From Zoogloea sp. (GTDB taxonomy: Bacteria > Pseudomonadota > Gammaproteobacteria > Burkholderiales > Rhodocyclaceae), in the NCBI RefSeq assembly GCF_028689785.1, contig NZ_JAQVCN010000014.1, forward strand, positions 1-64,000: 64,000 bases of DNA, in the 5' to 3' direction. The notes beneath the pieces were generated by a model. It made no database searches. It saw only the letters and a list, made by a program, of their open reading frames with translations, and was not told the DNA's origin. Positions 1 through 64,000 of this stretch are shown one piece after another; the first letter of the stretch is position 1, and every line of letters begins with the position of its first letter. The translations under genes were made by a program, and so were the position numbers.

Positions 1-2
1 CC

Positions 3-212
3 TACGGCTGCATGATGAGAAAGGACGACCCGGGTTTCAAAAAGCTCGTCGATGCCGCCATCGCCAAAACCATGACCTCCGGCGAAGCCGAGGCCATCTA
101 CAAGAAGTGGTTCACCCAGCCCATCCCCCCCAAGGGCCTGAACCTCAACTTCCCCCCCTCCGACGCCATGCTCAAGCTGTTCAAGGCGCCCAACGACAAG
201 GCCTTCGAATAA
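3..212 (+). CDS. gltI: Glutamate/aspartate ABC transporter, periplasmic binding protein (C-terminal part)
   Basis: Last 69 codons of a periplasmic acidic amino-acid binding protein; the window opens inside the gene and the first whole codon is at base 3. The visible tail (YGCMMRKDDPGFKKL, then SGEAEAIYKKWF, PIPPKGLNLNF and LFKAPNDKAFE) matches the end of E. coli GltI almost motif for motif. The protein would bind Glu/Asp in the periplasm and hand it to GltJK. A porin and an asparaginase gene lie between it and gltJKL, so the usual gltIJKL order is split. A small hairpin (GCGCAT/ATGCGC, 213-229) follows the stop but has no T-run. Confidence 0.92.
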   Translation, partial: YGCMMRKDDPGFKKLVDAAIAKTMTSGEAEAIYKKWFTQPIPPKGLNLNFPPSDAMLKLFKAPNDKAFE

Positions 213-275
213 GCGCATCGCTCATGCGCCCCCTCCCCCAACCCCTCCCCCCACTTGCACGAGACCAATAAAGTC

Positions 276-1355
276 ATGAAGACCGCTCAGCACCTCAGCC
301 TGGCTGCCGCAGCCACCCTCTCCGCCTTGGCCAGCCTGCCGGCCCAGGCCACCGACGTGGTGGTGTATGGCCGCCTCAACGCCACCTTCGAGAACGTTCG
401 TGTCGAAGACGGCCACTCCCGCAACGTCGTTAATGACAACGCCTCGCGCATCGGCTTTCGCGGCACCGAAGACCTGGGCGGCGGCAACGCCGTGATCTTC
501 CAGATCGAGAGCCGCATCCGTGTGGACGGCAGCGACTCCGGCACCACCCTGGCGACCCGCGACAGCTGGGTCGGCCTGCGCACCCCCCAGGGCACCCTGC
601 GCCTGGGCCGCACCCTGGGCCCGATCTACTACGCCACCTATGACCACATCAGCATGCACAACCACGATTCCGGCTACTCGTCGGACGCGCTGCTGTCGTC
701 GGCCATCCTCGGCAACTCCAATGCCGCCGGCGGGCGCATGAACAACACCATCTGGTACACCAGCCCGAAGATCGCCGACTTCACCCTGGAGGCCGCCTAC
801 GCCCTGCTCGACGAGGCCCCGGTCGCCAGTGGCTCCAAGCGCACCCCCCACCACCTGGGCCTGGTGGCCAACTACGACCGCGGCCCCCTGCACGCCGCCG
901 TCAGCTACGCCTCCACCCAGAACACCACCGACCTGGACAGCGCCGCGCCGATCCGCTTCAACAACGACCGCGCCGTGACCGCCGGCGGCTCCTACAACTT
1001 CGGCCCGCTGGTGGTCGGTGCCCTCTACGAGCGCTCCAAGCGCAGCACCCTCACCGAAGACCTGACCCGCAACTACTGTCGTGTGGCCCTGATGGCCCCG
1101 GTGGGCGCCCACGAGTTCCACCTCAACGTGGGCATGGCCGGCGACTACAGTGGAACCAACGACACCGCCGGCAAGCAGTACACCGTCGCCTACAACTACA
1201 ACCTGTCCAAGCGCAGCAAGCTGTACGCCTACTACACCAAGATCGACAACGACAGTGCCCGCAGCGCCGGCGGCGGCGGTGCTTACAGCTTCCTCGGCTC
1301 CCCGGCCGGGCTGGACATCAGCTCCGTCGCCCTCGGCATCCGCCACAACTTCTGA
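276..1355 (+). CDS. Outer-membrane general porin, Gram-negative beta-barrel type
   Basis: A 359-residue precursor of the trimeric porin family usual in Betaproteobacteria, allowing passive diffusion across the outer membrane. ATG at 276 is preferred to the in-frame TTG at 255 because a classical signal peptide follows it directly (cleavage after AQA near residue 25) and the mature protein begins with the family's first strand, VVVYGRL. The body is rich in Gly, Tyr and Asn, carries typical turns such as GFRGTEDLGGG, and ends in the terminal Phe needed for barrel assembly (IRHNF). Its place between gltI and an asparaginase gene suggests it serves uptake of acidic amino acids or their amides; selectivity cannot be read from the sequence. 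Confidence 0.9.
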   Translation: MKTAQHLSLAAAATLSALASLPAQATDVVVYGRLNATFENVRVEDGHSRNVVNDNASRIGFRGTEDLGGGNAVIFQIESRIRVDGSDSGTTLATRDSWVGLRTPQGTLRLGRTLGPIYYATYDHISMHNHDSGYSSDALLSSAILGNSNAAGGRMNNTIWYTSPKIADFTLEAAYALLDEAPVASGSKRTPHHLGLVANYDRGPLHAAVSYASTQNTTDLDSAAPIRFNNDRAVTAGGSYNFGPLVVGALYERSKRSTLTEDLTRNYCRVALMAPVGAHEFHLNVGMAGDYSGTNDTAGKQYTVAYNYNLSKRSKLYAYYTKIDNDSARSAGGGGAYSFLGSPAGLDISSVALGIRHNF

Positions 1356-2468
<1,113 letters not shown>

Positions 2469-2506
2469 TCGGGCCGGGGGCGGGTCAGGCACCCTGGCCC
2501 GCCCCC

Positions 2507-2594
2507 TGTGGGGTCGAATTCATTCGACCTCCGCACACAGATCCCGCGACAGCCCCCTGATTGGCGTCCGAGGTCGAATGAATTCGACCCCACA
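2507..2594. repeat. Palindromic repeat doublet, copy 1 (REP/REPIN-like)
   Basis: Two perfectly inverted 24-bp arms (2507-2530 and 2571-2594) flank a 40-bp spacer. Each arm starts TGTGGGGTCGAATT and ends CATTCGACCT, and is itself a near-palindrome (GTCGAAT/ATTCGAC). It lies between ansB and gltJ. A second doublet lies at 4851-4935 and a decayed half at 9587-9632. No T-run follows, so it is not a standard terminator, although the hairpin may stabilise or punctuate the operon mRNA. Confidence 0.85.
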
Positions 2595-2633
2595 GATCGA
2601 TCCACCAGGATCACCGCTCCGAAAGGAACAAGC

Positions 2634-3374
2634 ATGAGTTACCAATGGAACTGGGGCATCTTCCTGAGCCCCGCCGCCTCCGGTGACGGCACCTACCTGA
2701 GCTGGATGCTCTCCGGCCTGCAGACCACCATCCTGCTGTCCCTGTCGGCCTGGGTCATCGCCCTGGCACTGGGCAGCCTGATGGGCGTCTTGCGCACCGT
2801 GCCGGGCAAATGGCTGTCCGGGCTGGCCGCCACCTATGTGGAGGTTTTCCGCAACATCCCGCTGTTGGTGCAGCTCTTCATCTGGTACTTCGTATTGCCC
2901 GAAGTGCTGCCCTTCGGCCTCGGCGAACGTTTCAAGCAGGATCTCGACCCCGTCACCCAGCAGTTCGTGTCGGCCATGGTGTGCCTGGGCTTCTTCACCT
3001 CCGCCCGCGTCTGTGAACAGGTGCGCTCGGGCATCAACGCCCTGCCTCGCGGCCAGAAGAACGCCGGCCTCGCCCTGGGCTTCACCCTGCCCCAGACATA
3101 CCGCTACGTGCTCCTGCCCATGGCCTTCCGCCTGGTGGTGCCGCCGCTGACCTCCGAGTTCCTCAACATCTTCAAGAACTCCGCGGTGTGCTCCACCATC
3201 GGCCTGCTCGAACTCGCCGCCCAGGGCCGCCAGCTCGTGGATTACACCGCCCAGCCCTACGAATCCTTCATCGCCGTGACTGCCCTCTACCTGCTCATCA
3301 ATGTGGTGGTCATGACCCTCATGCGGCACGTGGAAAACAAGACCCGCGTGCCCGGCTATCTGGGAGGTAAGTGA
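2634..3374 (+). CDS. gltJ: Glutamate/aspartate ABC transporter permease GltJ
   Basis: 246-residue inner-membrane permease of the polar amino-acid family. ATG at 2634 is chosen because GAAAGGA lies just upstream and the product starts [10 protein letters not shown], as in GltJ proteins; the frame stays open upstream only through the palindromic repeat. Several hydrophobic helices are visible (for example [19 protein letters not shown]), as is the [13 protein letters not shown] stretch near the start of the BPD_transp_1 domain. The ATPase-coupling EAA-type loop is recognisable around [18 protein letters not shown]. It should form a heterodimer with GltK, whose ATG follows the stop by one base. 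Confidence 0.93.
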
Positions 3375-3375
3375 C

Positions 3376-4065
3376 ATGCATGACTTCGACTGGTCCTCGA
3401 TCCCCGGCGCACTGCCTTTTCTGTGGGAGGGCATGAAGGTGTCCCTGGAGATCACCGCCATCGCCGTCGTTTTCGGCATTCTGTGGGGCACTGCCCTGGC
3501 CATGATGCGGCTGTCTCCGGTGAAGCCTCTGGCGATGTTTGCTGCCGGCTATGTGAACCTTTTCCGGGCCATTCCGCTGGTGATGGTGCTGCTGTGGTTC
3601 TTCCTGATCGTGCCCCAGGTGCTGCGCGGCGCCTTCAACCTCGACCCCAACACCGACGTGCGCCTCACCTCGGCCATGATCGGCTTCGCCCTGTTCGAGT
3701 CGGCCTACTACTCCGAGATCATCCGCGCCGGCATCCAGTCCGTGCCCAAGGGCCAGGTCTCCGCCGCCTCGGCCCTGGGCATGAGCTACGCCCAGGCCAT
3801 GCGCCTGGTGGTGCTGCCCCAGGCCTTCCGCAACATGGTCCCGCTGCTCCTCACCCAGGCCATCGTGCTCTTCCAGGACACCTCCCTGGTCTATGTCTCG
3901 GCCCTGGCCGACTTCTTCGGCGCCGCCTACAAGGTAGGTGACCGGGACGGCCGCCTGGTCGAGCTGCTGCTCTTTGCCGGTGCCGTGTATTTCGCCATCT
4001 GCTTCGCGGCCTCCCAACTGGTGCGCCGCTACCAAAAGAAACTCAACGCCCACGTGGCGCACTGA
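3376..4065 (+). CDS. gltK: Glutamate/aspartate ABC transporter permease GltK
   Basis: 229-residue partner permease. The EAA-type loop is clear ([20 protein letters not shown]), preceded by [15 protein letters not shown], the conserved helix seen in GltK and GlnP. It begins one base after the gltJ stop and ends 15 bp before gltL with a ribosome-binding site (AGGAG) in between, so the three are one transcription unit. Together with GltJ it forms the membrane channel for glutamate/aspartate import. Confidence 0.93.
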
Positions 4066-4080
4066 CCTCAGGAGCCCGAC

Positions 4081-4809
4081 ATGATCTCCATCGACAACGT
4101 TTCCAAGCACTACGGCAGCTTCCAGGTTCTCACCGATTGCACCACGCAGGTGAAGAAGGGCGAAGTGATCGTCGTCTGCGGCCCCTCGGGCAGCGGCAAA
4201 TCCACCCTCATCAAGTGCGTCAATGGCCTGGAACCCTTCCAGGCCGGCACCATCACCGTCAATGGCGTGTCGGTGGGCGACCCGAAGACCAACCTGTCCA
4301 AGCTGCGCAGCCACGTCGGCATGGTCTTCCAGCACTTCGAACTCTTCCCCCACATGAGCATCACCGACAACCTCACCATCGCCCAGGAGAAGGTGCTCGG
4401 CCGCAACAAGGACGAAGCCCGCGACAAGGGCCTCAAGCTCCTCGACCGGGTCGGCCTCAAGGCCCACGCCGCCAAGTTCCCCGGCCAGCTCTCCGGCGGC
4501 CAGCAGCAGCGTGTCGCCATCGCCCGCGCCCTGGCCATGGACCCTATCTGCATGCTCTTCGACGAGCCCACCTCCGCCCTCGACCCGGAGATGATCAACG
4601 AGGTGCTCGACGTGATGGTCGAACTCGCCCAGGAGGGCATGACCATGATGTGCGTCACCCACGAGATGGGCTTCGCCCGCAAGGTCGCCAACCGGGTGAT
4701 CTTCATGGACAAGGGGCAGATCGTCGAGGACGACAGCAAGGACGCCTTCTTCGGGGCTCCACGCTCCGAGCGGGCACGCCAGTTCCTGGCCAAGATCCTG
4801 CAGCACTGA
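4081..4809 (+). CDS. gltL: Glutamate/aspartate ABC transporter ATPase GltL
   Basis: 242-residue ATP-binding subunit. Walker A is GPSGSGKST, the signature is LSGGQQQRVAIARAL, Walker B is CMLFDEPTSALD, and the switch His is in VTHEMGFAR. The length and the FFGAPRSERARQFL tail are typical of polar amino-acid ATPases (GltL/GlnQ). Last gene of the transport unit. A palindromic doublet lies between its stop and the sensor kinase gene, so expression of the regulators may be uncoupled from the transporter. Confidence 0.94.
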   Translation: MISIDNVSKHYGSFQVLTDCTTQVKKGEVIVVCGPSGSGKSTLIKCVNGLEPFQAGTITVNGVSVGDPKTNLSKLRSHVGMVFQHFELFPHMSITDNLTIAQEKVLGRNKDEARDKGLKLLDRVGLKAHAAKFPGQLSGGQQQRVAIARALAMDPICMLFDEPTSALDPEMINEVLDVMVELAQEGMTMMCVTHEMGFARKVANRVIFMDKGQIVEDDSKDAFFGAPRSERARQFLAKILQH

Positions 4810-4850
4810 GACGATGTGTGCGTGGGGTCAGGCCGGCCAGCGGACGGACG

Positions 4851-4935
4851 GTGGGGTCGAGTGCCTTCGACCTCGGACTCTGGCCAGGGGTCTGTCTGTG
4901 ATCAACGTGGGGAGGTCGAATGAACTCGACCCCAC
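4851..4935. repeat. Palindromic repeat doublet, copy 2 (REP/REPIN-like)
   Basis: Arms 4851-4873 (begins GTGGGGTCGAGTGCC) and 4913-4935 (ends ACTCGACCCCAC) are inverted with 2 mismatches in 23, around a 39-bp spacer. The spacer part next to the left arm (CGGACTCTGGCCAGGGG) is related, in inverted orientation, to the right part of the copy 1 spacer, so the two doublets face opposite ways. It sits between gltL and the sensor kinase gene. Confidence 0.82.
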
Positions 4936-4977
4936 GAAAAGGCCCACCCCACCCCTTTTTATGCAAGCCACCGCCGT

Positions 4978-6945
4978 GTGATCACCCCTAACACCATGTC
5001 CGAGCCCGCCGCAGCCCCTTCAGCCCCCGCCGCCGCCCAAGCCCCCGTCGGCGGCACGGGGCTGCCGCCGTCCCGCTCCCTGTCGCCCAATCCCTTCATC
5101 GTCGCGGCCATTCTGCTGGTGATCGGGTTGATCGGCTTCGGCGGCTACCGGGCCAGCGAATACCAGGGCATGCAGACCCTGCGCACCGACGCGGGCCACC
5201 GACTCGACCTGTTTGCCGCGGCGGTGGACGGCATCGTCAATCGCTATGCCCACATCCCGGCCACCATCCAGCTCAACGAAGAGGTGCTGGGCGTGATGCA
5301 GCGCAAGCCGGGGCCGGCCAGCATCGTTGCGGCCAACCGTTTTCTGCAGCGCCTCAACGGCCACATCGGCAGCATCGCCATCTTTGTGGTGAACGAGCGC
5401 GGCATCGTCATCGCCTCCAGCAACTGGAACGACCCGGACAACAGCTTCGTCGGTGAGGATCTATCCTTTCGCACCTACTTCCTTGAGGGCCTGGCCGGGC
5501 GGGTCGGGCGGCACTTCGCCATCGGCATCACCCGGGGCGAGCCGGGCTACTTCGTCTCCCACCCCATCCGCCAGGGCAACCGGGTGGTGGGGGTGGCAGT
5601 GATCAAGATCAGCCTGGCCCAGCTCGAATCCGCCTGGGATCTCCTCGGCGCCCCGGCCCTGATCGCCGACGGCAACGGCGTGGTGATCCTCTCCTCGGTG
5701 CCTGAGTGGCGCTACACCGCCCTGTCGCCGCTGCCCATCGACACCCGGGTGGAGATCAAGATGAACCGGCTGTACAACGACGGCCCCATCGGCGACTTCC
5801 CGGTCAGTGTCGACTCCGACCCCGGCCACGAGGGCCAGATCGTGCACATGAACCTGCGAGCCCCGTCCTCCAGCAGCCCGCGCCCCCGCAGCCATGCCGA
5901 AGTGGCCGGCAGCTATCTGGTGCATGGGCGCGGACTCAAGGACGTGGGCTGGCGCCTGCTGATCTTCTCGGACCTGCGCCCGGTGCGTGCCCAAGCCTTC
6001 GGGCACGGCGCCCTGGCGGCGATAGCCACTGGCTTCGTGCTGCTCCTGCTGCTGGTGGTAGCCCAGCGCCGCCGCATCATCCGCCAGAAGCTGGAAGCCA
6101 AGGAACTGCTGGTGCAGGCCAATGCCCAGCTCGAAAGCAAGGTGGCCCGCCGCACCAAGGCCCTCACCGACACCAACGCCCGCCTGCGCAAGGAGGTGGC
6201 CGAACGCCAGCAGGCCGAGCAGACCCTGCGCGCCGCCCAGAACGAACTGGTGCAGGCGGCCAAGCTTGCCGTGCTCGGCCAGCTGGCCGCCGGCATCACC
6301 CACGAACTGGCCCAGCCCCTCGGTGCCATGCGCACCCTATCGGGCAATGCCGTGGAGTTCATGAAGCGCGGCAACCTGGCCACCGTCGAGCAGAACCTGG
6401 GCATCATCGCCCGCCTGGCCGACCAGATGGGGCGCATCATCACCCCGCTCAAGACCTTCGCCCGCAAATCGCCGGCCATCCCGGCCCCTACCGACGTGGC
6501 CCACGCCGTAGGAGCGGCCCTGTTCCTGCTCGACCAGCGCCTGAGCAAGTCGGGGGTCACCGTGGACAATCGCTGCGAAGCCGAACAGGCCATTGCCTGG
6601 TGTGACCAGAACCGCCTGGAGCAGGTGCTCATCAACCTGATCCGCAACGCCGCCGACGCCATGGCCGACAGCGAACACAAAACGCTCACCATCGAAGCCA
6701 CCCCGGGCGCCGACGGCAGCCTGGAGCTGAGCATTGCCGACACCGGCTGCGGCCTGCCCGATGCCGGCGCCCTCTTCGAACCTTTCTTCACCACCAAGCC
6801 CGCCGGCGAAGGCCTCGGCCTGGGGCTCGCCATCTCCCGCGACATCGTGCGCGAGTTCGGCGGCGATCTGCACGCCGAGAACCGCCCCGAAGGTGGAGCG
6901 CGCTTCATCCTGAACCTGCCTGCCGCACCGAAAGAACAGCCATGA
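4978..6945 (+). CDS. Two-component sensor histidine kinase, DctB/AauS family
   Basis: 655-residue membrane kinase. TM1 is about residues 39-57 and TM2 about 343-365; the roughly 280-residue periplasmic part between them has the size of the double-PDC (Cache) sensor of DctB. A coiled linker follows, then the phospho-acceptor box GITHELAQPLGAMR with His at about 442, an N box NLIRNAADAM, the G1 motif DTGCGL and EGLGLGLAIS. GTG 4978 is the longest start; ATG 4996 is equally possible and neither has a clear ribosome-binding site. Its stop overlaps the regulator start (ATGA). Beside gltIJKL and ansB it most likely senses acidic amino acids, as AauS does in Pseudomonas. Confidence 0.85.
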   Translation: MITPNTMSEPAAAPSAPAAAQAPVGGTGLPPSRSLSPNPFIVAAILLVIGLIGFGGYRASEYQGMQTLRTDAGHRLDLFAAAVDGIVNRYAHIPATIQLNEEVLGVMQRKPGPASIVAANRFLQRLNGHIGSIAIFVVNERGIVIASSNWNDPDNSFVGEDLSFRTYFLEGLAGRVGRHFAIGITRGEPGYFVSHPIRQGNRVVGVAVIKISLAQLESAWDLLGAPALIADGNGVVILSSVPEWRYTALSPLPIDTRVEIKMNRLYNDGPIGDFPVSVDSDPGHEGQIVHMNLRAPSSSSPRPRSHAEVAGSYLVHGRGLKDVGWRLLIFSDLRPVRAQAFGHGALAAIATGFVLLLLLVVAQRRRIIRQKLEAKELLVQANAQLESKVARRTKALTDTNARLRKEVAERQQAEQTLRAAQNELVQAAKLAVLGQLAAGITHELAQPLGAMRTLSGNAVEFMKRGNLATVEQNLGIIARLADQMGRIITPLKTFARKSPAIPAPTDVAHAVGAALFLLDQRLSKSGVTVDNRCEAEQAIAWCDQNRLEQVLINLIRNAADAMADSEHKTLTIEATPGADGSLELSIADTGCGLPDAGALFEPFFTTKPAGEGLGLGLAISRDIVREFGGDLHAENRPEGGARFILNLPAAPKEQP

Positions 6946-8279
6946 GCCCCGAACTCCGCGCCCTCATCATCGAAGACGACCCCGACGTGCGCCTGGGCTG
7001 CGAGCAGGCCATGATGCTGGCCGACATCCCCGTGGAGGGCATCGGCTCGGCCGAAGAAGGCCTGCAGCGCCTCAAACCGGGCTTTCCCGGTGTGGTGGTC
7101 ACCGACATGCGCCTGCCCAAGGCCGACGGCATGGAGGTGCTGCACCGCTGCCAGGCCATGGATTCCGATCTGCCGGTGATCATCATCACCGGCCACGGCG
7201 ACGTGACCCTGGCCGTGGAAGCCATGCGCAGCGGCGCCTACGACTTCATCCAGAAACCCTTCTCGCCGGAGCTGCTGGTAGACGTGGTGCGCCGCGCCCT
7301 GGAAAAGCGCGCCCTGACCCTGGAAGTGCTCGACCTTCGCCGTCGCCTGGAACAGCGCGAAGGCGCCGAGGCCAAGCTCATCGGCCGCTCCCCTCAAATG
7401 GCCCGGGTGCGCCAGCTGGTCACCGACGTGGCCGGCACCAGCGTGGATGTACTGGTGCGTGGTGAGACCGGCACCGGCAAGGAGCTCATTGCCCAGTGCC
7501 TGCACGAACTCTCCCGGCGCAAGGACGGCCCCCTGGTGGCCCTCAACTGCGGCGGCCTGCCCGACAACCTGCTCGACAGCGAACTCTTCGGCCACGAGGC
7601 CGGCGCTTTCACCGGCGCCCAGAAGCGGCGCATCGGCAAGATCGAGTACGCCAACAAGGGCACCCTCTTTCTGGACGAGCTGGAAAGCATGCCCATGGGC
7701 GTGCAGATCAAGCTGCTGCGGGTACTTCAGGAGCGCGTCGTGGAACGCCTGGGCTCCAACCAGCAGCTGCCGGTGGATTGCCGGGTGGTCGCCGCCACCA
7801 AGGACGACCTGAAGGACCGGGCCGAGCGCCAGACCTTCCGCGCCGACCTGTACTACCGCCTCAACGTGGTGACCATCGACCTGCCCCCCCTGCGGGAACG
7901 CCGCGAGGATATCCCCATGCTGCTGGAGCACTTCCTGCTGCAGGCCGCCCGCCGCCACGACCGCCCCCTGCCCACGGTGCCGCCGGAGCAGATGCGCAAG
8001 CTCATGGCCCACACCTGGCCCGGCAACGTGCGGGAGCTGCGCAACGTGGCCGACTGCATCGTGCTGGGGGTGGGCAAGGATCTGCTGGGCACCGCCGACG
8101 GCGACACCCCGCCGGCCTCCCTGGCCGAGTCGGTGGAGAGCTTTGAACGCAGCCTCATCGCCGCCGAGCTGCGCCGCCACGGCGGCAGCCTGGCCCGTAG
8201 CGCCGAAGCCCTGCGCATCCCCAAGACCACCCTCCACGACAAAATCCGCAAATACGGGCTGCAGGGAGGCGAGAGCTGA
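6942..8279 (+). CDS. Sigma-54-dependent response regulator, DctD/AauR family
   Basis: 445 residues in the NtrC architecture. The receiver domain has the acidic pocket EDD at 11-13 and the phospho-acceptor Asp55 in VVVTDMRLPK. The AAA+ domain has Walker A GETGTGKE, the sigma-54 contact loop GAFTGA, and the family motif WPGNVREL. A Fis-type helix-turn-helix ends the chain (SLARSAEALRIPKTTLHDKI). It overlaps the kinase gene by 4 bp. It would activate sigma-54 promoters of the glt/ans genes; the expected target promoter ahead of gltI lies outside this window. Confidence 0.88.
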   Translation: MSPELRALIIEDDPDVRLGCEQAMMLADIPVEGIGSAEEGLQRLKPGFPGVVVTDMRLPKADGMEVLHRCQAMDSDLPVIIITGHGDVTLAVEAMRSGAYDFIQKPFSPELLVDVVRRALEKRALTLEVLDLRRRLEQREGAEAKLIGRSPQMARVRQLVTDVAGTSVDVLVRGETGTGKELIAQCLHELSRRKDGPLVALNCGGLPDNLLDSELFGHEAGAFTGAQKRRIGKIEYANKGTLFLDELESMPMGVQIKLLRVLQERVVERLGSNQQLPVDCRVVAATKDDLKDRAERQTFRADLYYRLNVVTIDLPPLRERREDIPMLLEHFLLQAARRHDRPLPTVPPEQMRKLMAHTWPGNVRELRNVADCIVLGVGKDLLGTADGDTPPASLAESVESFERSLIAAELRRHGGSLARSAEALRIPKTTLHDKIRKYGLQGGES

Positions 8280-8405
8280 GACATTTAGCACAACAGCATG
8301 CGCACTGAGACATAGCGCACATTGCACCGCAACATCCGATCACAGCAGTTAGCTTTCCCATACTTCATACTGCCGCCATCAACAAATGCGATGAGGGCAT
8401 AAGCA

Positions 8406-9539
8406 ATGAAGAGGGCGACGCGGCGGCTGCTCGGCGGCCTGTTGGCAAGCAGCGTGCTGATATGGGGCACGGCACGCGCCGAGACGGTGATCATCGGCCA
8501 GTGCGCGCCCCTCTCCGGCAGCCTGGCCTCCACCGGCGAGGCCATGGCCCTGGGGGTGCGCATCGCCATTGACGCCGCCAACGCCGCCGGTGGCGTCAAT
8601 GGCCACACCCTCAAGCACGTGCTCAAGGATGACGGCTACCAGACCGCCGAAACCCTGCGCCTGACCCAGGAACTCATCCGCAAGGACAAGGCCGCCGCGC
8701 TGATCGGCTATGCCGGCACCGGCAACATCGCCGAACTGCTCAAGCAGGGCGTACTCTCCGGCGGCGGCATCGCCCTGGTGGCGCCCTACACCGGCGGCGA
8801 ACCCCTGCGCACCCCCTTCAACCCCTGGATCTTCCACATCCGCGCCAGCTACGGCGACGAAACCGAGGCCATGGTGCGCCAGTTTGTCGGCACCGGCCTT
8901 AGCCGCATCGCCGTGTTCCACCAGAACGACCCCTTCGGCCAGGCCGGCCTGGCCGGCGTCGAAAAGGCCCTGGCCCGCCACGGCATGAAGGTCGTCAGCA
9001 AGGGCAGCTACGAGAAGAACACCGAAGACGTGGCCCGGGCCGTCGAGGACATCGCCCGCGGCGTACCCCAAGCCGTGATCATGATCGGCGTGGTTCGCCC
9101 CACCGCCGCCTTCGTCAAGGCCTACCAGACCGCCCACCCGGGCACCCAGCTCTTCAGCATCTCGGTGGTCAACGGCCGCGAACTGCACCAGCTGGCCGGC
9201 GGCGACGCCGCCCGGGGCGTCGGCATCACCCAGGTCATGCCCTCCCCCTTCAGCGGCGTCAGCCGCATCGCCCGCGACTACCACCAGGCCCTCAAACGCT
9301 TCGCCCCCGAAGACACCCCTTCCTACACCAGCTTCGAGGAATACGTCGGCGCCCGCGTCCTGATTGAGGCGATCCGCCGCAGCAAAGGCACCCCCACCCC
9401 GGCGGCGGTGATGCAGTCGCTGGAGAACCTGGATCTGGACCTGGGGGGATTCAAGCTGCGCTTCAACCCGGGGGAACGGGTGGGATCACGCTATGTGGAG
9501 GTGACGTTGGTGGGGAGGGATGGGAATCATGTGCGGTGA
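8406..9539 (+). CDS. Periplasmic binding protein, branched-chain amino-acid type (Peripla_BP_6)
   Basis: 377 residues. A signal peptide ends in GTARA near residue 25. The mature chain opens with VIIGQCAPLSGSLASTGEAM, the type I periplasmic-binding fold of Liv-like proteins, followed by AANAAGGVNGHTLKHVLKDDGY. No permease or ATPase genes are next to it, so it is an orphan binding protein. It may supply a distant transporter or act as a ligand sensor. The 126-bp gap from the response regulator shows nothing I can identify beyond an AT-richer stretch. Confidence 0.78.
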   Translation: MKRATRRLLGGLLASSVLIWGTARAETVIIGQCAPLSGSLASTGEAMALGVRIAIDAANAAGGVNGHTLKHVLKDDGYQTAETLRLTQELIRKDKAAALIGYAGTGNIAELLKQGVLSGGGIALVAPYTGGEPLRTPFNPWIFHIRASYGDETEAMVRQFVGTGLSRIAVFHQNDPFGQAGLAGVEKALARHGMKVVSKGSYEKNTEDVARAVEDIARGVPQAVIMIGVVRPTAAFVKAYQTAHPGTQLFSISVVNGRELHQLAGGDAARGVGITQVMPSPFSGVSRIARDYHQALKRFAPEDTPSYTSFEEYVGARVLIEAIRRSKGTPTPAAVMQSLENLDLDLGGFKLRFNPGERVGSRYVEVTLVGRDGNHVR

Positions 9540-9586
9540 GGGGTGGCCGGGCCAAAACGCGTGACGCGAGCCGAGACGGTGCGCTT

Positions 9587-9632
9587 GTGTGGGTTGGAAT
9601 TCAATCGACCTTGGACTCCCGGCCACCGACTT
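9587..9632. repeat. Degenerate half copy of the palindromic repeat
   Basis: GTGTGGGTTGGAATTCAATC followed by GACCTTGGACTCCCGGCCA resembles the left arm plus adjoining spacer of copy 2 (CGACCTCGGACTCTGGCCA) with scattered changes. No inverted partner is present. It marks the 3' flank of the orphan binding-protein gene. Confidence 0.5.
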
Positions 9633-9640
9633 GCTCATGA

Positions 9641-9656
9641 TTCAACGATCGTTGAA
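9641..9656. repeat. Perfect 16-bp palindrome
   Basis: TTCAACGATCGTTGAA is exactly self-complementary. It lies in the 280-bp non-coding stretch between the binding-protein gene and the small membrane-protein gene, next to the decayed repeat. It could be a regulator site, but nothing in the sequence names the regulator. Confidence 0.45.
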
Positions 9657-9819
9657 CCTGGCAGCATCCTGCGTCAACCAGAACCATGCCGCCCTGCTGC
9701 TTTACCCGACACCGGGGTTTCAGCCATATAAAATCAAGAAACGGACGGACAAACGCGGAAGCCGGCCCCATTGATTATGCTATTTTCGCTTAATTGAAAT
9801 AGCATTTTTGCAAAGAGAG

Positions 9820-10173
9820 ATGTTCCGCACGATTCTTCTGTTTTCTGCAGGGTTTGGGTTCGGCAATGCGCTTTTGCTGAGCGCTCTGCGCGAGTTTGGC
9901 AAGCATGAAATATGGAGTTTTGCCGGTCTTTCTGTCCTGGTGTCAGGTTTCGTTGGCTTCGCGTTCGGTTTCTCCTTTGACCGGCCAACCAGTTCCCTGC
10001 TAGTACGCAGCGTATTCGTAGCGATCGCTGTGTGGTACCTCTGGAGCCTCTTGCTGACCTACGGAATGGCATTGATCGGATTGCCGGCAATCGCCGTTGT
10101 CGTCATCACGCTCTTCGCCGGCCGGCTCCTCGGAGACCGCCTTACGTCAAGGCCTTGCGCTTTTTCCTCGTAG
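9820..10173 (+). CDS. Small membrane protein of unknown function
   Basis: 117 residues. I do not recognise the family. The chain is almost entirely hydrophobic with four likely helices (ILLFSAGFGFGNALLLSAL; FAGLSVLVSGFVGFAFGF; SVFVAIAVWYLWSLLLTYGM; IGLPAIAVVVITLFAG). ATG 9820 is preferred; TTG 9808 is in frame but without a better ribosome-binding site, and AAAGAGAG abuts the ATG. Base composition is clearly less G+C-rich than in the housekeeping genes around, a trait shared with the next three genes. Confidence 0.5.
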   Translation: MFRTILLFSAGFGFGNALLLSALREFGKHEIWSFAGLSVLVSGFVGFAFGFSFDRPTSSLLVRSVFVAIAVWYLWSLLLTYGMALIGLPAIAVVVITLFAGRLLGDRLTSRPCAFSS

Positions 10174-10190
10174 TTTTCTGCCTGAATACG

Positions 10191-10649
10191 ATGAGCATCA
10201 CCACAAGGGAAGCACACCCCACCGACATTACTGCGGTCGCAGAGTTGTTCGATTTGTATCGCCAGTTCTATGAACAGCCATCCGATCTGCCCCTGGCGCA
10301 GCAGTTCATCGTTGATCGGCTGAGCAACCGGGATTCGGTCATTCTTGTAGCCGAGTCCGCTTCGTCAGGCTTGCTTGGCTTCAGCCAGCTTTACCCTTCC
10401 TTTTGTTCCGTCGAGGCAAAGCCAATTTACGTGCTCTACGATCTCTTCGTATTGCCATCCAACCGAAAGGCAGGGGTCGGTCGCCTGCTTTTGCTTGCAG
10501 CCGAGGCAAAGGCAGCGGTCGAGGGCAAGGCACGCATGGACCTCACCACGGCTCGCACGAACAGGGCGGCACAGTCTCTTTACGAGTCACTGGGCTGGAT
10601 GCGCGATGAAGTTTTCGTCGCCTACACTCGACGCATCAATCAGTCATGA
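10191..10649 (+). CDS. GNAT-family N-acetyltransferase
   Basis: 152 residues forming one GNAT domain: an N-terminal ITTREAHPTDITAVAELF, the central strand VLYDLFVLPSNRKAGVGRLLL whose R-x-x-G-V-G turn binds acetyl-CoA, and the C-terminal TNRAAQSLYESLGWMRDE. The substrate is unknown; relatives acetylate small amines or antibiotics. ATG 10191 is the first start giving the domain only. No ribbon-helix-helix antitoxin gene lies upstream, so a TacT-type toxin is unlikely. It sits in the lower-G+C accessory stretch. Confidence 0.82.
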   Translation: MSITTREAHPTDITAVAELFDLYRQFYEQPSDLPLAQQFIVDRLSNRDSVILVAESASSGLLGFSQLYPSFCSVEAKPIYVLYDLFVLPSNRKAGVGRLLLLAAEAKAAVEGKARMDLTTARTNRAAQSLYESLGWMRDEVFVAYTRRINQS

Positions 10650-10731
10650 GCGCTTCAGGCTGTGATGTGCCGCGCTCTGGCCTACTGCGTCAGTGCAAAA
10701 TAGCCTCTTGAACACAGCGAGGAGCCTTTCC

Positions 10732-11142
10732 ATGCTGTTCCGCTCGAAGATCGACCTTTGGTTGGCCATCGTCCTGATCGGCGCGGTGATCATCGCACTC
10801 GCTGCAGCATTCGCAACCCTGCAACGCGCTTCTGGCGCAGCACTCCTGCCGGTGATCATCATCGCCATCGGGGCCGTTCTACCAATCTGGACTCTCGCAT
10901 CCACGATCTACATGATCGAAAACGAGGCGCTGCTTATACGCAGCGGGCCCTTCCGCTGGCGTATTCCCGTCTCGTCCATCACGCGCGTTGAGCCAAGCAA
11001 CTCCGTCCTTTCGGGGCCTGCCCTCTCTCTCACACGTTTGCGTGTCGAGTACGGCACGGGGCAGTCCATCCTCATATCGCCGGCCGACCGGCAGGGTTTC
11101 CTGCGTGCGATAGCCAGCGCCAAGAGCGCGAGTACGACCTGA
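10732..11142 (+). CDS. Membrane-anchored bacterial PH-domain protein
   Basis: 136 residues. ATG 10732 is chosen over GTG 10693 because GAGGAG lies 8 bp upstream. Two hydrophobic helices (DLWLAIVLIGAVIIALAAAF and ALLPVIIIAIGAVLPIWTL) are followed by a soluble part, YMIENEALLIRSGPFRWRIP, then SSITRVEPSNS and SPADRQGFLRAI. That order is typical of YyaB-like bacterial PH domains (bPH_4), which have no defined biochemical role. Third of the four lower-G+C genes. Confidence 0.65.
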   Translation: MLFRSKIDLWLAIVLIGAVIIALAAAFATLQRASGAALLPVIIIAIGAVLPIWTLASTIYMIENEALLIRSGPFRWRIPVSSITRVEPSNSVLSGPALSLTRLRVEYGTGQSILISPADRQGFLRAIASAKSASTT

Positions 11143-11295
11143 TCGTTCGCTCCACCCTATGTTCGCCAGCCAGGTACGCCGTCTGTCGCGAGCAAGTCAG
11201 CTCAAACGTTATGAAACCGGATAGCCCCATGCGGAGACTACCTGATTGTAGAGGGCGCCTTCTTCACCTTCGTACTTTCCTTAGGTCACCAGACT

Positions 11296-11508
11296 TTGTC
11301 GCTATACAAAGCCACACTCCGTGATGACACAGGCACTTGGTGCGAGGAGACGCCCATCTTCGGCGAAGACACGCAGCACTTGGACGGCGCTAACGGCAAG
11401 CACTACTACGTGCAATTTCCATTCATCCCGGATGAGGAATTCTGGCCTGTGTTTCGAACCTATGAACAACTCAGGCTCGCTCAGATCGCTCATTTACGCC
11501 GCGCATAG
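11296..11508 (+). CDS. Short hypothetical protein or gene remnant
   Basis: 70 residues from a TTG start. The same frame is open back to 11215 without any ATG or GTG, so this may be the 3' end of a decayed gene rather than an intact one. The product looks like a real soluble protein (GTWCEETPIFGEDTQHLDG, HYYVQFPFIPDEEFWPVF) but I recognise no family. No ribosome-binding site is visible. It is the last member of the lower-G+C stretch; the rest of 11143-11553 shows no other feature. Confidence 0.35.
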   Translation: MSLYKATLRDDTGTWCEETPIFGEDTQHLDGANGKHYYVQFPFIPDEEFWPVFRTYEQLRLAQIAHLRRA

Positions 11509-11553
11509 ACCTGCCCCCCCGATCAGGCTTTCGAAAATGGTCGTGGCAGGACT

Positions 11554-12435
11554 TCAGCCCCCCTCCCTCATCGCCAGCGCCCTCTCATACAGCGCATTCT
11601 TCGACTCCCCCGTAATCGCCGCTGCCAGCTTGGCGGCCTGCTTCACCGGTAGCTCGGCCAGCAGCAGGCCCAGCACCCGCTCCGCCTCGGGCGACAGGCC
11701 TTCAGCCACTGGCGCGGCCGACACCAGCAGCACGAACTCGCCCCGCGCCCGGTTGGCGTCGGCGGCGAGCCAGGCGGGGCCTTCGGTGATGGGCATGCGC
11801 ACGATCTGCTCGAACATCTTGGTCAGCTCGCGGGCCACCACCAGCTCGCGGGTCGGCTCGAAGACGGCGGCCAGATCGTCGAGGGTTTCGGCGATGCGGT
11901 GGGGGGCCTCGTAGAACGCCAGGGTGCCGGGCACGCTGCGCAGGCCTTCCAGGCTGGCGCGGCGGGCGGCGCTCTTGGTGGGCAGGAAGCCGTGGAAGTG
12001 GAAATGCCCGTCGGCCAACCCGGAGGCGGACAGGGCCGTGATCACTGCGCTGGCGCCGGGTACCGGGACGACGGGAAAACCCGCGTCCTGCACCCGGGCC
12101 ACCGCACGGGCGCCGGGGTCGGAGACGGCCGGGGTGCCGGCATCGGTGATCAGGGCCACCTGTTTGCCCTCCTCCAGCATGCGGATCACCAGCCCGGCGG
12201 CGGCCTGTTCATTGTGTTCGTGCAGGGCCACCAGGCGGGTCTTGATGCCGAAGGCATCGAGGAGGCGCTGGCTGTGGCGGGTGTCTTCGCAGGCCACCGC
12301 ATCCACCGCCCGCAGCACGGCCAGCGCGCGCAGGCTCATGTCCTGCAGGTTTCCCAGGGGCGTGGCCACCACATACAATGACGATGTCTTATTGAGCGGA
12401 GACACGGAAGATGCGTCGGACGGAGCGGAAAGCAT
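11554..12435 (-). CDS. rsmI: 16S rRNA (cytidine1402-2'-O)-methyltransferase
   Basis: 293 residues. RsmI 2'-O-methylates C1402 in the decoding centre of 16S rRNA. The tetrapyrrole-methylase fold shows in LYVVATPLGNLQDMSLRAL, EDTRHSQRLL, ITDAGTPAVSDPG and VPVPGASAVITALSASGL, and the family region FYEAPHRI is present. ATG at 12435 overlaps the divergent yraN gene by 25 bp; an in-frame GTG at 12405 would remove the overlap and still keep the conserved start of the domain. The divergent neighbour yraN is the usual one in Proteobacteria. Confidence 0.95.
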   Translation of the reverse strand: MLSAPSDASSVSPLNKTSSLYVVATPLGNLQDMSLRALAVLRAVDAVACEDTRHSQRLLDAFGIKTRLVALHEHNEQAAAGLVIRMLEEGKQVALITDAGTPAVSDPGARAVARVQDAGFPVVPVPGASAVITALSASGLADGHFHFHGFLPTKSAARRASLEGLRSVPGTLAFYEAPHRIAETLDDLAAVFEPTRELVVARELTKMFEQIVRMPITEGPAWLAADANRARGEFVLLVSAAPVAEGLSPEAERVLGLLLAELPVKQAAKLAAAITGESKNALYERALAMREGG

Positions 12436-12860
12436 GGCAGGCCTGGGAGGGAATGGCGGGGGAGCCCGATTGTGGGGGCCGGGGGGCGCCGACGCAAGCC
12501 GAACACCTGCGCCGGGGCGAAGCGGCCGAGGCCCTGGCCGCCGCCCACCTGGAGCGCCACGGGCTGCACATCCTGGTGCGCAACCTGCGCTGCCGGGGCG
12601 GCGAGGTGGACCTGATCGCCCACGACCGGCGCAGCGTGGTCTTCGTGGAGGTGCGCCTGCGCAGCAACAGCCGCTTCGGCGGCGCCGCGGCCAGCATCAC
12701 CCCGAGCAAGCAGCGCCGGGTGATCCTGGCCGCCCACTACTGGCTGGCGGGGGCCGGGCGGGCCTACGCCAGCGCGCCCTGCCGCTTCGACGCCATCCTG
12801 CTCGACAGCCTGGACCCGGCGCGCATCGAGTGGCTGCAGGGGGCCTTCGATGCGGGTTAG
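12411..12860 (+). CDS. yraN: YraN/UPF0102 family nuclease-fold protein
   Basis: 149 residues. The restriction-endonuclease-like core is visible: GEAAEALAAAHLERHGLHIL, CRGGEVDLIAHD, VVFVEVRLRSNS and KQRRVILAA, with the E..D..EVK-type catalytic triad written here as EVDLI and EVR. The usual Lys is Arg. ATG 12411 has GGAG about 8 bp upstream; ATG 12453 is an alternative that avoids overlap with rsmI. YraN proteins are thought to act on DNA but their role is unsettled. In E. coli lpoA lies between rsmI and yraN; it is absent here. Confidence 0.88.
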   Translation: MRRTERKAWQAWEGMAGEPDCGGRGAPTQAEHLRRGEAAEALAAAHLERHGLHILVRNLRCRGGEVDLIAHDRRSVVFVEVRLRSNSRFGGAAASITPSKQRRVILAAHYWLAGAGRAYASAPCRFDAILLDSLDPARIEWLQGAFDAG

Positions 12861-13230
12861 GGGTGGACTCAGGCTGATCCTGGCCGTCGCCCTGCTGATC
12901 AGCCCGCCGGCCCCGGCCCAGACTGTCCGGGTGCTGGTGCAGAGCTCGCCCCTGGCCGGCTTTCAGTATTACGGCGGCAAGATCCTGTGGGATGAGATGC
13001 GCGAGGGCGACCGCCTGGCCCTGATCCGCGAACCGGACAACCCCCATGACGCCCATGCGATACGCGTGGAGTGGCGTGGCGAGAAGCTCGGCTATCTGCC
13101 CCGGGCCGAGAACCGGGACGTAGCTCGGGCCATGGACCGGGGCACCCCGGTGAGCGGGCGCATCGGCCGCCTGGTACAGCACCCCAACCCCTGGAAACGC
13201 CTGCGGGTGGACGTGCTGGTGGGTTTGTAA
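12850..13230 (+). CDS. Exported single-domain HIRAN protein
   Basis: 126 residues. A signal peptide (about residues 1-24, ending PAPAQ) is followed by one complete HIRAN domain: VRVLVQSSPLAGFQYYGGK, REGDRLALIREPDNPHDAHA, IRVEWRGEKLGYLPRAENR and the closing strand LRVDVLVGL. HIRAN domains are best known as DNA-end-binding modules at the N terminus of SNF2 helicases such as HLTF/Rad5. Here the domain stands alone and appears destined for the periplasm. It overlaps yraN by 11 bp, so it is translated with it and sits where other genomes have only yraN and diaA. Confidence 0.82.
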   Translation: MRVRGGLRLILAVALLISPPAPAQTVRVLVQSSPLAGFQYYGGKILWDEMREGDRLALIREPDNPHDAHAIRVEWRGEKLGYLPRAENRDVARAMDRGTPVSGRIGRLVQHPNPWKRLRVDVLVGL

Positions 13231-14522
<1,292 letters not shown>

Positions 14523-14541
14523 ATCCCCCTGAGATTCCACC

Positions 14542-14973
14542 ATGAACCGTCGTGACGCCCTTTTTGCCACTGGCGCCCTGCTTGCCGCCGGTGCGGCCTC
14601 GGCAGCTGCCGACCACAGCCATCATCATCACGAAGGCGCCCACCCCTGGCAGGCGGTGCTCGACACCGCCGGCATCTGCATCGAGAAGGGCGAGGTATGC
14701 CTGACCCACTGCATCATGCTGATGGGCGAGGGCGACAAGAGCATGGCCGCCTGTGCCAGCAGCGTGCGCGAGATGCTCGCCTCCTGCCGTGCCCTGATCA
14801 CCCTGGCCGGGGCCGAATCAAAGTTCGCTCCCAAGCTTGCTGCCCTGTGCGTGGACGTGTGCAAGGCCTGCGAGGCCGAGTGCAAGAAGCACGCCGACAA
14901 GCACAAGGCCTGCAAGGAATGCATGGAAAGCTGTGCCGAGTGCGCCAAGGCCTGCAAGGCCAAGGTGGCCTGA
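14542..14973 (+). CDS. Four-helix-bundle copper storage protein (Csp1/DUF326-like), exported
   Basis: 143 residues with about fifteen Cys after the signal. The N terminus MNRRDALFATG followed by an Ala-rich stretch looks like a Tat signal, as in Csp1 proteins. A short His cluster (DHSHHHHEGAH) leads into the helices. The Cys fall in the CxxxC patterns of this family (CASSVREMLASC, CVDVCKACEAEC, CKECMESCAECAKAC). Such bundles bind many Cu(I) ions through Cys lining the core. Folded export would allow periplasmic copper buffering. Confidence 0.85.
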   Translation: MNRRDALFATGALLAAGAASAAADHSHHHHEGAHPWQAVLDTAGICIEKGEVCLTHCIMLMGEGDKSMAACASSVREMLASCRALITLAGAESKFAPKLAALCVDVCKACEAECKKHADKHKACKECMESCAECAKACKAKVA

Positions 14974-14988
14974 ATATCCGCCAAAGCC

Positions 14989-15014
14989 CCGCGTCAGCCG
15001 CCCGGCTGGCGCGG
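14989..15014. terminator. Hairpin between convergent genes, possible shared terminator
   Basis: CCGCGTCAGCCG (14989-15000) and CGGCTGGCGCGG (15003-15014) pair over 12 bp with one G-T. It lies where the copper protein and PPC-domain genes meet tail to tail and includes the PPC stop codon. No T-run follows on either strand. Confidence 0.4.
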
Positions 15015-15401
15015 GTACACGCTCAGCTCTGCATAACCGGTCCCCAAGTCCGGCTCACGCATGAAGCTCCAGTCGGGCAGCAAACCCAGCAGCACTTCCG
15101 CCGTGGTCCGCACCGTGCATCCGTAGGCCAGATGCCCGCCCACCACGGCCCCCGTGGCCGTCGCCATGGCCGCATGCAGGTGAGCGCCATTGGCGGCGAT
15201 GCTCCCCGAGAGGGTGAGCAGTTCCAGCTTGCCCTCCAGCACATCCACATCCTCCGCGCCGGCACGGCGCAGATGGGCCTTGTCGAGGCTGCCGATGCCG
15301 GCCACCACGAAGGCCGCAGAAAAACCTTCGGCAAAGACGACGCACTCCAGCGCCCGGCGCAGATCCTGTCCCGGGGTCAGACGCAAGGGCCGCATTTCCA
15401 T
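14994..15401 (-). CDS. PPC (PCC/DUF296) domain protein
   Basis: 135 residues from ATG 15401, preceded by GGGGAG with good spacing. A single PPC domain: LRLTPGQDLRRALECVVFA, GFSAAFVVAGIGSLDKAHL, LEGKLELLTLSGSIAANG, and the metal/ligand region HLHAAMATATGAVVGGHL. Bacterial members form trimers; in plants the domain is linked to AT-hook DNA-binding proteins. The bacterial function is not established. Convergent with the copper protein gene. Confidence 0.82.
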   Translation of the reverse strand: MEMRPLRLTPGQDLRRALECVVFAEGFSAAFVVAGIGSLDKAHLRRAGAEDVDVLEGKLELLTLSGSIAANGAHLHAAMATATGAVVGGHLAYGCTVRTTAEVLLGLLPDWSFMREPDLGTGYAELSVYPRQPGG

Positions 15402-15458
15402 TCCTTTACTCCCCTTCAATCCACGGCGTGGCCCGCCGCTGGCCGTCCCGGGTCGGGC

Positions 15459-17447
15459 TCAGAACCCCGCATCGCTCAGGAAACGCAGGCGCTCCCCGTC
15501 CTTGTCCAGATGGCTGGCCAGGGCCCGGCACAGGGTGTCGAGACTGTTGGCGGTGCGCGACTCGCGCCGCACCAGCACCTTGGCCATGGGGCCCATGTGG
15601 CGGGCAAAGAGCTTTTCGATGCGGGCCAGGTCCGCCTCTGGAATCACCGCGGAGGCGCTTGCAACGCCGGTGCCAAGGCCTGCGCTGCTGCGCGGGGACG
15701 GTGACAGGGACGGCAGCCCGGAGCCGGCCATGGCGCTGGACAGGAAGGCCGAGCGCGGCGCCGGATCGGGGATCAGATCAGCCAGGCTCTGCAGCAACTC
15801 GGGCAGGCTGGCGGCTCGCGGCACCGTGCGACGCACCAGGATGCGGGCCATCGGGCCGATGTGCTGAGCCAGGATGCGCTCCGCGCTGTCGATGGCGGCC
15901 GGGGTGATGTCGGCGCCGGCCGCAGGGCGACTGAGAGAGGGCTCGCTGCCGGCGGCAGCCAGATGTTCACCGCTCCACAGGTACAGATCGTGGTCCCGGG
16001 CCTGGGGGTCGCGGCGCAAGCCCATGTGCCGAAAGCACTCCCCCGCATTGCGCTTGAGATGCTGGACCACCTCGTAGTAGGCCCGCGCCACCAGCACCTG
16101 CCCTGGCTCGGAAAAACGCATCACCCGGAAAGCCGTGGTAATGCCGTCGCCGAGGATGCGCGAGCGGCCGTTGGGGTCGGGGGCAATGCGCACAGGGCCC
16201 AGGTTGATGCCCAGGTGCACACCCAGGCCTTCACTGGCCGCCACATCGCCCAGCTGCACCGCCGTACGCAGAGCATCCTCCGGGTCGCCCACGTAGCACA
16301 CAGCGCAGCCTTCCTTGGTATTCACCGCCAGGCGCGTGGTGGGCGGGACAGGCGCAATAGCCTGGCTGAGCATGCGCACCAGGCGAGTGCGCTTTTCGGC
16401 CTGAGCGGCCAAATCGTCAGCCGGCGAGACAACATCGGCAAACAGCACGGCGCCAATGAAGGTCCGGGCCTCGGATGCTGACAACCCCAGGGGCAGCGGC
16501 GCCTCGACGGGCGGGTCCACCGCTCCTTCTCCCCCCGTGGGCGGCGCCAGACAGGCCCGGCGGAAATCGGCCACCTGACGGGGGCGCTTGTTCTCGTCGG
16601 GGTTCAGCGCCCAGTCGATGGCGTTGAGCAGGCCCAGGCCAAACACGTCCACGTTGCCGATGCCCGCCGCCGGGGGCATGCCATCCTCGCGCAGGCGGGC
16701 AAAGGCTTCGATGGGCAGCTTGCCGGTGACCATCCAGTACATCACCCCGGCAAACGCATACAGATCGGTCCAGGGCCCCTGCTTGCCGTGGCGGTGATAC
16801 TGCTCGGCCGGCGCAAAGCCGGGGGTCACCACCGCGGTGAGGGCCTGCTCCTGGCCCTCGTCGGTCTCCACCCGCCGCGCCGAACCGAAATCCAGCAGCA
16901 CCGGCGTGCCGTCGGCACGCATGTAAATGTTGCCGGGCTTGATGTCCCGGTGCAGAAAGCCGGCCCGATGAATGGCCTCAAGGCCGTCGAGCAGGGGCCG
17001 CACGATGTTCAGCAGGGTCGCCCGGTCAAGGGGCAGGCGGCCGATCAGCCAGTGGTGCAGCGGCTCGCCGGTCTCGTACTCCATCACCATGTAGGCGGTT
17101 TCGTTGGCCTGAAAGTAGCGCAGCACGCGGACGATGCCCGGGTGATGGAAGCTGGCCAGGGCCCGGCTCTCCAGCAGGAATCGCTTGAGACCCCACTCGA
17201 AGCCCTTGACCGACCTGGCCGAGCGCGGCCGCACGGCGCAGTCACCGCCACGCACGGCGAGATCCTTGGGAACGTACTCCTTGATCGCTACCCGACAATC
17301 CAGGTGGGCGTCGTGGGCCAGATAGGTAATGCCGAAGCCGCCACCGCCGAGCACCCGCTCGATGCGGTACTCGTTGAGAACGTAACCCCCCGGCAGGGCA
17401 AGTTGTTCGTCCTGCCCCTCGTGGGGAGCCTGGGTGGTATCGCTCAT
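15459..17447 (-). CDS. Ser/Thr protein kinase with cyclase-like domain and duplicated C-terminal module
   Basis: 662 residues, no transmembrane helix. The kinase domain (about 26-300) has the Gly loop GGGGFG, Lys56 (VAIKEY), HRD catalytic loop with Asp168 (LHRDIKPGN) and DFG at 186-188, so it should be active. Residues 328-495 resemble a class III nucleotide cyclase (AVLFADVV; LGDGITTAFRVM), but key positions are changed: the second metal motif GDG reads EGC (379-381) and the transition-state Asn is Thr. Two copies of a C-terminal module follow (about 519-571 and 610-662), each with HxGPMAxxLVRR. Its start is 12 bp after the stop of the heme-sensor gene, so they form one operon and probably one pathway. 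Confidence 0.86.
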   Translation of the reverse strand: MSDTTQAPHEGQDEQLALPGGYVLNEYRIERVLGGGGFGITYLAHDAHLDCRVAIKEYVPKDLAVRGGDCAVRPRSARSVKGFEWGLKRFLLESRALASFHHPGIVRVLRYFQANETAYMVMEYETGEPLHHWLIGRLPLDRATLLNIVRPLLDGLEAIHRAGFLHRDIKPGNIYMRADGTPVLLDFGSARRVETDEGQEQALTAVVTPGFAPAEQYHRHGKQGPWTDLYAFAGVMYWMVTGKLPIEAFARLREDGMPPAAGIGNVDVFGLGLLNAIDWALNPDENKRPRQVADFRRACLAPPTGGEGAVDPPVEAPLPLGLSASEARTFIGAVLFADVVSPADDLAAQAEKRTRLVRMLSQAIAPVPPTTRLAVNTKEGCAVCYVGDPEDALRTAVQLGDVAASEGLGVHLGINLGPVRIAPDPNGRSRILGDGITTAFRVMRFSEPGQVLVARAYYEVVQHLKRNAGECFRHMGLRRDPQARDHDLYLWSGEHLAAAGSEPSLSRPAAGADITPAAIDSAERILAQHIGPMARILVRRTVPRAASLPELLQSLADLIPDPAPRSAFLSSAMAGSGLPSLSPSPRSSAGLGTGVASASAVIPEADLARIEKLFARHMGPMAKVLVRRESRTANSLDTLCRALASHLDKDGERLRFLSDAGF

Positions 17448-17459
17448 GGGGCGGGAAGG

Positions 17460-18332
17460 TCAGGAGTCGATCATCTGCATGGCCTTCTCGAGACTGCGGC
17501 GCATGCGGTTGAAGGAACTGGCCAGCACCGCCACCTCGTCCTTGCCCCCTTCAGGAAACTCCGGCTGGTCGAAATCACCGGTGCTGACCTTGTCGGCCGC
17601 CGCCGACATGCGCGACACCGGCTGGATGATCAGCCAGGTCAGCATCAGGTTGAGCACCACGAAGACCGCCGCGAAGACCGCCGCCAGTGAGCCCATGAAG
17701 GTGCGGAAAGCCTGGTCGGCGTTTTCGAGGGGCACCGACATGGGCACCGACACCACCTGGGCGCCCACCACCTCATTAAGTTTCCAGCCAAAGCCGTTGG
17801 CCGTGCCATAGACCTTGGTCATGCTCGCCGGCGCCACGTCCGGCGTGCTGTGACAGGGCAGACAGGCCGCCGTCTCGATGCGGATGGGGTGGGCGATGTA
17901 GAGGGTCGGGCCGGTAGGCGTGTCGCGCTGACCGGAGATTTCCTTGCTGTCGGGGCGGTTGCGGAAGCTGTTGACCAGGTCGGCCTCCCAGTCAGCCGCC
18001 CGGTCACGGGGGTTGGTGGGGTTGAGGGTGGCTTCCTTGTAATCGTAGTTGGGGTACTTCTTGCGCAGCTGGGCAAGGGTCTCGGTGGCGGCATAGGCGG
18101 GCACCGTCTGGGGCAGGAACTGCTTGTCCATCAGCGGGTTGAGATGGGGGCGGACCTGGGCCACGGTGTAACCGCGCACCGCCATCGCCGCCTCCATTAC
18201 AAGCCGGGCTTCGCCCAGCACCTGCTCGCGGGCATGGCGGTGGAGCAGATCGTGGGAGATGTAGCCCGCCACGCCAAAGCCGGCAAGAAACACCGCCAGC
18301 AAGACCAGATTGAATTTGAGTCGCAAGCCCAT
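17460..18332 (-). CDS. Membrane c-heme sensor with DUF3365 and HAMP domains
   Basis: 290 residues from ATG 18332 (GGGGAC upstream); longer frames add only a hydrophilic stretch. TM1 is about 8-25, a periplasmic DUF3365/Tll0287-like domain is about 30-205, TM2 about 213-235, and a HAMP linker closes the protein (236-289). CLPCH at 157-161 is a covalent heme c site in the periplasmic part. There is no kinase, GGDEF or methyl-accepting output module after HAMP, so the signal must pass to another protein; the Ser/Thr kinase encoded 12 bp downstream is the obvious candidate. Redox or gas sensing is the likely input. Confidence 0.83.
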   Translation of the reverse strand: MGLRLKFNLVLLAVFLAGFGVAGYISHDLLHRHAREQVLGEARLVMEAAMAVRGYTVAQVRPHLNPLMDKQFLPQTVPAYAATETLAQLRKKYPNYDYKEATLNPTNPRDRAADWEADLVNSFRNRPDSKEISGQRDTPTGPTLYIAHPIRIETAACLPCHSTPDVAPASMTKVYGTANGFGWKLNEVVGAQVVSVPMSVPLENADQAFRTFMGSLAAVFAAVFVVLNLMLTWLIIQPVSRMSAAADKVSTGDFDQPEFPEGGKDEVAVLASSFNRMRRSLEKAMQMIDS

Positions 18333-18529
18333 GGCTGTAGTCCCCAGGTACGGCCAAGCGGCCCGATGGCAAAGCAACATTTTGTCACATCGCGAAGAAA
18401 ACAAGGGACTCTTGCACACTCACAACGCGTTTTCTGCCTCCCCTCCCGTGGCGGCGAGCCGCGCTGCAGGCCGCTCCTGGGGCAGCCGCCACCATCCCTA
18501 CGTCATTCCTCGGCGCCGCCCCTCAGTCC

Positions 18530-19984
18530 TCAGACGGAGGCCACGATCTCTCCCAAGCGGGCCAGGGCGGCGTCGATCTGCGCCGAGCAGGGATAACCGC
18601 AGCTGACGCGCAGAAAGCGGTCGAAGCGCTCGGAGTTGGAGAACAGCAGGCCCGGCGCCACCCGGATGCCCTCACGCAGGGCCGCCTCGAACACCCTCCG
18701 GGACGAGCAGCCCTCGGGCATCTCCACCCACAGCAGCATGCCGCCACCGGGCATATTGAGGCGGGTGCCGGAGGGAAAGCGAGCGGCCACTGCCTCGGCC
18801 GTGCGCTCGCGCTGCGCTTTGAGCTGGCGACGCAGACGCACCAGGTGGCGGTCGAAGGCATGCCCGGCCATGAATTCACCGATGGTGATCTGGGCCAGCG
18901 CGTCGTTGGGCCGGCTCTGGGCATGCTTGAGCATGCGGATACGGTCCTGCCAGCGCCCGCCAGTCATCCAGCCCACGCGCATGCCCGGGGCCAGGGTCTT
19001 GTGGAAGGAGCCGCAGTGGATCACGTTACCGCTCCGGTCCCAGGCCTTGCAGCACGCCAGGGGCTGGTCGCTGTCACTCAGGGCGCCGTAGATATCGTCC
19101 TCCACCAGGGGCACCTGGTGCGCCTCGCACAAGGCAACCAGACGCGCCTTTTCCTCATCCGGCATCACGCAGCCCAGGGGATTCTGGAAATTGGGCACCA
19201 CCACTACCGCGGCGATCTGCCCGTGGGTCTGGAAGGCCAGCTCCAGGGCCTCCACAGACAGGCCGCGACTGGGGCTGGTAGGGATCTCCAGGGCCCGCAG
19301 ACCGAGGCTCTCGATGACTTGCAGGAGCCCGAAGTAAGTGGGCGACTCGACCGCGATCACGTCGCCGGGGCGGCTCACCGCACGCAGGGCAAGGTTGATG
19401 GCCTCGGTGCAACCGTGGGTCACCAGGATGTCATCCGCCGTCAGATGCATGCCCCCGGCCAGGGCACGGCGCGCCAGCACCGCCCGGAAGCCCGGGTCGC
19501 CCTGGGGCGGCACCGGGCTCACCAGCACCTCCGGGTGTCGGCGCAGAGCACGCAGGGCGGCCGTCTTGAGGGCCTCCTGGGGGTAGGCCTCAGGCGCCCC
19601 GAAAGCCAGGGCCAGGTTGGTGTGCACCGGATGGCGCTCGCACTTGGTGACAAAGTCGGAGACCCGGTCATGGATGCCGGCGAAGGCCGTCGGATCGGGC
19701 ACCAGGGCCGCCGCACCCGGATCGGGCTCGCTGACCGGCTGCAGGCGGGCGCGCCGGGGACGCTGCACGAAATAGCCCGAACGCGGCCGCGCCTCGAGCA
19801 GACCTTCATCCTCCAGGGTGCGGCAGGCCTGCAGCACCGTGGACAGGCTGACCCCGTGCTGGCGCACCAGGCTGCGCAGGGAAGGCAGGCGCTGCCCCGG
19901 CGGCAGCACGCCGGACTGGATAGCCCGCCGATAGTGGGCTGCCACGCGGGAGTAAAGCAGGGTATCGGGGCGCTCGGTTTGCAT
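18530..19984 (-). CDS. MocR-type regulator: GntR DNA-binding domain fused to PLP aminotransferase fold
   Basis: 484 residues from ATG 19984. The wHTH GntR domain (about 10-75) includes SGVLPPGQRLPSLRSLVRQH and LLEARPRSGYFV. The aminotransferase class I domain follows, with THGCTEAINLALRAV, VVVPNFQNPLGCVM, EDDIYGALS and the PLP-binding Lys in HCGSFHKTLAPGMRVGW. MocR proteins usually sense an amino compound through PLP and control a neighbouring gene. The divergent DUF2917 gene, starting 172 bp away, is the likely target. Confidence 0.9.
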   Translation of the reverse strand: MQTERPDTLLYSRVAAHYRRAIQSGVLPPGQRLPSLRSLVRQHGVSLSTVLQACRTLEDEGLLEARPRSGYFVQRPRRARLQPVSEPDPGAAALVPDPTAFAGIHDRVSDFVTKCERHPVHTNLALAFGAPEAYPQEALKTAALRALRRHPEVLVSPVPPQGDPGFRAVLARRALAGGMHLTADDILVTHGCTEAINLALRAVSRPGDVIAVESPTYFGLLQVIESLGLRALEIPTSPSRGLSVEALELAFQTHGQIAAVVVVPNFQNPLGCVMPDEEKARLVALCEAHQVPLVEDDIYGALSDSDQPLACCKAWDRSGNVIHCGSFHKTLAPGMRVGWMTGGRWQDRIRMLKHAQSRPNDALAQITIGEFMAGHAFDRHLVRLRRQLKAQRERTAEAVAARFPSGTRLNMPGGGMLLWVEMPEGCSSRRVFEAALREGIRVAPGLLFSNSERFDRFLRVSCGYPCSAQIDAALARLGEIVASV

Positions 19985-20156
19985 GGCGCGATGATCTCCG
20001 AAGCCGGGCACAGGCCACAGGTACAGATGGGTGAGAAGCACACCATAACAGGCCTAAATAAAGGCTGCTGAACCGATACAGAAAGGCGGCCGCTGTGCCT
20101 GACGAAGCGCGCAGTGAATCCGTAATCTGCAGCCATCCCCACTCCCGGAGCCCGCC

Positions 20157-20543
20157 ATGGACCCGACACCCCGACAACCGGACGAGACACTGCGCATCGG
20201 GCCAGCCCAGCGCCATCAGTACCAGGCCACGGCCGGCAGCCTGCTGGTGGTGGAGGAAGGCCTGTTGATCCTGGAATTACCGCCCCGCTGGACCGGCGTA
20301 CAGATGCTCACCCCACGCCACCAGATCGAAGCAGGTTGCTGTCATGTGCTGGAGGAAAGCGGCTGGATCACGCTGACTGCCCCCCGGGGCGCCAGCCTGC
20401 GCCTGGTGCCGGAAAGAAGCCGGAATGAAAACGTGCTGGCCTTGCTGTTGGCGCGGCTACGCTGGCTGCGCACCCTGGAGAACCGTCTGATCGCGGCCGG
20501 AGCGGAGGCCCTGCGCCTGAGGCTGGAACGGCGGGAAAACTGA
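20157..20543 (+). CDS. DUF2917 domain protein
   Basis: 128 residues. A small beta-rich domain (LLVVEEGLLILELPPRWTG; ESGWITLTAPRGASLRLVP) followed by a helical tail (LLARLRWLRTLENRLIAAG). Matches DUF2917, common in Betaproteobacteria next to MocR-type regulators; no activity is known. Divergent from the MocR gene, so probably regulated by it. Confidence 0.65.
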   Translation: MDPTPRQPDETLRIGPAQRHQYQATAGSLLVVEEGLLILELPPRWTGVQMLTPRHQIEAGCCHVLEESGWITLTAPRGASLRLVPERSRNENVLALLLARLRWLRTLENRLIAAGAEALRLRLERREN

Positions 20544-20578
20544 AAGGGGTCGACAGGCGGCCCGTGGATAGCTCGCGC

Positions 20579-20827
20579 TCAGCGGCCTCCGCCGGCGTGC
20601 TTCACGCCGTAGCCGCCATCGATATCCCACTCAGCCAGGATCTCGGCGGCCTGGCGGGCCAGCTCGGGGTCGGCAAAGCCCTCCCTGGACGGCACACGGA
20701 CAAAGCTGCGAAGCAGGCGCCCGTTCTTGGCAAAGAGGTCGTACCAGCCATCCCACTTGCTGTCGTCGTCCCGACGCAGGACAGCGTAGGGTTGATAGGA
20801 AAAGTCACCGTGCATCTGCAGAGTCAT
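20579..20827 (-). CDS. Small hypothetical protein
   Basis: 82 residues from ATG 20827, which has AGGGAG eight bases upstream. I do not recognise a named family. The chain is polar and compact: SYQPYAVLRRDDDSKWDGWY, DLFAKNGRLLRSFVRVPSRE, LARQAAEILAEWDIDGGYG. It lies downstream of the lipid operon on the same strand but is separated by 173 bp holding a possible terminator, so it may be a separate unit. Confidence 0.6.
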   Translation of the reverse strand: MTLQMHGDFSYQPYAVLRRDDDSKWDGWYDLFAKNGRLLRSFVRVPSREGFADPELARQAAEILAEWDIDGGYGVKHAGGGR

Positions 20828-20958
20828 GTTGAAGCTCCCTTCGACCCATGGACATACAGGCGCATCGCCACGCATGGAGTCAGATCCCAATCTTAGGGGG
20901 CCCACAGCAGCAAGGGGTTAAACATCATTACATCAGCCCGGCAGGAATCAATCGTTCA

Positions 20959-20986
20959 CAAAACCCCGACCGGGATTGAACCGGCC
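20959..20986 (-). terminator. Weak terminator or tRNA T-arm-like hairpin after the lipid operon
   Basis: On the minus strand GGCCGG, a 7-nt loop TTCAATC and CCGGTC form a 6-bp stem (20986-20968) followed by GGGGTTTTG. It lies just after the stop of the last operon gene. The loop is the tRNA T-loop consensus, but no acceptor, D or anticodon arm is present. Confidence 0.3.
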
Positions 20987-21000
20987 CCCAAGCCTCACGT

Positions 21001-21441
21001 TCATCGGGCCGCCAGGCGACTCCTCAGCCAGCGCATCAGCACGCCGAGCAGGGGCAGGCGGGCAAACAGTTCTTCCCCGGTATCCCAGTAATCCCGATGG
21101 ACGGCCACCCGGCCATCAGCGGCGAAGCACAGATGGGAGGCACCGCGGATGCACTGCATCTGCGCCTCCTGCCAGCCCCGGAAACGGAACTCGAACTCCC
21201 AGGCCAGCCATGCCTCGCCGACTCCGGCCATGCTGCGCGTGACCCGGAAGCGCGGGTCATGCACCTGGGTGTACATATGCCGGAAGACCCGCTCGATGGC
21301 GGCCAGCCCGCACACATCATTGAAGGGGTCCTTGAAGCGGGCGTCGGCGGCATACACCTCGGCGATGCGGGCCAGGCTCGCCGGGGACAAGGTCTCGTAG
21401 AAGGTGACGACCCGCGCCAGCGCCTGATGCGGGTCACTCAC
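21001..21441 (-). CDS. SnoaL/NTF2-like fold protein
   Basis: 146 residues with the NTF2-like pattern: a helical start (ALARVVTFYETLSPASLARI), AEVYAADARFKDPFNDVCGL, the central strand AWLAWEFEFRFRGW, and IRGASHLCFAADGRVAVHRDYWD. Such domains bind small hydrophobic ligands or catalyse isomerisations. It is the last gene of the ten-gene operon and overlaps the SDR gene by 4 bp. Confidence 0.8.
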   Translation of the reverse strand: MSDPHQALARVVTFYETLSPASLARIAEVYAADARFKDPFNDVCGLAAIERVFRHMYTQVHDPRFRVTRSMAGVGEAWLAWEFEFRFRGWQEAQMQCIRGASHLCFAADGRVAVHRDYWDTGEELFARLPLLGVLMRWLRSRLAAR

Positions 21442-22229
21442 AGGCCGGTGCTCCGGGCAATCAGGCGGAAATAGAGCCGGTCGGGCAGCAAGCCCAGCAG
21501 CTTCAGGGCGCCGGTGAAGCGCCGGGGGAAGTGGATCTCGAAAGCCCCGCTGGCAAAGCCCCTGACGATGCGCGCAGCGGCGTCGGGAGCGGAGATCAGG
21601 GCCGGCATCTCGAAGTCGTTCTGGGCCGTGAGCGGTGTGGCGACGAAACCCGGGTTGATCAGGAACACCGACACACCCTTCGGTGCCAGATCGAGATACA
21701 AGGTCTCGGCAAAGTTGATCAGCGCCGCCTTGCTCGGCCCATAGGCCAGGGCCTTGGGCAGGCCCCGGTAGCCCGCCACACTGCCGACGATGGCCACCGC
21801 CCCGTGCCCTTGGCGTAGCAGTTGCGGCAGCACCGCGGCCACGCCGTCCATCACCCCGAGGAGGTTGGTGTGCACCGTGTGACGGGCGTTGTCAGCGGTG
21901 AGGTCCCAGGCCCGCAAGGGCGAATAGGTGCCGGCGTTGAGGATCACCAGGTCCACACCGCCCCAGGCTTCCAGCAACTGCATCACGGCCGGGGTGAAGG
22001 CGCCCGCGTCTGTCACATCCAGGGGCAACACCAGAGCGTCGTTCAGGGCCGCGGCCACCTGCTGCAGGCGTTCGGCACTGCGCGCCGACAAGGCCAAGCG
22101 GGCGCCGCGGGCGCCCAGCTCGGTGGCCAGGGCGGCACCAATGCCCGACGAGGCACCAACGATCCACACCCGGCGGCCCTGCCAGTCGGTGATCGGGGTG
22201 TTCAGTGGATCAAACCAGCCCATGCCCAC
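21438..22229 (-). CDS. Short-chain dehydrogenase/reductase
   Basis: 263 residues, classical SDR. The cofactor motif is VGASSGIG, then NAG in VILNAGTYS, and the catalytic Ser-Tyr-Lys as IVGSVAGYRGLPKALAYGPSK. Its C-terminal part (FASGAFEIHFPRRFTGALKL) is the type seen in SDRs of this lipid-related cluster. NAD(P)-dependent oxidation or reduction of a lipid-derived carbonyl is a reasonable guess. Two bp after DUF3833 and overlapping the SnoaL-like gene. Confidence 0.88.
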   Translation of the reverse strand: MGMGWFDPLNTPITDWQGRRVWIVGASSGIGAALATELGARGARLALSARSAERLQQVAAALNDALVLPLDVTDAGAFTPAVMQLLEAWGGVDLVILNAGTYSPLRAWDLTADNARHTVHTNLLGVMDGVAAVLPQLLRQGHGAVAIVGSVAGYRGLPKALAYGPSKAALINFAETLYLDLAPKGVSVFLINPGFVATPLTAQNDFEMPALISAPDAAARIVRGFASGAFEIHFPRRFTGALKLLGLLPDRLYFRLIARSTGL

Positions 22230-22231
22230 CT

Positions 22232-22759
22232 CTACTCGCGCTTGCGGAAACTCAGGGTCACTTCGCCGAGCCGGAAACCGAACTTGCTCATCACCGAACG
22301 GTTGAGCATCACCCGCTCGTCCATCAGAAACATCCAGTCGTCGAAGTCCACGTTGTAAACCTTGCCGTCCACCGGCAGGGCCATCACGTACTTCCAGCGT
22401 AGTGCATTGCCGCGGGCTTCGCCGCTCGCCTCGCCAACCACGTCATCGGCCGTGCCGGTGTAGCGATGCTCATCCAGCCGGGTCAGGGTCCACACCCGAC
22501 GCTGGGTGCTGCCGTCCGAGTAAGTGAAGCGCTCGTCCAGGGTGCCGGTGTTGCCCGTCCAGCGGGCATCGATGCGCACATGGAAGCGCTTCACCACCTT
22601 GCCGGAGCGGTCCTGGAAGATGCCGTCGGCGTCGAGGGTGCCGTTGAAATAGCGGGTCAGGTCGAGGGCCGGTTTCTCCGCGGCGTAGTCCGCCACCTCC
22701 ACCGACGCACAGCCGCCCAGGCCCACGAAACCTGCCAGCAGGATGGCCAGTTTGCTCAT
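22232..22759 (-). CDS. DUF3833 lipoprotein
   Basis: 175 residues. Lipoprotein signal with a lipobox LGGC (Cys17). The body carries the DUF3833 pattern: LTRYFNGTLDADGIFQDRSG, FTYSDGSTQRRVWTL, YTGTADDVVGEASGEARGNA, and MDERVMLNRSVMSKFGFRLG. Function unknown; probably a membrane-attached lipid-binding protein given its neighbours. ATG 22759 overlaps the MFS stop by 4 bp (ATGA). Confidence 0.85.
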   Translation of the reverse strand: MSKLAILLAGFVGLGGCASVEVADYAAEKPALDLTRYFNGTLDADGIFQDRSGKVVKRFHVRIDARWTGNTGTLDERFTYSDGSTQRRVWTLTRLDEHRYTGTADDVVGEASGEARGNALRWKYVMALPVDGKVYNVDFDDWMFLMDERVMLNRSVMSKFGFRLGEVTLSFRKRE

Positions 22760-24009
22760 TGCGTTTCTCCTTCCATGATCCGGCGCCAGCGCCACAGGGC
22801 CACGGCCGCCATTGACTTGAGCACCAGCGGCAGCACCGCATACACGGCCGACAGGGCCGCCATGGCGCCCTCTTCCCGGGCGCCCGGCGCGTAGCCGAGC
22901 CCGCCCAGCAGCGGCAGGGCCAGCCCGGCGGCGAGGGCCAGATTGGCCTTGGTGACAAAGGCCCACCAACCAAAACAGGCCCCGGCACAACCCGCCCGAC
23001 GGCGCGCCAGCTGATCGGCGAGCAGGGCCGGCGGCAGAGCCAGGTCGGCCCCCAGGGCCAGCCCGGAGAGCACGCAGATCGCCCCGAAGGCCAGCGTGTC
23101 GCCAGGGCCGATCAGCGCCGCCCAGGCAAACACCGCCATCGCCAGCCCCATGCCGGCCAGCCAGGCCCGGGCCTTGCCCACCCGCCGGGCCAGGCTCACC
23201 CACAGCGGAAGGCCCGCGGCACCGGCCAGAAAATAGATGGCCAGGAAGAGCCCCGACAGATCCTCCCGCCGCACCACATCGGCCACGAAGAACAGCACCG
23301 TCGATGCCGGCACTGCGGCGGCGATGCCATTGAGGGCGAACACCCCCAGCAGCGCCGCAAAGGGCTTGTCACTCAGGGCACCCCGCAGGGCGGCCCAAGG
23401 GCTTTCGGGCCGGGCCACGGGGCGTTGGCCGGCGGGCATGCCGGGCAGGCTGACCAGCGCCACCAAGGCCAGCACCGCGACGAAGACCGCCCCCGTCCGG
23501 GCCAGCCCGGCCTCCGCATTCGAGGCCAGCAGGCCCGGCAAGGCGGCGGCGAGCAGCACGCCGAACAGCCCGAAGCCTTCCCTGGCAGCCACCAGGCGGG
23601 TACGCATGTCGCTGCCCTCCCCCAGCTCGGCGCCCCAGGCCCCGTGGTTGATGGTGGCCAGCGAATAACCGAAAGTCACCACCACCAGCAGGCCCGCCAG
23701 CCACACGCCTCCCGCGCCGGCCGGCGGCGCCAGCAAGCCACCCACCCCCACCGCCAGCAGGGGCAGGGCCAGGGCGATGAGCCGCCGCCGGCTCAGGATG
23801 CGGTCCGAAGCCCAGCCGATCAGCGGGTCGCTGAGGGCATCGACAACCCGGGTCAGGAGCAGGATCGTCCCCACCAGGGCCAGGCTCAGCCCGGCCTGAT
23901 CGGCATACAGCTTGGGCACATGCACGTAGATGGGCAGGGCCGCGAAAGCCAGGGGCAGGCCCAACAGGCCATAGCGCAGGCTCAGCAGGCGGACCGGGGC
24001 GGTGTTCAA
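22756..24009 (-). CDS. MFS transporter, GPH/MFS_2 type
   Basis: 417 residues if started at TTG 24009, which overlaps the upstream stop (TTGA) and leaves a short N terminus (NTAPVRLLSLRYG) before TM1. About 12 hydrophobic segments. The MFS_2 signature is visible as LLTRVVDALSDPLIGWASDR. Members carry sugars or lysolipids; within a lipid-modification operon a lipid-related substrate is possible. The frame is open further upstream, but that stretch lies over the chalcone-isomerase-like gene and has no membrane character. Confidence 0.82.
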   Translation of the reverse strand: MNTAPVRLLSLRYGLLGLPLAFAALPIYVHVPKLYADQAGLSLALVGTILLLTRVVDALSDPLIGWASDRILSRRRLIALALPLLAVGVGGLLAPPAGAGGVWLAGLLVVVTFGYSLATINHGAWGAELGEGSDMRTRLVAAREGFGLFGVLLAAALPGLLASNAEAGLARTGAVFVAVLALVALVSLPGMPAGQRPVARPESPWAALRGALSDKPFAALLGVFALNGIAAAVPASTVLFFVADVVRREDLSGLFLAIYFLAGAAGLPLWVSLARRVGKARAWLAGMGLAMAVFAWAALIGPGDTLAFGAICVLSGLALGADLALPPALLADQLARRRAGCAGACFGWWAFVTKANLALAAGLALPLLGGLGYAPGAREEGAMAALSAVYAVLPLVLKSMAAVALWRWRRIMEGETQ

Positions 24010-24536
24010 GACGGCGCCCCGAGCAGACGGCTGCGCAGGGCCGGCACCCGGGTGCGGCTGTCCAGCCAGATGGCAAAGAAGGCCCGGGAGAAAGCCGGGT
24101 CCATCACCTCGCCGGACAGGCGGCCCTGGTGATAGAAGGCGGCGCCGCGGCCAGGCAGGTGCACGCCGACGATGGTCTCGCCCGCCGCCACATCCGGAAA
24201 GACGCGCTCCAGCGCGCTCTTCCAACGGGCCAGGCGGGCTTCGTCGGCACCGCCGAGGCGGCGCATCTCGTCCAGGCTGGTGGACACCAGGGTGTCGCGG
24301 GAGAAACCCCGGGCATAGGTGAGGGCCAGGGCGAAGGGGGCATCCTCCCGGTAGGCCTGGCCACTCACCCACAGGCTGGCCCCGTAGAGGCGCAGGCCGA
24401 GGAAGCTGGCGTCGCCGCTGCCCAGCTTGCGCCAGGCGGGCGCCAGGGCCTGCACCGGCTCGGGCAGGCTGGCCTGCCCCGGCAGTGCGACCAGGGCCAG
24501 GGCCGCCAGAAGCAGGAGTTCAGCCAGCCGTCGCAT
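24006..24536 (-). CDS. Exported chalcone-isomerase-like protein
   Basis: 176 residues from ATG 24536, with a signal peptide (LAELLLLAALALVALPGQA). The mature part shows the bacterial chalcone-isomerase-like pattern: GSGDASFLGLRLYGASLWV, FALALTYARGFSRDTLVS, SLDEMRRLG and FAIWLDSRTRVPALRSRLLG. These proteins are not proven isomerases and may bind fatty acids, as plant fatty-acid-binding CHI relatives do. The start overlaps the CFA-like gene by 17 bp. Confidence 0.83.
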   Translation of the reverse strand: MRRLAELLLLAALALVALPGQASLPEPVQALAPAWRKLGSGDASFLGLRLYGASLWVSGQAYREDAPFALALTYARGFSRDTLVSTSLDEMRRLGGADEARLARWKSALERVFPDVAAGETIVGVHLPGRGAAFYHQGRLSGEVMDPAFSRAFFAIWLDSRTRVPALRSRLLGAPS

Positions 24537-25749
24537 GGCGGAAGGCAAACTGATGCACATCCACGCTGCCGGCGCGAAAGCCAGCCTCGCAGTAGGCCAG
24601 GTAGAAGCGCCACAGACGCACGAAGCGCTCGTCGTAACCCAGCTCGCGCACCGCGGGCAGCGCCGCCTCGAAGCGCCGGTGCCAATGCACCAGGGTTTCG
24701 GCGTAATCCGCACCGAAGGCCAGATCACCGCTCACCACCAGCCCGGCCCCGGCAGCCTGACGCCGCACCACCCCGGGGCTGGGCAGCATGCCGCCCGGGA
24801 AGACGTAGCGCTGGATGAAGTCGGTGCCCTTGCGATAGCTGGGAAACAGCGCATCGGCGATGGTGATGGTCTGCACCACCGCGCTGCCGCCCGGCTTGAG
24901 GCGGTCACGGATCTGGGCGAAGTAGCCCGGCCAGAAGCGTTCCCCCACCGCCTCCATCATCTCGATGGAGACGATGTGGTCGTAGCTGCCGCGCACGTCC
25001 CGGTAGTCGCACAGCTCGAAGTCTGCGGCCTCGGCCCAGCCGCCCTGCTCCGCCCGCTGCCGCGCCCAGGCCAGCTGCTCTTTCGACAGGGTCAGGCCGA
25101 GCACCCGGCAGCCATATTCCCGCACCGCGATCTCGGCAAAGCCGCCCCAGCCGCAACCGATCTCCAGGATGGTCTGCCCGGGCTTCGGTGCAAGCGTGTC
25201 GAGGATGTGCCGGTACTTGCGGTGCTGCGCAGCGTCCAGCGTCTCGCCGACCCCAAGACCGAGGGCGCTGGAATAAGTCATGCCCGGGTCCAGCCACAGG
25301 CGGTAGAAGTCGTTGCCCAGATCGTAGTGAGCCTGGATGTTGCGCTGGGAGCCCGCCCGGGTATTAGCCCGCAGCAAATGGGTGAGGCGGTGGCCGATCA
25401 GGCGCCAGGCCGTGCCGTGGATGGCGCGTTGCAGGCTGTCCCGGTTGCGGGCCAGCAGGGTCAGCAGGGCCGCCAGATCGGGGGTATGCCAGTCGCCGGC
25501 CATCCAGGCTTCGGCAAAGCCAATGTCGCCCTTGGCCAGAATGTCGTCGAAGACCGCTTCATCGTCCACGCGCATGTGGGCCACGCAGGGGCCGCGTCCG
25601 ACGCGCCGGGTCAGGCCGTCGCGCAGATGCACGTCAATGGCACCGCCCTCGATGCTGTCGAGGAGGCCCAGCACGAGGCGGGTGCCGCGGCGCAGGTGTG
25701 CGGCCTGATCGGCGGCGGCGCCGACAAAGGGGTGTTCCAGCCGGTTCAT
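24520..25749 (-). CDS. Cyclopropane-fatty-acid-synthase-like SAM methyltransferase
   Basis: 409 residues. SAM-binding motif ILEIGCGWGGFAEIA, preceded by NIQAHYDLGNDFYRLWLD, a hallmark of CFA synthases; also SIEMMEAVG and the C-terminal ETLVHWHRRFEAALP. It would methylate unsaturated acyl chains of phospholipids. CFA-like enzymes next to DUF1365 and an FAD oxidoreductase occur in photo-oxidative-stress operons, where some take part in making methylated or furan fatty acids. ATG 25749 overlaps the DUF1365 stop by 4 bp. Confidence 0.9.
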   Translation of the reverse strand: MNRLEHPFVGAAADQAAHLRRGTRLVLGLLDSIEGGAIDVHLRDGLTRRVGRGPCVAHMRVDDEAVFDDILAKGDIGFAEAWMAGDWHTPDLAALLTLLARNRDSLQRAIHGTAWRLIGHRLTHLLRANTRAGSQRNIQAHYDLGNDFYRLWLDPGMTYSSALGLGVGETLDAAQHRKYRHILDTLAPKPGQTILEIGCGWGGFAEIAVREYGCRVLGLTLSKEQLAWARQRAEQGGWAEAADFELCDYRDVRGSYDHIVSIEMMEAVGERFWPGYFAQIRDRLKPGGSAVVQTITIADALFPSYRKGTDFIQRYVFPGGMLPSPGVVRRQAAGAGLVVSGDLAFGADYAETLVHWHRRFEAALPAVRELGYDERFVRLWRFYLAYCEAGFRAGSVDVHQFAFRHATAG

Positions 25750-26519
25750 GACGATAGCTCCTCGGTAGGCGGTTGGGGTTTGCGGAAGAAGGGAACGCGG
25801 CGCAGGGCAAGGCGCAGGGCCTGCCAGTGGATACGGGCCACCACGCCGAAGCTCATCAACGGCAGGCGCCCCAGCCAAGCCAGCAGGGCGCGGCCGCTGA
25901 GGGGCTGCTCACGGCCCGACAGGCGGGTGGCGAGCTGGCAGTGCCCGCCCTCCCAGTAGTCGATGGCGGTGCTCACCGCCCCACCCTGGCGGGAGAAGCG
26001 GAAGCGGTATTCGCCGCGCACCGGAAAGAACGGGGATACGTGAAAGACTTTGCAGGCCTTCAGCTCGTCGCCGGCGGTGATGGGGCGGTGGTCCGGGTGG
26101 GCCACCAGGTAGTTGTGATGCTCACCGAAGGTGTTGCTGACCTCGGCCAGCACGGCCCGCAGGCCACCCTGACGGTCATGGCAGAACCAGAAGCTCACCG
26201 GATTGAACAGAAAGCCGAACATGCGCGGCATGGTCTGCAGCACCACCTCGCCGTCGGCTTCGACCAGCCCTTGGCGGGCCAGCAGATCGCGTATCCATGG
26301 CAACAGGGGCGCGCCGTTGCGGGCGCCGTGATCGCGGCTGCGCAGCGAGAACACGCCAGGGCGATCCACGCCCAGCAGGGGCACGCGCAAGCCATCCAGG
26401 CGGCTGAGGGGGATGCGCAGGGTGGCCAGGGGGTAGATGAAGCGGTTGTGCACCGGGCGGGTACGCTCGTGCATCACCGCGCCCATGCACACCGTCGGCG
26501 CGAAAAGCTCGGCGGCCAT
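25746..26519 (-). CDS. DUF1365 protein
   Basis: 257 residues. DUF1365 landmarks: MGAVMHERTRPVHNRFIYPL, FLFNPVSFWFCHD, NTFGEHHNYLV and KVFHVSPFFPVRGEYRF. Several conserved His suggest a metal or catalytic role. It is always found with a CFA-like methyltransferase and an FAD oxidoreductase, as here, so it probably acts in the same lipid modification. It shares one base with the FAD gene (TGATG). Confidence 0.9.
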   Translation of the reverse strand: MAAELFAPTVCMGAVMHERTRPVHNRFIYPLATLRIPLSRLDGLRVPLLGVDRPGVFSLRSRDHGARNGAPLLPWIRDLLARQGLVEADGEVVLQTMPRMFGFLFNPVSFWFCHDRQGGLRAVLAEVSNTFGEHHNYLVAHPDHRPITAGDELKACKVFHVSPFFPVRGEYRFRFSRQGGAVSTAIDYWEGGHCQLATRLSGREQPLSGRALLAWLGRLPLMSFGVVARIHWQALRLALRRVPFFRKPQPPTEELSS

Positions 26520-27859
26520 CAGGCGAGCGCTCCGCTTCGCTGCCCGCTGCCCTGCCAGGGCGCCTCCACGCCCAGGGCAGCAGCCACGGCGAGGGCCGAC
26601 TTGAGCCCATCCTCATGGAAGCCGTAGCCCGTCCACGCCCCGGCGAACCAGCTGTTGCGCTGACCCTGCAGGGCCGGCAGGCGGGCCTGGGCGTCGATGG
26701 CGCCCTGGTCGAAAACCGGGTGGGCGTAGGCGTAACGCCCCAGCACGGTGTCGGCCGCCGGTTCGATGAGGGGGTTGAGGGACAGGACCACCGGCGTGCT
26801 CACCGGCAGGGGCTGCAGGCGGTTGAGCAGGTAGGACACCGACACCGGCCGCTCCCCCGGTGCACCCTGGCCGGACAGGTAGTTCCACGCCGACCACACC
26901 CCAGGGCGGCGCGGCAGCAGGCGCGTGTCGGTATGCAGCCAGGCATCGTTGTGCTGGTACTTCACGGCCCCCAGAACGGCGCGTTCGGCCTCGCTGGCGT
27001 CGGCGCCGAGCAGGGCCAGGGTCTGGTCGGAGTGGCAGGCAAACACCACTTCGTCGAAGCGCTCCACGCCGCTGCGGGTGCGCAGGCTGACGCCGAAGCC
27101 CGCCTCGCGGCACACCTCCAGCACCGGGGTGGCCACGCGCACCTCGCCGATGCCCCCCAATAGCTTGTCCACGTAGGTGCGCGCGCCGTTCCTGACGGTG
27201 TACCAGCGCGGCCGGTCGAAGATCTGCAGCAAGCCGTGGTTATGACAGAAGCGTACGAAGGTGGCCAGCGGGTAGGCCATCATGCTTCGGGTCGGACAAC
27301 TCCAGATGGCCGCCGCCATGGGGATCAGGTACCAGTCACGGAAGGCGTGGCTGTAGCCCTGGGTCATCAGATAATCGCCGAGGGCAATGTCGGGGGTGCG
27401 GCCCTCCCGGGCCATGCGGGTGGTTTCCCGGTTGAAGCGCCGGATGTCCTGGAGCATGCGCCAGAAATCCACCCGCAGCAGGTTGCGGCGCTGGGCGAAG
27501 AGGCTGCCCAGATCGCTGCCAGCCCACTCCAGGTCGGTGGCCGTCAGGCTCACCCCGAAAGACATCTCGCTTTCCACCGCCTCGACGCCGAGCAGGGCGA
27601 ACAGGGCGCACAGGTTGGGGTAGGTGCGCCGATTGAAGACCAGGAAGCCCGTATCCACCGGAAAGCGCTGCCCCTCCACCTCCACATCCACTGTGTGGGT
27701 GTGCCCCCCAAGGTAGTCGCCACTTTCAAACAGCACCACCTCGTGCTCCCGGCTGAGCAGCCAGGCACTGGCCAGACCGGCAATGCCTGCGCCGATCACG
27801 GCGATGCGCTTGCCACCCTGGGGGCTGGGCTTGAGCCTGTCTTCCTGTCCACGGTCCAT
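26519..27859 (-). CDS. FAD/NAD(P)-binding amine-oxidase-fold oxidoreductase
   Basis: 446 residues from ATG 27859. Rossmann motif VIGAGIAGLASAWLL near residue 20, then ESGDYLGGHTHTVDVE and VDTGFLVFNRRTYPNL; a C-terminal FAD motif lies around NSWFAGAWTGYGFHEDGLKS. This family (formerly annotated as cyclopropane-associated amine oxidase) pairs with DUF1365 and CFA-like genes. Desaturation or oxidation of a modified fatty acyl chain is the likely role. The start is 71 bp after the peroxidase gene, the widest gap in the operon. Confidence 0.88.
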   Translation of the reverse strand: MDRGQEDRLKPSPQGGKRIAVIGAGIAGLASAWLLSREHEVVLFESGDYLGGHTHTVDVEVEGQRFPVDTGFLVFNRRTYPNLCALFALLGVEAVESEMSFGVSLTATDLEWAGSDLGSLFAQRRNLLRVDFWRMLQDIRRFNRETTRMAREGRTPDIALGDYLMTQGYSHAFRDWYLIPMAAAIWSCPTRSMMAYPLATFVRFCHNHGLLQIFDRPRWYTVRNGARTYVDKLLGGIGEVRVATPVLEVCREAGFGVSLRTRSGVERFDEVVFACHSDQTLALLGADASEAERAVLGAVKYQHNDAWLHTDTRLLPRRPGVWSAWNYLSGQGAPGERPVSVSYLLNRLQPLPVSTPVVLSLNPLIEPAADTVLGRYAYAHPVFDQGAIDAQARLPALQGQRNSWFAGAWTGYGFHEDGLKSALAVAAALGVEAPWQGSGQRSGALA

Positions 27860-27930
27860 CGCGTGCTCCTGTTGATGTGAGGGTGTCGGCGTCGAGCCGT
27901 TGTCGTTCCGGGTTGAGTGCCGAGAGGTGT

Positions 27931-28494
27931 TCAGGGGCGCTCGGCGAGGGCTCTTTCGACGGCGTTCACCAGGGTGCGGCTGTCTGGAGGGGTGGTGCTG
28001 GGAAAGCTGAGCACCTTCCGGCCGCCGCGATCGATCAGGTATTTGTGGAAGTTCCACTTGGGCCTCTCGCCGGTTGCGGAGGCAAGCTGGCGGTAGAGGG
28101 GGTTGGTAGCCGCTCCGGTGACATCGCTCTTGGCGAACATCGGAAACTTGACACCGTAGGTGAGGCGGCAAAAGTCGGCGATCTCCTTGTTGCTGCCCGG
28201 CTCCTGGCTGCCAAAATCATTGGACGGAAAACCCACCACCACCAGACCCTGGTCCCGGTATTTGGCGTACATCTTCTCCAGCCCGTCGTACTGGCCGGTG
28301 AAGCCGCAGTAGCTGGCGGTATTGACCACCAGCACGACCTTGCCCCGGTACTGGCACAGGGACTGAGGTGCGTCGTCCTGAAGCCGAGGGAAGGTGTGGT
28401 CAAGCAAGGCCGGACAGGCCTCGGTAGCGGCGTGGGCGGCACCGGTGGCGAACACGGCGGCAGCGAGAAGGAAGTGGCGCAGGACAGGCATCAT
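27931..28494 (-). CDS. Exported glutathione-peroxidase-family protein
   Basis: 187 residues with a signal peptide (ending GAAHA near residue 22), so probably periplasmic. Peroxidatic Cys in VVNTASYCGFTGQYDG, Gln in FPSNDFGSQEPG, and the Trp-Asn pair in KWNFHKYLID complete the catalytic tetrad. It uses Cys, not selenocysteine. Reduction of lipid hydroperoxides would fit the membrane-oxidation theme of the operon. It starts 10 bp after the small membrane-protein gene. Confidence 0.9.
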   Translation of the reverse strand: MMPVLRHFLLAAAVFATGAAHAATEACPALLDHTFPRLQDDAPQSLCQYRGKVVLVVNTASYCGFTGQYDGLEKMYAKYRDQGLVVVGFPSNDFGSQEPGSNKEIADFCRLTYGVKFPMFAKSDVTGAATNPLYRQLASATGERPKWNFHKYLIDRGGRKVLSFPSTTPPDSRTLVNAVERALAERP

Positions 28495-28504
28495 CGTCTC
28501 CCGA

Positions 28505-28714
28505 TCACAGGCCGGCGTTCTGATGCAGGAAGATCTTGACCGTCAGATCGTCGTCCTGGACAAACACCGAAGCATCCTGAACCTCGACCGATGCGCCCAG
28601 CCCCCCGAACACATGCGGCTGGGCGGCCATACGCTGAACGCCAAAGGCCACGGCACCTAGCACCAGAAGGGAGAAGAGCACCCCAACGGGGGTTTCAACG
28701 CGTTGAGTGTTCAT
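28505..28714 (-). CDS. Small single-pass membrane protein, first gene of the lipid operon
   Basis: 69 residues. A hydrophobic segment (VLFSLLVLGAVAFGVQRM) near the N terminus, then a short acidic exported tail (SVEVQDASVFVQDDDLTVKI). No family recognised. ATG 28714 is chosen: its ribosome-binding AGGA is part of the operator palindrome at 28720-28732, mirroring the arrangement of the divergent regulator gene. First gene after the promoter. Confidence 0.65.
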   Translation of the reverse strand: MNTQRVETPVGVLFSLLVLGAVAFGVQRMAAQPHVFGGLGASVEVQDASVFVQDDDLTVKIFLHQNAGL

Positions 28715-28719
28715 GGTGT

Positions 28720-28732
28720 TTGTCCTGGACAA
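28720..28732. promoter_or_regulatory. Operator copy 1 for the MerR/B12 regulator (predicted)
   Basis: TTGTCCTGGACAA, a perfect 13-bp palindrome. It contains the ribosome-binding site of the small membrane-protein gene and the -35 of the divergent regulator promoter. The same core recurs 63 bp away (centre to centre), six helical turns. Confidence 0.65.
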
Positions 28733-28754
28733 TTAGAGGGTACACCCCTACACT
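28726..28754 (+). promoter_or_regulatory. Predicted promoter of the MerR/B12 regulator gene
   Basis: -35 TGGACA (28726-28731, inside operator copy 1), 17-bp spacer, -10 TACACT (28749-28754). Binding of a repressor to either operator copy would block it. Confidence 0.45.
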
Positions 28755-28778
28755 AGGATCAAATCATCGTCATGTCAA
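28750..28778 (-). promoter_or_regulatory. Predicted promoter of the lipid/peroxidase operon
   Basis: On the minus strand a consensus -35 TTGACA (28778-28773), 17-bp spacer and -10 TAGTGT (28755-28750). Its -10 lies opposite the -10 of the regulator promoter, so the two promoters compete. Confidence 0.5.
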
Positions 28779-28780
28779 CA

Positions 28781-28797
28781 TTTTGTCCAGGACAAAA
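28781..28797. promoter_or_regulatory. Operator copy 2 for the MerR/B12 regulator (predicted)
   Basis: TTTTGTCCAGGACAAAA, a 17-bp palindrome with a central A. It ends one base before the regulator ATG (28799) and contains its ribosome-binding AGGA, so binding would also hinder translation start or elongation of transcripts. Confidence 0.65.
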
Positions 28798-28798
28798 T

Positions 28799-29734
28799 AT
28801 GAACACTTCACTCCAACCTGCAGGCCTCCCGATTGCTGCGGTTGAACGTGACACAGGCCTGGCTAAAGACACCCTGCGTGTCTGGGAGCGCCGTTACGGC
28901 TTTCCGCAACCCGACCGTGACGCCAACGGGGAGCGGGTCTATCCCCTGGTACAGGTAGACAAGCTGCGCCTGCTGCGGCGTCTGATCGACCAGGGGCTGC
29001 GCCCGGCAAAGATCATTCCGCTGGAACTGCAGGCTCTGACGGCGCTGCTCGACGAGATTGGCAAACCCCGCGACGAGGGCGACCCGGAGCGCAGTGCCCA
29101 GTTCGCCGCCATCCTCAAGTTCGTGCGCCTGCATCTGCATGAGGACTTGCGCCGCAGCCTGCAGCAACTGCTGATGAAGCTCGGCCTGCAGCGCTTCGTC
29201 TGTGAGGTGGTGGCCCCCCTCAACCAGCTGGTCGGCGATGCCTGGCTGCGCGGCGAGCTGGAGGTGCCGGAAGAGCATTTGTACACCGAGCAGATCCAGA
29301 ACATCCTGCGGGCTTCAATCGGTGCCCACCCGTCCCCCCGCAGCGGCCGGCCGGTGGTGATGCTGACCACCTTTCCTGAGGAGCAGCATGCCCTCGGCCT
29401 GCTGATGGTCGAAGCGGCCATCACACCAGAGGGCGCCTGTTGTGTCTCGCTGGGCACCCAGACCCCCCTGGAGGACATCCGCAACGCCGCGTCGGACGGG
29501 CGATTCGACATCGTCGCCCTGTCCTTCAGCTCGGCATACCCCACCCGCCAGGCCATTGAGGGCCTGCGCCGCCTGCGTGCAGGCCTGCCCGAGCAGGTGA
29601 GCCTGTGGGCCGGCGGTTCGGCCGTGCACGGCGCGGCGCGCAAGCTCCCGGGGATTACCGTATTTGAATCCATCGACACCCTGCCAGCCGCCCTTGCGGC
29701 ATGGCGCACCGGGGCCGGCCTGAATCAGCCGTAA
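28799..29734 (+). CDS. MerR-family coenzyme-B12 photoreceptor regulator (CarH/LitR type)
   Basis: 311 residues from ATG 28799; the in-frame ATG at 28772 would put the operator inside the gene. The MerR HTH is clear (AVERDTGLAKDTLRVWERRY, FPQPDRDANGERVYPLVQV). The light-sensing part keeps the CarH signature W-x9-EH (Trp149, Glu159-His160 in AWLRGELEVPEEH) and the cobalamin motif E-x-H-x-x-G (EQHALG, His197 as lower ligand), followed by LSFS and AGGSA of the B12-binding fold. Proteins with these residues bind adenosylcobalamin, repress in the dark as tetramers, and fall apart in light. It should control the divergent operon and itself. It overlaps gluQ by 10 bp at the tails. Confidence 0.88.
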   Translation: MNTSLQPAGLPIAAVERDTGLAKDTLRVWERRYGFPQPDRDANGERVYPLVQVDKLRLLRRLIDQGLRPAKIIPLELQALTALLDEIGKPRDEGDPERSAQFAAILKFVRLHLHEDLRRSLQQLLMKLGLQRFVCEVVAPLNQLVGDAWLRGELEVPEEHLYTEQIQNILRASIGAHPSPRSGRPVVMLTTFPEEQHALGLLMVEAAITPEGACCVSLGTQTPLEDIRNAASDGRFDIVALSFSSAYPTRQAIEGLRRLRAGLPEQVSLWAGGSAVHGAARKLPGITVFESIDTLPAALAAWRTGAGLNQP

Positions 29735-30654
29735 GCCGGCATCGGAGCGAAACGCCGCCGGGGCACCCGCGCCAGAGACCAGTTAGCCATGGCCCACTGC
29801 CACACCGCATCCAGGCCGGACTCCACCAGGCCGGCCGGCGGCGCCTGCCCCAGGAAGTCCAGGGCATCCATCAGCACCCGTGCCGGATCCTGCCCATCCA
29901 CGCTGCGCGCCAGGGTCTGCTTGGACAACTTCTCACCCGCCCCATTGGTCGCCACCGGAAGATGGACGTAGGCCGGGGTCGGGTAGCCGAGCAGGCCTTG
30001 CAGCACGATCTGGCGGGCCGTCGAATCGAGCAGGTCTGCACCCCGCAGCACTTCCGTCACCCCGGCCTCGGCGTCATCCACCACCACGGCAAGCTGATAG
30101 GCAAACAGGCCATCGGCCCGCCGCAGCACAAAGTCCCCCACATCGGCCGCCACGTCCTCTTCAATCACGCCCTGCACCCCGTCGTCGAAACGGATCAGCC
30201 CCGCAGGCACCCGCAGACGCCAGGCGCGGGCCTCCCGCCCCGGTGCCAACCCGGCCCGGCAAGTGCCGGGATAACGCCGGGTGCCGTCCCGGGCAAGGGC
30301 GGAATCAGCCATTTCCCTGCGGGTGCACGCACAACCGAAGAGCATGCCGGCTGCCTCAAGGCGCTCGAAAGCCAGCTGATAGGCCGCCGTGCGCCGCGTC
30401 TGCCACACCACCTCGCCATCCCAGGCAAAACCATAGGCATCGAGGGTACGCAGGATAGCGTCGGCAGCGCCGGGAACGCTGCGCGGTGCGTCCACATCCT
30501 CGATGCGCAGCAGCCAGCGCCCGCCCCGGGTACGCACCGACAGACAGCTGCCCAGGGCGGCAACCATCGAACCGAAATGCAGCGGTCCGGTGGGTGAGGG
30601 GGCAAAACGCCCCACCAGCGGAATCGACGCCATGCCCGACGATTTATTCTCCAT
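29725..30654 (-). CDS. gluQ: Glutamyl-Q tRNA(Asp) synthetase
   Basis: 309 residues, the length of GluQ rather than full GltX (no anticodon-binding domain). Class I signatures RFAPSPTGPLHFGS and KLSKQTLA are present, as is the zinc-binding Cys region (FGCACTRREM and CRAGLAPG). It attaches glutamate to queuosine in the wobble position of tRNA-Asp. ATG 30654 is the longest start; ATG 30633 gives a tighter N terminus. The 245-bp stretch to the next gene shows one 7-bp inverted repeat (30788-30813) and no clear promoter. Confidence 0.93.
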   Translation of the reverse strand: MENKSSGMASIPLVGRFAPSPTGPLHFGSMVAALGSCLSVRTRGGRWLLRIEDVDAPRSVPGAADAILRTLDAYGFAWDGEVVWQTRRTAAYQLAFERLEAAGMLFGCACTRREMADSALARDGTRRYPGTCRAGLAPGREARAWRLRVPAGLIRFDDGVQGVIEEDVAADVGDFVLRRADGLFAYQLAVVVDDAEAGVTEVLRGADLLDSTARQIVLQGLLGYPTPAYVHLPVATNGAGEKLSKQTLARSVDGQDPARVLMDALDFLGQAPPAGLVESGLDAVWQWAMANWSLARVPRRRFAPMPAYG

Positions 30655-30899
30655 GCATTTTTATCCACACCAAAGACACAACGTTAAACAAATCAGTCGC
30701 TTACCCGATCCGGGCGAAACCCCTATGACTTTCGGCATATTCCGCTTCTCCACATGCCCCCGGATAATCGGCCCGGCATTTCGGGAGCACTGCCCGAGGG
30801 CATTGTGGCAGTGATCCGTCGGCCCCCCAACTCCCAGCCAGGCCCGCTGCTGCCAGCCATGACTTTCCGCCCCAGGCCGACACACCCGACCCCTACCGC

Positions 30900-32786
30900 A
30901 TGAAACCTGGCAGCCTTTCCCTTCTCCGTACGGGTACGGATGTGCCGCACGCGGCATCCACGGGTCAGGGCAGACATCCGGATGTCCTGCGTAGCCTTCG
31001 CCGCGCCCATCTGCTTGGTCAGCTCGCCAGCGTCGTCACGGTCGTCGGTCTGTGGCCCCATATCGCCAGCCCCTGGCAGCTGCTGCTGTGGTGGTTGGGG
31101 GCAAGCATCTCCCAGGCACTCCTCGCCCGCACGATCCACCCGACGCGGTTGGCGCGCTCAGGCACACCCATCCATGACCCCTTCTTGCGCCACTACCTCC
31201 TCTCCGCCATCGCGGCGGTGGGCGGCGGCGCGTGGGGCACCCTGGCCCTGGTTGGCCCCTACGAGGCCGGCCCCCAGGCCCAGGCCATCCTGTTCATGGC
31301 CCTTGGTGGGGTCACCCTGGCCGGTGCCGGCATCCTGTTTGCCAGCCGCAGCGCCTGCGCGGTGTTCGTCACCGCCGCGCAACTGCCCCTGTTCATCCAG
31401 ACCGTTGTCAACCCCCCAGCCAGCCTACCCCACGCCAGCCTCTTCCTGGGCGTGTTCGTACTCTTCGCCCTGACCCTCAACGACCTCATCGCAGCCTCCC
31501 GCGACGGTCAGCCCCAGATCGGCGCCGAAGCTGCCGAGCTCGCCAGCATCCAGCAGGCCATGCTCGACAACACCACCGAAGCCATCGTGCTGTCGCACGG
31601 GCACCGTATCCAGCGCTGGAACCAGCACTTCCCGGAAGTCATGCACTGGACGCGGGTCAACATCGCCGGGCGGCGTCTGGCAGCCTGCTTCAGCAGCCGC
31701 GCGGAATGGCGCCGGCACGCCCGCGCCGCCATCGACACCCTGGATCGAGGCGAAACCTACCGAACCGTCACCCGCCTGCGCCGCGGGGACGGCAGCGATT
31801 TCTGGGCCGAAATCTCCGGGCGGAGGGCCGGCGGCAGCGAGTTGCCGGCGCACGTCGTGTGGACAGCCTCCGACATCTCCGAGCGCGTCAGCACCGAGGC
31901 TCGGGACAACCTGGCCCACACCGAGCTGGCGGCGCTCCTCCGGCAGAGCGCCGACTGGTACTGGGAGACCGATAGCCAGCACCGACTGATGCAGATCGCC
32001 CCGCTGGCGATGGCGGCCGACGACAGCCTGCAGCATCACATCGGCCGCAGGTGGTGGCAGTTCCAGCGCAGCGGCCAAAGCGCCCGCCTGGCCCACGGCG
32101 TGCTGCGCAAGACCTTCGAGCAACGCGACGGCTTCCGCGACCTTCCGGTGGATGTGCCCGACGGCAGCCACACGCCACGGCGCCTGCAGCTCAGCGGGAC
32201 TCCCCGGCACGACGAGCACGGCAGCTTCACCGGCTACCACGGCATCGCCACCGACGTCACAGAACGGATCCGCGACCGGGAGCGCATCCATTTCCTGGCC
32301 TATTACGACGCCCTCACCAGCCTGCCCAACCGCCGCCTGTTGATGGATCGGCTCGGTCAGTCCATTGCCCGCGCCCAACGTTACCAGGAGTACGTCGGCG
32401 TGATTCTGGTGGATGTGGACGACTTCAAGCGCATCAACGACCTGGCCGGCCATGGCACCGGCGACCGGATCCTGGTGGAGATGGCCGACCGGCTGCGCCA
32501 CAGCGTGCGCTCCTGCGACACCGTGGCCCGACTGGAGGGTGACGCCTTCGTGATCCTGCTGCCCGAACTCGAAACCGCTGGTGCTGCCCAGCCGGTGGCC
32601 GCCAAGCTCCTGTCAATCCTGCTGCAACCCCTGGTGCAGCCTTCTCCCCGCAACATGCTGGGCGCCAGCCTCGGCATCGCCACCTTCCCCAACGACGCCA
32701 GCAACGCCGAAGACCTGCTGCGCATCGCCGACGGTCGCATGCTCCGCGCCAAGCGCCGCGGCGGGCAGCGCATCGAATGCGCCTGA
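30900..32786 (+). CDS. Membrane PAS sensor with degenerate GGDEF domain
   Basis: 628 residues. Five or six hydrophobic helices (about 38-200), then two PAS domains (about 215-335 and 340-455; QAMLDNTTEAIVLSHGHRI and LRQSADWYWETDSQHRLM), then a GGDEF domain starting FLAYYDALTSLPNRRLLMDR. The active-site motif is EGDAF (546-550) instead of GGDEF, so diguanylate cyclase activity is unlikely. The inhibitory-site RxxD is kept five residues before it (RSCD, 537-540), which suggests c-di-GMP binding as an effector. No EAL domain. Stands alone. Confidence 0.85.
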   Translation: MKPGSLSLLRTGTDVPHAASTGQGRHPDVLRSLRRAHLLGQLASVVTVVGLWPHIASPWQLLLWWLGASISQALLARTIHPTRLARSGTPIHDPFLRHYLLSAIAAVGGGAWGTLALVGPYEAGPQAQAILFMALGGVTLAGAGILFASRSACAVFVTAAQLPLFIQTVVNPPASLPHASLFLGVFVLFALTLNDLIAASRDGQPQIGAEAAELASIQQAMLDNTTEAIVLSHGHRIQRWNQHFPEVMHWTRVNIAGRRLAACFSSRAEWRRHARAAIDTLDRGETYRTVTRLRRGDGSDFWAEISGRRAGGSELPAHVVWTASDISERVSTEARDNLAHTELAALLRQSADWYWETDSQHRLMQIAPLAMAADDSLQHHIGRRWWQFQRSGQSARLAHGVLRKTFEQRDGFRDLPVDVPDGSHTPRRLQLSGTPRHDEHGSFTGYHGIATDVTERIRDRERIHFLAYYDALTSLPNRRLLMDRLGQSIARAQRYQEYVGVILVDVDDFKRINDLAGHGTGDRILVEMADRLRHSVRSCDTVARLEGDAFVILLPELETAGAAQPVAAKLLSILLQPLVQPSPRNMLGASLGIATFPNDASNAEDLLRIADGRMLRAKRRGGQRIECA

Positions 32787-32805
32787 GCCCGCCCGAGGGC
32801 GCATC

Positions 32806-33672
32806 TCAGACGTAGCGCAAACGCCGGCTGCGCTCCAGGCGCTCGGCAAAGCGCGGAAAATCGAGACCGGTGCGTTGCCGCAGAGCTTTGGCCTGATTGC
32901 CTATCTCGCGCCAGCGGGGGGCGAACCCCGGCGCCCGGATGGCCAGCACGATGTCGTTGCCGTCCGGCAGCGAAATGCTCAGCACCCGATCGTCAAAGAC
33001 ACCGGCGATCATGTCCAGATGGGCCTCCCGGTCGGCCCGCTCGCCGGCCAGATTGGCCACCATCAGCCCGCGCCCGGCCAGGGCGTCATGCACCGTCTGA
33101 TAGAAGTGGCTGGAGCTCACCGAGCCCGACAGGCCATGGCGATCGAAGGCATCCATCATGATCACGTCGGGGCGCTCGTCCCAGCCGGCGCTCTCGATGA
33201 CCGCATCGGCCCCGTCGCCCTCCCGCACCTGCAGGCGGGCATCGTCGGGCGGCAACTCGAACTCGTCACGGAAGGCGATCACCCGGGGGTCGATCTCCAC
33301 CACCGTGATGCGCGCCGACCCTACGTGCCGGTAGCAGAACTTGGCCAGCGAACCGCCCCCGAGGCCCAGCATGAGCATGTGGCGCGGCTTGGGCAGGAAG
33401 AGCAGGAAGCTCATCATCGCCTGGGTGTAGTCCAGCTCCAGGGCGAAGGGGTCCTTCAGGCTCATGGTGCTCTGGATCAGGGACAGGGAGAAATGCAGGC
33501 TGCGGGTACTGCCGTCGTCGATCACGAAAGGCTTGTCGTAAGCCCCCGACACCACCTGGCCAAGCACCGCGCGGGTGTCGCAATCCGCCGGCTCAAGCAG
33601 GCGGATGGTGTCGCTGTCGGAAAAAAAAGGGCTGGGCAGTACCAGTACGGAGGGTGTTTCAGCGGGAGGCAC
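32806..33672 (-). CDS. Spermidine-synthase-like methyltransferase-fold protein
   Basis: 288 residues. The nucleotide-binding core is MLMLGLGGGSLAKFCYRHVG then VVEIDPRVIAFRDEF, and the acidic pair expected near the active site is present as MMDAFDRHGLSG. Overall it belongs to the spermidine synthase/polyamine aminopropyltransferase superfamily, but many such bacterial proteins are not true spermidine synthases. It lies 53 bp downstream of zur on the same strand, so it may be Zur-controlled. Confidence 0.75.
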   Translation of the reverse strand: MPPAETPSVLVLPSPFFSDSDTIRLLEPADCDTRAVLGQVVSGAYDKPFVIDDGSTRSLHFSLSLIQSTMSLKDPFALELDYTQAMMSFLLFLPKPRHMLMLGLGGGSLAKFCYRHVGSARITVVEIDPRVIAFRDEFELPPDDARLQVREGDGADAVIESAGWDERPDVIMMDAFDRHGLSGSVSSSHFYQTVHDALAGRGLMVANLAGERADREAHLDMIAGVFDDRVLSISLPDGNDIVLAIRAPGFAPRWREIGNQAKALRQRTGLDFPRFAERLERSRRLRYV

Positions 33673-33725
33673 GGCGGGGGAAGGAACGAAGGCGGGGCTG
33701 CATTGTAAGCCCGCGGCCGGAACAT

Positions 33726-34199
33726 TCAGGGTGCCGCCCGGCAGGCCGGGCAGACCGCACCGATCTCCACCTCGGGGCTCTCCAGCTGATGCCCCGCCGC
33801 CGCCAGACTGGCCGCCAGGGCCCCCATCACCGCATCATCCTGCAACTCCGTCACCCCGTTGCAGCGCGGGCACACCAGAAACAAGCCCGGCATCTGCGCC
33901 TGGTGGCAGTGCTGGCTGCAGGCCACGAAGAGGTTCATGCGCCCGACCTTGTGGGCCAGCCCCTGCTCGATCAGGAAATCCAACGCCCGATAGACGGTGG
34001 GTGGTGACGCTCCCGGCTTGTCGGCCTTGATCCGCTCCAGCAGATCGTAGGCCTTCAAGCCCCTTGGATGACGCAGCAACAGCGCCAGCACCAGGCGCCG
34101 GATAGGCGTCAAGCTGGCGCCACGGCTGCGGCAGCTCGCCTCGGCCTGATCGAGGAAGCCGGTTTCGACAGCGTCTGGGGAGGGGGCGGCAGTATTCAT
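33726..34199 (-). CDS. zur: Zinc uptake regulator, Fur family
   Basis: 157 residues from ATG 34199; GTG 34211 is an in-frame alternative and neither has a clear ribosome-binding site. The winged helix is visible ([39 protein letters not shown]), as is the His-rich regulatory region [13 protein letters not shown]. Structural Cys pairs are CPRC and CPAC. Its placement facing a Zur-box-like palindrome and a set of zinc-linked paralogues makes Zur, rather than Fur or PerR, the firm reading. It represses at high zinc. Confidence 0.92.
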
Positions 34200-34223
34200 G
34201 GGGGAGTTCACACGAGCAGCAGT

Positions 34224-34241
34224 GCAATGTTATAACATTGC
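34224..34241. promoter_or_regulatory. Zur box (predicted operator)
   Basis: GCAATGTTATAACATTGC is an exact 18-bp palindrome containing the ATGTTATAACAT core of proteobacterial Zur sites. It lies 24 bp before the zur start and 25 bp before the hisI start, so one operator can control both directions. It is the only such site I found in the island. Confidence 0.8.
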
Positions 34242-34266
34242 GATTCAAACAGATTGTCAGGCCACC

Positions 34267-34707
34267 ATGTTAACCCGACTTGAGTCTGCCCCTCCCGGCA
34301 GCCAGCTCCCCCTGGAGGCCGTGCTCGACACCCTGCCCTGGAACCAAGATGGCCTGATCACCGCGATCGCCCAGCAACACGATTCGGGCGAGGTGTTGAT
34401 GCTGGCCTGGATGAACCGGGCGGCCTTCGCGGAAACCCTGAGCACGGGCCAGGCCTGCTACTGGTCCCGCTCCCGGCACAGCCTGTGGCGCAAGGGGGAA
34501 ACCTCCGGCTGCCGGCAACGTGTCATCGATGTCCGCTTCGACTGCGACGGCGACGCCGTGCTGCTGCTGGTGGACCAGCTCGGTGGCGCCTGCCATACCG
34601 GGCGGCGCAGCTGCTTTTACAACGGCGTGCGCGGTGACCGGGTCGAAGTCCTCGACGCCCCACTCCCTGCCCTGCCCAAGCCGATTTCCGCCAAGGAGAC
34701 CCCATGA
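34267..34707 (+). CDS. hisI: Phosphoribosyl-AMP cyclohydrolase, zinc-responsive paralogue
   Basis: 146 residues. The HisI core is complete: [36 protein letters not shown], the metal-binding [14 protein letters not shown] and [11 protein letters not shown]. It opens the phosphoribosyl-AMP ring in histidine synthesis. No other his genes are nearby. HisI copies next to zur and COG0523 genes are a known zinc-limitation pattern, replacing or backing up the zinc-dependent housekeeping enzyme. ATG 34267 follows the Zur box. It overlaps the next gene by 4 bp. Confidence 0.9.
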
Positions 34708-35933
34708 CCCCGTCCTCCCGGGCCAGACTGCCCGTCACCGTCCTGTCCGGCTTCCTCGGTGCCGGCAAGACCACCCTGCTCAACCACGTCCTGCACAACC
34801 GGCAAGGCCTCAAGGTGGCGGTCATCGTCAATGACATGTCCGAGGTCAACATCGACGCCCGCCTGGTGGCCGAAGGCGGCGCCGAGCTGTCCCGCTCCGA
34901 GGAAAGACTGGTCGAGATGAGCAATGGCTGCATCTGCTGCACCCTGCGTGAAGACCTGCTGGTGGAGATCCGCCACCTGGCAGAGGAAGGCCGTTTCGAC
35001 TACCTGCTCATCGAATCCACTGGCATCTCGGAGCCGCTGCCGGTGGCGGAAACCTTCACCTTCCGGGACGAGAACGGCGTCAGCCTGTCCGACATCGCCC
35101 GTCTCGACACGCTGGTCACCGTCGTCGACGCCTTCAACTTCCTGCGCGACTACGGCTCCACCGACTACCTGGCCGACCGGGGCGAGAGCCTGGGCGAGGA
35201 AGACCAGCGCACCGTCGTGAACCTGCTGGTGGATCAGGTGGAATTCTGCGACGTCATCGTCCTCAACAAGACCGACCTGCTGGACGCTGCCGAGCTGGAG
35301 CGTCTGGACGGCCTGCTGAAGAACCTCAATCCCCGCGCCGACATCGTCCGCGCCCGCTTCGGCCAGGTGCCCCTGGAGCGCATCCTCGACACCGGGCGCT
35401 TTGACTTCGCCGCCGCGGCCGAAGCGCCGGGGTGGCTGGCCGAACTGCGCGGCGAGCACGTGCCGGAAACCGAGGAGTACGGCATCACCAGCTTCGTGTA
35501 CCGGGCCCGGCGCCCCTTCCATCCCCAGCGTTTCCATGAATGGATCAACCAGGAGTGGCCCGGCGTAGTCCGTTCCAAGGGCTACTTCTGGCTGGCCAGC
35601 CGCCCCACCATGGTGGGCAGTTGGTCCCAGGCCGGGGCGGTGGTCCGTCACGAGCTGGCCGGGCTGTGGTGGGCCGCCGTGCCGCGGGACCGCTGGCCCT
35701 CGGACGAGGAAGGCCTCGCCGCCATCCGTGCCCGCTGGGACGACGCCGTCGGCGACGCCCAGCAGGAGCTGGTCCTGATCGGCATCGACATGGACGAAGT
35801 TGCCCTCCGCGCCCGCCTGGACGCCTGCCTGCTGAACGACGCCGAGTACGCCAGCCGTCCCGCGGCATGGACGCAGCTGGCCGACCCCTTTCCCCGCTGG
35901 GCCTTTGCCGGTCAGGAGCAAGCCCATGAGTGA
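34704..35933 (+). CDS. COG0523 zinc-metallochaperone-type GTPase, first copy (ZigA-like)
   Basis: 409 residues. P-loop [15 protein letters not shown], the metal-binding CxCC motif [10 protein letters not shown], the switch ESTGISEP, and NKTDLL for guanine. The C-terminal CobW_C domain has the long ZigA-type ending ([25 protein letters not shown]). GTP-driven delivery of zinc to client enzymes is the accepted view for this family; the clients could be the paralogues encoded here. Confidence 0.9.
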
Positions 35934-37011
35934 GCGCGAGGAGCACGACCCCCGGGTTCCCATCACCCTGCTCACCGGCTTTCTCGGTGCAGGCAAAACG
36001 ACCCTGTTGAACCATCTCCTGCGCCAGCCGGAGATGGCCCGGGCTGCCGTGCTGATCAACGAGTTCGGCGCCGTCGGCATAGATCACCATCTGGTCGAGC
36101 GCGTCGACGCGAACATCGTGGTCCTGGACTCGGGCTGCCTGTGCTGTACCGTCAAGAGCGAGCTGACCCGCAGTCTGGCCGACCTGTTCCTGCGCGCCCT
36201 GCGCAAGGAAGTCCCGGTGTTCGACCGGGTCGTCATCGAAACCACCGGCCTCGCCGATCCCGTGCCGGTGATCCAGGCACTGATGAACGATTTCTTCGTG
36301 GCCGAGCGCTTCCGTTTCGATGGGGTCATCACCGCGGTGGACGCGCTCTTCGGCCGCGACCAGATCCAGCGCCATCGGGAAGCCCTGCGTCAGGTCGTCA
36401 TGGCCGACCGCCTGCTGATCACCAAGTGCGACCTGGCAGGCGGCGTCGAGCTTGCTTCGCTGGAACAGGATCTCGCCGCCCTCAACCCCGGGGCAAGCCG
36501 GATTCACGTCTCCGGCGGAGCGGTGGCGGCCTCTGCCATCATCGACTGTGGCCTCTACGACCCGGGCAGCAAAGTGCCCGACGTAGCCCGCTGGCTCGCG
36601 CCGCCCGCCGCCACCGGCATCCGCTACGCGCCCCGGACGGCAGCCAAAATACCGCCCTCCCACGATGGCAGTGTGCAGAGCTTCACCCTGGTCTTTGAGC
36701 AGCCCCTGCCCTGGGTTGGCTTCATCGACAGCCTGCGCCGCCTTCTCGACACCTGCGGCGACCGCGTTCTGCGGGTGAAGGGGCTGCTGCAGGTCACGGG
36801 CGATCCACGCCCGTGGATTGTCCAAGGCGTTCACGACATGGCCTACCCGCCCATCCCTCTGCCCCAGTGGCCCACCGAGCCTCCCTTTGATGACGGCCAC
36901 AGCCGGCTTGTCTTCATCGTCCAGAACCTGCCCCGGGCGCAGATCGAGGCGGGCTTCTCGGGATTGCTCGGTGCAGCCCCGCTCGTCGCCCCAGCCCCCC
37001 TTCCAGGCTGA
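35926..37011 (+). CDS. COG0523 zinc-metallochaperone-type GTPase, second copy
   Basis: 361 residues from ATG 35926, overlapping the first copy by 8 bp. P-loop [33 protein letters not shown] and ITKCDL. It resembles YjiA/CobW-type members more than its neighbour and has a shorter C-terminal domain, so the pair is not a recent tandem duplication. Two different family members in one island suggest separate clients. A 101-bp gap follows before thrS without a visible second Zur box. Confidence 0.9.
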
Positions 37012-37112
37012 TCCGCCGCAATCCACGCCAGCAGCATCGGCGGGCACCGACAGAGCCTCGCCGTCACCCCGCCCTGCCCTTCACCCTCCTTCTCCTACCA
37101 GGCTCACGCACC

Positions 37113-39065
37113 ATGCCCTGCATCACCCTGCCTGACGGCAGCCAGCGCACGTTTGTGCACCCGCCAACCGTGGCCGACGTCGCCGCCGCCATCGGCCCCG
37201 ACCTCGCCAGGGCCGCCCTCGCCGGCTGTGTCGATGCGCATCCGGTCGATCTCAGCTTTCGCATCGACAGGGATGCCCGGCTCAGTCTGATCACTCAGGA
37301 CAGCCCTGAAGGCCTGGCGATCCTGCGTCACTCCTGCGCCCACCTGCTGGCCATGGCCGTGAAACAGCTCTTCCCTGGCGCCCAGGTCACCATCGGCCCG
37401 GTCATCGAAGAAGGCTTCTTCTACGACTTCGCCTTCGAGCGCCCCTTCACCCCCGATGATCTGACACGGATCGAAGCCCGCATGCACGAACTGGCCGCCG
37501 CCGACCTGCCCGTCACCCGGCGCGAGCTTCCCCGTGACGAGGCCATTGCCCACTTCGAACAGCAGGGCGAGCACTACAAGGCAGAGCTGATCCACGCCAT
37601 CCCGGAAGGCGAGCCCCTGTCCCTCTATCGCCAGGGTGACTTCGAGGACCTGTGCCGGGGCCCCCATGTGCCGTCCACCGGCCGCCTCAAGGCCTTCAAG
37701 CTGACCAAGGTGGCGGGCGCCTACTGGCGCGGCGACGCCACGAAGGCCGTTCTGCAGCGCATCTACGGCACCTGCTGGCCCGACGCCCGGGCGCTCGCAG
37801 CTCACCTGACCCGCCTGGAGGAAGCCGGCAAGCGTGACCACCGCAAGCTCGGCGCCCAGCTCGATCTCTTTCATTTCGACGATAGCGCGCCCGGATCGGT
37901 GTTCTGGCACGCCCGGGGCTGGACCCTGTTCCAGCAGCTGATCGCCTACATGCGGGCACGCCAGGACGAGGCCGGCTACATCGAGGTCAATACCCCGGAC
38001 GTGATGGACCGTGGGCTGTGGGAAACCTCCGGCCACTGGTTCAACTATCGCGACGCGATGTTCACCACCACCACCGAGGACGAGCGGGTTTTTGCCCTCA
38101 AGCCGATGAACTGCCCCGGCGCCGTCTCGCTGTTTGCCCAAGGCATCAAGAGCTACCGCGACCTGCCCCTGCGCATGGCCGAGTTCGGCAAGGTGCACCG
38201 CTACGAGCCCTCCGGCGCCCTGCACGGCCTGCTGCGGGTGCGTCACTTCACCCAGGACGACGCCCACATCTTCTGCACCCCCGCCCAGATGCAGGACGAG
38301 TGTGCCCGCAGCATCGCCCTGGTGTTCGCCATCTACCGGGATTTCGGCTTCGACGAGGTGGCCGTCAAGCTGTCCACCCGCCCCGCCCGGCGCATCGGCG
38401 ACGACGCCACCTGGGACGCCCTGGAGAACGCCCTGTCGGGCGCCCTTGACCGGATGGGCATCGCCTACCGGGTCAATCCCGGCGAGGGCGCCTTCTACGG
38501 CCCCAAGCTGGAGTTCGTGCTGCGTGACGCCATCGGCCGCGACTGGCAGTGCGGCACCCTGCAGGTGGACCTGAACCTGCCCGAGCGCTTCGATATCCAC
38601 TACGTGGATGAAGATGACCAGCGCCAGCGCCCGGTCATGCTGCACCGGGCACTGTTCGGCTCCCTGGAACGCTTCACCGGCATCCTGATCGAGCACTACA
38701 GCGGCCTCTTCCCGGTCTGGCTTGCTCCCTGCCAGGTGAAGGTCCTCACCATCAGCAGCGCCCAGGATGACTACGCACGCGAGCTCGTCCGCACCCTGAA
38801 GCAGGCCGGTCTGCGAGCCGATGCCGATCTGCGCAATGAGAAGATCGGCTTCAAGATCCGCGAACACACCCTGCAGAAGATCCCCTACCTGGCCATCGTC
38901 GGCGAACAGGAAAGACAGCAGGGTCAGGTCGCCCTGCGCGCCCACGACGGCACCAAGCTGGGCAGCCTCTCACGTGCAGCGTTCATGGAACAGCTCGTCC
39001 GCGCAGCCCGGTCGCCCCTGCACACCCCCCTCTCCCCCTGCGACCTCGCCCCACCCTCGCCATGA
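37113..39065 (+). CDS. thrS: Threonyl-tRNA synthetase, zinc-regulon paralogue
   Basis: 650 residues, full length. TGS domain (1-60), editing domain with [15 protein letters not shown] and the LCRGPH motif, class II catalytic core (motif 2 [18 protein letters not shown]), and a C-terminal anticodon domain. The catalytic zinc ligands appear kept: Cys in MNCPG, His in TQDDAHIF and His in MLHRALFG. It lies within the Zur operon rather than beside infC, so it is a second copy as seen in other Zur regulons. It would keep threonine charging going when the main enzyme lacks zinc. Overlaps pyrC by 4 bp. Confidence 0.92.
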
Positions 39066-40393
39066 CCCGACGCATCCTCATCCGCAACGCCCGGCTGGTG
39101 AACGAAGGCGGCATCGTCGATGGCGACCTGCTCGTCGCCGACGGCCGCATCGACCGGATCGCCGGCAGCATCGCCCACGCCGCGGAGATCGAGATCGACG
39201 CGGCGGGCGCCTGGCTGCTCCCCGGCATGATCGACGACCAGGTGCACTTCCGCGAACCCGGCCTGACCCATAAGGGCTGCATCGCCAGTGAATCAGCAGC
39301 GGCCGTGGCCGGGGGCATCACCAGCTTCATGGACATGCCCAACACCCGCCCGCCCACGCTCGACATGCTCGCCATCGACGCCAAGCGAGCCCTGGCGGCA
39401 GCTGGCAGCCACGCCAACTACGCCTTTCACCTGGGGGTGTCCACCCACAACCTGGACGCCGTGGCTGCCGCCGACCCGACCCGCATTGCCGGCATCAAGG
39501 TTTTCATGGGGGCCTCCACCGGTGACATGCTGGTGGACGACCCCACCGTGCTGGAGCGCCTGTTTGCCTGTGCTCCCACCCTCCTGCTGGCCCATTGCGA
39601 AGACACCCCCAGCATCCTGGCCAACGAAGCTGCCTGGCGGGCGCGTTGCGGCAATGACATCCCCTTCGAAGCCCACCCCCTGATCCGCAGCGCCGAAGCC
39701 TGCTACCGCTCCTCGTCCCTGGCGGTGGGCCTGGCCCGTCGGCACGGTACACGGCTCCACGTGCTGCACCTGTCCACCGCCCGGGAGCTGGCCCTGTTCG
39801 ACGACGGCCCCCTGGCCGGCAAACAAATCACCGCCGAAGCCTGCCTCCATCACCTGCTGTTCGACGACAACGCTTACGCCGCCCTGGGCAGCCTGCTCAA
39901 GTGCAACCCGGCGGTGAAGACCCGGCAGGACCGGGACGCCCTGCGCGCCGCCGTGGCCAGCGGACGCATCGACGTGATCGGCACCGACCACGCCCCCCAT
40001 ACCCGGGCCGAGAAGGCCGCCCCCTACGCCACCGCCCCATCCGGCCTGCCCCTGGTACAGCACGCCCTACCAGCGCTGATGGAGCTGGTGCATGACCGGG
40101 TGCTGGATCGCCCGACCCTGGTCCGGCGCTGCAGCCACGCCGTCGCCGATCTGTTCCAGATCCGTGATCGCGGCTACCTGCGGGAGGGTTACTGGGCCGA
40201 TCTGGTGCTGCTCGCCGATCAGGATCACGCCGTGGATGCCGCCCCCATCCTCAGCCGCTGCGGCTGGACCCCGTTCGCCGGCCGGCACTTCCGCTCCCGG
40301 GTTCTCACCACCCTGGTATCCGGACAGCTCGCCTGGCACGACGGCCGCCTCAACCCCGCCTGCCGTGGCGAAGCCCTTCAATTCGACCGCTGA
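39062..40393 (+). CDS. pyrC: Dihydroorotase, zinc-regulon paralogue
   Basis: 443 residues. Amidohydrolase landmarks: the carbamylated Lys region [25 protein letters not shown] and GTDHAPH. The first metal motif reads [10 protein letters not shown], so the first His of the usual HxH pair is Gln. The product makes dihydroorotate for pyrimidine synthesis. Paralogues of PyrC in Zur/COG0523 clusters are established. Here the altered ligand may lower zinc demand, although activity needs proof. Confidence 0.9.
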
Positions 40394-40401
40394 AACCCGC
40401 C

Positions 40402-40799
40402 ATGCACGAACTCTCCCGCGCCTTCCTCTTCGAGGCCGCCCACACCCTGCAACGGCACATCGGCACCGAGGGCAGCCGGCGCATCCACGGCCACAGCTAC
40501 CGCGCCACCATCACCCTGGCCGGAGTACCGGACCCGTCACCGGCATGCTCATCGACATCGGCCACCTGGACACCCTCCTCGCCGACACCCGCGATGCCCT
40601 CGACCACCGCTTCCTCGACGACGTGCCCGGCCTGGGCCCCGCCACCCTGGAGAACCTGTGCAGCTTTCTGTGGGCGCAACTCGCCCCCCGCCTGCCTCTG
40701 CTTCACCGGGTCACGGTCAGCCGCGACCTGTCCGGCGACGCCTGCAGCCTCTCGCGACGCGCCCTCCAGCAAGTGCCCTCGCCTTGCGCAATGCCCTGA
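40402..40799 (+). pseudogene. QueD/PTPS-like 6-carboxytetrahydropterin synthase paralogue, frameshifted
   Basis: The first part reads FLFEAAHTLQRH and RIHGHSYRATITLAG with the three His zinc ligands. Around 40531-40536 the frame must shift to continue as PVTGMLIDIGHLDTLLADTR, then LDHRFLDDVPG and PATLENLCSFLWAQL, to a stop at 40797. Restoring one G after GACCC rejoins the expected PDPVTGM. In the first frame translation would instead run on into the TonB receptor gene. The position of the family's catalytic Cys (four before HGH) is Ser. Either a true lesion or a sequencing error. Confidence 0.85.
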
Positions 40800-40830
40800 C
40801 ACCCCAACCCTGTTCAAGACCACGCTGCCC

Positions 40831-42921
40831 ATGCCCGCAACCTTCCTCCGAACACCTCCCTCGCCCACCGTCCTCCTGATTGCCGCGGCCCTTTCCGGCG
40901 CGACCGACCTGGCCGTCGCCGACGACACGCCCGTCCTGCCCACCGTCCGCGTCTCCCCAGAGACCGCCCTCCCTCGGGCAGGTGCGCGGCTCAAACTGAG
41001 GAATGACAGCACAGCCCTCCCCTCCGCGGTCTCCGTCGTCACCGCCGATGAGCTGGAGAGCATCAATGTGGGGCGAGACATCGCTGCCATCTACCGACGG
41101 GTGCCCGGCGTCGTCGCCAACAACATCGACCAGGGCGATACGGGCGTCGGCTTCCGGATGCGGGGCTTTACCACCCAGGGCACCCACGGGGCCGACACCG
41201 CCGTTTATGTGGACGGCGTGCCGCAGAACATCCCGTCCAGCCAGAGCGGAGCTGGCCACGGCCCGGTCTTTCTCGAATGGCTCACCCCCGAGATGATCGA
41301 ACGCATTGAGGTCATCAAAGGGCCGATTTCGTCCCTTCACGGTGATCAGAACCGTGCCGGCGCCGTCGACATCACGACGGCGAAAGGCGGCGACCAGCCC
41401 TCCAGCGTGGGCATCACGCTAGAAAGCTACAACGGCAAGCGGGCCAATCTGGTCCTGTCGAACACGCTCGAGAGCGTGGATTCCCTGTTCATTGCCGACC
41501 TGTACCGCGCCGACGGCTACCGCCATGCCTCCCGAACCGAGCGGGACAGCTTCTTCTGGAAGCTCTCCACCCGCCACCAGGGCACAGACTACGCGCTGCG
41601 GCTGAGTCACTACCGCTCGGATTTCGAAGCCGCAGGCTACCTCCTGTACTCCGACCTCAAGGCCGGGCTGGACCCGCGCTCGACCCAATTCGACAACCCC
41701 GGATACGGTTCGGCCGAGCGCACATCCCTGGTCTTCAATGCCGCTCCGGCCCAAGGCCCGGACGGCATCCATGGCAGCGGGTACATCGAACAGTTCGAGC
41801 GGACCCGAGCCATCGCCGCCAGCAACACCGCCCATAACGTCACCACCGATGACCGGGTGATCATGGGAGGGCGCCTGTTCAATAGCCTGACCCTGGCGCA
41901 GAACACCCTGCTGACGTTCGGAGGTGAGCTTCGCCGCGACAACGGCGATGCCTTCCGACAGCGCTACAGCAGCGGACAGGCCACCGCCAGCTACCTGAAC
42001 AACTACGACATGGACCTGCTGACCTACGGGCTGTTTGCCCAGGGTCAGTATCGTCCCTGGCCTACGTTCAAGCTGCTGGGCGGCCTGCGCCACGATTGGT
42101 TCGACTACGACATCCGGAACCGCAAGCTCCCCGGCGCATCGACCTCGTACCAGGGCAGCGTCACAACACCCAAGCTCGGCGTGGTATGGCATGCAACAGA
42201 GGCCCTGGAACTCTTCGCCAATGCGGCGGAAGGCTTCCGCTCCCCCTATGCCGAACAGATCTCGCCCGCAGGCACCCTCGGTCCCCTCGGGAGTCCGGGC
42301 GGCAAGCTGAACACGGACATCGGCGCCTCCAAGGTCCGCTCCTACGACCTGGGCTTCACCGCCAGCCCACGCCCTGGCTGGACGCTGTCCGGCACGGCCT
42401 ACCAGATCACCAACCAGGACGAGATCGTCATGATCTCCGCCGACACCTATGCTTCCGTCGGTGAAACCACCCGCCGGGGCTTCGAGGTGGAAACCCGAAT
42501 GACGCTCACGTCCGCGCTGTCGGCCTACGCCAACTACGCCCGCATCACCGAAGCGCGGATCCGCAATCCCCTGCCAAACACGGGCGCCCTGCTGTCGGTT
42601 CCCGGACATCAGGTGAAGGCCGGCGTGGAGCACCGCAACACGCTTCTGGGCGGGCGTCTGACCGTGAACGCCGATGTCTATGCCTTCTCGGATGTGCCCT
42701 TCTACCAGGGCACCCCACAGACCCACGTGGCAGACATGCCCGCTTACGTCCGCTATGACCTCAGGGCCCGATTCGAGAGCGGCCCCTATCAGGTGGCCAC
42801 CTATCTGGTGTTCCAGCCCAATGCCTATGCCAGCGACGCCGCCTACGGGGCCAGCGCCGGCCTGATGGTCTCCCCCATGCCTCGCACCCTGATCGGCACG
42901 TCACTCCGCTATGCATTCTGA
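40831..42921 (+). CDS. TonB-dependent outer-membrane receptor, probably for zinc or a zinc complex
   Basis: 696 residues from ATG 40831. Signal peptide ends near LAVA-DD. The plug is typical: PSAVSVVTADELESINVGRD, GVGFRMRGFTT, VYVDGVPQN and IERIEVIKGPISSLHGDQNR. A 22-strand barrel follows, ending LIGTSLRYAF with terminal Phe. The plug style is that of siderophore receptors, but its place in the Zur operon points to zinc or a metallophore. It is followed after 47 bp by an ABC transporter that may be functionally linked. Confidence 0.88.
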   Translation: MPATFLRTPPSPTVLLIAAALSGATDLAVADDTPVLPTVRVSPETALPRAGARLKLRNDSTALPSAVSVVTADELESINVGRDIAAIYRRVPGVVANNIDQGDTGVGFRMRGFTTQGTHGADTAVYVDGVPQNIPSSQSGAGHGPVFLEWLTPEMIERIEVIKGPISSLHGDQNRAGAVDITTAKGGDQPSSVGITLESYNGKRANLVLSNTLESVDSLFIADLYRADGYRHASRTERDSFFWKLSTRHQGTDYALRLSHYRSDFEAAGYLLYSDLKAGLDPRSTQFDNPGYGSAERTSLVFNAAPAQGPDGIHGSGYIEQFERTRAIAASNTAHNVTTDDRVIMGGRLFNSLTLAQNTLLTFGGELRRDNGDAFRQRYSSGQATASYLNNYDMDLLTYGLFAQGQYRPWPTFKLLGGLRHDWFDYDIRNRKLPGASTSYQGSVTTPKLGVVWHATEALELFANAAEGFRSPYAEQISPAGTLGPLGSPGGKLNTDIGASKVRSYDLGFTASPRPGWTLSGTAYQITNQDEIVMISADTYASVGETTRRGFEVETRMTLTSALSAYANYARITEARIRNPLPNTGALLSVPGHQVKAGVEHRNTLLGGRLTVNADVYAFSDVPFYQGTPQTHVADMPAYVRYDLRARFESGPYQVATYLVFQPNAYASDAAYGASAGLMVSPMPRTLIGTSLRYAF

Positions 42922-42968
42922 GGCCCTGAGATCGCGCATCACCGCGCCCACGGAACCGAGGCTGCGCC

Positions 42969-43697
42969 ATGGCTGATCCGGTACTGAACGTCGAACAACT
43001 CGTCGTCGAGTTCCAGGGAAGCCGGGCGGTCGATGCCATCGATCTGAAGGTATCTGCCGGTACCGTCTATGCCCTGCTGGGTGGCAACGGGGCAGGCAAG
43101 ACAACCACGCTCAACTGCCTTCTCGGATTCGTACGCCCCACGAGCGGCCGGGTCAGCGTCGGCGGCATCGCCCTCTCGGAGACCCCCTCTGCCGCGCGCC
43201 GGCTGCTGGCCTACCTGCCTGAGAACGTCGCACTCTATCCGTACATGACAGGCGAAGAGAACCTGCGCTATTTCTGCGAAATTGCCGACCTGAAGATGGA
43301 CCGCGCCCGCCTCCGTCAGCATCTGACAGAGGCGGGGCTTGCCTCTGCAGCCCACTCGGTCAAGCTCGGGAAGTACTCCAAAGGCATGCGCCAGAAGGTG
43401 GGGCTGGCCATTGCCCATGCACGCCGTGCCCAGGCCATGCTGCTCGACGAACCCACCTCCGGACTGGACCCGGGTGCCGCCAATGAGCTCAGCCGACGCC
43501 TGCGCCAGTCGGCAAACAGCGGCATGGCCATCCTGATGGCCACCCACGACCTGTTCAACGCCAGGCAGGTAGCCGACAGGATCGGGATCATGCAGCGGGG
43601 GCGCCTGGTTGCCGAATTTGACGCATCGTCAGTCACCCACGAAGAACTGGAGCACACCTACCTTACCCACGCCGGCACAGCCCGGGAGCGACCATGA
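42969..43697 (+). CDS. ABC transporter ATPase, ABC-2 type
   Basis: 242 residues. Walker A GGNGAGKTTTL, variant signature YSKGMRQKVGLA, Walker B AMLLDEPTSGLD, switch His in MATHDLF. The SKGM signature is typical of NatA/NosF-like ATPases of ABC-2 systems rather than importers using binding proteins. It overlaps the first permease by 4 bp. Confidence 0.9.
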   Translation: MADPVLNVEQLVVEFQGSRAVDAIDLKVSAGTVYALLGGNGAGKTTTLNCLLGFVRPTSGRVSVGGIALSETPSAARRLLAYLPENVALYPYMTGEENLRYFCEIADLKMDRARLRQHLTEAGLASAAHSVKLGKYSKGMRQKVGLAIAHARRAQAMLLDEPTSGLDPGAANELSRRLRQSANSGMAILMATHDLFNARQVADRIGIMQRGRLVAEFDASSVTHEELEHTYLTHAGTARERP

Positions 43698-45106
43698 CGA
43701 TGCTGCTCAGCAAGGAAGTCTGGGCGATTGTCCGCGATGGCCGTCTGGTGACGCTGGCAGTTGCACTCCTCGTCATCCTGGCCGGCGCCCTGCACGCATC
43801 GAGCCTGCGCGAGCACGAGCAGACCCGCGAGCGGACGGAGATCGAACGCATCACGCGTCAGCAATGGGACAACCAGGGGCATCAGCACCCCCATCGGGGG
43901 GCCCATTTCGGCATCTATGTGTTCCAGCCGAAGGCCCCGCTATCGGTGATCGATCCGGGCATCCTGGACTATGTGGGACAGGCGCTGTGGCTGGAACCCC
44001 ATCGCCGTAACTTCATGCGCTTCCGTCCCGCCGTGGACGCGCCCCCCCACACCCGGCTGGGTCTCCCCACACCCGCCTTCCTGCTCACATCCATACTGCC
44101 TCTGCTGATCATTGGCTTTGCATTCAACGCCGTCTCGGAAGAGCGGGAGAGCGGCACCCTGCGCATGCTTCACGGGGCCGGACTTGCGCCGGTCCGGCTG
44201 ATTGTGGCCAAACTTGCGGCACAACTGGGCGTCCTCGCCCTCTGGCTGATCTTTCTGCTGGCCGTCACCTGGGTCGTCTTTGTGCAGGCGCCGCCAGACG
44301 GCGATGCGCTGCTCCGTACCGCAGCCCTCGGCATCGGCTACTTGCTGTACTACCTGACCTTCTGTGCGCTCGCACTGGCGGCCTCGACACTTTTCCGCCA
44401 CAGCCGGACGGCCCTGCTGACCCTGATCGTGATATGGGCCCTGTTCGCACTCGTCGTCCCCCGCCTGGGCAGTGCTGTCGCCAGCGCAGGCACGCCGCTC
44501 CCAACCGCCGAGCAATTCTGGACACAGATCCGGCACGACTACGAACACGGCCTGCCGGGAGACCTCAGCCTGGCCGACCAGGTGGCACAGTTCGAAGCCG
44601 AGCAGTTGCGCCAGAACGGAGTCGGCCGCGTGGAGGACCTGCCCTTCGGCATCAATGCAGTGCGCCGCCTGTTCCGCGACGCTTACAGTGACAAGGTACA
44701 CACCCATCACTTCGAGCGGCTCGGCCGGGCCCATGATGCCCAGACCCAGGCCTTGCGGTGGACAGCCTTGTTCAGCCCCAGCCTGGCCATGCAAGCCTTC
44801 TCCGCAACCCTGGCCGGCACGGACATGGCCCATCAGCGGCATTTCGAACACGCCGCCGAGGCCTATCGGCGCTACATCAACACCACGATAGACCGCTGGG
44901 ATGCCGACAACACCCATGGCGTCAGCTCATTTGATGCGCGCTACGCCGACAACCAGCTCTGGCGGGCCATCAAACCTTTCGAGTACCACCCGCCCGACGC
45001 AGCCTTCGCCTGGCGCGCAGCCTGGCCGGATCTCCTGACGCTGCTGGGCTGGAGCACGCTGGCGACGGCTCTTCTGATCATTCTGGGCCGGAGGCTCACA
45101 CCATGA
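43694..45106 (+). CDS. ABC-2 type permease, DUF3526 family, first copy
   Basis: 470 residues. One N-terminal helix, a long periplasmic region rich in His (GHQHPHRGAHFG), a helix bundle from about residue 135 (FLLTSILPLLIIGFAFNAVS, then ERESGTLRMLHG, the ABC-2 permease hallmark), a second soluble stretch and a last helix near the C terminus (LLTLLGWSTLATALLIILG). DUF3526 permeases occur in pairs, often next to TonB receptors; transport direction is not proven. Confidence 0.83.
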   Translation: MTMLLSKEVWAIVRDGRLVTLAVALLVILAGALHASSLREHEQTRERTEIERITRQQWDNQGHQHPHRGAHFGIYVFQPKAPLSVIDPGILDYVGQALWLEPHRRNFMRFRPAVDAPPHTRLGLPTPAFLLTSILPLLIIGFAFNAVSEERESGTLRMLHGAGLAPVRLIVAKLAAQLGVLALWLIFLLAVTWVVFVQAPPDGDALLRTAALGIGYLLYYLTFCALALAASTLFRHSRTALLTLIVIWALFALVVPRLGSAVASAGTPLPTAEQFWTQIRHDYEHGLPGDLSLADQVAQFEAEQLRQNGVGRVEDLPFGINAVRRLFRDAYSDKVHTHHFERLGRAHDAQTQALRWTALFSPSLAMQAFSATLAGTDMAHQRHFEHAAEAYRRYINTTIDRWDADNTHGVSSFDARYADNQLWRAIKPFEYHPPDAAFAWRAAWPDLLTLLGWSTLATALLIILGRRLTP

Positions 45107-46488
45107 TCCGACCACTCATGCAGGCGGAATGGCTCCGCTTCCGGAGCCATCCGGGCAATCGCTGGATCATCGCGACCTTTCTTCTCGTCTTTCTGCTCAA
45201 CGCGGCATGGTCGGGCTGGACTGCCCGCGAACATCGCCACCAGCAGGTGGCCGAGGCACAAGCATGGCGAACGATGCTCGAACACGAGCGAAGCGGCTTG
45301 CTCGGCACGCCCAAGGCCGGGGAAAGCCTCGAACAGAAAGCGCGCACTGCCTTCGAATTTGCCCGGCACGGCTCGCCCCCCGCACAACTCCCCACCCTTG
45401 GAGGGCTGACGCTCGGCACCACTGCGCTCAAGCTGCTCAGCCCGGTGAGCCACGTCACTGTGACCAATCGTCAGGCCGATGATCGGAAAAGTGAGACATT
45501 GACCAATCCCCGGCTTGAAGCGATCGGCGAGATCGACTTCGCCACGCTGACAGCGCTGCTGCTCCCCATCCTCTGCATCTGCCTCTGCTACGGTCTGCTG
45601 CAGGAAGACAGGGCCAGCGGCATCTGGCGCCTGACCACCATGACCCATCCACAGGCGTGGCAGGTACTGGGTGCCAGCCTCCTCATTCGCTGGTGCGTGG
45701 TGCTCCTCTGCCTGGCTCTGCCGTCGGCCCTGGCCTTCGGCCTTGATCCAGGGGCATCGCTCCTCGCCTATCTGAGCTGGATCGCCGCCGGGGCCGGTTT
45801 TGCGGCCATCTGGATCATTCTGGGCGGACTGGCATGCCTCCTCCCGGTCAGCGCAGGCGCATCGGCATCGGCACTCCTGGCAGTGTGGATCGTCAGCAGC
45901 TTTGTGCTGCCTGCCACCCTCAGCGTTCAAGGCGACGCAAAGGCCCCCTCGCGGATGGCCAGCATTGCCGCCCTGCGCGTGATCCAGCTCGACGTGGACG
46001 AGCAGGCGCCCGCCCTCCTGGCACAGTGGTACGCGCAGAACGCAGATACCACCGTGCCCCGCCAGTCTCACGTTTGGCCCGTCAGCTTCATGCCGCGCTA
46101 CACCGAGGAGAGTCTGCGCGCCCGCGCAATATTCCGTCGCTTCGACGCCTACCGGGCGACACGCGACTCGCGACTCGCAGCGTGGGCCTTGGTATCGCCG
46201 CCGATCGGCCTGCTGGATATCGCCGACCGTCTGGCCGGCATCGACGCCGCCCGCTACCACCGCTACGCCCTGGCAGTGGATGACTACGAAGACCGATGGC
46301 GCGACTACCTCACCCCAAGAATCATGTTCTACCGCGGCCTCACCCCGGCTGACCTGGATGCCCTGCCCACCTTTGCCTTTTCCAGCGCCCCCACCTCCGT
46401 GGCCTGGCCCCTGGTCCGTCTGTGGGTGTCGGCCCTGGTGCTGCTCCTCACCTTCCTGCTGTTCCGGCATCACGCGAATACACCATGA
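45103..46488 (+). CDS. ABC-2 type permease, DUF3526 family, second copy
   Basis: 461 residues with the same layout as the preceding gene: N-terminal helix (WIIATFLLVFLLNAAWSGW), soluble region, helix bundle with LLQEDRASGIWRLTTMT, another soluble domain, C-terminal helix. Similar length and shared placing of domains suggest an old duplication giving a heterodimeric channel. Overlaps the first permease by 4 bp and ends 37 bp before the ZIP gene. Confidence 0.83.
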   Translation: MIRPLMQAEWLRFRSHPGNRWIIATFLLVFLLNAAWSGWTAREHRHQQVAEAQAWRTMLEHERSGLLGTPKAGESLEQKARTAFEFARHGSPPAQLPTLGGLTLGTTALKLLSPVSHVTVTNRQADDRKSETLTNPRLEAIGEIDFATLTALLLPILCICLCYGLLQEDRASGIWRLTTMTHPQAWQVLGASLLIRWCVVLLCLALPSALAFGLDPGASLLAYLSWIAAGAGFAAIWIILGGLACLLPVSAGASASALLAVWIVSSFVLPATLSVQGDAKAPSRMASIAALRVIQLDVDEQAPALLAQWYAQNADTTVPRQSHVWPVSFMPRYTEESLRARAIFRRFDAYRATRDSRLAAWALVSPPIGLLDIADRLAGIDAARYHRYALAVDDYEDRWRDYLTPRIMFYRGLTPADLDALPTFAFSSAPTSVAWPLVRLWVSALVLLLTFLLFRHHANTP

Positions 46489-46525
46489 CATCCCCCCCTT
46501 ACCCTAGCTCGGAGCCCAGCCGCTG

Positions 46526-47266
46526 ATGCATCCCCTCACCCACACCCTGGCGGCCTGTGCCGTCGGGGGCCTTCTCAGCATGGGGGCTGCCGCGCTGCTG
46601 ACCTTCGGACTCCCCCGCCGCTGGCTGACGCGCATGGTCAGTTTCTCCACCGGTGTGCTGCTCGCCACCGCCTTCCTGGATCTGCTGCCGGAGGCCGCCG
46701 AGGCCGGTGTGGAGACCCACACCCTCTTTGCCCTGCTCCTCGCTGGCCTGCTTGGCTTCTTCTTTCTTGAAAAGGCCGCGCTATGGCGCCACAACCACGA
46801 GGCCCCCGCACACAGCCATGATCTGGCCCGAACGGTGCCGATCATCCTGCTGGGCGACACCGTGCACAATTTCACTGACGGCCTGATGCTGGCAGCTGCC
46901 TTCCTGGTAGATCCCCACCTGGGCTGGGCCACGACACTCGCCATCGCCGCCCACGAGATCCCCCAGGAGGCGGGCGACTTCATCCTGCTGCTCGCCGCCG
47001 GCTGGCGCCGGAGCCAGGCTTTGCTGTGGAACGGTCTGTCCAGCCTTGCCTCCATTCTGGGCGGCCTCATCGGGTACTTCTGGCTGAGCGACGCCGGGCG
47101 CTGGCTCCCCCATGTTCTCGTCATCGCCGCAGCCAGCTTCATCTATCTCGCCGTCTCCGACCTGATGCCCTGGTTACGCCAGGAAAAGGGCGACCTTGCC
47201 TGGCACGGAGGCTTCATGGCGGCCGGCATCGCCCTGCTTTCGGCCGGCATGGCCTTTCTCCACTGA
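46526..47266 (+). CDS. ZIP-family zinc/divalent-metal transporter
   Basis: 246 residues, about eight helices. The binuclear metal centre of ZIP proteins is visible as HNFTDGLMLA in TM4 and HEIPQEAGDF in TM5, and a His loop (HNHEAPAHSHD) lies between TM3 and TM4. It would let zinc enter the cytoplasm. Inside the Zur operon it replaces the ZnuABC importer normally expected there; no znuABC was found in the window. Confidence 0.92.
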   Translation: MHPLTHTLAACAVGGLLSMGAAALLTFGLPRRWLTRMVSFSTGVLLATAFLDLLPEAAEAGVETHTLFALLLAGLLGFFFLEKAALWRHNHEAPAHSHDLARTVPIILLGDTVHNFTDGLMLAAAFLVDPHLGWATTLAIAAHEIPQEAGDFILLLAAGWRRSQALLWNGLSSLASILGGLIGYFWLSDAGRWLPHVLVIAAASFIYLAVSDLMPWLRQEKGDLAWHGGFMAAGIALLSAGMAFLH

Positions 47267-47283
47267 TCGCCACGGAGCCCACC

Positions 47284-47937
47284 ATGAACGCACGCCACGA
47301 TCTCCCCGCTCACGCCATTCATACCCTCGTCACCCACTCTCCGGCTGCGCTGGTCGGCATCTTCGAGCCGGACGTCCAGCTCGCCATCTGGCAACGCCCG
47401 GCAGATCCGCTCATCGCCGGCTACCTGGAGGCATCGAGACATGGCCTCGGACGCGGGCTGCGAACCACTCTTGAGGCCGGGCGATGCCCTGAGCTGGGGG
47501 AACTCCCCGACCACCCCGGCCGCGCGGCCCTGGCCAGGGACATCGGCCAGCTCGCCGAACTGCTGGGCGATCTGCTTGACTGCCCCCATATTGGCCTGCG
47601 CCTGGAGGTGATCGACAAAGCCATGTGCCCGCGCCTGCATGTGGACCGGGTCGGCATCCGCCTGCTGTGCACCTACCGGGGGCCGGGCACGGAATGGCTG
47701 GACGACACCGGCACCGATCGCAGCAAGCTGGGCAGTGGCGCGGGCGGCCTGCCCGACGACCAGTCTGGCCTGCTCGGCGCCGGGGCACAGATCCAGCGCA
47801 TCCCCGGCTTCGCCGTGGCCCTGCTGAAGGGCAGCTTGTGGCAGGGCAATGGCGGCCGCGGAATCATCCATCGCTCTCCGGCGGTTCCGGCAGACGCCTT
47901 TCCCCGCGTGGTGCTGGCCGCGGACGGGGTATGGTGA
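47284..47937 (+). CDS. DUF1826 protein
   Basis: 217 residues, soluble. DUF1826 landmarks include VGIFEPDVQLAIWQRPADP, LRLEVIDKAMCPRLHVDRVG, IRLLCTYRGPGTEWL and VALLKGSLWQG. A conserved Cys-x3-His (CPRLH) with nearby Asp resembles the metal site of 2-oxoglutarate-type dioxygenase folds, but this is only a resemblance. DUF1826 genes recur beside Zur-controlled COG0523 genes. It overlaps the following ATPase gene. Confidence 0.85.
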   Translation: MNARHDLPAHAIHTLVTHSPAALVGIFEPDVQLAIWQRPADPLIAGYLEASRHGLGRGLRTTLEAGRCPELGELPDHPGRAALARDIGQLAELLGDLLDCPHIGLRLEVIDKAMCPRLHVDRVGIRLLCTYRGPGTEWLDDTGTDRSKLGSGAGGLPDDQSGLLGAGAQIQRIPGFAVALLKGSLWQGNGGRGIIHRSPAVPADAFPRVVLAADGVW

Positions 47938-48605
47938 GCCCCATGGCCCCGGCCATCCACATCCGCGACCTGCGCTTCGCCTGGCCAGGCCAGACGGCAC
48001 CGTGTCTCACCCTGCCCGCTCTGGACGTGGATCAGGGTGAGCAAGTGTTCATCCAGGGGGAAAGCGGCGCCGGCAAGAGCACCCTGCTCAACCTCATCGG
48101 CGGCGTGCTGCTGCCCCGGGAAGGGCGCGTCCAGATCCTCGACCAAGCCCTGGACGCCCTGTCGGCCCCCGCCCGGGACCGTTTCCGGGTCGATCACATC
48201 GGCTTCATCTTCCAGCAGTTCAACCTGCTGCCCTATCTGTCTGCCCTCGACAATGTTCTCCTGCCCTGCCGCTTCTCCGCTACCCGGGCCCAGCGGGCCG
48301 GCCCCCGGCCCGTGGAGGCGGCACGTCGGCTCCTGGATGCCCTGGAGGTGGATGGCAGCGACGCAGCCCGGCCGGCGAACACCCTGTCCGTCGGGCAGCA
48401 ACAGCGGGTGGCCGCAGCCCGGGCGCTGATCGGACGGCCGGCACTGATCCTCGCCGACGAGCCCACCTCGGCCCTCGACCCGCGCCGCCAGGACGCCTTC
48501 ATCACGCTGCTGGGCAAGGAGGTGGCCGCCCATGGCAGCAGCCTTGTCCTGGTCAGCCACGACCCGCGCCTGGCATCCCGTTTCGATCGGTGCATCGCCC
48601 TATGA
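47931..48605 (+). CDS. ABC transporter ATPase, MacB/LolD-type (zrg-like)
   Basis: 224 residues from ATG 47931; GTG 47934 (4-bp overlap) and ATG 47943 are alternatives. Walker A GESGAGKSTLLNLIGG, Q-loop FIFQQFNLLPYLSALDNV, signature LSVGQQQRVAAARAL, Walker B LILADEPTSALD. The type pairs with FtsX-like permeases, and the partner gene overlaps by 4 bp. Confidence 0.9.
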   Translation: MVSPMAPAIHIRDLRFAWPGQTAPCLTLPALDVDQGEQVFIQGESGAGKSTLLNLIGGVLLPREGRVQILDQALDALSAPARDRFRVDHIGFIFQQFNLLPYLSALDNVLLPCRFSATRAQRAGPRPVEAARRLLDALEVDGSDAARPANTLSVGQQQRVAAARALIGRPALILADEPTSALDPRRQDAFITLLGKEVAAHGSSLVLVSHDPRLASRFDRCIAL

Positions 48606-49891
48606 AGACCCTGCTATCCCTGGCCTGGGCCAGCGCCTGGAACCGGCGCCTGAGCCTCGCCCTCGCCGCCCTGTCCATCGCCCTGGCGGTCACCCTGCTG
48701 CTCTCCGTAACCCGGGCCCGTGAAGCCGCCCAGACACAGTTTGCCCAGTCGGCAGCCGGAGTGGACCTGGTGGTAGGGCCTCGTGGCAGCCCGGTGCAGC
48801 TGCTCCTGCACGCTGTCTTCCACCTGGGAGACGCCAGCCATACCCTGGCGTGGAAGAGCTATCAGACCCTGGCTGCAGACCCGCTGATTGCCTGGAGCCT
48901 CCCCCTCTCCCTGGGCGACTCCCACCGGGGCTTCCCGGTGCTGGGCAGCACACCCGAGTTCTTCCGCCACCTCGGAGACGGACAGCAGCAAGGCCTTGCT
49001 TTTGCCGATGGCCAGCCCTTCGCCGGTCTCTTCGAAGTTGTCATCGGCGCCGAGGTGGCAGCCCGCCTTGGCTACCAGACAGGCCGGCAGATCACCCTGC
49101 AGCATGGAAGCAGCCACCTGGACGCCCATCATCACGACGACGATGCCGCCCACCCCGAGCACGCCGACAAGCCCTTCCGGATCGTCGGCGTCCTGGCCCC
49201 CACCGGCACCCCCGTGGACCGGACCCTCATCGTGAGCCTGCCGGCACTGGAAGCGATCCACCTGGACTGGCAGGGCGGGATGCCCACGCCGGGCCTGAGC
49301 ATTCCGGCCGATGCCGCAAACAAGTTCGACCTCACCCCCAAGCACCTCAACGCCGTACTGATCGGCCTTCATCAACGCACCGATGTGTTTCGCGTGCAGC
49401 GCCAGATCAATGCCTTTGGTGGCGAGCCTTTGATGGCCATCCTGCCGGGCCTGGCCATGGACGAGCTGTGGCAGCTCATGGGCAGTGTCGAACGCACCCT
49501 GCACGGACTGGCCTGGCTGGTGATGGCTGCAGGGCTGGCCGGGCTGGTGGCGGTGATCGTCGCCGGCCTGGGCGAGCGGCGGCGCGAACTCGCCATCCTG
49601 CGCTCGGTGGGCGCGGGCCGGCGCCACATCGTCGGGTTGCTGGTGCTGGAGGGCGCGCTGGTGACGGTCGCGGGAACTGCCCTGGGCGTGATGGTGGTGG
49701 AAACCGCCGGCCACCTGCTGGCCCCCTGGCTGAGGGCTCGCCTCGGGCTGGACCTTTCCGGTGCAACCCTGTCAATGGAGGCACTCCGAATCCTGGCCGT
49801 GGTGCTGGCCACCGGCCTCGCGGCGAGCCTGCTCCCGGCCTGGCGTGCCAGCCGGATGGCCCTGGCCGATGGCCTGCTGCCCCGGCTGTAA
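48602..49891 (+). CDS. FtsX/MacB-type permease with His-rich periplasmic loop
   Basis: 429 residues. One N-terminal helix, a large periplasmic domain, and three C-terminal helices (LVMAAGLAGLVAVIVAGLGE; GALVTVAGTALGVMVVETAG; ILAVVLATGLAASLLPAWRA), the FtsX order. Residues 172-190 of the periplasmic part hold a His/Asp cluster (HLDAHHHDDDAAHPEHADK), a likely zinc-binding loop. With the ATPase before it and the DUF3299 gene after it, this matches the Zur-regulated zrg transporter set described in Vibrio, without the DUF2796 protein. Confidence 0.86.
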   Translation: MKTLLSLAWASAWNRRLSLALAALSIALAVTLLLSVTRAREAAQTQFAQSAAGVDLVVGPRGSPVQLLLHAVFHLGDASHTLAWKSYQTLAADPLIAWSLPLSLGDSHRGFPVLGSTPEFFRHLGDGQQQGLAFADGQPFAGLFEVVIGAEVAARLGYQTGRQITLQHGSSHLDAHHHDDDAAHPEHADKPFRIVGVLAPTGTPVDRTLIVSLPALEAIHLDWQGGMPTPGLSIPADAANKFDLTPKHLNAVLIGLHQRTDVFRVQRQINAFGGEPLMAILPGLAMDELWQLMGSVERTLHGLAWLVMAAGLAGLVAVIVAGLGERRRELAILRSVGAGRRHIVGLLVLEGALVTVAGTALGVMVVETAGHLLAPWLRARLGLDLSGATLSMEALRILAVVLATGLAASLLPAWRASRMALADGLLPRL

Positions 49892-50505
49892 TGGTGCTCA
49901 TCATGCGCCACATCCGCCTTGCTGCCGGCCTGCTTGCTATTTCACTTGCCAGCGCCCATGCCCAGACACCCCGTGGAGACGTGGGGTTCCGGATCGGAGA
50001 ACGTCTGCCCGGCAGCGGCGCCCAGCGCGAAGCCAACTACCGGGACATCACCTGGGACGATCTGCTGCCCAAAGACTGGAACCCGATGGCAGCCTTCAAG
50101 GGGCTCGACTTCTCCCGCCTCAAGGACAACGACCCGCGGGCCATCGAGGCGCTGGAGAGGATCAAGCGGGCCTGGGACGAGGCCCCCGTCAGCACTACGC
50201 TGCAGGGGCAGCGGGTCCGGTTGCCGGGCTTCGTGATCCCCCTGGAACGCCGGGGCAAGCTGACCCGCGAATTCCTGCTGGTCCCCTACTTCGGCGCCTG
50301 CATCCACGTTCCGCCACCGCCCGCCAACCAGATGATCCACGTGATCGCCCGCAGACCGGTGGCCGGGCTCAACACCATGGACCCGGTATGGGTCAGTGGC
50401 ACCCTGAGCATCCACCGCGCCGAAACGGGCATGGGCATCGCCGGCTACCGGCTTGCCGGTGACACGACCCTGCCCTATACCGGCACCGGCACCGGCAAAC
50501 CTTGA
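49891..50505 (+). CDS. Exported DUF3299 protein
   Basis: 204 residues from ATG 49891 (shared base with the preceding stop, TAATG) or 200 from ATG 49903. Signal peptide ends ASAHA. The DUF3299 core is LPGFVIPLERRGKLTREFLL followed by YFGACIHVPPPPANQMIHV, whose Cys and His look like metal ligands. Last gene of the zinc island; convergent with the succinate dehydrogenase operon 21 bp away. Confidence 0.88.
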   Translation: MVLIMRHIRLAAGLLAISLASAHAQTPRGDVGFRIGERLPGSGAQREANYRDITWDDLLPKDWNPMAAFKGLDFSRLKDNDPRAIEALERIKRAWDEAPVSTTLQGQRVRLPGFVIPLERRGKLTREFLLVPYFGACIHVPPPPANQMIHVIARRPVAGLNTMDPVWVSGTLSIHRAETGMGIAGYRLAGDTTLPYTGTGTGKP

Positions 50506-50526
50506 TCCTGCCCGACGCGCTGCGGC

Positions 50527-51267
50527 TTAAAGGCCGCTAGCCACCATCTTGCGGCGCAGGAAGGCAATCTGGGTCTGCAAGGGCAGGCCCTTGGGGCAGA
50601 CGTCCTGACAGGCCAGCAGGCTCATGCAGCCGAACACGCCGGTGTCGTCACCGATGAGCTGATAGAAGTCGTCGTCACTGCGCTCGTCGCGGGGGTCGAG
50701 GCGGAAGCGGGCGATCTTGTTGAGGCCGATGGCACCGACAAACTCCTCGCGCATGCGCAGGGTGCCGCAGCCGGCCACGCAGCAGCCGCACTCGATGCAG
50801 CGGTCGAGTTCGTAGATGGCCTCGGCCAGCTCGGGCTCCATGGGCGCCTCAAGGGCCGTGAGATCGGCCTCCTGGCTGCTGTGGACCCAGGTTTCGAGAC
50901 GTTCGGCGGTGCCACGCATCCACTTGCCGGTGTTCACCGACAGATCGCCGATCAGTTCGAAGACCGGTAGCGGGGCCAGGGTGATGAGCGGGTCCAGATC
51001 GCGGGTCAGGCTACGGCAGGCCAGGCCGGGCTTGCCGTTGATGAGCATGCCGCAGCTGCCGCAGATACCGGCGCGGCACACGAAGTCAAACTGCAACGCA
51101 GGGTCCAGGGTTTCGCGAACCTCGTTGAGGGCGATGAACAGGGTCATGCCCTCGGCCTCTTCAAGGTGGAAATCCTGCCAGTGGGGGGCGACGCCCTCGG
51201 TCGGGCTGCTACGCAGGATGCGCAGAGTCAGGGCACGATGCCCGCTGCTCACGGCATTCTTCTTCAT
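50527..51267 (-). CDS. sdhB: Succinate dehydrogenase/fumarate reductase iron-sulfur subunit
   Basis: 246 residues. The [2Fe-2S] Cys cluster is CRAGICGSCGM with a later Cys, the [4Fe-4S] motif CIECGCCVAGC, and the [3Fe-4S] region CMSLLACQDVCPKGLPL. It passes electrons between the flavin subunit and the heme/quinone site. Third gene of the C-A-B operon. GCGGC/GCCGC arms at the stop codon form a small hairpin without a T-run. Confidence 0.92.
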   Translation of the reverse strand: MKKNAVSSGHRALTLRILRSSPTEGVAPHWQDFHLEEAEGMTLFIALNEVRETLDPALQFDFVCRAGICGSCGMLINGKPGLACRSLTRDLDPLITLAPLPVFELIGDLSVNTGKWMRGTAERLETWVHSSQEADLTALEAPMEPELAEAIYELDRCIECGCCVAGCGTLRMREEFVGAIGLNKIARFRLDPRDERSDDDFYQLIGDDTGVFGCMSLLACQDVCPKGLPLQTQIAFLRRKMVASGL

Positions 51268-51322
51268 GATCCATACCCCTTGCGGGTGTCGTCATCATGG
51301 GAGGGGGCGGAGGTCGGGGCGA

Positions 51323-53302
51323 TCATGACGTTTCTCCAAGTCGTGCATTGCGGCCACGGAAGCGCGACGGGATCAGGTGATCGAAGGGCATCAGGGCCTG
51401 CTGAACGGTAAAACGGTCGGCATGCCCGAAAGCACTGCGGATGGCGCTGATTTCGGCGGCACGACCGGCAGTGGCCGGGTGTTCGATGGCGTTGCGGGCG
51501 CCATAGCCGCGCCAGCCCGGCGGCAGCTCCATGGCGGTCACATCGAGGGCTTCGTAGTCGAGAGTCGGCAAGGTCTGGAAGTCATCGTGCCAGGTGGCCA
51601 GGGTGCGCTTCAGCCAGCTGGCGTCGTCGCGGCGGGGATAGTCCTCGCGGAAATGGGCACCCCGGCTCTCGGTACGCTGCAGGGCGCCATAGGCCACGCA
51701 GAGGGCCAGCTTGAGCATCTTCTGCACCCGGTAGGCAGTGACCAGCTCCGGGTTGGCCCCCGGCCGGCGGGTACGCAGGCCAATGCGCCGGCTGCGCACC
51801 AGCAGGCCCTGCAATTCCTCCACGGCCGAATGGAGCAGCTCGCCCGTACGAAAGATGCCCACCTTGTCGGTCATGATGTCCTGCATGCGGCGCATCAGCT
51901 CGGCACCGCTCTCGGTTCCATTGCCGTGCAGCAAGGTGTCGAGCTTGGCCTGCTCGGCATCGAGGCACTCCCGCACGAGAGCGGTGCTCACCTGCAACTC
52001 GCCGGCAGCGGACTCGACGAAGTCAGCCATGTTCTCGCCCACGATCATGCCGGCCACCACGGTTTCGGCCACCGAGTTGCCGCCCAGACGGTTGAAACCG
52101 TGCAGATCCCAGCAGGCCGCTTCGCCACAGGCGAACAGCCCCTTCAGGCCCCGGGCGTGGCCGCGGGCATCGGTGCGGATGCCGCCCATGGAATAGTGCT
52201 GGGCCGGGCGCACGGGAATCAGGTCGCGGGACGGGTCGATACCCAGGAAGTGCTGGCAGATCTCCTTCACCTCCCGCAGCTTGCCGTCGATGTGCGCGGC
52301 ACCAAGCAGGGTGATGTCCAGCCACAGGTGCTCACCGAAGCGGCTCTTCACCCCGTGGCCGGCGCGGATGTGCTCCTCCATGCGCCGCGACACCACATCG
52401 CGGGAGGCCAGCTCTTTCTTCTCCGGCTCGTAGTCAGGCATGAAGCGATGCCCTGCGGCGTCCTTCAGCAGCCCGCCATCGCCGCGGCAACCCTCGGTGA
52501 CGAGGATGCCGGCGGGGAAGATGGTGGTGGGGTGAAACTGCACCGCCTCCATGTTGCCCAGGCAGGCTGCACCGGTCTCCAGGGCGATGGCGGCGCCGAT
52601 GCCCTCGTTGATCACCGCGTTGGAGGTGACCCGGTAGATGCGCCCGAAACCACCGGTGGCGATACAGGTGGCCTTGGCCACGTAGGCCGTCAGCTCGCCA
52701 CTCACCAGGTTGCGCACCACGGCGCCATGGCAGCGCCCGCCTTCGTGGATCAGGGCCAGGGCCTCCATGCGCTCGTGCACCGGGATGCTCTCCGCCACAG
52801 CCTGGTCGCTGACCGCGTACAGCATGGCGTGGCCGGTGCCGTCGGAGACGTAACAGGTGCGCCATTTCTTGGTGCCGCCGAAATCCCGGGCAGCGATCAG
52901 GCCGTGGGCCGCCTGCCCCTCGGTGAGGGTCACGCGCTTGCCGTCCATGATCACCTCCCGGTCACCGGCCTTGATCCGGTTCCAGGGCACGCCCCAGGCC
53001 GCCAGCTCGCGCACCGCCTGGGGAGCCGTATGCACGAACAGGCGTGCCACGTCCTGGTCACAGCCCCAGTCGGAGCCGCGCACGGTGTCTTCGAAATGCA
53101 CGTCCTCGTTGTCGCCCTCGCCTTTGACGGTGTTGCCCAGGCTGGCCTGCATGCCCCCCTGGGCGGCAGCCGAATGGGAACGCTTGGGTGGCACCAGGCT
53201 GAGGATGATCACGTCGTGGCCGCGGCGGCGTGCCCCCACGGCAGCACGCAGGCCAGCCAGGCCACCGCCCACGACCAGCACATCGGTATAGATGATGCGC
53301 AT
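51323..53302 (-). CDS. sdhA: Succinate dehydrogenase/fumarate reductase flavoprotein subunit
   Basis: 659 residues, long as in type B enzymes (Wolinella, Bacillus). FAD motif [15 protein letters not shown], the covalent-FAD His in [15 protein letters not shown], substrate residues in [11 protein letters not shown], and the His-Ser region [14 protein letters not shown]. It interconverts succinate and fumarate at the inner face of the membrane. Two bases separate it from sdhC. Confidence 0.94.
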
Positions 53303-53304
53303 GT

Positions 53305-54168
53305 TCAGCCCCCCGGACGCCGCGACAGGGCGAACTCCAGCTCGCCGAGCTTCACTGCCGAGGCCCGCTGCGGTACGTAACGCTCGCCAGCCTTGTCGGC
53401 ATGGGCGATGCCCAGCTGCACGTAGGCCAGCAGGCTGGCCAGGCCTAGGCCCAGGAAGAACACGCTGAAGGCCGTCTTGGCCGCCCGCAGGCGGCGCCGG
53501 GTGGCGGCCGGGTCACGCCCCTCCAGCCAGCCCCATTTGAGGGCCAGGCGATACAGGCCGATGCTGCCGTGAATCTCTACTGCGAACAGCAGCAGCAGGT
53601 AGAGGGGCCACATATTGCCAGTCCAGATCCGGTCAGCGGACTCATAGGGGCCGATCAGCTCGGGCTGGGTAAGCATGCCGTACAGGTGCACCGTGCCCAG
53701 GAAGAACAGGGCAAAACCGGTCCACAACTGGATCCACCACAGGCCGGTGTCGCCGTGGCGCAGTTGCGCCTTGTGCTCGGCAAACACCTTGTATTGGCGG
53801 AAATTGGCCGGAAACTTGCGCATCGCCAGCCAGGCATGGGCGACGAACACCGTCAGCACCACCCCGACCACCCCGGACACCAGCCAGGGCCGAGGCTCAG
53901 CCAGAAAGTAGGCGCCTTCGAAGAAGCGCGCCACGGCGTAGAAGGCCTCCTTGCTGATCAGGATGGACGAGACGAAGAACATATGGCCAACCAGGAACAG
54001 GGCCAGAAACAGGCCGGAGGCACTCTGCAGCAGGTCGAGGCGGGCCGGCCAGCGGCTCTTGCGCGTACGCACCTGCACAGCCTGAGCCGAGCGGGCCGCG
54101 GCCTCGGGCAGCGGGCGCACCGGCGCAAGGGGGCGGGCAATGCCCGAGGAATCGAAGGAGCTATCCAT
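53305..54168 (-). CDS. sdhC: Di-heme cytochrome b subunit of succinate dehydrogenase/fumarate reductase
   Basis: 287 residues with five helices. Four helix His stand where type B enzymes ligate two b hemes: [24 protein letters not shown] and [10 protein letters not shown] roughly 40-residue hydrophilic N-terminal extension precedes helix I. There is no separate SdhD, as expected for this class. ATG 54168 is taken because upstream sequence is non-coding in character with hairpins. The enzyme would link to menaquinone or ubiquinone with the possible transmembrane charge effect known for di-heme types. Confidence 0.9.
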
Positions 54169-54190
54169 GATGGGGAGACCTCGTAAGACA

Positions 54191-54208
54191 CCTCCCCCGA
54201 CGGGGAGG
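54191..54208. other. Hairpin in the leader of the sdhCAB operon
   Basis: CCTCCCC and GGGGAGG pair around the loop CGAC, 23 bp before the sdhC start. A second inverted pair, CGGCAGG/CCTGCCG, lies further upstream in the same 294-bp intergenic region. They would form structures in the 5' untranslated RNA. Confidence 0.4.
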
Positions 54209-54345
54209 GGGTGAAACCGGCCGACGGCCACGTCCGGCAGGCGCCGTACCGGCCCCTGCCGGGCCCGGACACACCGGAACCCTTGTCTCCTCTGTCTTTG
54301 TTGTACGTGGCAAGGCTGTTGTGGATTGAATGTAGCACAGCTTGC

Positions 54346-54377
54346 TGCGCTGCAACATGCCTGCATGTTGCAGCGCA
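54346..54377. promoter_or_regulatory. 32-bp perfect inverted repeat between sdhC and the DUF188 gene
   Basis: Arms TGCGCTGCAACATGC (54346-54360) and GCATGTTGCAGCGCA (54363-54377) are exact inverted copies around CT. The position 178 bp before sdhC and 86 bp before the divergent gene suits an operator. No T-run follows, which argues against a terminator. I cannot name the regulator. Confidence 0.6.
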
Positions 54378-54462
54378 TGCCGACCGCCACGCCCGGGCCC
54401 GCCCCACCGGCAAGCCCTCCGGTGACGCTACACTGGGGCTCCCTCAGCCCTCAAGCACCATC

Positions 54463-54915
54463 ATGCACATCTGGATCGATGCGGACGCCTGCCCCGGCGT
54501 CATCAAGGAAATCCTCTTCCGCGCCGCCGAACGCCTGCATATCGACACCACGCTGGTCGCCAACCGCCTGTTGCACACGCCGCCCTCGCGTTTCATCCGC
54601 GCCGTCCAGGTGCCCGCCGGCTTCGATGTGGCCGACGCCCACATCGTCGAGCAGGTGGTCAGCGGCGACCTGGTGATCACCGCCGACATCCCCCTCGCCG
54701 CAGCCGTCCTCGAACGAGGCGCCCACGCCCTTAACCCCCGGGGCGAGATGTACACAACGGCCAACATCGCCGAGCGCTTGTCGATGCGGAATTTTCTGGA
54801 GGAGTTGCGCAGCAGCGGGGTACAGACCGGTGGCCCGTCCGCATTCAGCCAGGCCGACCGCCAGGCTTTCGGCGCTGCCCTGGACCGCTTCCTGGCCCGA
54901 CTGCCGCGCCCTTGA
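54463..54915 (+). CDS. YaiI/YqxD family protein (DUF188)
   Basis: 150 residues. The DUF188 signature is at the start ([20 protein letters not shown]), then [41 protein letters not shown] and [12 protein letters not shown]. The fold is PIN-like with conserved Asp, so a nuclease role is possible but unproven. TACACT about 30 bp upstream may be the -10. Convergent with the CDF gene, 8 bp apart. Confidence 0.9.
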
Positions 54916-54923
54916 GCGCGCCC

Positions 54924-55898
54924 TCAGCCCACCACGTGGGGCGCCGGGCAGCCGTCGTCGATACCGTCGATTTCGATCTGGATGGTGGGATGATGGATGC
55001 GGAAGCGCTGGGCCAGCACCTGCGCCAACTCGGTGAAGAAGGCGTCGCCGGGGTGGCCGGCGGGCATTACCAGATGTGCAGTCAGAGCCACCTCGGACGT
55101 GCCCAGGGCCCACACGTGGAGGTCGTGCACCCCCGTAACGCCTGGCAGGCTGCGCAGCCAGGCATGCACCTCAAGCAGGTCGATGCCCTCTGGCACACCG
55201 TCGAAGGCCAGATGCAGGGACTGGCGCAGCAGACCCCAAGTGCCCAGCACGATCACCAGCGCAATCACCAGGCTCATCACCGGGTCGAGCCAGGCCCAGC
55301 CGAACAGCAGGTAGAGCACGCCCGCAGCCACCACCCCCAGGGACACCAGGGCATCGGCTGCCATGTGCAGGAAGGCGCCCTGTATGTTGAGATCATCCTT
55401 ACGGCCCGCCATGAACAGGGCGGCGGTAATGCCATTGACGAGCACACCGATGGCGGCCACAACGATCACCGTCCACCCAGCCACCGGCTCCGGGGCCTGC
55501 AGGCGCTGGAAGGCCTCGACGGCCAGCGCCCCCATGGCCACCAGCAGCAACACGGCATTGGCCAGGGCGGCCAGGATCGACGCCCGCTGCCAGCCGTAGG
55601 TGCGCCGCCGGGTCGGCGCCAGACGGCCAGCCAACGCCGCCCCCCAGGCGAGGATCAGGCCAGCGACGTCGGAAAGGTTGTGCCCGGCATCGGCCAGCAA
55701 GGCCAACGAGCCGGCCTTCCAGCCATACAGGGCCTCGACCACCACGAAGCCAATGTTGAGGACCACTCCGATGGCGAAAGCCCGATTCCAGTCGTCCGGC
55801 CCCGGCGCGGGATGGGCGTGCCCGTGATGCCCGTGGCTGTGCCCGGCATGCCCGTGTTCATGGCCGTGGGAACCGGCGTGGTGATGATCGTGACTCAC
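54924..55898 (-). CDS. CDF-family zinc/cation efflux protein
   Basis: 324 residues, six helices. The N terminus is a His-rich cytoplasmic tail (about 12 His in the first 30 residues). The metal-site motifs are LLADAGHNLSDV in TM2 and HMAADALVSLGVV in TM5. A cytoplasmic ferredoxin-like domain follows (GIDLLEVHAWLRSLPGVTGV; HDLHVWALGTSEVALTAHLV). ZitB/CzcD-like: it exports zinc in exchange for protons. It lies outside the Zur island and has no Zur box, as expected for an efflux gene. Confidence 0.92.
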   Translation of the reverse strand: MSHDHHHAGSHGHEHGHAGHSHGHHGHAHPAPGPDDWNRAFAIGVVLNIGFVVVEALYGWKAGSLALLADAGHNLSDVAGLILAWGAALAGRLAPTRRRTYGWQRASILAALANAVLLLVAMGALAVEAFQRLQAPEPVAGWTVIVVAAIGVLVNGITAALFMAGRKDDLNIQGAFLHMAADALVSLGVVAAGVLYLLFGWAWLDPVMSLVIALVIVLGTWGLLRQSLHLAFDGVPEGIDLLEVHAWLRSLPGVTGVHDLHVWALGTSEVALTAHLVMPAGHPGDAFFTELAQVLAQRFRIHHPTIQIEIDGIDDGCPAPHVVG

Positions 55899-55905
55899 CG
55901 GGGAC

Positions 55906-56787
55906 TCAGCGTTTGGCGGACTTCATCGCGCGCAGCTGGCGCCGGGCCACAAACAGCCCGATCTGCTGCACGGGATTACGGTTACCCCACGGCCGCCAGG
56001 TCTTGATATAGCGGTTGCGGTAAGCGTCGAACTGATATCCCCATGGGGCGCACAGCACCTCTCCACGCCCAAGCAGGATCTTCAGAGCCTCGGTTGCCGT
56101 CACCCCCGCACATAGCTGGCAGGCCGCGATGGTGCTGGGGCCGCGGCGGGCGGCAAAGTCCACCCGCGACGGATCGACCACATAGGCACGCTGCAGCATG
56201 GCCGGTGACAGCCCGAGCAGGAAGCGCACGGCCATCTCGTCCTCGTCGCAGCCCTCAAGACGGAAATATTCTTCGAAGGACATCCGGCCGGGCAAGAAAC
56301 TGAGCACCGCCGTCCCCATGCCCAGGGGTGCCGCCGTCACCGCCGGCACGCCCTTGGCATGGCAAGCATAGAAAGTGTCGCGGCGGGCCTGGAAGGCAAA
56401 GAAATCGAGGCCATCCACGTAGAGATCGACCCCGTCGAGAAAGGCATCCAGATTGCCTGCATGGACCCCTTCCCCAAACACCTTGATGTCGAGCTCGGGG
56501 TTGATCTGCCGGGCCATCTCAACCATGACCTCGACCTTGGGACGACCTAGAGTGGACATCATGGCCCCGGCCTGACGATTGAAATTGACCAGGTCGAAGG
56601 TGTCCATCTCGGCCACATGGAAAGCCCCGATCCCCAGCCGGGCCAGGCTCAGGAGATGGACGCCGCCAACGCCGCCGACACCGGCAATGGCGATCCGCTT
56701 GCCTCGCAGGGCCGCCTGTTCGGCTTCGGTCACCCAGCCGATGTTGCGGGCAAAAGCCTCGTCGTAGCGAAAGAGACCTTCAGACAT
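55906..56787 (-). CDS. ThiF/MoeB/HesA-family adenylyltransferase-like enzyme
   Basis: 293 residues from ATG 56787. Nucleotide motif IAIAGVGGVGGVHLLSLARLG, then NFNRQAGAMMSTLGRPKVEV and CQLCAGVTATEALKILLG. It resembles E1-like enzymes that activate a C-terminal Gly or a small molecule, but no ThiS/MoaD-type partner gene is near and the C-terminal rhodanese domain of MoeB is absent. The substrate is unknown. Divergent from the exosortase-associated acyltransferase, a pairing worth noting. Confidence 0.82.
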   Translation of the reverse strand: MSEGLFRYDEAFARNIGWVTEAEQAALRGKRIAIAGVGGVGGVHLLSLARLGIGAFHVAEMDTFDLVNFNRQAGAMMSTLGRPKVEVMVEMARQINPELDIKVFGEGVHAGNLDAFLDGVDLYVDGLDFFAFQARRDTFYACHAKGVPAVTAAPLGMGTAVLSFLPGRMSFEEYFRLEGCDEDEMAVRFLLGLSPAMLQRAYVVDPSRVDFAARRGPSTIAACQLCAGVTATEALKILLGRGEVLCAPWGYQFDAYRNRYIKTWRPWGNRNPVQQIGLFVARRQLRAMKSAKR

Positions 56788-57052
56788 GGGATGTGCTTCC
56801 GTCAGCCAGGGAATGCCTATGATACGACAGTTCGACGAGCCTGCCCGGTCGCTGCAGGTCGCCAACAGGCAGGCATCAACATGAAGGCATCATCCCATGT
56901 TCATGGCGGTGGTACCCTTGGCGACGCGGGGCATCATCGCGCCACGGCCAGCACCCACATGCCTATATCTTTGCCCCAGCCTTCAAGGTTTGTCCGTTGC
57001 GGGTCGTTTACGTGCCATGCCGAAACGTTTGATCAAAGGGGACTAGCCCGCC

Positions 57053-57838
57053 ATGTCGTTACTTGACCGCTTCAGTTTGGGCGAAGGCTTCAAGAAGTAC
57101 TTCGAGATTTCCTCGGCGTTCGACGAGGAATCCCGCAATGCCGTGTTCGGCATCCGCCACGAGGTGTATTGTGAGGAGCTGGGTTTCGAGCCGGTTCGCC
57201 CCGACCGCCGCGAGACCGACGAATACGATCGTCACAGCCTGCACTGCCTGCTGCGCACAGCTAATGCGCCGCAGACCCTGGTGGGCTGCAACCGCTTGGT
57301 GCTGGCCCGCCCTGAAGACCCGGACTATCCCCTACCCTTCGAGCGTACCTGCGCCGCCACCATCAACCGCAGCATCATCGACCCGGCACGCCAGCCCCGG
57401 GGCGCCATCGCCGAAGTGTCACGCCTGGCCGTACGCGCCCAGTACCGGCGCCGGAAGGGCGAGACCAAGGCAGCGGTGGCCCTCAGCGACGAGGACTTCG
57501 GCACCCAGAACCAGCCGCGCTTCCCATACATCCCCATCGGCCTCTACCTGGCCATCGTCGCCATGGCCAAACGGGAGGGCATAGAAACCCTGTTCGTGCT
57601 GACCGAGCCGCGCCTGGCCGAGCATTTCTCCAAGCTGGGGGTCAAGATCACCCAGATTGGCGGGCCGGTGGAACACCGGGGCACCCGCATTCCCTCCATG
57701 ATGGATGTGGAGGCGATCATCAAGGGCCTGCGCTTCTTCGTGAAACCGATCTGGCGCGCCATCGAAGCCCAGGTAGACGCCGGTTACACGGCCCCCGGCC
57801 GGCCGGTGTTCGACACCCCCCTTCAATCTGGCGGCTGA
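57053..57838 (+). CDS. PEP-CTERM/exosortase system-associated acyltransferase
   Basis: 261 residues, GNAT-related (TIGR03694-like). Landmarks: FDEESRNAVFGIRHEVYCEE, TLVGCNRLVLARPEDPDYPL, AIAEVSRLAVRAQYRRRKGE and LGVKITQIGGPVEHRGTRIP. Members occur only in genomes with exosortase and resemble autoinducer synthases. The exosortase genes themselves are not in this window. The 265-bp region upstream, shared with the ThiF gene, shows no clear sigma-54 site. Confidence 0.85.
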   Translation: MSLLDRFSLGEGFKKYFEISSAFDEESRNAVFGIRHEVYCEELGFEPVRPDRRETDEYDRHSLHCLLRTANAPQTLVGCNRLVLARPEDPDYPLPFERTCAATINRSIIDPARQPRGAIAEVSRLAVRAQYRRRKGETKAAVALSDEDFGTQNQPRFPYIPIGLYLAIVAMAKREGIETLFVLTEPRLAEHFSKLGVKITQIGGPVEHRGTRIPSMMDVEAIIKGLRFFVKPIWRAIEAQVDAGYTAPGRPVFDTPLQSGG

Positions 57839-57955
57839 TTCCGGCCCTCCGGCAGGCACACGGCCGGGCACTCAGCCCGCCTGCTGTCACGGGCCTGCAA
57901 CCCCTAAAGCATAGGCTGACAAACCCTCACTTCAATCACATTGCAGGAGCCCCTC

Positions 57956-58510
57956 ATGTACCTCTCCCCCGCCGAGATCCGACAAACCCGCCTGAATGCC
58001 CTGGACCAGTTTCTGGTTGCCTCGCAGATCTGGGTCGATGCCTCAAGCCGATTCACCGAACTGGGCCTGCGTGCCGGGCGCCAGGCCCTGGACGAAGGCC
58101 GTGACCAGCTCGATGCGCTGATCACTCAAGCCCCGCTGAACTTCGAGCTCCCGCCCCTTGAGCGCCTCACGGCCTGGCGCGGTGAATCCGCGGAATGGGT
58201 CCGCGAGGCCTTCGAGATCATCGGCGACGCCCAGCAGGGCATCCTGGCCACAACCCGCGACCAGGTGGCCGCTCTGGACACCCTGCTGATGCGTCAGATG
58301 GACCGGGCGGCCCTCAGCGCCGACGCCACTGGCGAAGCTGCCATCGACCACGTTCGCCACGCCATCCGCGAAGCCGAAGCCGGTTTCAACGAGCTGACCG
58401 ACGCCGCGGTGCGCGGCACTGATCTGGTCGAGGAACAGATCCGCCAAATGTCAGATGCCATCGCCACCGAAGCAGACACGGCCCCGCGCAGCCGCCGCGC
58501 ACGTAGCTAA
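57956..58510 (+). CDS. Phasin-family protein
   Basis: 184 residues from ATG 57956 (AGGAG upstream). Largely helical and amphipathic, with the phasin pattern: SPAEIRQTRLNALDQFLVA, SRFTELGLRAGRQALDEGRD, REAFEIIGDAQQGILATTRD. A basic tail ends the chain (PRSRRARS). Phasins coat polyhydroxyalkanoate granules; no PHA synthase is in the window. Confidence 0.82.
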   Translation: MYLSPAEIRQTRLNALDQFLVASQIWVDASSRFTELGLRAGRQALDEGRDQLDALITQAPLNFELPPLERLTAWRGESAEWVREAFEIIGDAQQGILATTRDQVAALDTLLMRQMDRAALSADATGEAAIDHVRHAIREAEAGFNELTDAAVRGTDLVEEQIRQMSDAIATEADTAPRSRRARS

Positions 58511-58537
58511 GCCCGGCACGGGCAGGCGCCCCAGCGC

Positions 58538-58577
58538 TAGAATGCAGCCTCCCGGACGGCACCATCCGGTGCCGTCC
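58538..58577 (+). promoter_or_regulatory. Predicted -10 element and leader hairpin of the nitroreductase gene
   Basis: TAGAAT at 58538-58543, then GGACGGCACC and GGTGCCGTCC (58554-58577) form a 10-bp stem with tetraloop ATCC. Transcription from this -10 would place the hairpin at the very 5' end of the mRNA, where it may stabilise it; no T-run follows. Confidence 0.4.
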
Positions 58578-58599
58578 TGCGCCCTCTGCAAGGAAGCCC

Positions 58600-59421
58600 A
58601 TGAACGCCCGCGCCCCCCTCTTTCAGGCCCGCTACGGCTCTGCCGCCACACCGATCCCAAGCGCCGGCTCCCCGGTCATCGACCATCTCCTCGCCCACCG
58701 CTCGGTCCGCGCCTACCTCCCCGACCCGGTCAGCGACGACACGCTGAGCGCCATCGTTGCCGCCGCCCAATCCGCAGCCAGCTCATCCAACCTTCACGCC
58801 TGGAGCGTGGTGGCCGTACGCGACCCGGCCCGCAAGGCCCGCCTCGCCGAACTGGCCGGAGACCAGGAGCACATCCGACAGGCCCCGCTGCTGCTGGTGT
58901 GGCTGGCTGACTTGGCCCGCCTGCACGACGTGGCGACCCGCGTCGGCGAAAGTGCTGCAGCCCTCGATTATCTGGAAATGTTCGAAGTCGGCGTGATCGA
59001 CGCCGCCCTCGCCGCCCAGAACGCCGTCACCGCCGCCGAATCCCTGGGCCTGGGCACCGTCTACATCGGCGCCATGCGCAACCGCCCCGAAGACGTGGCC
59101 GCCGAGCTGCAACTGCCACCGCGGGTCGTCGCCATGTTCGGCCTGTGCGTCGGCACCCCCGACCCGCAGCAGCCCGCCGCGGTCAAACCACGCCCGCCCC
59201 AGTCCGTCGTGCTGCACCAGGAAACCTACTCCCTCCCCGCCCAGCAGCCGGGCCTTGCCGAGTACGACGGAGCCATGAGCGCCTTCTACGCCAGCCAGGG
59301 CATGAAAGTGCGCGGCAGCTGGTCCAACCACTCCGCCAAACGCGTCCGCGACGCCGCCTCCCTCAGCGGCCGCGACCGCCTGGTGGAAGCCCTGAACAAG
59401 CTGGGCTTCGGATTACGCTGA
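58600..59421 (+). CDS. NADPH-dependent flavin nitroreductase, NfsA/FRP type
   Basis: 273 residues. FMN-binding motifs of the NfsA group: HRSVRAYLPDPVSDD, AAQSAASSSNLHAWSVVAV, ESLGLGTVYIGAMRN and MFGLCVGTPDPQ. The C-terminal region KVRGSWSNHSAKRV is also typical. It would reduce nitro compounds, quinones or flavins with NADPH. AGGAAG precedes the ATG. Stands alone. Confidence 0.88.
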   Translation: MNARAPLFQARYGSAATPIPSAGSPVIDHLLAHRSVRAYLPDPVSDDTLSAIVAAAQSAASSSNLHAWSVVAVRDPARKARLAELAGDQEHIRQAPLLLVWLADLARLHDVATRVGESAAALDYLEMFEVGVIDAALAAQNAVTAAESLGLGTVYIGAMRNRPEDVAAELQLPPRVVAMFGLCVGTPDPQQPAAVKPRPPQSVVLHQETYSLPAQQPGLAEYDGAMSAFYASQGMKVRGSWSNHSAKRVRDAASLSGRDRLVEALNKLGFGLR

Positions 59422-59559
59422 ACCTGCAGCGCCACGGCCAAGGAAGGCACCACCCCTTCGGCCCTGCCCCACAGTCATCCTCGGCTTTTGTCTCCTGATC
59501 AGCTAGGCTGCAAATTCGCCTCCGGCGAACGCGTCCTCCCACACCAGCAGGAGACACCA

Positions 59560-60534
59560 ATGACACTCCAACGCCTTCTCAGGCAGTCTGCGCTCGCCTT
59601 TGGCCTGGCAGCCAGTACGGCCGCTGCGGCGGCCTACTCGCAGCTCTACGTGTTCGGCGACAGCCTTTCCGACGTGGGCAACAACGCCATTGCCCTGCCC
59701 CTGGCCCTCGGCCCGGGGGTGACGCCGGATGCAGCCATCGGCAGCAACAGCTTCATTCCGCTCTACACATACAACTCGGGGCGCTACAGCAATGGGCCGG
59801 TGTGGGCGGAGATCTTCTCCCGCCAGTTGGGCACCGGCACCCTGCTGCCTTCCCTGGCCGGCGGCACCGGCTTTGCGTTCGGCGGCGCCAACACGGGCGG
59901 AGTGGATGACGTACCGACCCTGCGCGACCAGGTAAACGGCTTCGTCGCCCTCCCTGGCGGTGCGCCATCGGACGCGCTCTATGTGATCGCCGGAGGCGGC
60001 AACAATGTGCGCGACATTGCGCTGCAGATTTTCCGCGGCGCAGACCCCGCCAGCGCCATCGCAGCCGGCACCGCCGACTACGTGACCGACGTGCTCACCA
60101 TGCTCGGCCGATTGCAGGCCGAGGGGGCGCGCAAGTTCGTGGTCTGGAACACCCCCAACCTGGGTTTGACGCCCTTCGGGCTAAGCTTGGGCACAAGTGG
60201 TGCAAGCCTGCTGAGCAACATCTCGAGTGTCCTTGGCGGCTCACTCTTCAACAGCCTTGCGGGCCTCGACGGGGTAACCCTGTTCGATATCTACAGCCTG
60301 CTCACCGACGTGGCCGCCAAACCCTCCGATTATGGCTTGGCGAACGTCAGCGACGCCTGCATCGGTGGCGCCTGCAACACCGACGCACAGCTTTTCTGGG
60401 ATGGTCTGCATCCCACCACCGCGGCCCACCAGATCATTGCCAACGCGGTGTTCCGCACCGTGCCTACGCCGGCCAGCCTAGCCCTGGCGCTGCTTGGCCT
60501 GTCGGCCCTGGCCCTGCCCCGCTATCGAAGCTAG
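59560..60534 (+). CDS. Secreted GDSL-family esterase/lipase with PEP-CTERM-like C-terminal signal
   Basis: 324 residues. N-terminal signal peptide ends in AAAAA-YSQL. GDSL/SGNH blocks: FGDSLSDVGN with the nucleophilic Ser, GGNNVRD with the Asn, and DGLHPTTAAH with the catalytic Asp-His. The last 25 residues are VPTPAS, a hydrophobic stretch (LALALLGLSALAL) and a basic end PRYRS, the layout of a PEP-CTERM exosortase signal, with Thr in the usual Glu position. It is probably processed by exosortase and displayed or released. AGGAG precedes ATG 59560. Confidence 0.85.
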   Translation: MTLQRLLRQSALAFGLAASTAAAAAYSQLYVFGDSLSDVGNNAIALPLALGPGVTPDAAIGSNSFIPLYTYNSGRYSNGPVWAEIFSRQLGTGTLLPSLAGGTGFAFGGANTGGVDDVPTLRDQVNGFVALPGGAPSDALYVIAGGGNNVRDIALQIFRGADPASAIAAGTADYVTDVLTMLGRLQAEGARKFVVWNTPNLGLTPFGLSLGTSGASLLSNISSVLGGSLFNSLAGLDGVTLFDIYSLLTDVAAKPSDYGLANVSDACIGGACNTDAQLFWDGLHPTTAAHQIIANAVFRTVPTPASLALALLGLSALALPRYRS

Positions 60535-60570
60535 AAAAAGCGCAGCCCGCCGGAATCACTTCCGGCGGGC
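60535..60570 (-). terminator. Terminator of the nitrate transporter operon
   Basis: GCCCGCCGGAA and TTCCGGCGGGC pair over 11 bp around a 4-nt loop. On the minus strand the hairpin is followed by TGCGCTTTTTC, an acceptable U-rich tract, 48 bp after the nrtD stop. It may also stop transcripts of the convergent esterase gene. Confidence 0.75.
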
Positions 60571-60617
60571 AATCATGGCCAAGGGTACGCCGACAGGCAG
60601 CACCTCCGGCAAAAGGG

Positions 60618-61409
60618 TCAGGCCGCCTTCTTCATCTGCTTCTGGTACAAGAACTCCAGGATGGCACCCCGACACTCGGCAAAGTGCGGGTCGTGGGCCA
60701 GCTGCAGGCGGTCGCGGGGCTTGTCCAGCTTGACCTCAAGGATCTCACCGATGGTCGCCGCCGGGCCGTTGGTCATCATCACCACCCGGTCGGACAGCAG
60801 CACGGCCTCATCCACGTCGTGGGTCACCATCACCACGGTGGCGCCGGTCTTTTCCATCACTCCGATCAGCTCGTCCTGCAGGGAGGCGCGGGTCAGTGCG
60901 TCCAGGGCGCCAAAGGGCTCGTCCATCAGCAGGATCTTGGGCTCCATGGCAAAGGCCCGGGCGATGCCGATGCGCTGCTTCATGCCGCCGGATATCTCGT
61001 GGGGCATCTTCTGGGCGGCGTGGGCCATGTGCACCATCTCCAGGGCGTTGGCGGTGCGCTCCTTGAGCTTGTCCTTGCTTTCCTTGCTGCCGAAGACGCG
61101 TTCCACGGCCAGGTAGACATTCTCGAAGCAGGTCAGCCAGGGCAGCAGGGAGTGGTTCTGAAACACCACAGCCCGCTCCGGGCCGGGGCCGGCGATCTCG
61201 CGACCGTTGCACAGCATCACCCCCGAGGTAGGCAGGGTGAGGCCGGCAATGAGGTTGAGCAGCGTGGATTTGCCGCAGCCAGAGTGGCCGATCAGGGACA
61301 CGACCTCGCCGCTGCGGATCTGCAGATTGACATCCTGCAAGGCGATGAACCGTCCCTTCTTGGTCTCGAAGCTCATGCCCACGTTTTCGATCTTGACGAT
61401 TGCATTCAT
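60618..61409 (-). CDS. nrtD: Nitrate-type ABC transporter ATPase
   Basis: 263 residues from ATG 61409 (AAGGAG upstream). Walker A GHSGCGKSTLLNLIAG, signature ISGGMKQRIGIARAF, Walker B ILLMDEPFGALD, switch VTHDVDEAV. The FQNHSLLPWLTCFENVYLA Q-loop is characteristic of NrtD/CynD/SsuB ATPases. No binding-protein fusion as in cyanobacterial NrtC. Last gene of the operon. Confidence 0.88.
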   Translation of the reverse strand: MNAIVKIENVGMSFETKKGRFIALQDVNLQIRSGEVVSLIGHSGCGKSTLLNLIAGLTLPTSGVMLCNGREIAGPGPERAVVFQNHSLLPWLTCFENVYLAVERVFGSKESKDKLKERTANALEMVHMAHAAQKMPHEISGGMKQRIGIARAFAMEPKILLMDEPFGALDALTRASLQDELIGVMEKTGATVVMVTHDVDEAVLLSDRVVMMTNGPAATIGEILEVKLDKPRDRLQLAHDPHFAECRGAILEFLYQKQMKKAA

Positions 61410-61431
61410 GGTGTCACTCCTTGAGCGGATA

Positions 61432-62373
61432 TCAGGTGTTGCCGTAGCTGAAGCGGCGAGCGATGAAGAGCAGGACCTGTTCGAGCAGCAGGCCGACAAT
61501 GCCGATCACGAAGATGGCGATGATGATGTGCTCGACCTTGAGGTTGTTCCACTCGTCCCACACCCAGAAACCGATGCCGACGCCACCGGTGAGCATCTCG
61601 GCGGCCACGATGACCAGCCAGGCGGTGCCGATGGACAGGCGGATGCCGGTAAGCATGTAGGGCAGCACGGAGGGGAAGAGGATCTTGGTGATGACCTTGA
61701 ACTCGGACAGGTTGAGCACCCGGGCCACGTTGAGGTAATCCTGCGGCACGCGCTGCACGCCCTGGGCGGTGTTGAGGATCATCGGCCAGATGGAGCAGAT
61801 GAAGATGGTCCAGGTGGAAGCCGGGTCGGCAGCCTTGAAGACCATCAGGCCGATAGGCAGCCAGGCCAGCGGAGACACCGGGCGCAGGATGCTGATGATC
61901 GGCTCCAGCATGCTGTTCATGAAGGCGAAGCGGCCGATGATGAAGCCCAGGGGGATACCTACCAGGGCTGCCACGCCGAAGCCGATGGCCACGCGCTTGA
62001 GGGACGACAGGATGTTCCAGCCGATGCCCTGGTCATTCGGGCCGTTCGAATAGAAGGGGTCGGAGAACAGCACCACGGCGGCATCCAGGGTCTTGGCCGG
62101 GCTGGGGAAGTCGGCGGACTTCATGGCCACCAGGGCCCACACGCCGATCACCAAGGCAAAGCCCAGCAGGGGCGGCAGCACGGCGCGGATGAAGGCGCTG
62201 AAACGCTCGCCGAACGAGACGGACGGTTCGGTGGCGGCAACGGACGCCTTGGCGAGGGGGGCGGCAGCCATTTCGGTCTCCTTGACAGGGGCGGCGTCAG
62301 CGTCAGCGTCAGCGTCAGCGTCAGCGTCGGGGCGGACGACCATGAGGCCGGGAGAGAGGGTCGCAGTGTTCAT
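61432..62373 (-). CDS. nrtB: Nitrate-type ABC transporter permease with repeat-bearing N-terminal extension
   Basis: 313 residues. About 60 cytoplasmic residues precede the first helix and contain a run of Asp-Ala repeats encoded by a hexanucleotide tandem repeat. The permease core is typical of NrtB: FPSPAKTLDAAVVLFSDPFY, SLKRVAIGFGVAALVGIPLG, and the EAA loop ARVLNLSEFKVITKILFPS. GGAGAT precedes the ATG. It forms the channel for nitrate (or a related anion) with NrtD. Confidence 0.88.
   Translation of the reverse strand: MNTATLSPGLMVVRPDADADADADADAAPVKETEMAAAPLAKASVAATEPSVSFGERFSAFIRAVLPPLLGFALVIGVWALVAMKSADFPSPAKTLDAAVVLFSDPFYSNGPNDQGIGWNILSSLKRVAIGFGVAALVGIPLGFIIGRFAFMNSMLEPIISILRPVSPLAWLPIGLMVFKAADPASTWTIFICSIWPMILNTAQGVQRVPQDYLNVARVLNLSEFKVITKILFPSVLPYMLTGIRLSIGTAWLVIVAAEMLTGGVGIGFWVWDEWNNLKVEHIIIAIFVIGIVGLLLEQVLLFIARRFSYGNT
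62296..62325. repeat. Hexanucleotide tandem repeat inside nrtB
   Basis: Five exact GTCAGC units, followed by a sixth that begins GTC and then diverges. On the coding strand they specify alternating Asp and Ala. Unit gain or loss would keep the frame and change only the length of the cytoplasmic N terminus. Confidence 0.9.
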
Positions 62374-62389
62374 CGTTATCTCCAGAGTG

Positions 62390-62438
62390 CTGTAGGGAGC
62401 AGATTCTCGTCGCGGGGCGGACGCATCCGCCCCTACAG
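62390..62438. repeat. Nested palindrome between nrtA and nrtB (REP-like)
   Basis: Outer arms CTGTAGGG (62390-62397) and CCCTACAG (62431-62438) enclose GGGGCGGA, loop CGCA and TCCGCCCC (62414-62433); outer and inner arms share three bases, so they are alternative folds. GTAGGG...CCCTAC ends and the intercistronic place after a binding-protein gene recall REP elements that stabilise upstream mRNA. Confidence 0.6.
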
Positions 62439-62439
62439 G

Positions 62440-63696
62440 TCAGGCCTTGATCTTGAAGCTGGCGGCATACTTCTTCGGGTCCTTGCCGTCCCACACCACA
62501 CCGTCGATCAGCTTGGAGGTGCGGAAGTCGGACTTGGGCACCGGGGCGCCGACGATGCCGGCAGCCTGCTTGTAGAGCTCGGTCTTGTTGATGGCCTTGG
62601 CCACCGCCAGGTAGTCCACGTCCTGCTTGAGCAGGCCCCAGCGCTTGTGCTGGGTGAGGAACCACATGCCGTCGGACAGGTAGGGGTAGTTCACCAGGCC
62701 GTCGTTGTAGAACTTCATGTAGTTCTTTTCGGACCAGCTCTTGCCCAGGCCGTTTTCGTACTGGCCGATCATGCGGCTGCGGATCACCTCGACGTCGGTG
62801 TTCACATAGCTCTTGGCGGCCACGGTCTCGGCGGTCTTGGCGCGGTTGGCGGCGCTGGCGTCGATCCACTTGGAGGCTTCGAGGATGGCGCAGATCATGG
62901 CCCGGGCAGTGTTGGGGTACTTGGCGGCAAACTCGGCGGTGGCCCCCAGCACCTTCTCCGGGTGATCGGTCCAGATATCCTGAGTGGTGACGGCAGTGAA
63001 GCCGATCCTGTCCACGATGGCACGCTGGTTCCAGGGCTCACCCACGCAGAAGCCGTCCATGTTGCCGACCCGCATGTTGGCGACCATCTGCGGAGGGGGC
63101 ACGACAATGTTCTTCACGTCCTTGAAGGGGTCGATGCCGTGGGCCGCCAGCCAGTAGTACAACCACATGGCATGGGTTCCGGTGGGGAAAGTCTGGGCGA
63201 AGATGTAATCCTTGTCTTTCTTGGCAATCAGCTTGGCCAGGGAGGCGCCATCCACCGCACCCTTGTCTTTAAGGGCGTTCGACAAGGTGATGGCCTGACC
63301 GTTGTTGTTGATGGTCATCAGCACGGCCATATCCTTCTTGGGGCCACCGATGCCCAGATGCAGGCCATATACCAGACCGTACAGCACGTGGGCGGCGTGC
63401 AGCTCGCCGTTGGCCAGCTTGTCGCGCACGCCAGCCCAGGAGGCTTCCTTGCTGGGGGTGATCTTGATGCCGTACTTTTTGTCGAAGCCCATCACCGAAG
63501 CCATCACCACTGACGAACAGTCGGTCAGCGGGATGAAACCGATCTTCACTTCTTCCAGTTCCGGCTTGTCCGAGCCGGCAGCCCATGCGCCGGCAGAGGG
63601 GAGCATCGTGCTCATAGCAGCCATACCTCCAAGGGTTGCCCCAGCCTTGAGAAAGCCGCGGCGGGTAAGAATCTTGTCGTCGAAATGCTCGCTCAT
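62440..63696 (-). CDS. nrtA: Nitrate-type ABC transporter periplasmic binding protein
   Basis: 418 residues from ATG 63696. A Tat signal (LTRRGFLKAGATLGG) ends near AWAAG, so it is exported folded. NrtA-type features: VKIGFIPLTDCSSVVMASVM, the NGELHAAHVLYGLVYGLHLG region, and NMRVGNMDGFCVGEPWNQRA. The nitrate assignment is supported by the leader, which has the form of NasR/NasT-controlled nitrate operons; cyanate or bicarbonate relatives cannot be fully excluded. No nitrate reductase gene is in the window. Confidence 0.86.
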   Translation of the reverse strand: MSEHFDDKILTRRGFLKAGATLGGMAAMSTMLPSAGAWAAGSDKPELEEVKIGFIPLTDCSSVVMASVMGFDKKYGIKITPSKEASWAGVRDKLANGELHAAHVLYGLVYGLHLGIGGPKKDMAVLMTINNNGQAITLSNALKDKGAVDGASLAKLIAKKDKDYIFAQTFPTGTHAMWLYYWLAAHGIDPFKDVKNIVVPPPQMVANMRVGNMDGFCVGEPWNQRAIVDRIGFTAVTTQDIWTDHPEKVLGATAEFAAKYPNTARAMICAILEASKWIDASAANRAKTAETVAAKSYVNTDVEVIRSRMIGQYENGLGKSWSEKNYMKFYNDGLVNYPYLSDGMWFLTQHKRWGLLKQDVDYLAVAKAINKTELYKQAAGIVGAPVPKSDFRTSKLIDGVVWDGKDPKKYAASFKIKA

Positions 63697-63720
63697 TGCT
63701 CGCCCCTGATCCGTAAATAC

Positions 63721-63773
63721 AAAAAAAGAGGGCGTCACATCACCCCGCTTTGTTCGCGGGAGGATGGACGCCC
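63721..63773 (-). terminator. Leader terminator of the nitrate transporter operon
   Basis: On the minus strand GGGCGTC (63773-63767) pairs with GACGCCC (63736-63730), with an inner CCCGC/GCGGG stem, followed by TCTTTTTTT. It lies 24 bp before nrtA, so it must be bypassed for expression. Confidence 0.85.
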
Positions 63774-63826
63774 TTGTCCAAGTCTGATCGCCTGATCAAG
63801 CCGAACCGCCGTTGGTCCGACTTCAG
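63765..63826 (-). ncRNA. ANTAR-type two-hairpin antiterminator element
   Basis: Hairpin P1 (63826-63792): CTGAAGTCGGACC and GGTTCGGCTTGATCAG pair in two blocks around the hexaloop AACGGC (63813-63808). Hairpin P2 (63780-63765): TGGAC and GTCCA close the hexaloop AAGGGC (63775-63770). Both loops have A at position 1 and G at position 4, as required by ANTAR proteins. P2 shares bases with the 5' arm of the terminator, so the two structures exclude each other. Confidence 0.8.
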
Positions 63827-63833
63827 TTCAGAC

Positions 63834-63852
63834 ATAGCGAGCTCCGTGCCAA
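63834..63852 (-). promoter_or_regulatory. Sigma-54 promoter of the nitrate transporter operon
   Basis: On the minus strand TTGGCACGGAGCTCGCTAT has GG (63850-63849) and GC (63838-63837) exactly ten bases apart, close to the consensus TGGCACG-N4-TTGCT. Transcription would start near 63825, right at the first base of hairpin P1. Confidence 0.75.
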
Positions 63853-63938
63853 AAAACTCAAGCCAATGATTTAAATAGGCTTTCTAAAAAATCAAGGTTT
63901 TATACCCCTTTAGGGATAGCACCCGGCAGCGCAAATTA

Positions 63939-63955
63939 CGCACTGCTGCAGTGCA
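63939..63955 (-). promoter_or_regulatory. NtrC-like binding site upstream of nrtA
   Basis: TGCACTGCAGCAGTGCG matches the NtrC consensus TGCACY-N5-RGTGCA at all but the last base. It is centred about 122 bp before the predicted start, normal for an enhancer. A weaker relative lies at 63918-63933. The rest of 63856-64000 is AT-rich and shows no gene. Confidence 0.5.
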
Positions 63956-64000
63956 ATACGCACCGCTTTGGACCACAGCCCCACCTGTCCACCGGAAAAT

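Follow-up and report, generated by a model that had tools for sequence, protein, structure and literature searches.

Module turnover behind a constant zur–operator head in a putative zinc-starvation operon of Zoogloea

The window analysed here, a 64,000-nucleotide stretch of contig NZ_JAQVCN010000014.1 from Zoogloea sp. (GCF_028689785.1), raises the question of whether a long array of zinc-related genes answers to a single operator, and how such an array came together. We find 15 plus-strand genes (34267-50505; 16,239 bp) downstream of an operator from which zur diverges (Table 1). It is quite probable that these form one Zur-repressed zinc-starvation operon. The preliminary description placed one Zur-box-like palindrome ahead of about 15 near-gapless genes, and this is borne out, with a single gap above 50 bp. 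Domain matches also recover the families it named: HisI, two COG0523 GTPases, ThrS, PyrC, QueD, a TonB receptor, a DUF3526 ABC transporter, ZIP, DUF1826 and an ABC/FtsX/DUF3299 set. Its span of 32806-50505 stands from the first array gene onward; the part before that comprises a spermidine-synthase-like gene on the opposite strand and zur, previously unnamed. The starts of cobW2, the second ABC ATPase and the DUF3299 gene were taken from a list of start codons.

Table 1. Features of the zur locus and the array downstream of it, with the evidence for each.
Feature	Position	Strand	Evidence or remark
Spermidine-synthase-like gene	32806-33672	minus	outside array
zur, Fur-family zinc regulator	33726-34199	minus	PF01475; divergent from array
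Zur-box-like operator GCAATGTTATAACATTGC	34224-34241	none	perfect 18-bp palindrome; 24 bp to zur start, 25 bp to hisI start
hisI, phosphoribosyl-AMP cyclohydrolase	34267-34707	plus	PF01502; zinc-binding Cys kept
cobW1, COG0523 GTPase, ZigA type	34704-35933	plus	NF038288 ZigA 695.5 bits, cut-off 600
cobW2, second COG0523 GTPase	35926-37011	plus	PF02492, PF07683
thrS2, threonyl-tRNA synthetase	37113-39065	plus	zinc ligands kept; Ala for E. coli His337
pyrC2, dihydroorotase	39062-40393	plus	NF006688 674.6 bits, cut-off 535; 2gwn match; DDQVH replaces DxHxH
queD-like gene	40402-40799	plus	PF01242 in two frames; frameshift near 40533
Inserted cassette (tonB, ABC ATPase, two DUF3526 permeases)	40752-46521	none	junctions against relatives, tree
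TonB-dependent receptor, znuK-like in context	40831-42921	plus	PF00593, PF07715
ABC ATPase, znuG-like in context	42969-43697	plus	PF00005; top NCBIfam match DrrA family, below cut-off
ABC-2 permease with DUF3526, znuH-like in context	43694-45106	plus	PF12040, PF12679
ABC-2 permease with DUF3526, znuI-like in context	45103-46488	plus	PF12040
zip, ZIP-family metal transporter	46526-47266	plus	PF02535
DUF1826 protein	47284-47937	plus	PF08856
ABC ATPase, zrgC-like	47931-48605	plus	PF00005; Vibrio zrg gene descriptions
FtsX/MacB-type permease, zrgB-like	48602-49891	plus	PF02687, PF12704
DUF3299 protein, zrgE-like	49891-50505	plus	PF11736

The sequence supports the zur product as a Zur-type regulator beside a conserved operator. 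Its nearest solved structures are 7dh7 (listed as a Fur-family regulator) and 4mtd (a zinc uptake regulation protein), with Fur and PerR entries far below, and its structural CxxC pairs align. The top NCBIfam match is the Zur model, yet below its cut-off (106.5 of 167 bits). Within the window, no other sequence matches the operator pattern with 3 or fewer mismatches, and 100 shuffles gave none. When up to 2 mismatches are allowed, the 5.08-Mb assembly contains the 14-bp core a single time, and a reversed-pattern control gave 0. At up to 1 mismatch, 12 of 22 genus-mates carry a match and 10 do not. The operator adjoins zur in this genome and in 10 of those 12. Thirteen genus sites hold 1.98 bits per column inside the operator versus 0.41 outside. 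This set excludes the match in G003, which lies on a 3.9-kb contig where no window gene was found, and a second site in G009, which was included in the weight matrix for operator-like sites. A contamination of 6% is given for both G009 and G014.

A second genomic cluster, located elsewhere, combines a COG0523 gene (cobW) with znuA. The best weight-matrix score there is 0.4 bits, against a shuffle mean of 0.5. Because the operator is absent from this cluster, either other kinds of Zur site exist or the cluster is not under Zur.

Array neighbours overlap or lie at most 47 bp apart, with the single exception of 101 bp between cobW2 and thrS; the other larger gaps are 47 bp before the znuG-like ATPase and 37 bp before zip. 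These three gaps speak for the existence of at least two transcription units, with Zur acting on hisI-cobW1-cobW2 only, and thrS-pyrC-queD, the TonB/DUF3526 cassette and the genes from zip onward each having promoters of their own. The gap before thrS could be the seat of a promoter, and the inserted cassette could have carried one in. We nevertheless consider such a division unlikely: a weight-matrix scan of the island found no second operator-like site, and in G011, judged from match ends, about 30 bp separate thrS from the gene ahead of it. Furthermore, the cassette in G015 and G019 and a zip-like gene in G017 lie directly behind the same operator, from which they are presumably read. Terminator predictions within the array were not above shuffles. 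A promoter scan returned 0 against 1.4 expected, the operator included; its silence inside the array thus says little. Zur control of all 15 genes as a single operon is the likely arrangement.

In the mechanism we propose, zinc-loaded conditions would keep Zur on the operator between the two start codons, repressing both directions. As zinc falls, Zur would leave and the roughly 15 genes would be read as one message. Judging from the gene families, the products could act at three levels. The first would be uptake across the outer membrane and envelope, by ZIP, the ABC/FtsX/DUF3299 complex, and the TonB receptor together with its neighbouring DUF3526 ABC-2 transporter. The second would be zinc handling by the two COG0523 GTPases, of which one is a ZigA, and the third the provision of additional HisI, ThrS and PyrC. 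The operon is modular, with zur and the operator constant and the blocks behind them deleted or inserted.

Comparison among relatives shows a pattern in which zur and the operator stay while the modules behind them are lost, gained or swapped. Deletion scars are present in two relatives. Shorter versions of the array stand behind the same operator in close relatives; given these and the second COG0523/znuA cluster, the assembly can be called unusually complete, as it was at the outset, only in part. The junctions indicate insertion of the TonB/DUF3526 cassette between queD and zip in this genome's own lineage. It is missing at that place in G005 and G010, which are very near this genome (G000) in zur and cobW1. 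In both, zip follows directly on queD, whose tail is the same in each, and the ancestor of the three was therefore most simply without the cassette.

A distantly related cassette of like make-up stands before zip in two other relatives, and the order cassette-zip-DUF1826 is common to G000, G015 and G019. This identical order is what would be expected if a cassette before zip were ancestral and had been replaced in one lineage, and not captured twice. That history seems distinctly unlikely, both from the queD-zip join and from the uneven divergence between G000 and G015, whose cassette proteins are 27-47% identical whereas those from zip to DUF3299 are 62-74% identical.

The cassette has a znuK-znuGHI-like make-up: a TonB receptor, an ABC-2 ATPase and two DUF3526 ABC-2 permeases, a likeness at the level of gene families. 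Of 14 control genomes, only that of Caulobacter has PF12040. The permeases belong to an export-like class, with no binding protein encoded beside them. It is thus possible, although doubtful, that the transporter does not import zinc and instead exports something, e.g., a zinc-binding small molecule retaken by the TonB receptor. The pairing of a DrrA-like ATPase with ABC-2 permeases, the adjacent receptor and the absence of a periplasmic binding protein from the 15-gene array would all suit export. However, these genes include none for the biosynthesis of such a molecule, and the Caulobacter counterpart is described in the available text of PMC4176598 as a putative uptake system.

DUF3526 is not always tied to zinc. 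DUF1826 is present in the stretch around just five of nine full DUF3526 loci (G000, G015, G019, G047 and G202, not G010, G080, G105 or G187), the stretches being of differing length; not counted among the nine are a short fragment in G014, which contains a stop, and one in G010 C44. Twelve plasmid records have a DUF3526 match. Among the six inspected, a TonB receptor is annotated beside it in three and not in the Methylocystis record; two are unannotated, of which the Variovorax one shows a receptor by tblastn. A structure prediction for the first permease, made from a two-row alignment of the window's own permeases, was set aside (mean pLDDT 43.6, pTM 0.27), and a sequence search with this permease against solved structures gave chance-level matches only. 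The word DUF3526 was not found in the literature searched.

The zinc-enzyme paralogues were initially read in terms of enzyme sparing; taken as replacement by zinc-independent copies, this is not supported by the residues. HisI keeps its three zinc-binding Cys, and ThrS keeps all of E. coli Cys334, His385 and His511. PyrC alone of the three has lost a ligand, the first His of HxH being replaced by Gln. In this assembly queD is broken: after the frameshift, the frame from its ATG reads through into the TonB receptor. The gene is open in G005. Enzyme sparing, in which paralogues that need no zinc take over from their zinc enzymes, would suit PyrC, and a Zur-linked PyrC without conserved zinc residues is reported in the available parts of Haas et al. 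2009 (PMC2770081). The full ligand sets of HisI and ThrS nevertheless make it improbable, as do the HisI, ThrRS and QueD paralogues with zinc residues in the same parts of that paper. Because their ligands are still present, HisI and ThrS are more likely to be newly made copies, or copies that hold zinc better, supplied by the GTPases, than zinc-free substitutes, along the lines reported for ThrS2 of Anabaena; for the same reason, it is not evident how they would help under starvation. PyrC may run with an altered metal.

Further copies of some of these enzymes occur in the genome. A second ThrS, 58% identical to that of the island, lies at C1, and a second QueD at C49. In the only other match to the island PyrC query, neither His of HxH remains; synteny was scanned at 80 loci of PyrC relatives, out of at least 560 that were confirmed. 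A second HisI was not found in the assembly. Since hisA and hisF are missing as well (one match, below cut-off), an assembly gap is likely. We reject the island HisI as the sole copy on these grounds and because all six genus-mates with an island-type HisI carry a second.

ThrS copies of zinc clusters share Ala as the third residue after the zinc-binding Cys, and ThrS lacks the catalytic core in seven Pseudomonas clusters. We offer a broader proposal tentatively, at somewhat less than even confidence. The zur–operator head would act as a fixed docking point, and the zinc-stress modules downstream of it would come and go by successive loss and capture; at least two distantly related TonB/DUF3526 cassettes would have been captured before zip in one genus. 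The cluster ThrS would be a distinct zinc-tuned form marked by this Ala and, where the core is gone in some Pseudomonas, a zinc-free tRNA-handling or regulatory protein.

Systems of this kind are already known from Zur-controlled clusters of COG0523 genes and paralogues, from a znuK-znuGHI-like cassette in Caulobacter and from zrg-like genes in Vibrio. Like the clusters in the available text of Haas et al. 2009 (PMC2770081), the island places COG0523 GTPases beside zinc-enzyme paralogues, sharing zur, HisI, ThrRS, PyrC and QueD; DUF1826 and an outer membrane protein appear there in a figure legend. The island differs in forming one array behind one operator and in adding ZIP, znuGHI-like and zrg-like transporters, whereas FolE2, gamma carbonic anhydrase, CysRS and AmiA are not among its 15 genes. 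The Cupriavidus metallidurans cobW1 operon, as the accessible portion of PMC11340326 presents it, similarly combines COG0523 and zinc-enzyme paralogues (CysS, QueD, AllB) in one Zur operon. However, it has a double Zur site, zupT, cobW2 and cobW3 are further regulon products, and FolE_IB2 and carbonic anhydrase occur there and not in the island.

In Caulobacter crescentus, according to the sections of PMC4176598 at hand, a Zur-repressed TonB receptor also neighbours an ABC-2 ATPase and two ABC-2 permeases; we infer that znuH and znuI are DUF3526 genes. There, znuK and znuGHI diverge from one common Zur site, since the two listed sites are reverse complements, whereas the island genes are in line. 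Vibrio zrgABCDE, raised under zinc starvation in the available text of PMC9817125, shares the ABC ATPase (zrgC), permease (zrgB) and DUF3299 protein (zrgE). The island lacks zrgD (DUF2607) and has no zinc-binding zrgA (DUF2796) beside the transporter, 47284-50505 being filled by four other genes. The Anabaena thrS2 operon likewise has a second ThrS under Zur, proposed in the consulted part of PMC4787780 to function once zinc has been lost from the main copy. Editing is impaired in that enzyme, whereas the island ThrS keeps the editing-domain His/Cys pattern (alignment, by eye).

Functions spread over several operons in the bacteria of these papers are here gathered behind one operator. Less expected is the turnover of modules behind an unchanged zur–operator head, with relatives offering a natural series of deletions and insertions in the same operon. 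This series makes testable what purpose a zinc-retaining second ThrS or HisI serves, and whether zinc is the cargo of the DUF3526 ABC cassette.

A single operator heads the zinc-island array. The preliminary description had placed about 15 genes behind one Zur-box-like palindrome, and this layout is borne out: the window holds only one match to the 18-bp operator at up to three mismatches (none in 100 shuffles), with 15 genes downstream. Its 14-bp core occurs once in the 5.08-Mb draft genome (128 contigs; up to two mismatches), and the reversed pattern is absent. Using a weight matrix built from the genus sites, own site included, we detected no second operator in the island (best score 38.3 bits, next -1.9). 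The best solved relatives of the Fur-family protein encoded beside the operator are 7dh7 (listed as a Fur-family regulator) and 4mtd (a zinc uptake regulator), with Fur and PerR behind; both CxxC pairs align with these relatives. Control of the operon by zinc and Zur is a prediction from sequence.

Coordinates of the operator, its neighbouring regulator gene and the array in the window
Feature	Position	Strand	Basis
Operator, perfect 18-bp palindrome GCAATGTTATAACATTGC	34224-34241		sequence
Fur-family gene, left of operator	33726-34199	minus	resembles solved Zur-type regulators
Array, 15 genes right of operator (hisI to DUF3299 gene)	34267-50505	plus	protein families

Where neighbouring genes of the array do not overlap, the gaps between them reach 47 bp at most; the one exception is the 101-bp gap ahead of thrS. 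The first COG0523 protein scores above the ZigA model cut-off. A simple scan of 33600-51300 found no excess of terminators (5 against 6.2 expected). The promoter scan found no sigma-70-like promoter, even at the operator, so its silence within the array says little. A cation efflux family gene lies 4.4 kb past the island end (54924-55898, minus strand). At 24520-29734, a MerR regulator with a B12-binding domain accompanies cyclopropane synthase, DUF1365 and amine-oxidase-like genes, a set that resembles a B12/light-type stress locus.

We do not claim that the operon is the whole zinc regulon, because another contig (C24; L171 5443-10400) carries, in a row, a dksA-like gene (recognized by eye), a further COG0523 GTPase, a small unknown gene, a beta-barrel-like protein gene and znuA, with no operator-like site in this region (best 0.4 bits against a shuffle mean of 0.5).

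The operator is conserved within the genus. At up to one mismatch, its core is present in 12 of 22 genus-mates, 0 of 13 genomes from other genera of the family and 4 of 24 genomes from other families of the order, several of the relatives' genomes being incomplete and two (G009 and G014) given 6% contamination. In the fetched stretches, zur directly adjoins the operator in our genome and 10 genus-mates. Over 13 genus sites from 12 genomes (ours included; G003 was set aside because its match is probably due to chance), information content is 1.98 bits per column within the 18 bp, compared with 0.41 in the flanks; these sites are not independent, since some source genomes are close kin. G009 has a second operator variant (L132 12489) within a longer palindrome, ahead of hisI-thrS and separate from its zur site; this unit is a split version of the operon.

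The operon has been turned over within the genus. A spermidine-synthase-like gene flanks it on the left in the window, G005, G010 and G022, and an sdhB-like gene on the right in the window, G005 and G010; these shared flanks place the three relatives' operons at the same site as the window's. G005 lacks window 36049-38700, the beginning of cobW2 being joined to the end of thrS, while in G010 the beginning of cobW2 is followed by an 86-bp queD piece and then zip. Both junctions look like deletion scars. In both genomes zip directly follows the same queD tail; in the window this tail departs after 40751, and a cassette of tonB, an ABC ATPase and two DUF3526 permeases occupies 40752-46521. In G015 and G019, where the enzyme genes are missing from the array, a cassette of the same make-up sits between operator and zip. 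Between G015 and the window, identities are 45% for TonB, 47% for the ATPase and 35 and 27% for the permeases, and 74% for ZIP, 71% for DUF1826, 62% for the second ATPase, 71% for FtsX and 73% for DUF3299.

In a tree of the cassette ATPase and first permease (15 rows), the window groups with G010, a Variovorax plasmid and a Comamonas plasmid (100/100), and two genomes belonging to the same class are the neighbours of G015 and G019 (98/98). The G010 cassette lies on another contig, and its first permease is 44% identical to the window's. Constraining our genome together with G015 and G019 was rejected (p-AU 0.001), likewise with G010 added; the groups were named after the identities had been seen, which makes these p-values generous. 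Of six plasmid records opened, three annotate a TonB receptor beside the DUF3526 pair, one does not and two are unannotated.

Island paralogues differ in their zinc residues. Relative to E. coli ThrS (1qf6), the island ThrS retains Cys334, His385 and His511, which we take to be the zinc ligands (hand count on the alignment and motif search), and the genome's other ThrS (contig C1; 58% identical) has the same ligand motifs. The island HisI keeps the three family Cys, while PyrC has DDQVH, as does 2gwn, in place of the DVHVH of dihydroorotases such as 3mpg. Since HisI and ThrS keep their zinc residues, zinc-free substitution is indicated for PyrC only, and the enzyme sparing proposed in the preliminary description may apply to that enzyme but is not supported for the other two. 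The queD-like gene (40402-40799) is broken near 40533 by a frameshift that may be genuine or a sequencing artefact; the G005 copy is open and that of G010 a remnant.

Haas et al. (2009; PMC2770081) describe Zur-regulon HisI, ThrRS and QueD paralogues as retaining zinc residues, and suggest an increase in copy number. For the Zur-controlled ThrS2 of Anabaena, continued activity once the main enzyme loses zinc has been proposed (PMC4787780). By analogy, we prefer the ThrS2-type model for those island paralogues that keep zinc residues. A dihydroorotase homologue elsewhere in the genome (contig C116; L172 3873-5147) has lost both His of HxH (IDLAARLREPG) and resembles the inactive PyrC' type of Haas et al. 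(PMC2770081). Neither hisA nor hisF turned up in the assembly (a single match fell short of the cut-off) despite a given completeness of 98.84%; the likely reason is that the his operon failed to assemble.

Zinc-cluster ThrS proteins share a residue signature. A motif search of the window and 16 loci returned Ala three residues after the zinc-binding Cys (MNCPGA) in all 11 zinc-cluster copies giving the motif: the window (37113-39065), four genus loci (L130, L121, L138 and L132) and L012, L013, L028, L031, L032 and L068; L017, L018 and L020 gave no motif. This position is His (MNCPGH) in our genome's other copy (L155), L040, L167, 1qf6 and 6vu9. L040 and L167 were called canonical by lower identity (53%) alone, and roughly 1 kb separates the L040 gene from one like the island pyrC, so the contrast rests mainly on our own pair and the solved structures.

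Some Pseudomonas zinc clusters encode a ThrS-like protein without a catalytic core. Among all 14 loci with a thrS match in the synteny scan, seven (L017, L018, L020, L021, L022, L026 and L034) have a ThrS-like gene after pyrC (about 11350-12250), in which the first ~220-233 residues (TGS/N-terminal part) are fused to the anticodon-binding part (from ~517-551), with neither catalytic core nor zinc site. All seven are open reading frames of 272-341 aa, in which third codon positions change more (0.48) than first (0.24) and second positions (0.18). Pfam TGS and anticodon-binding domains were found in all five scanned, and a Zur-box-like site, by pattern, in six of the seven stretches (none in L034). 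A literature search, judged by titles and abstract openings, found no paper on the core-less ThrS of zinc clusters; truncated synthetase paralogues are mentioned in general terms in PMC4787780.

Among 80 of at least 560 confirmed loci of PyrC relatives, hisI, pyrC and full-length thrS (68-80% identical to the window's) occur together in five, all from Pseudomonas/Halopseudomonas (L012, L013, L031, L032 and L068). The closest known systems, review tables (PMC6103462) included, comprise the Cupriavidus cobW1 operon (PMC11340326), the Burkholderia cenocepacia COG0523 cluster (PMC10563805), Caulobacter znuK/znuGHI (PMC4176598) and the Vibrio zrg genes (PMC9817125). Thus, the operon is built from blocks that are established Zur targets or nearly so; this analysis adds their assembly into a single array and the turnover of that array.
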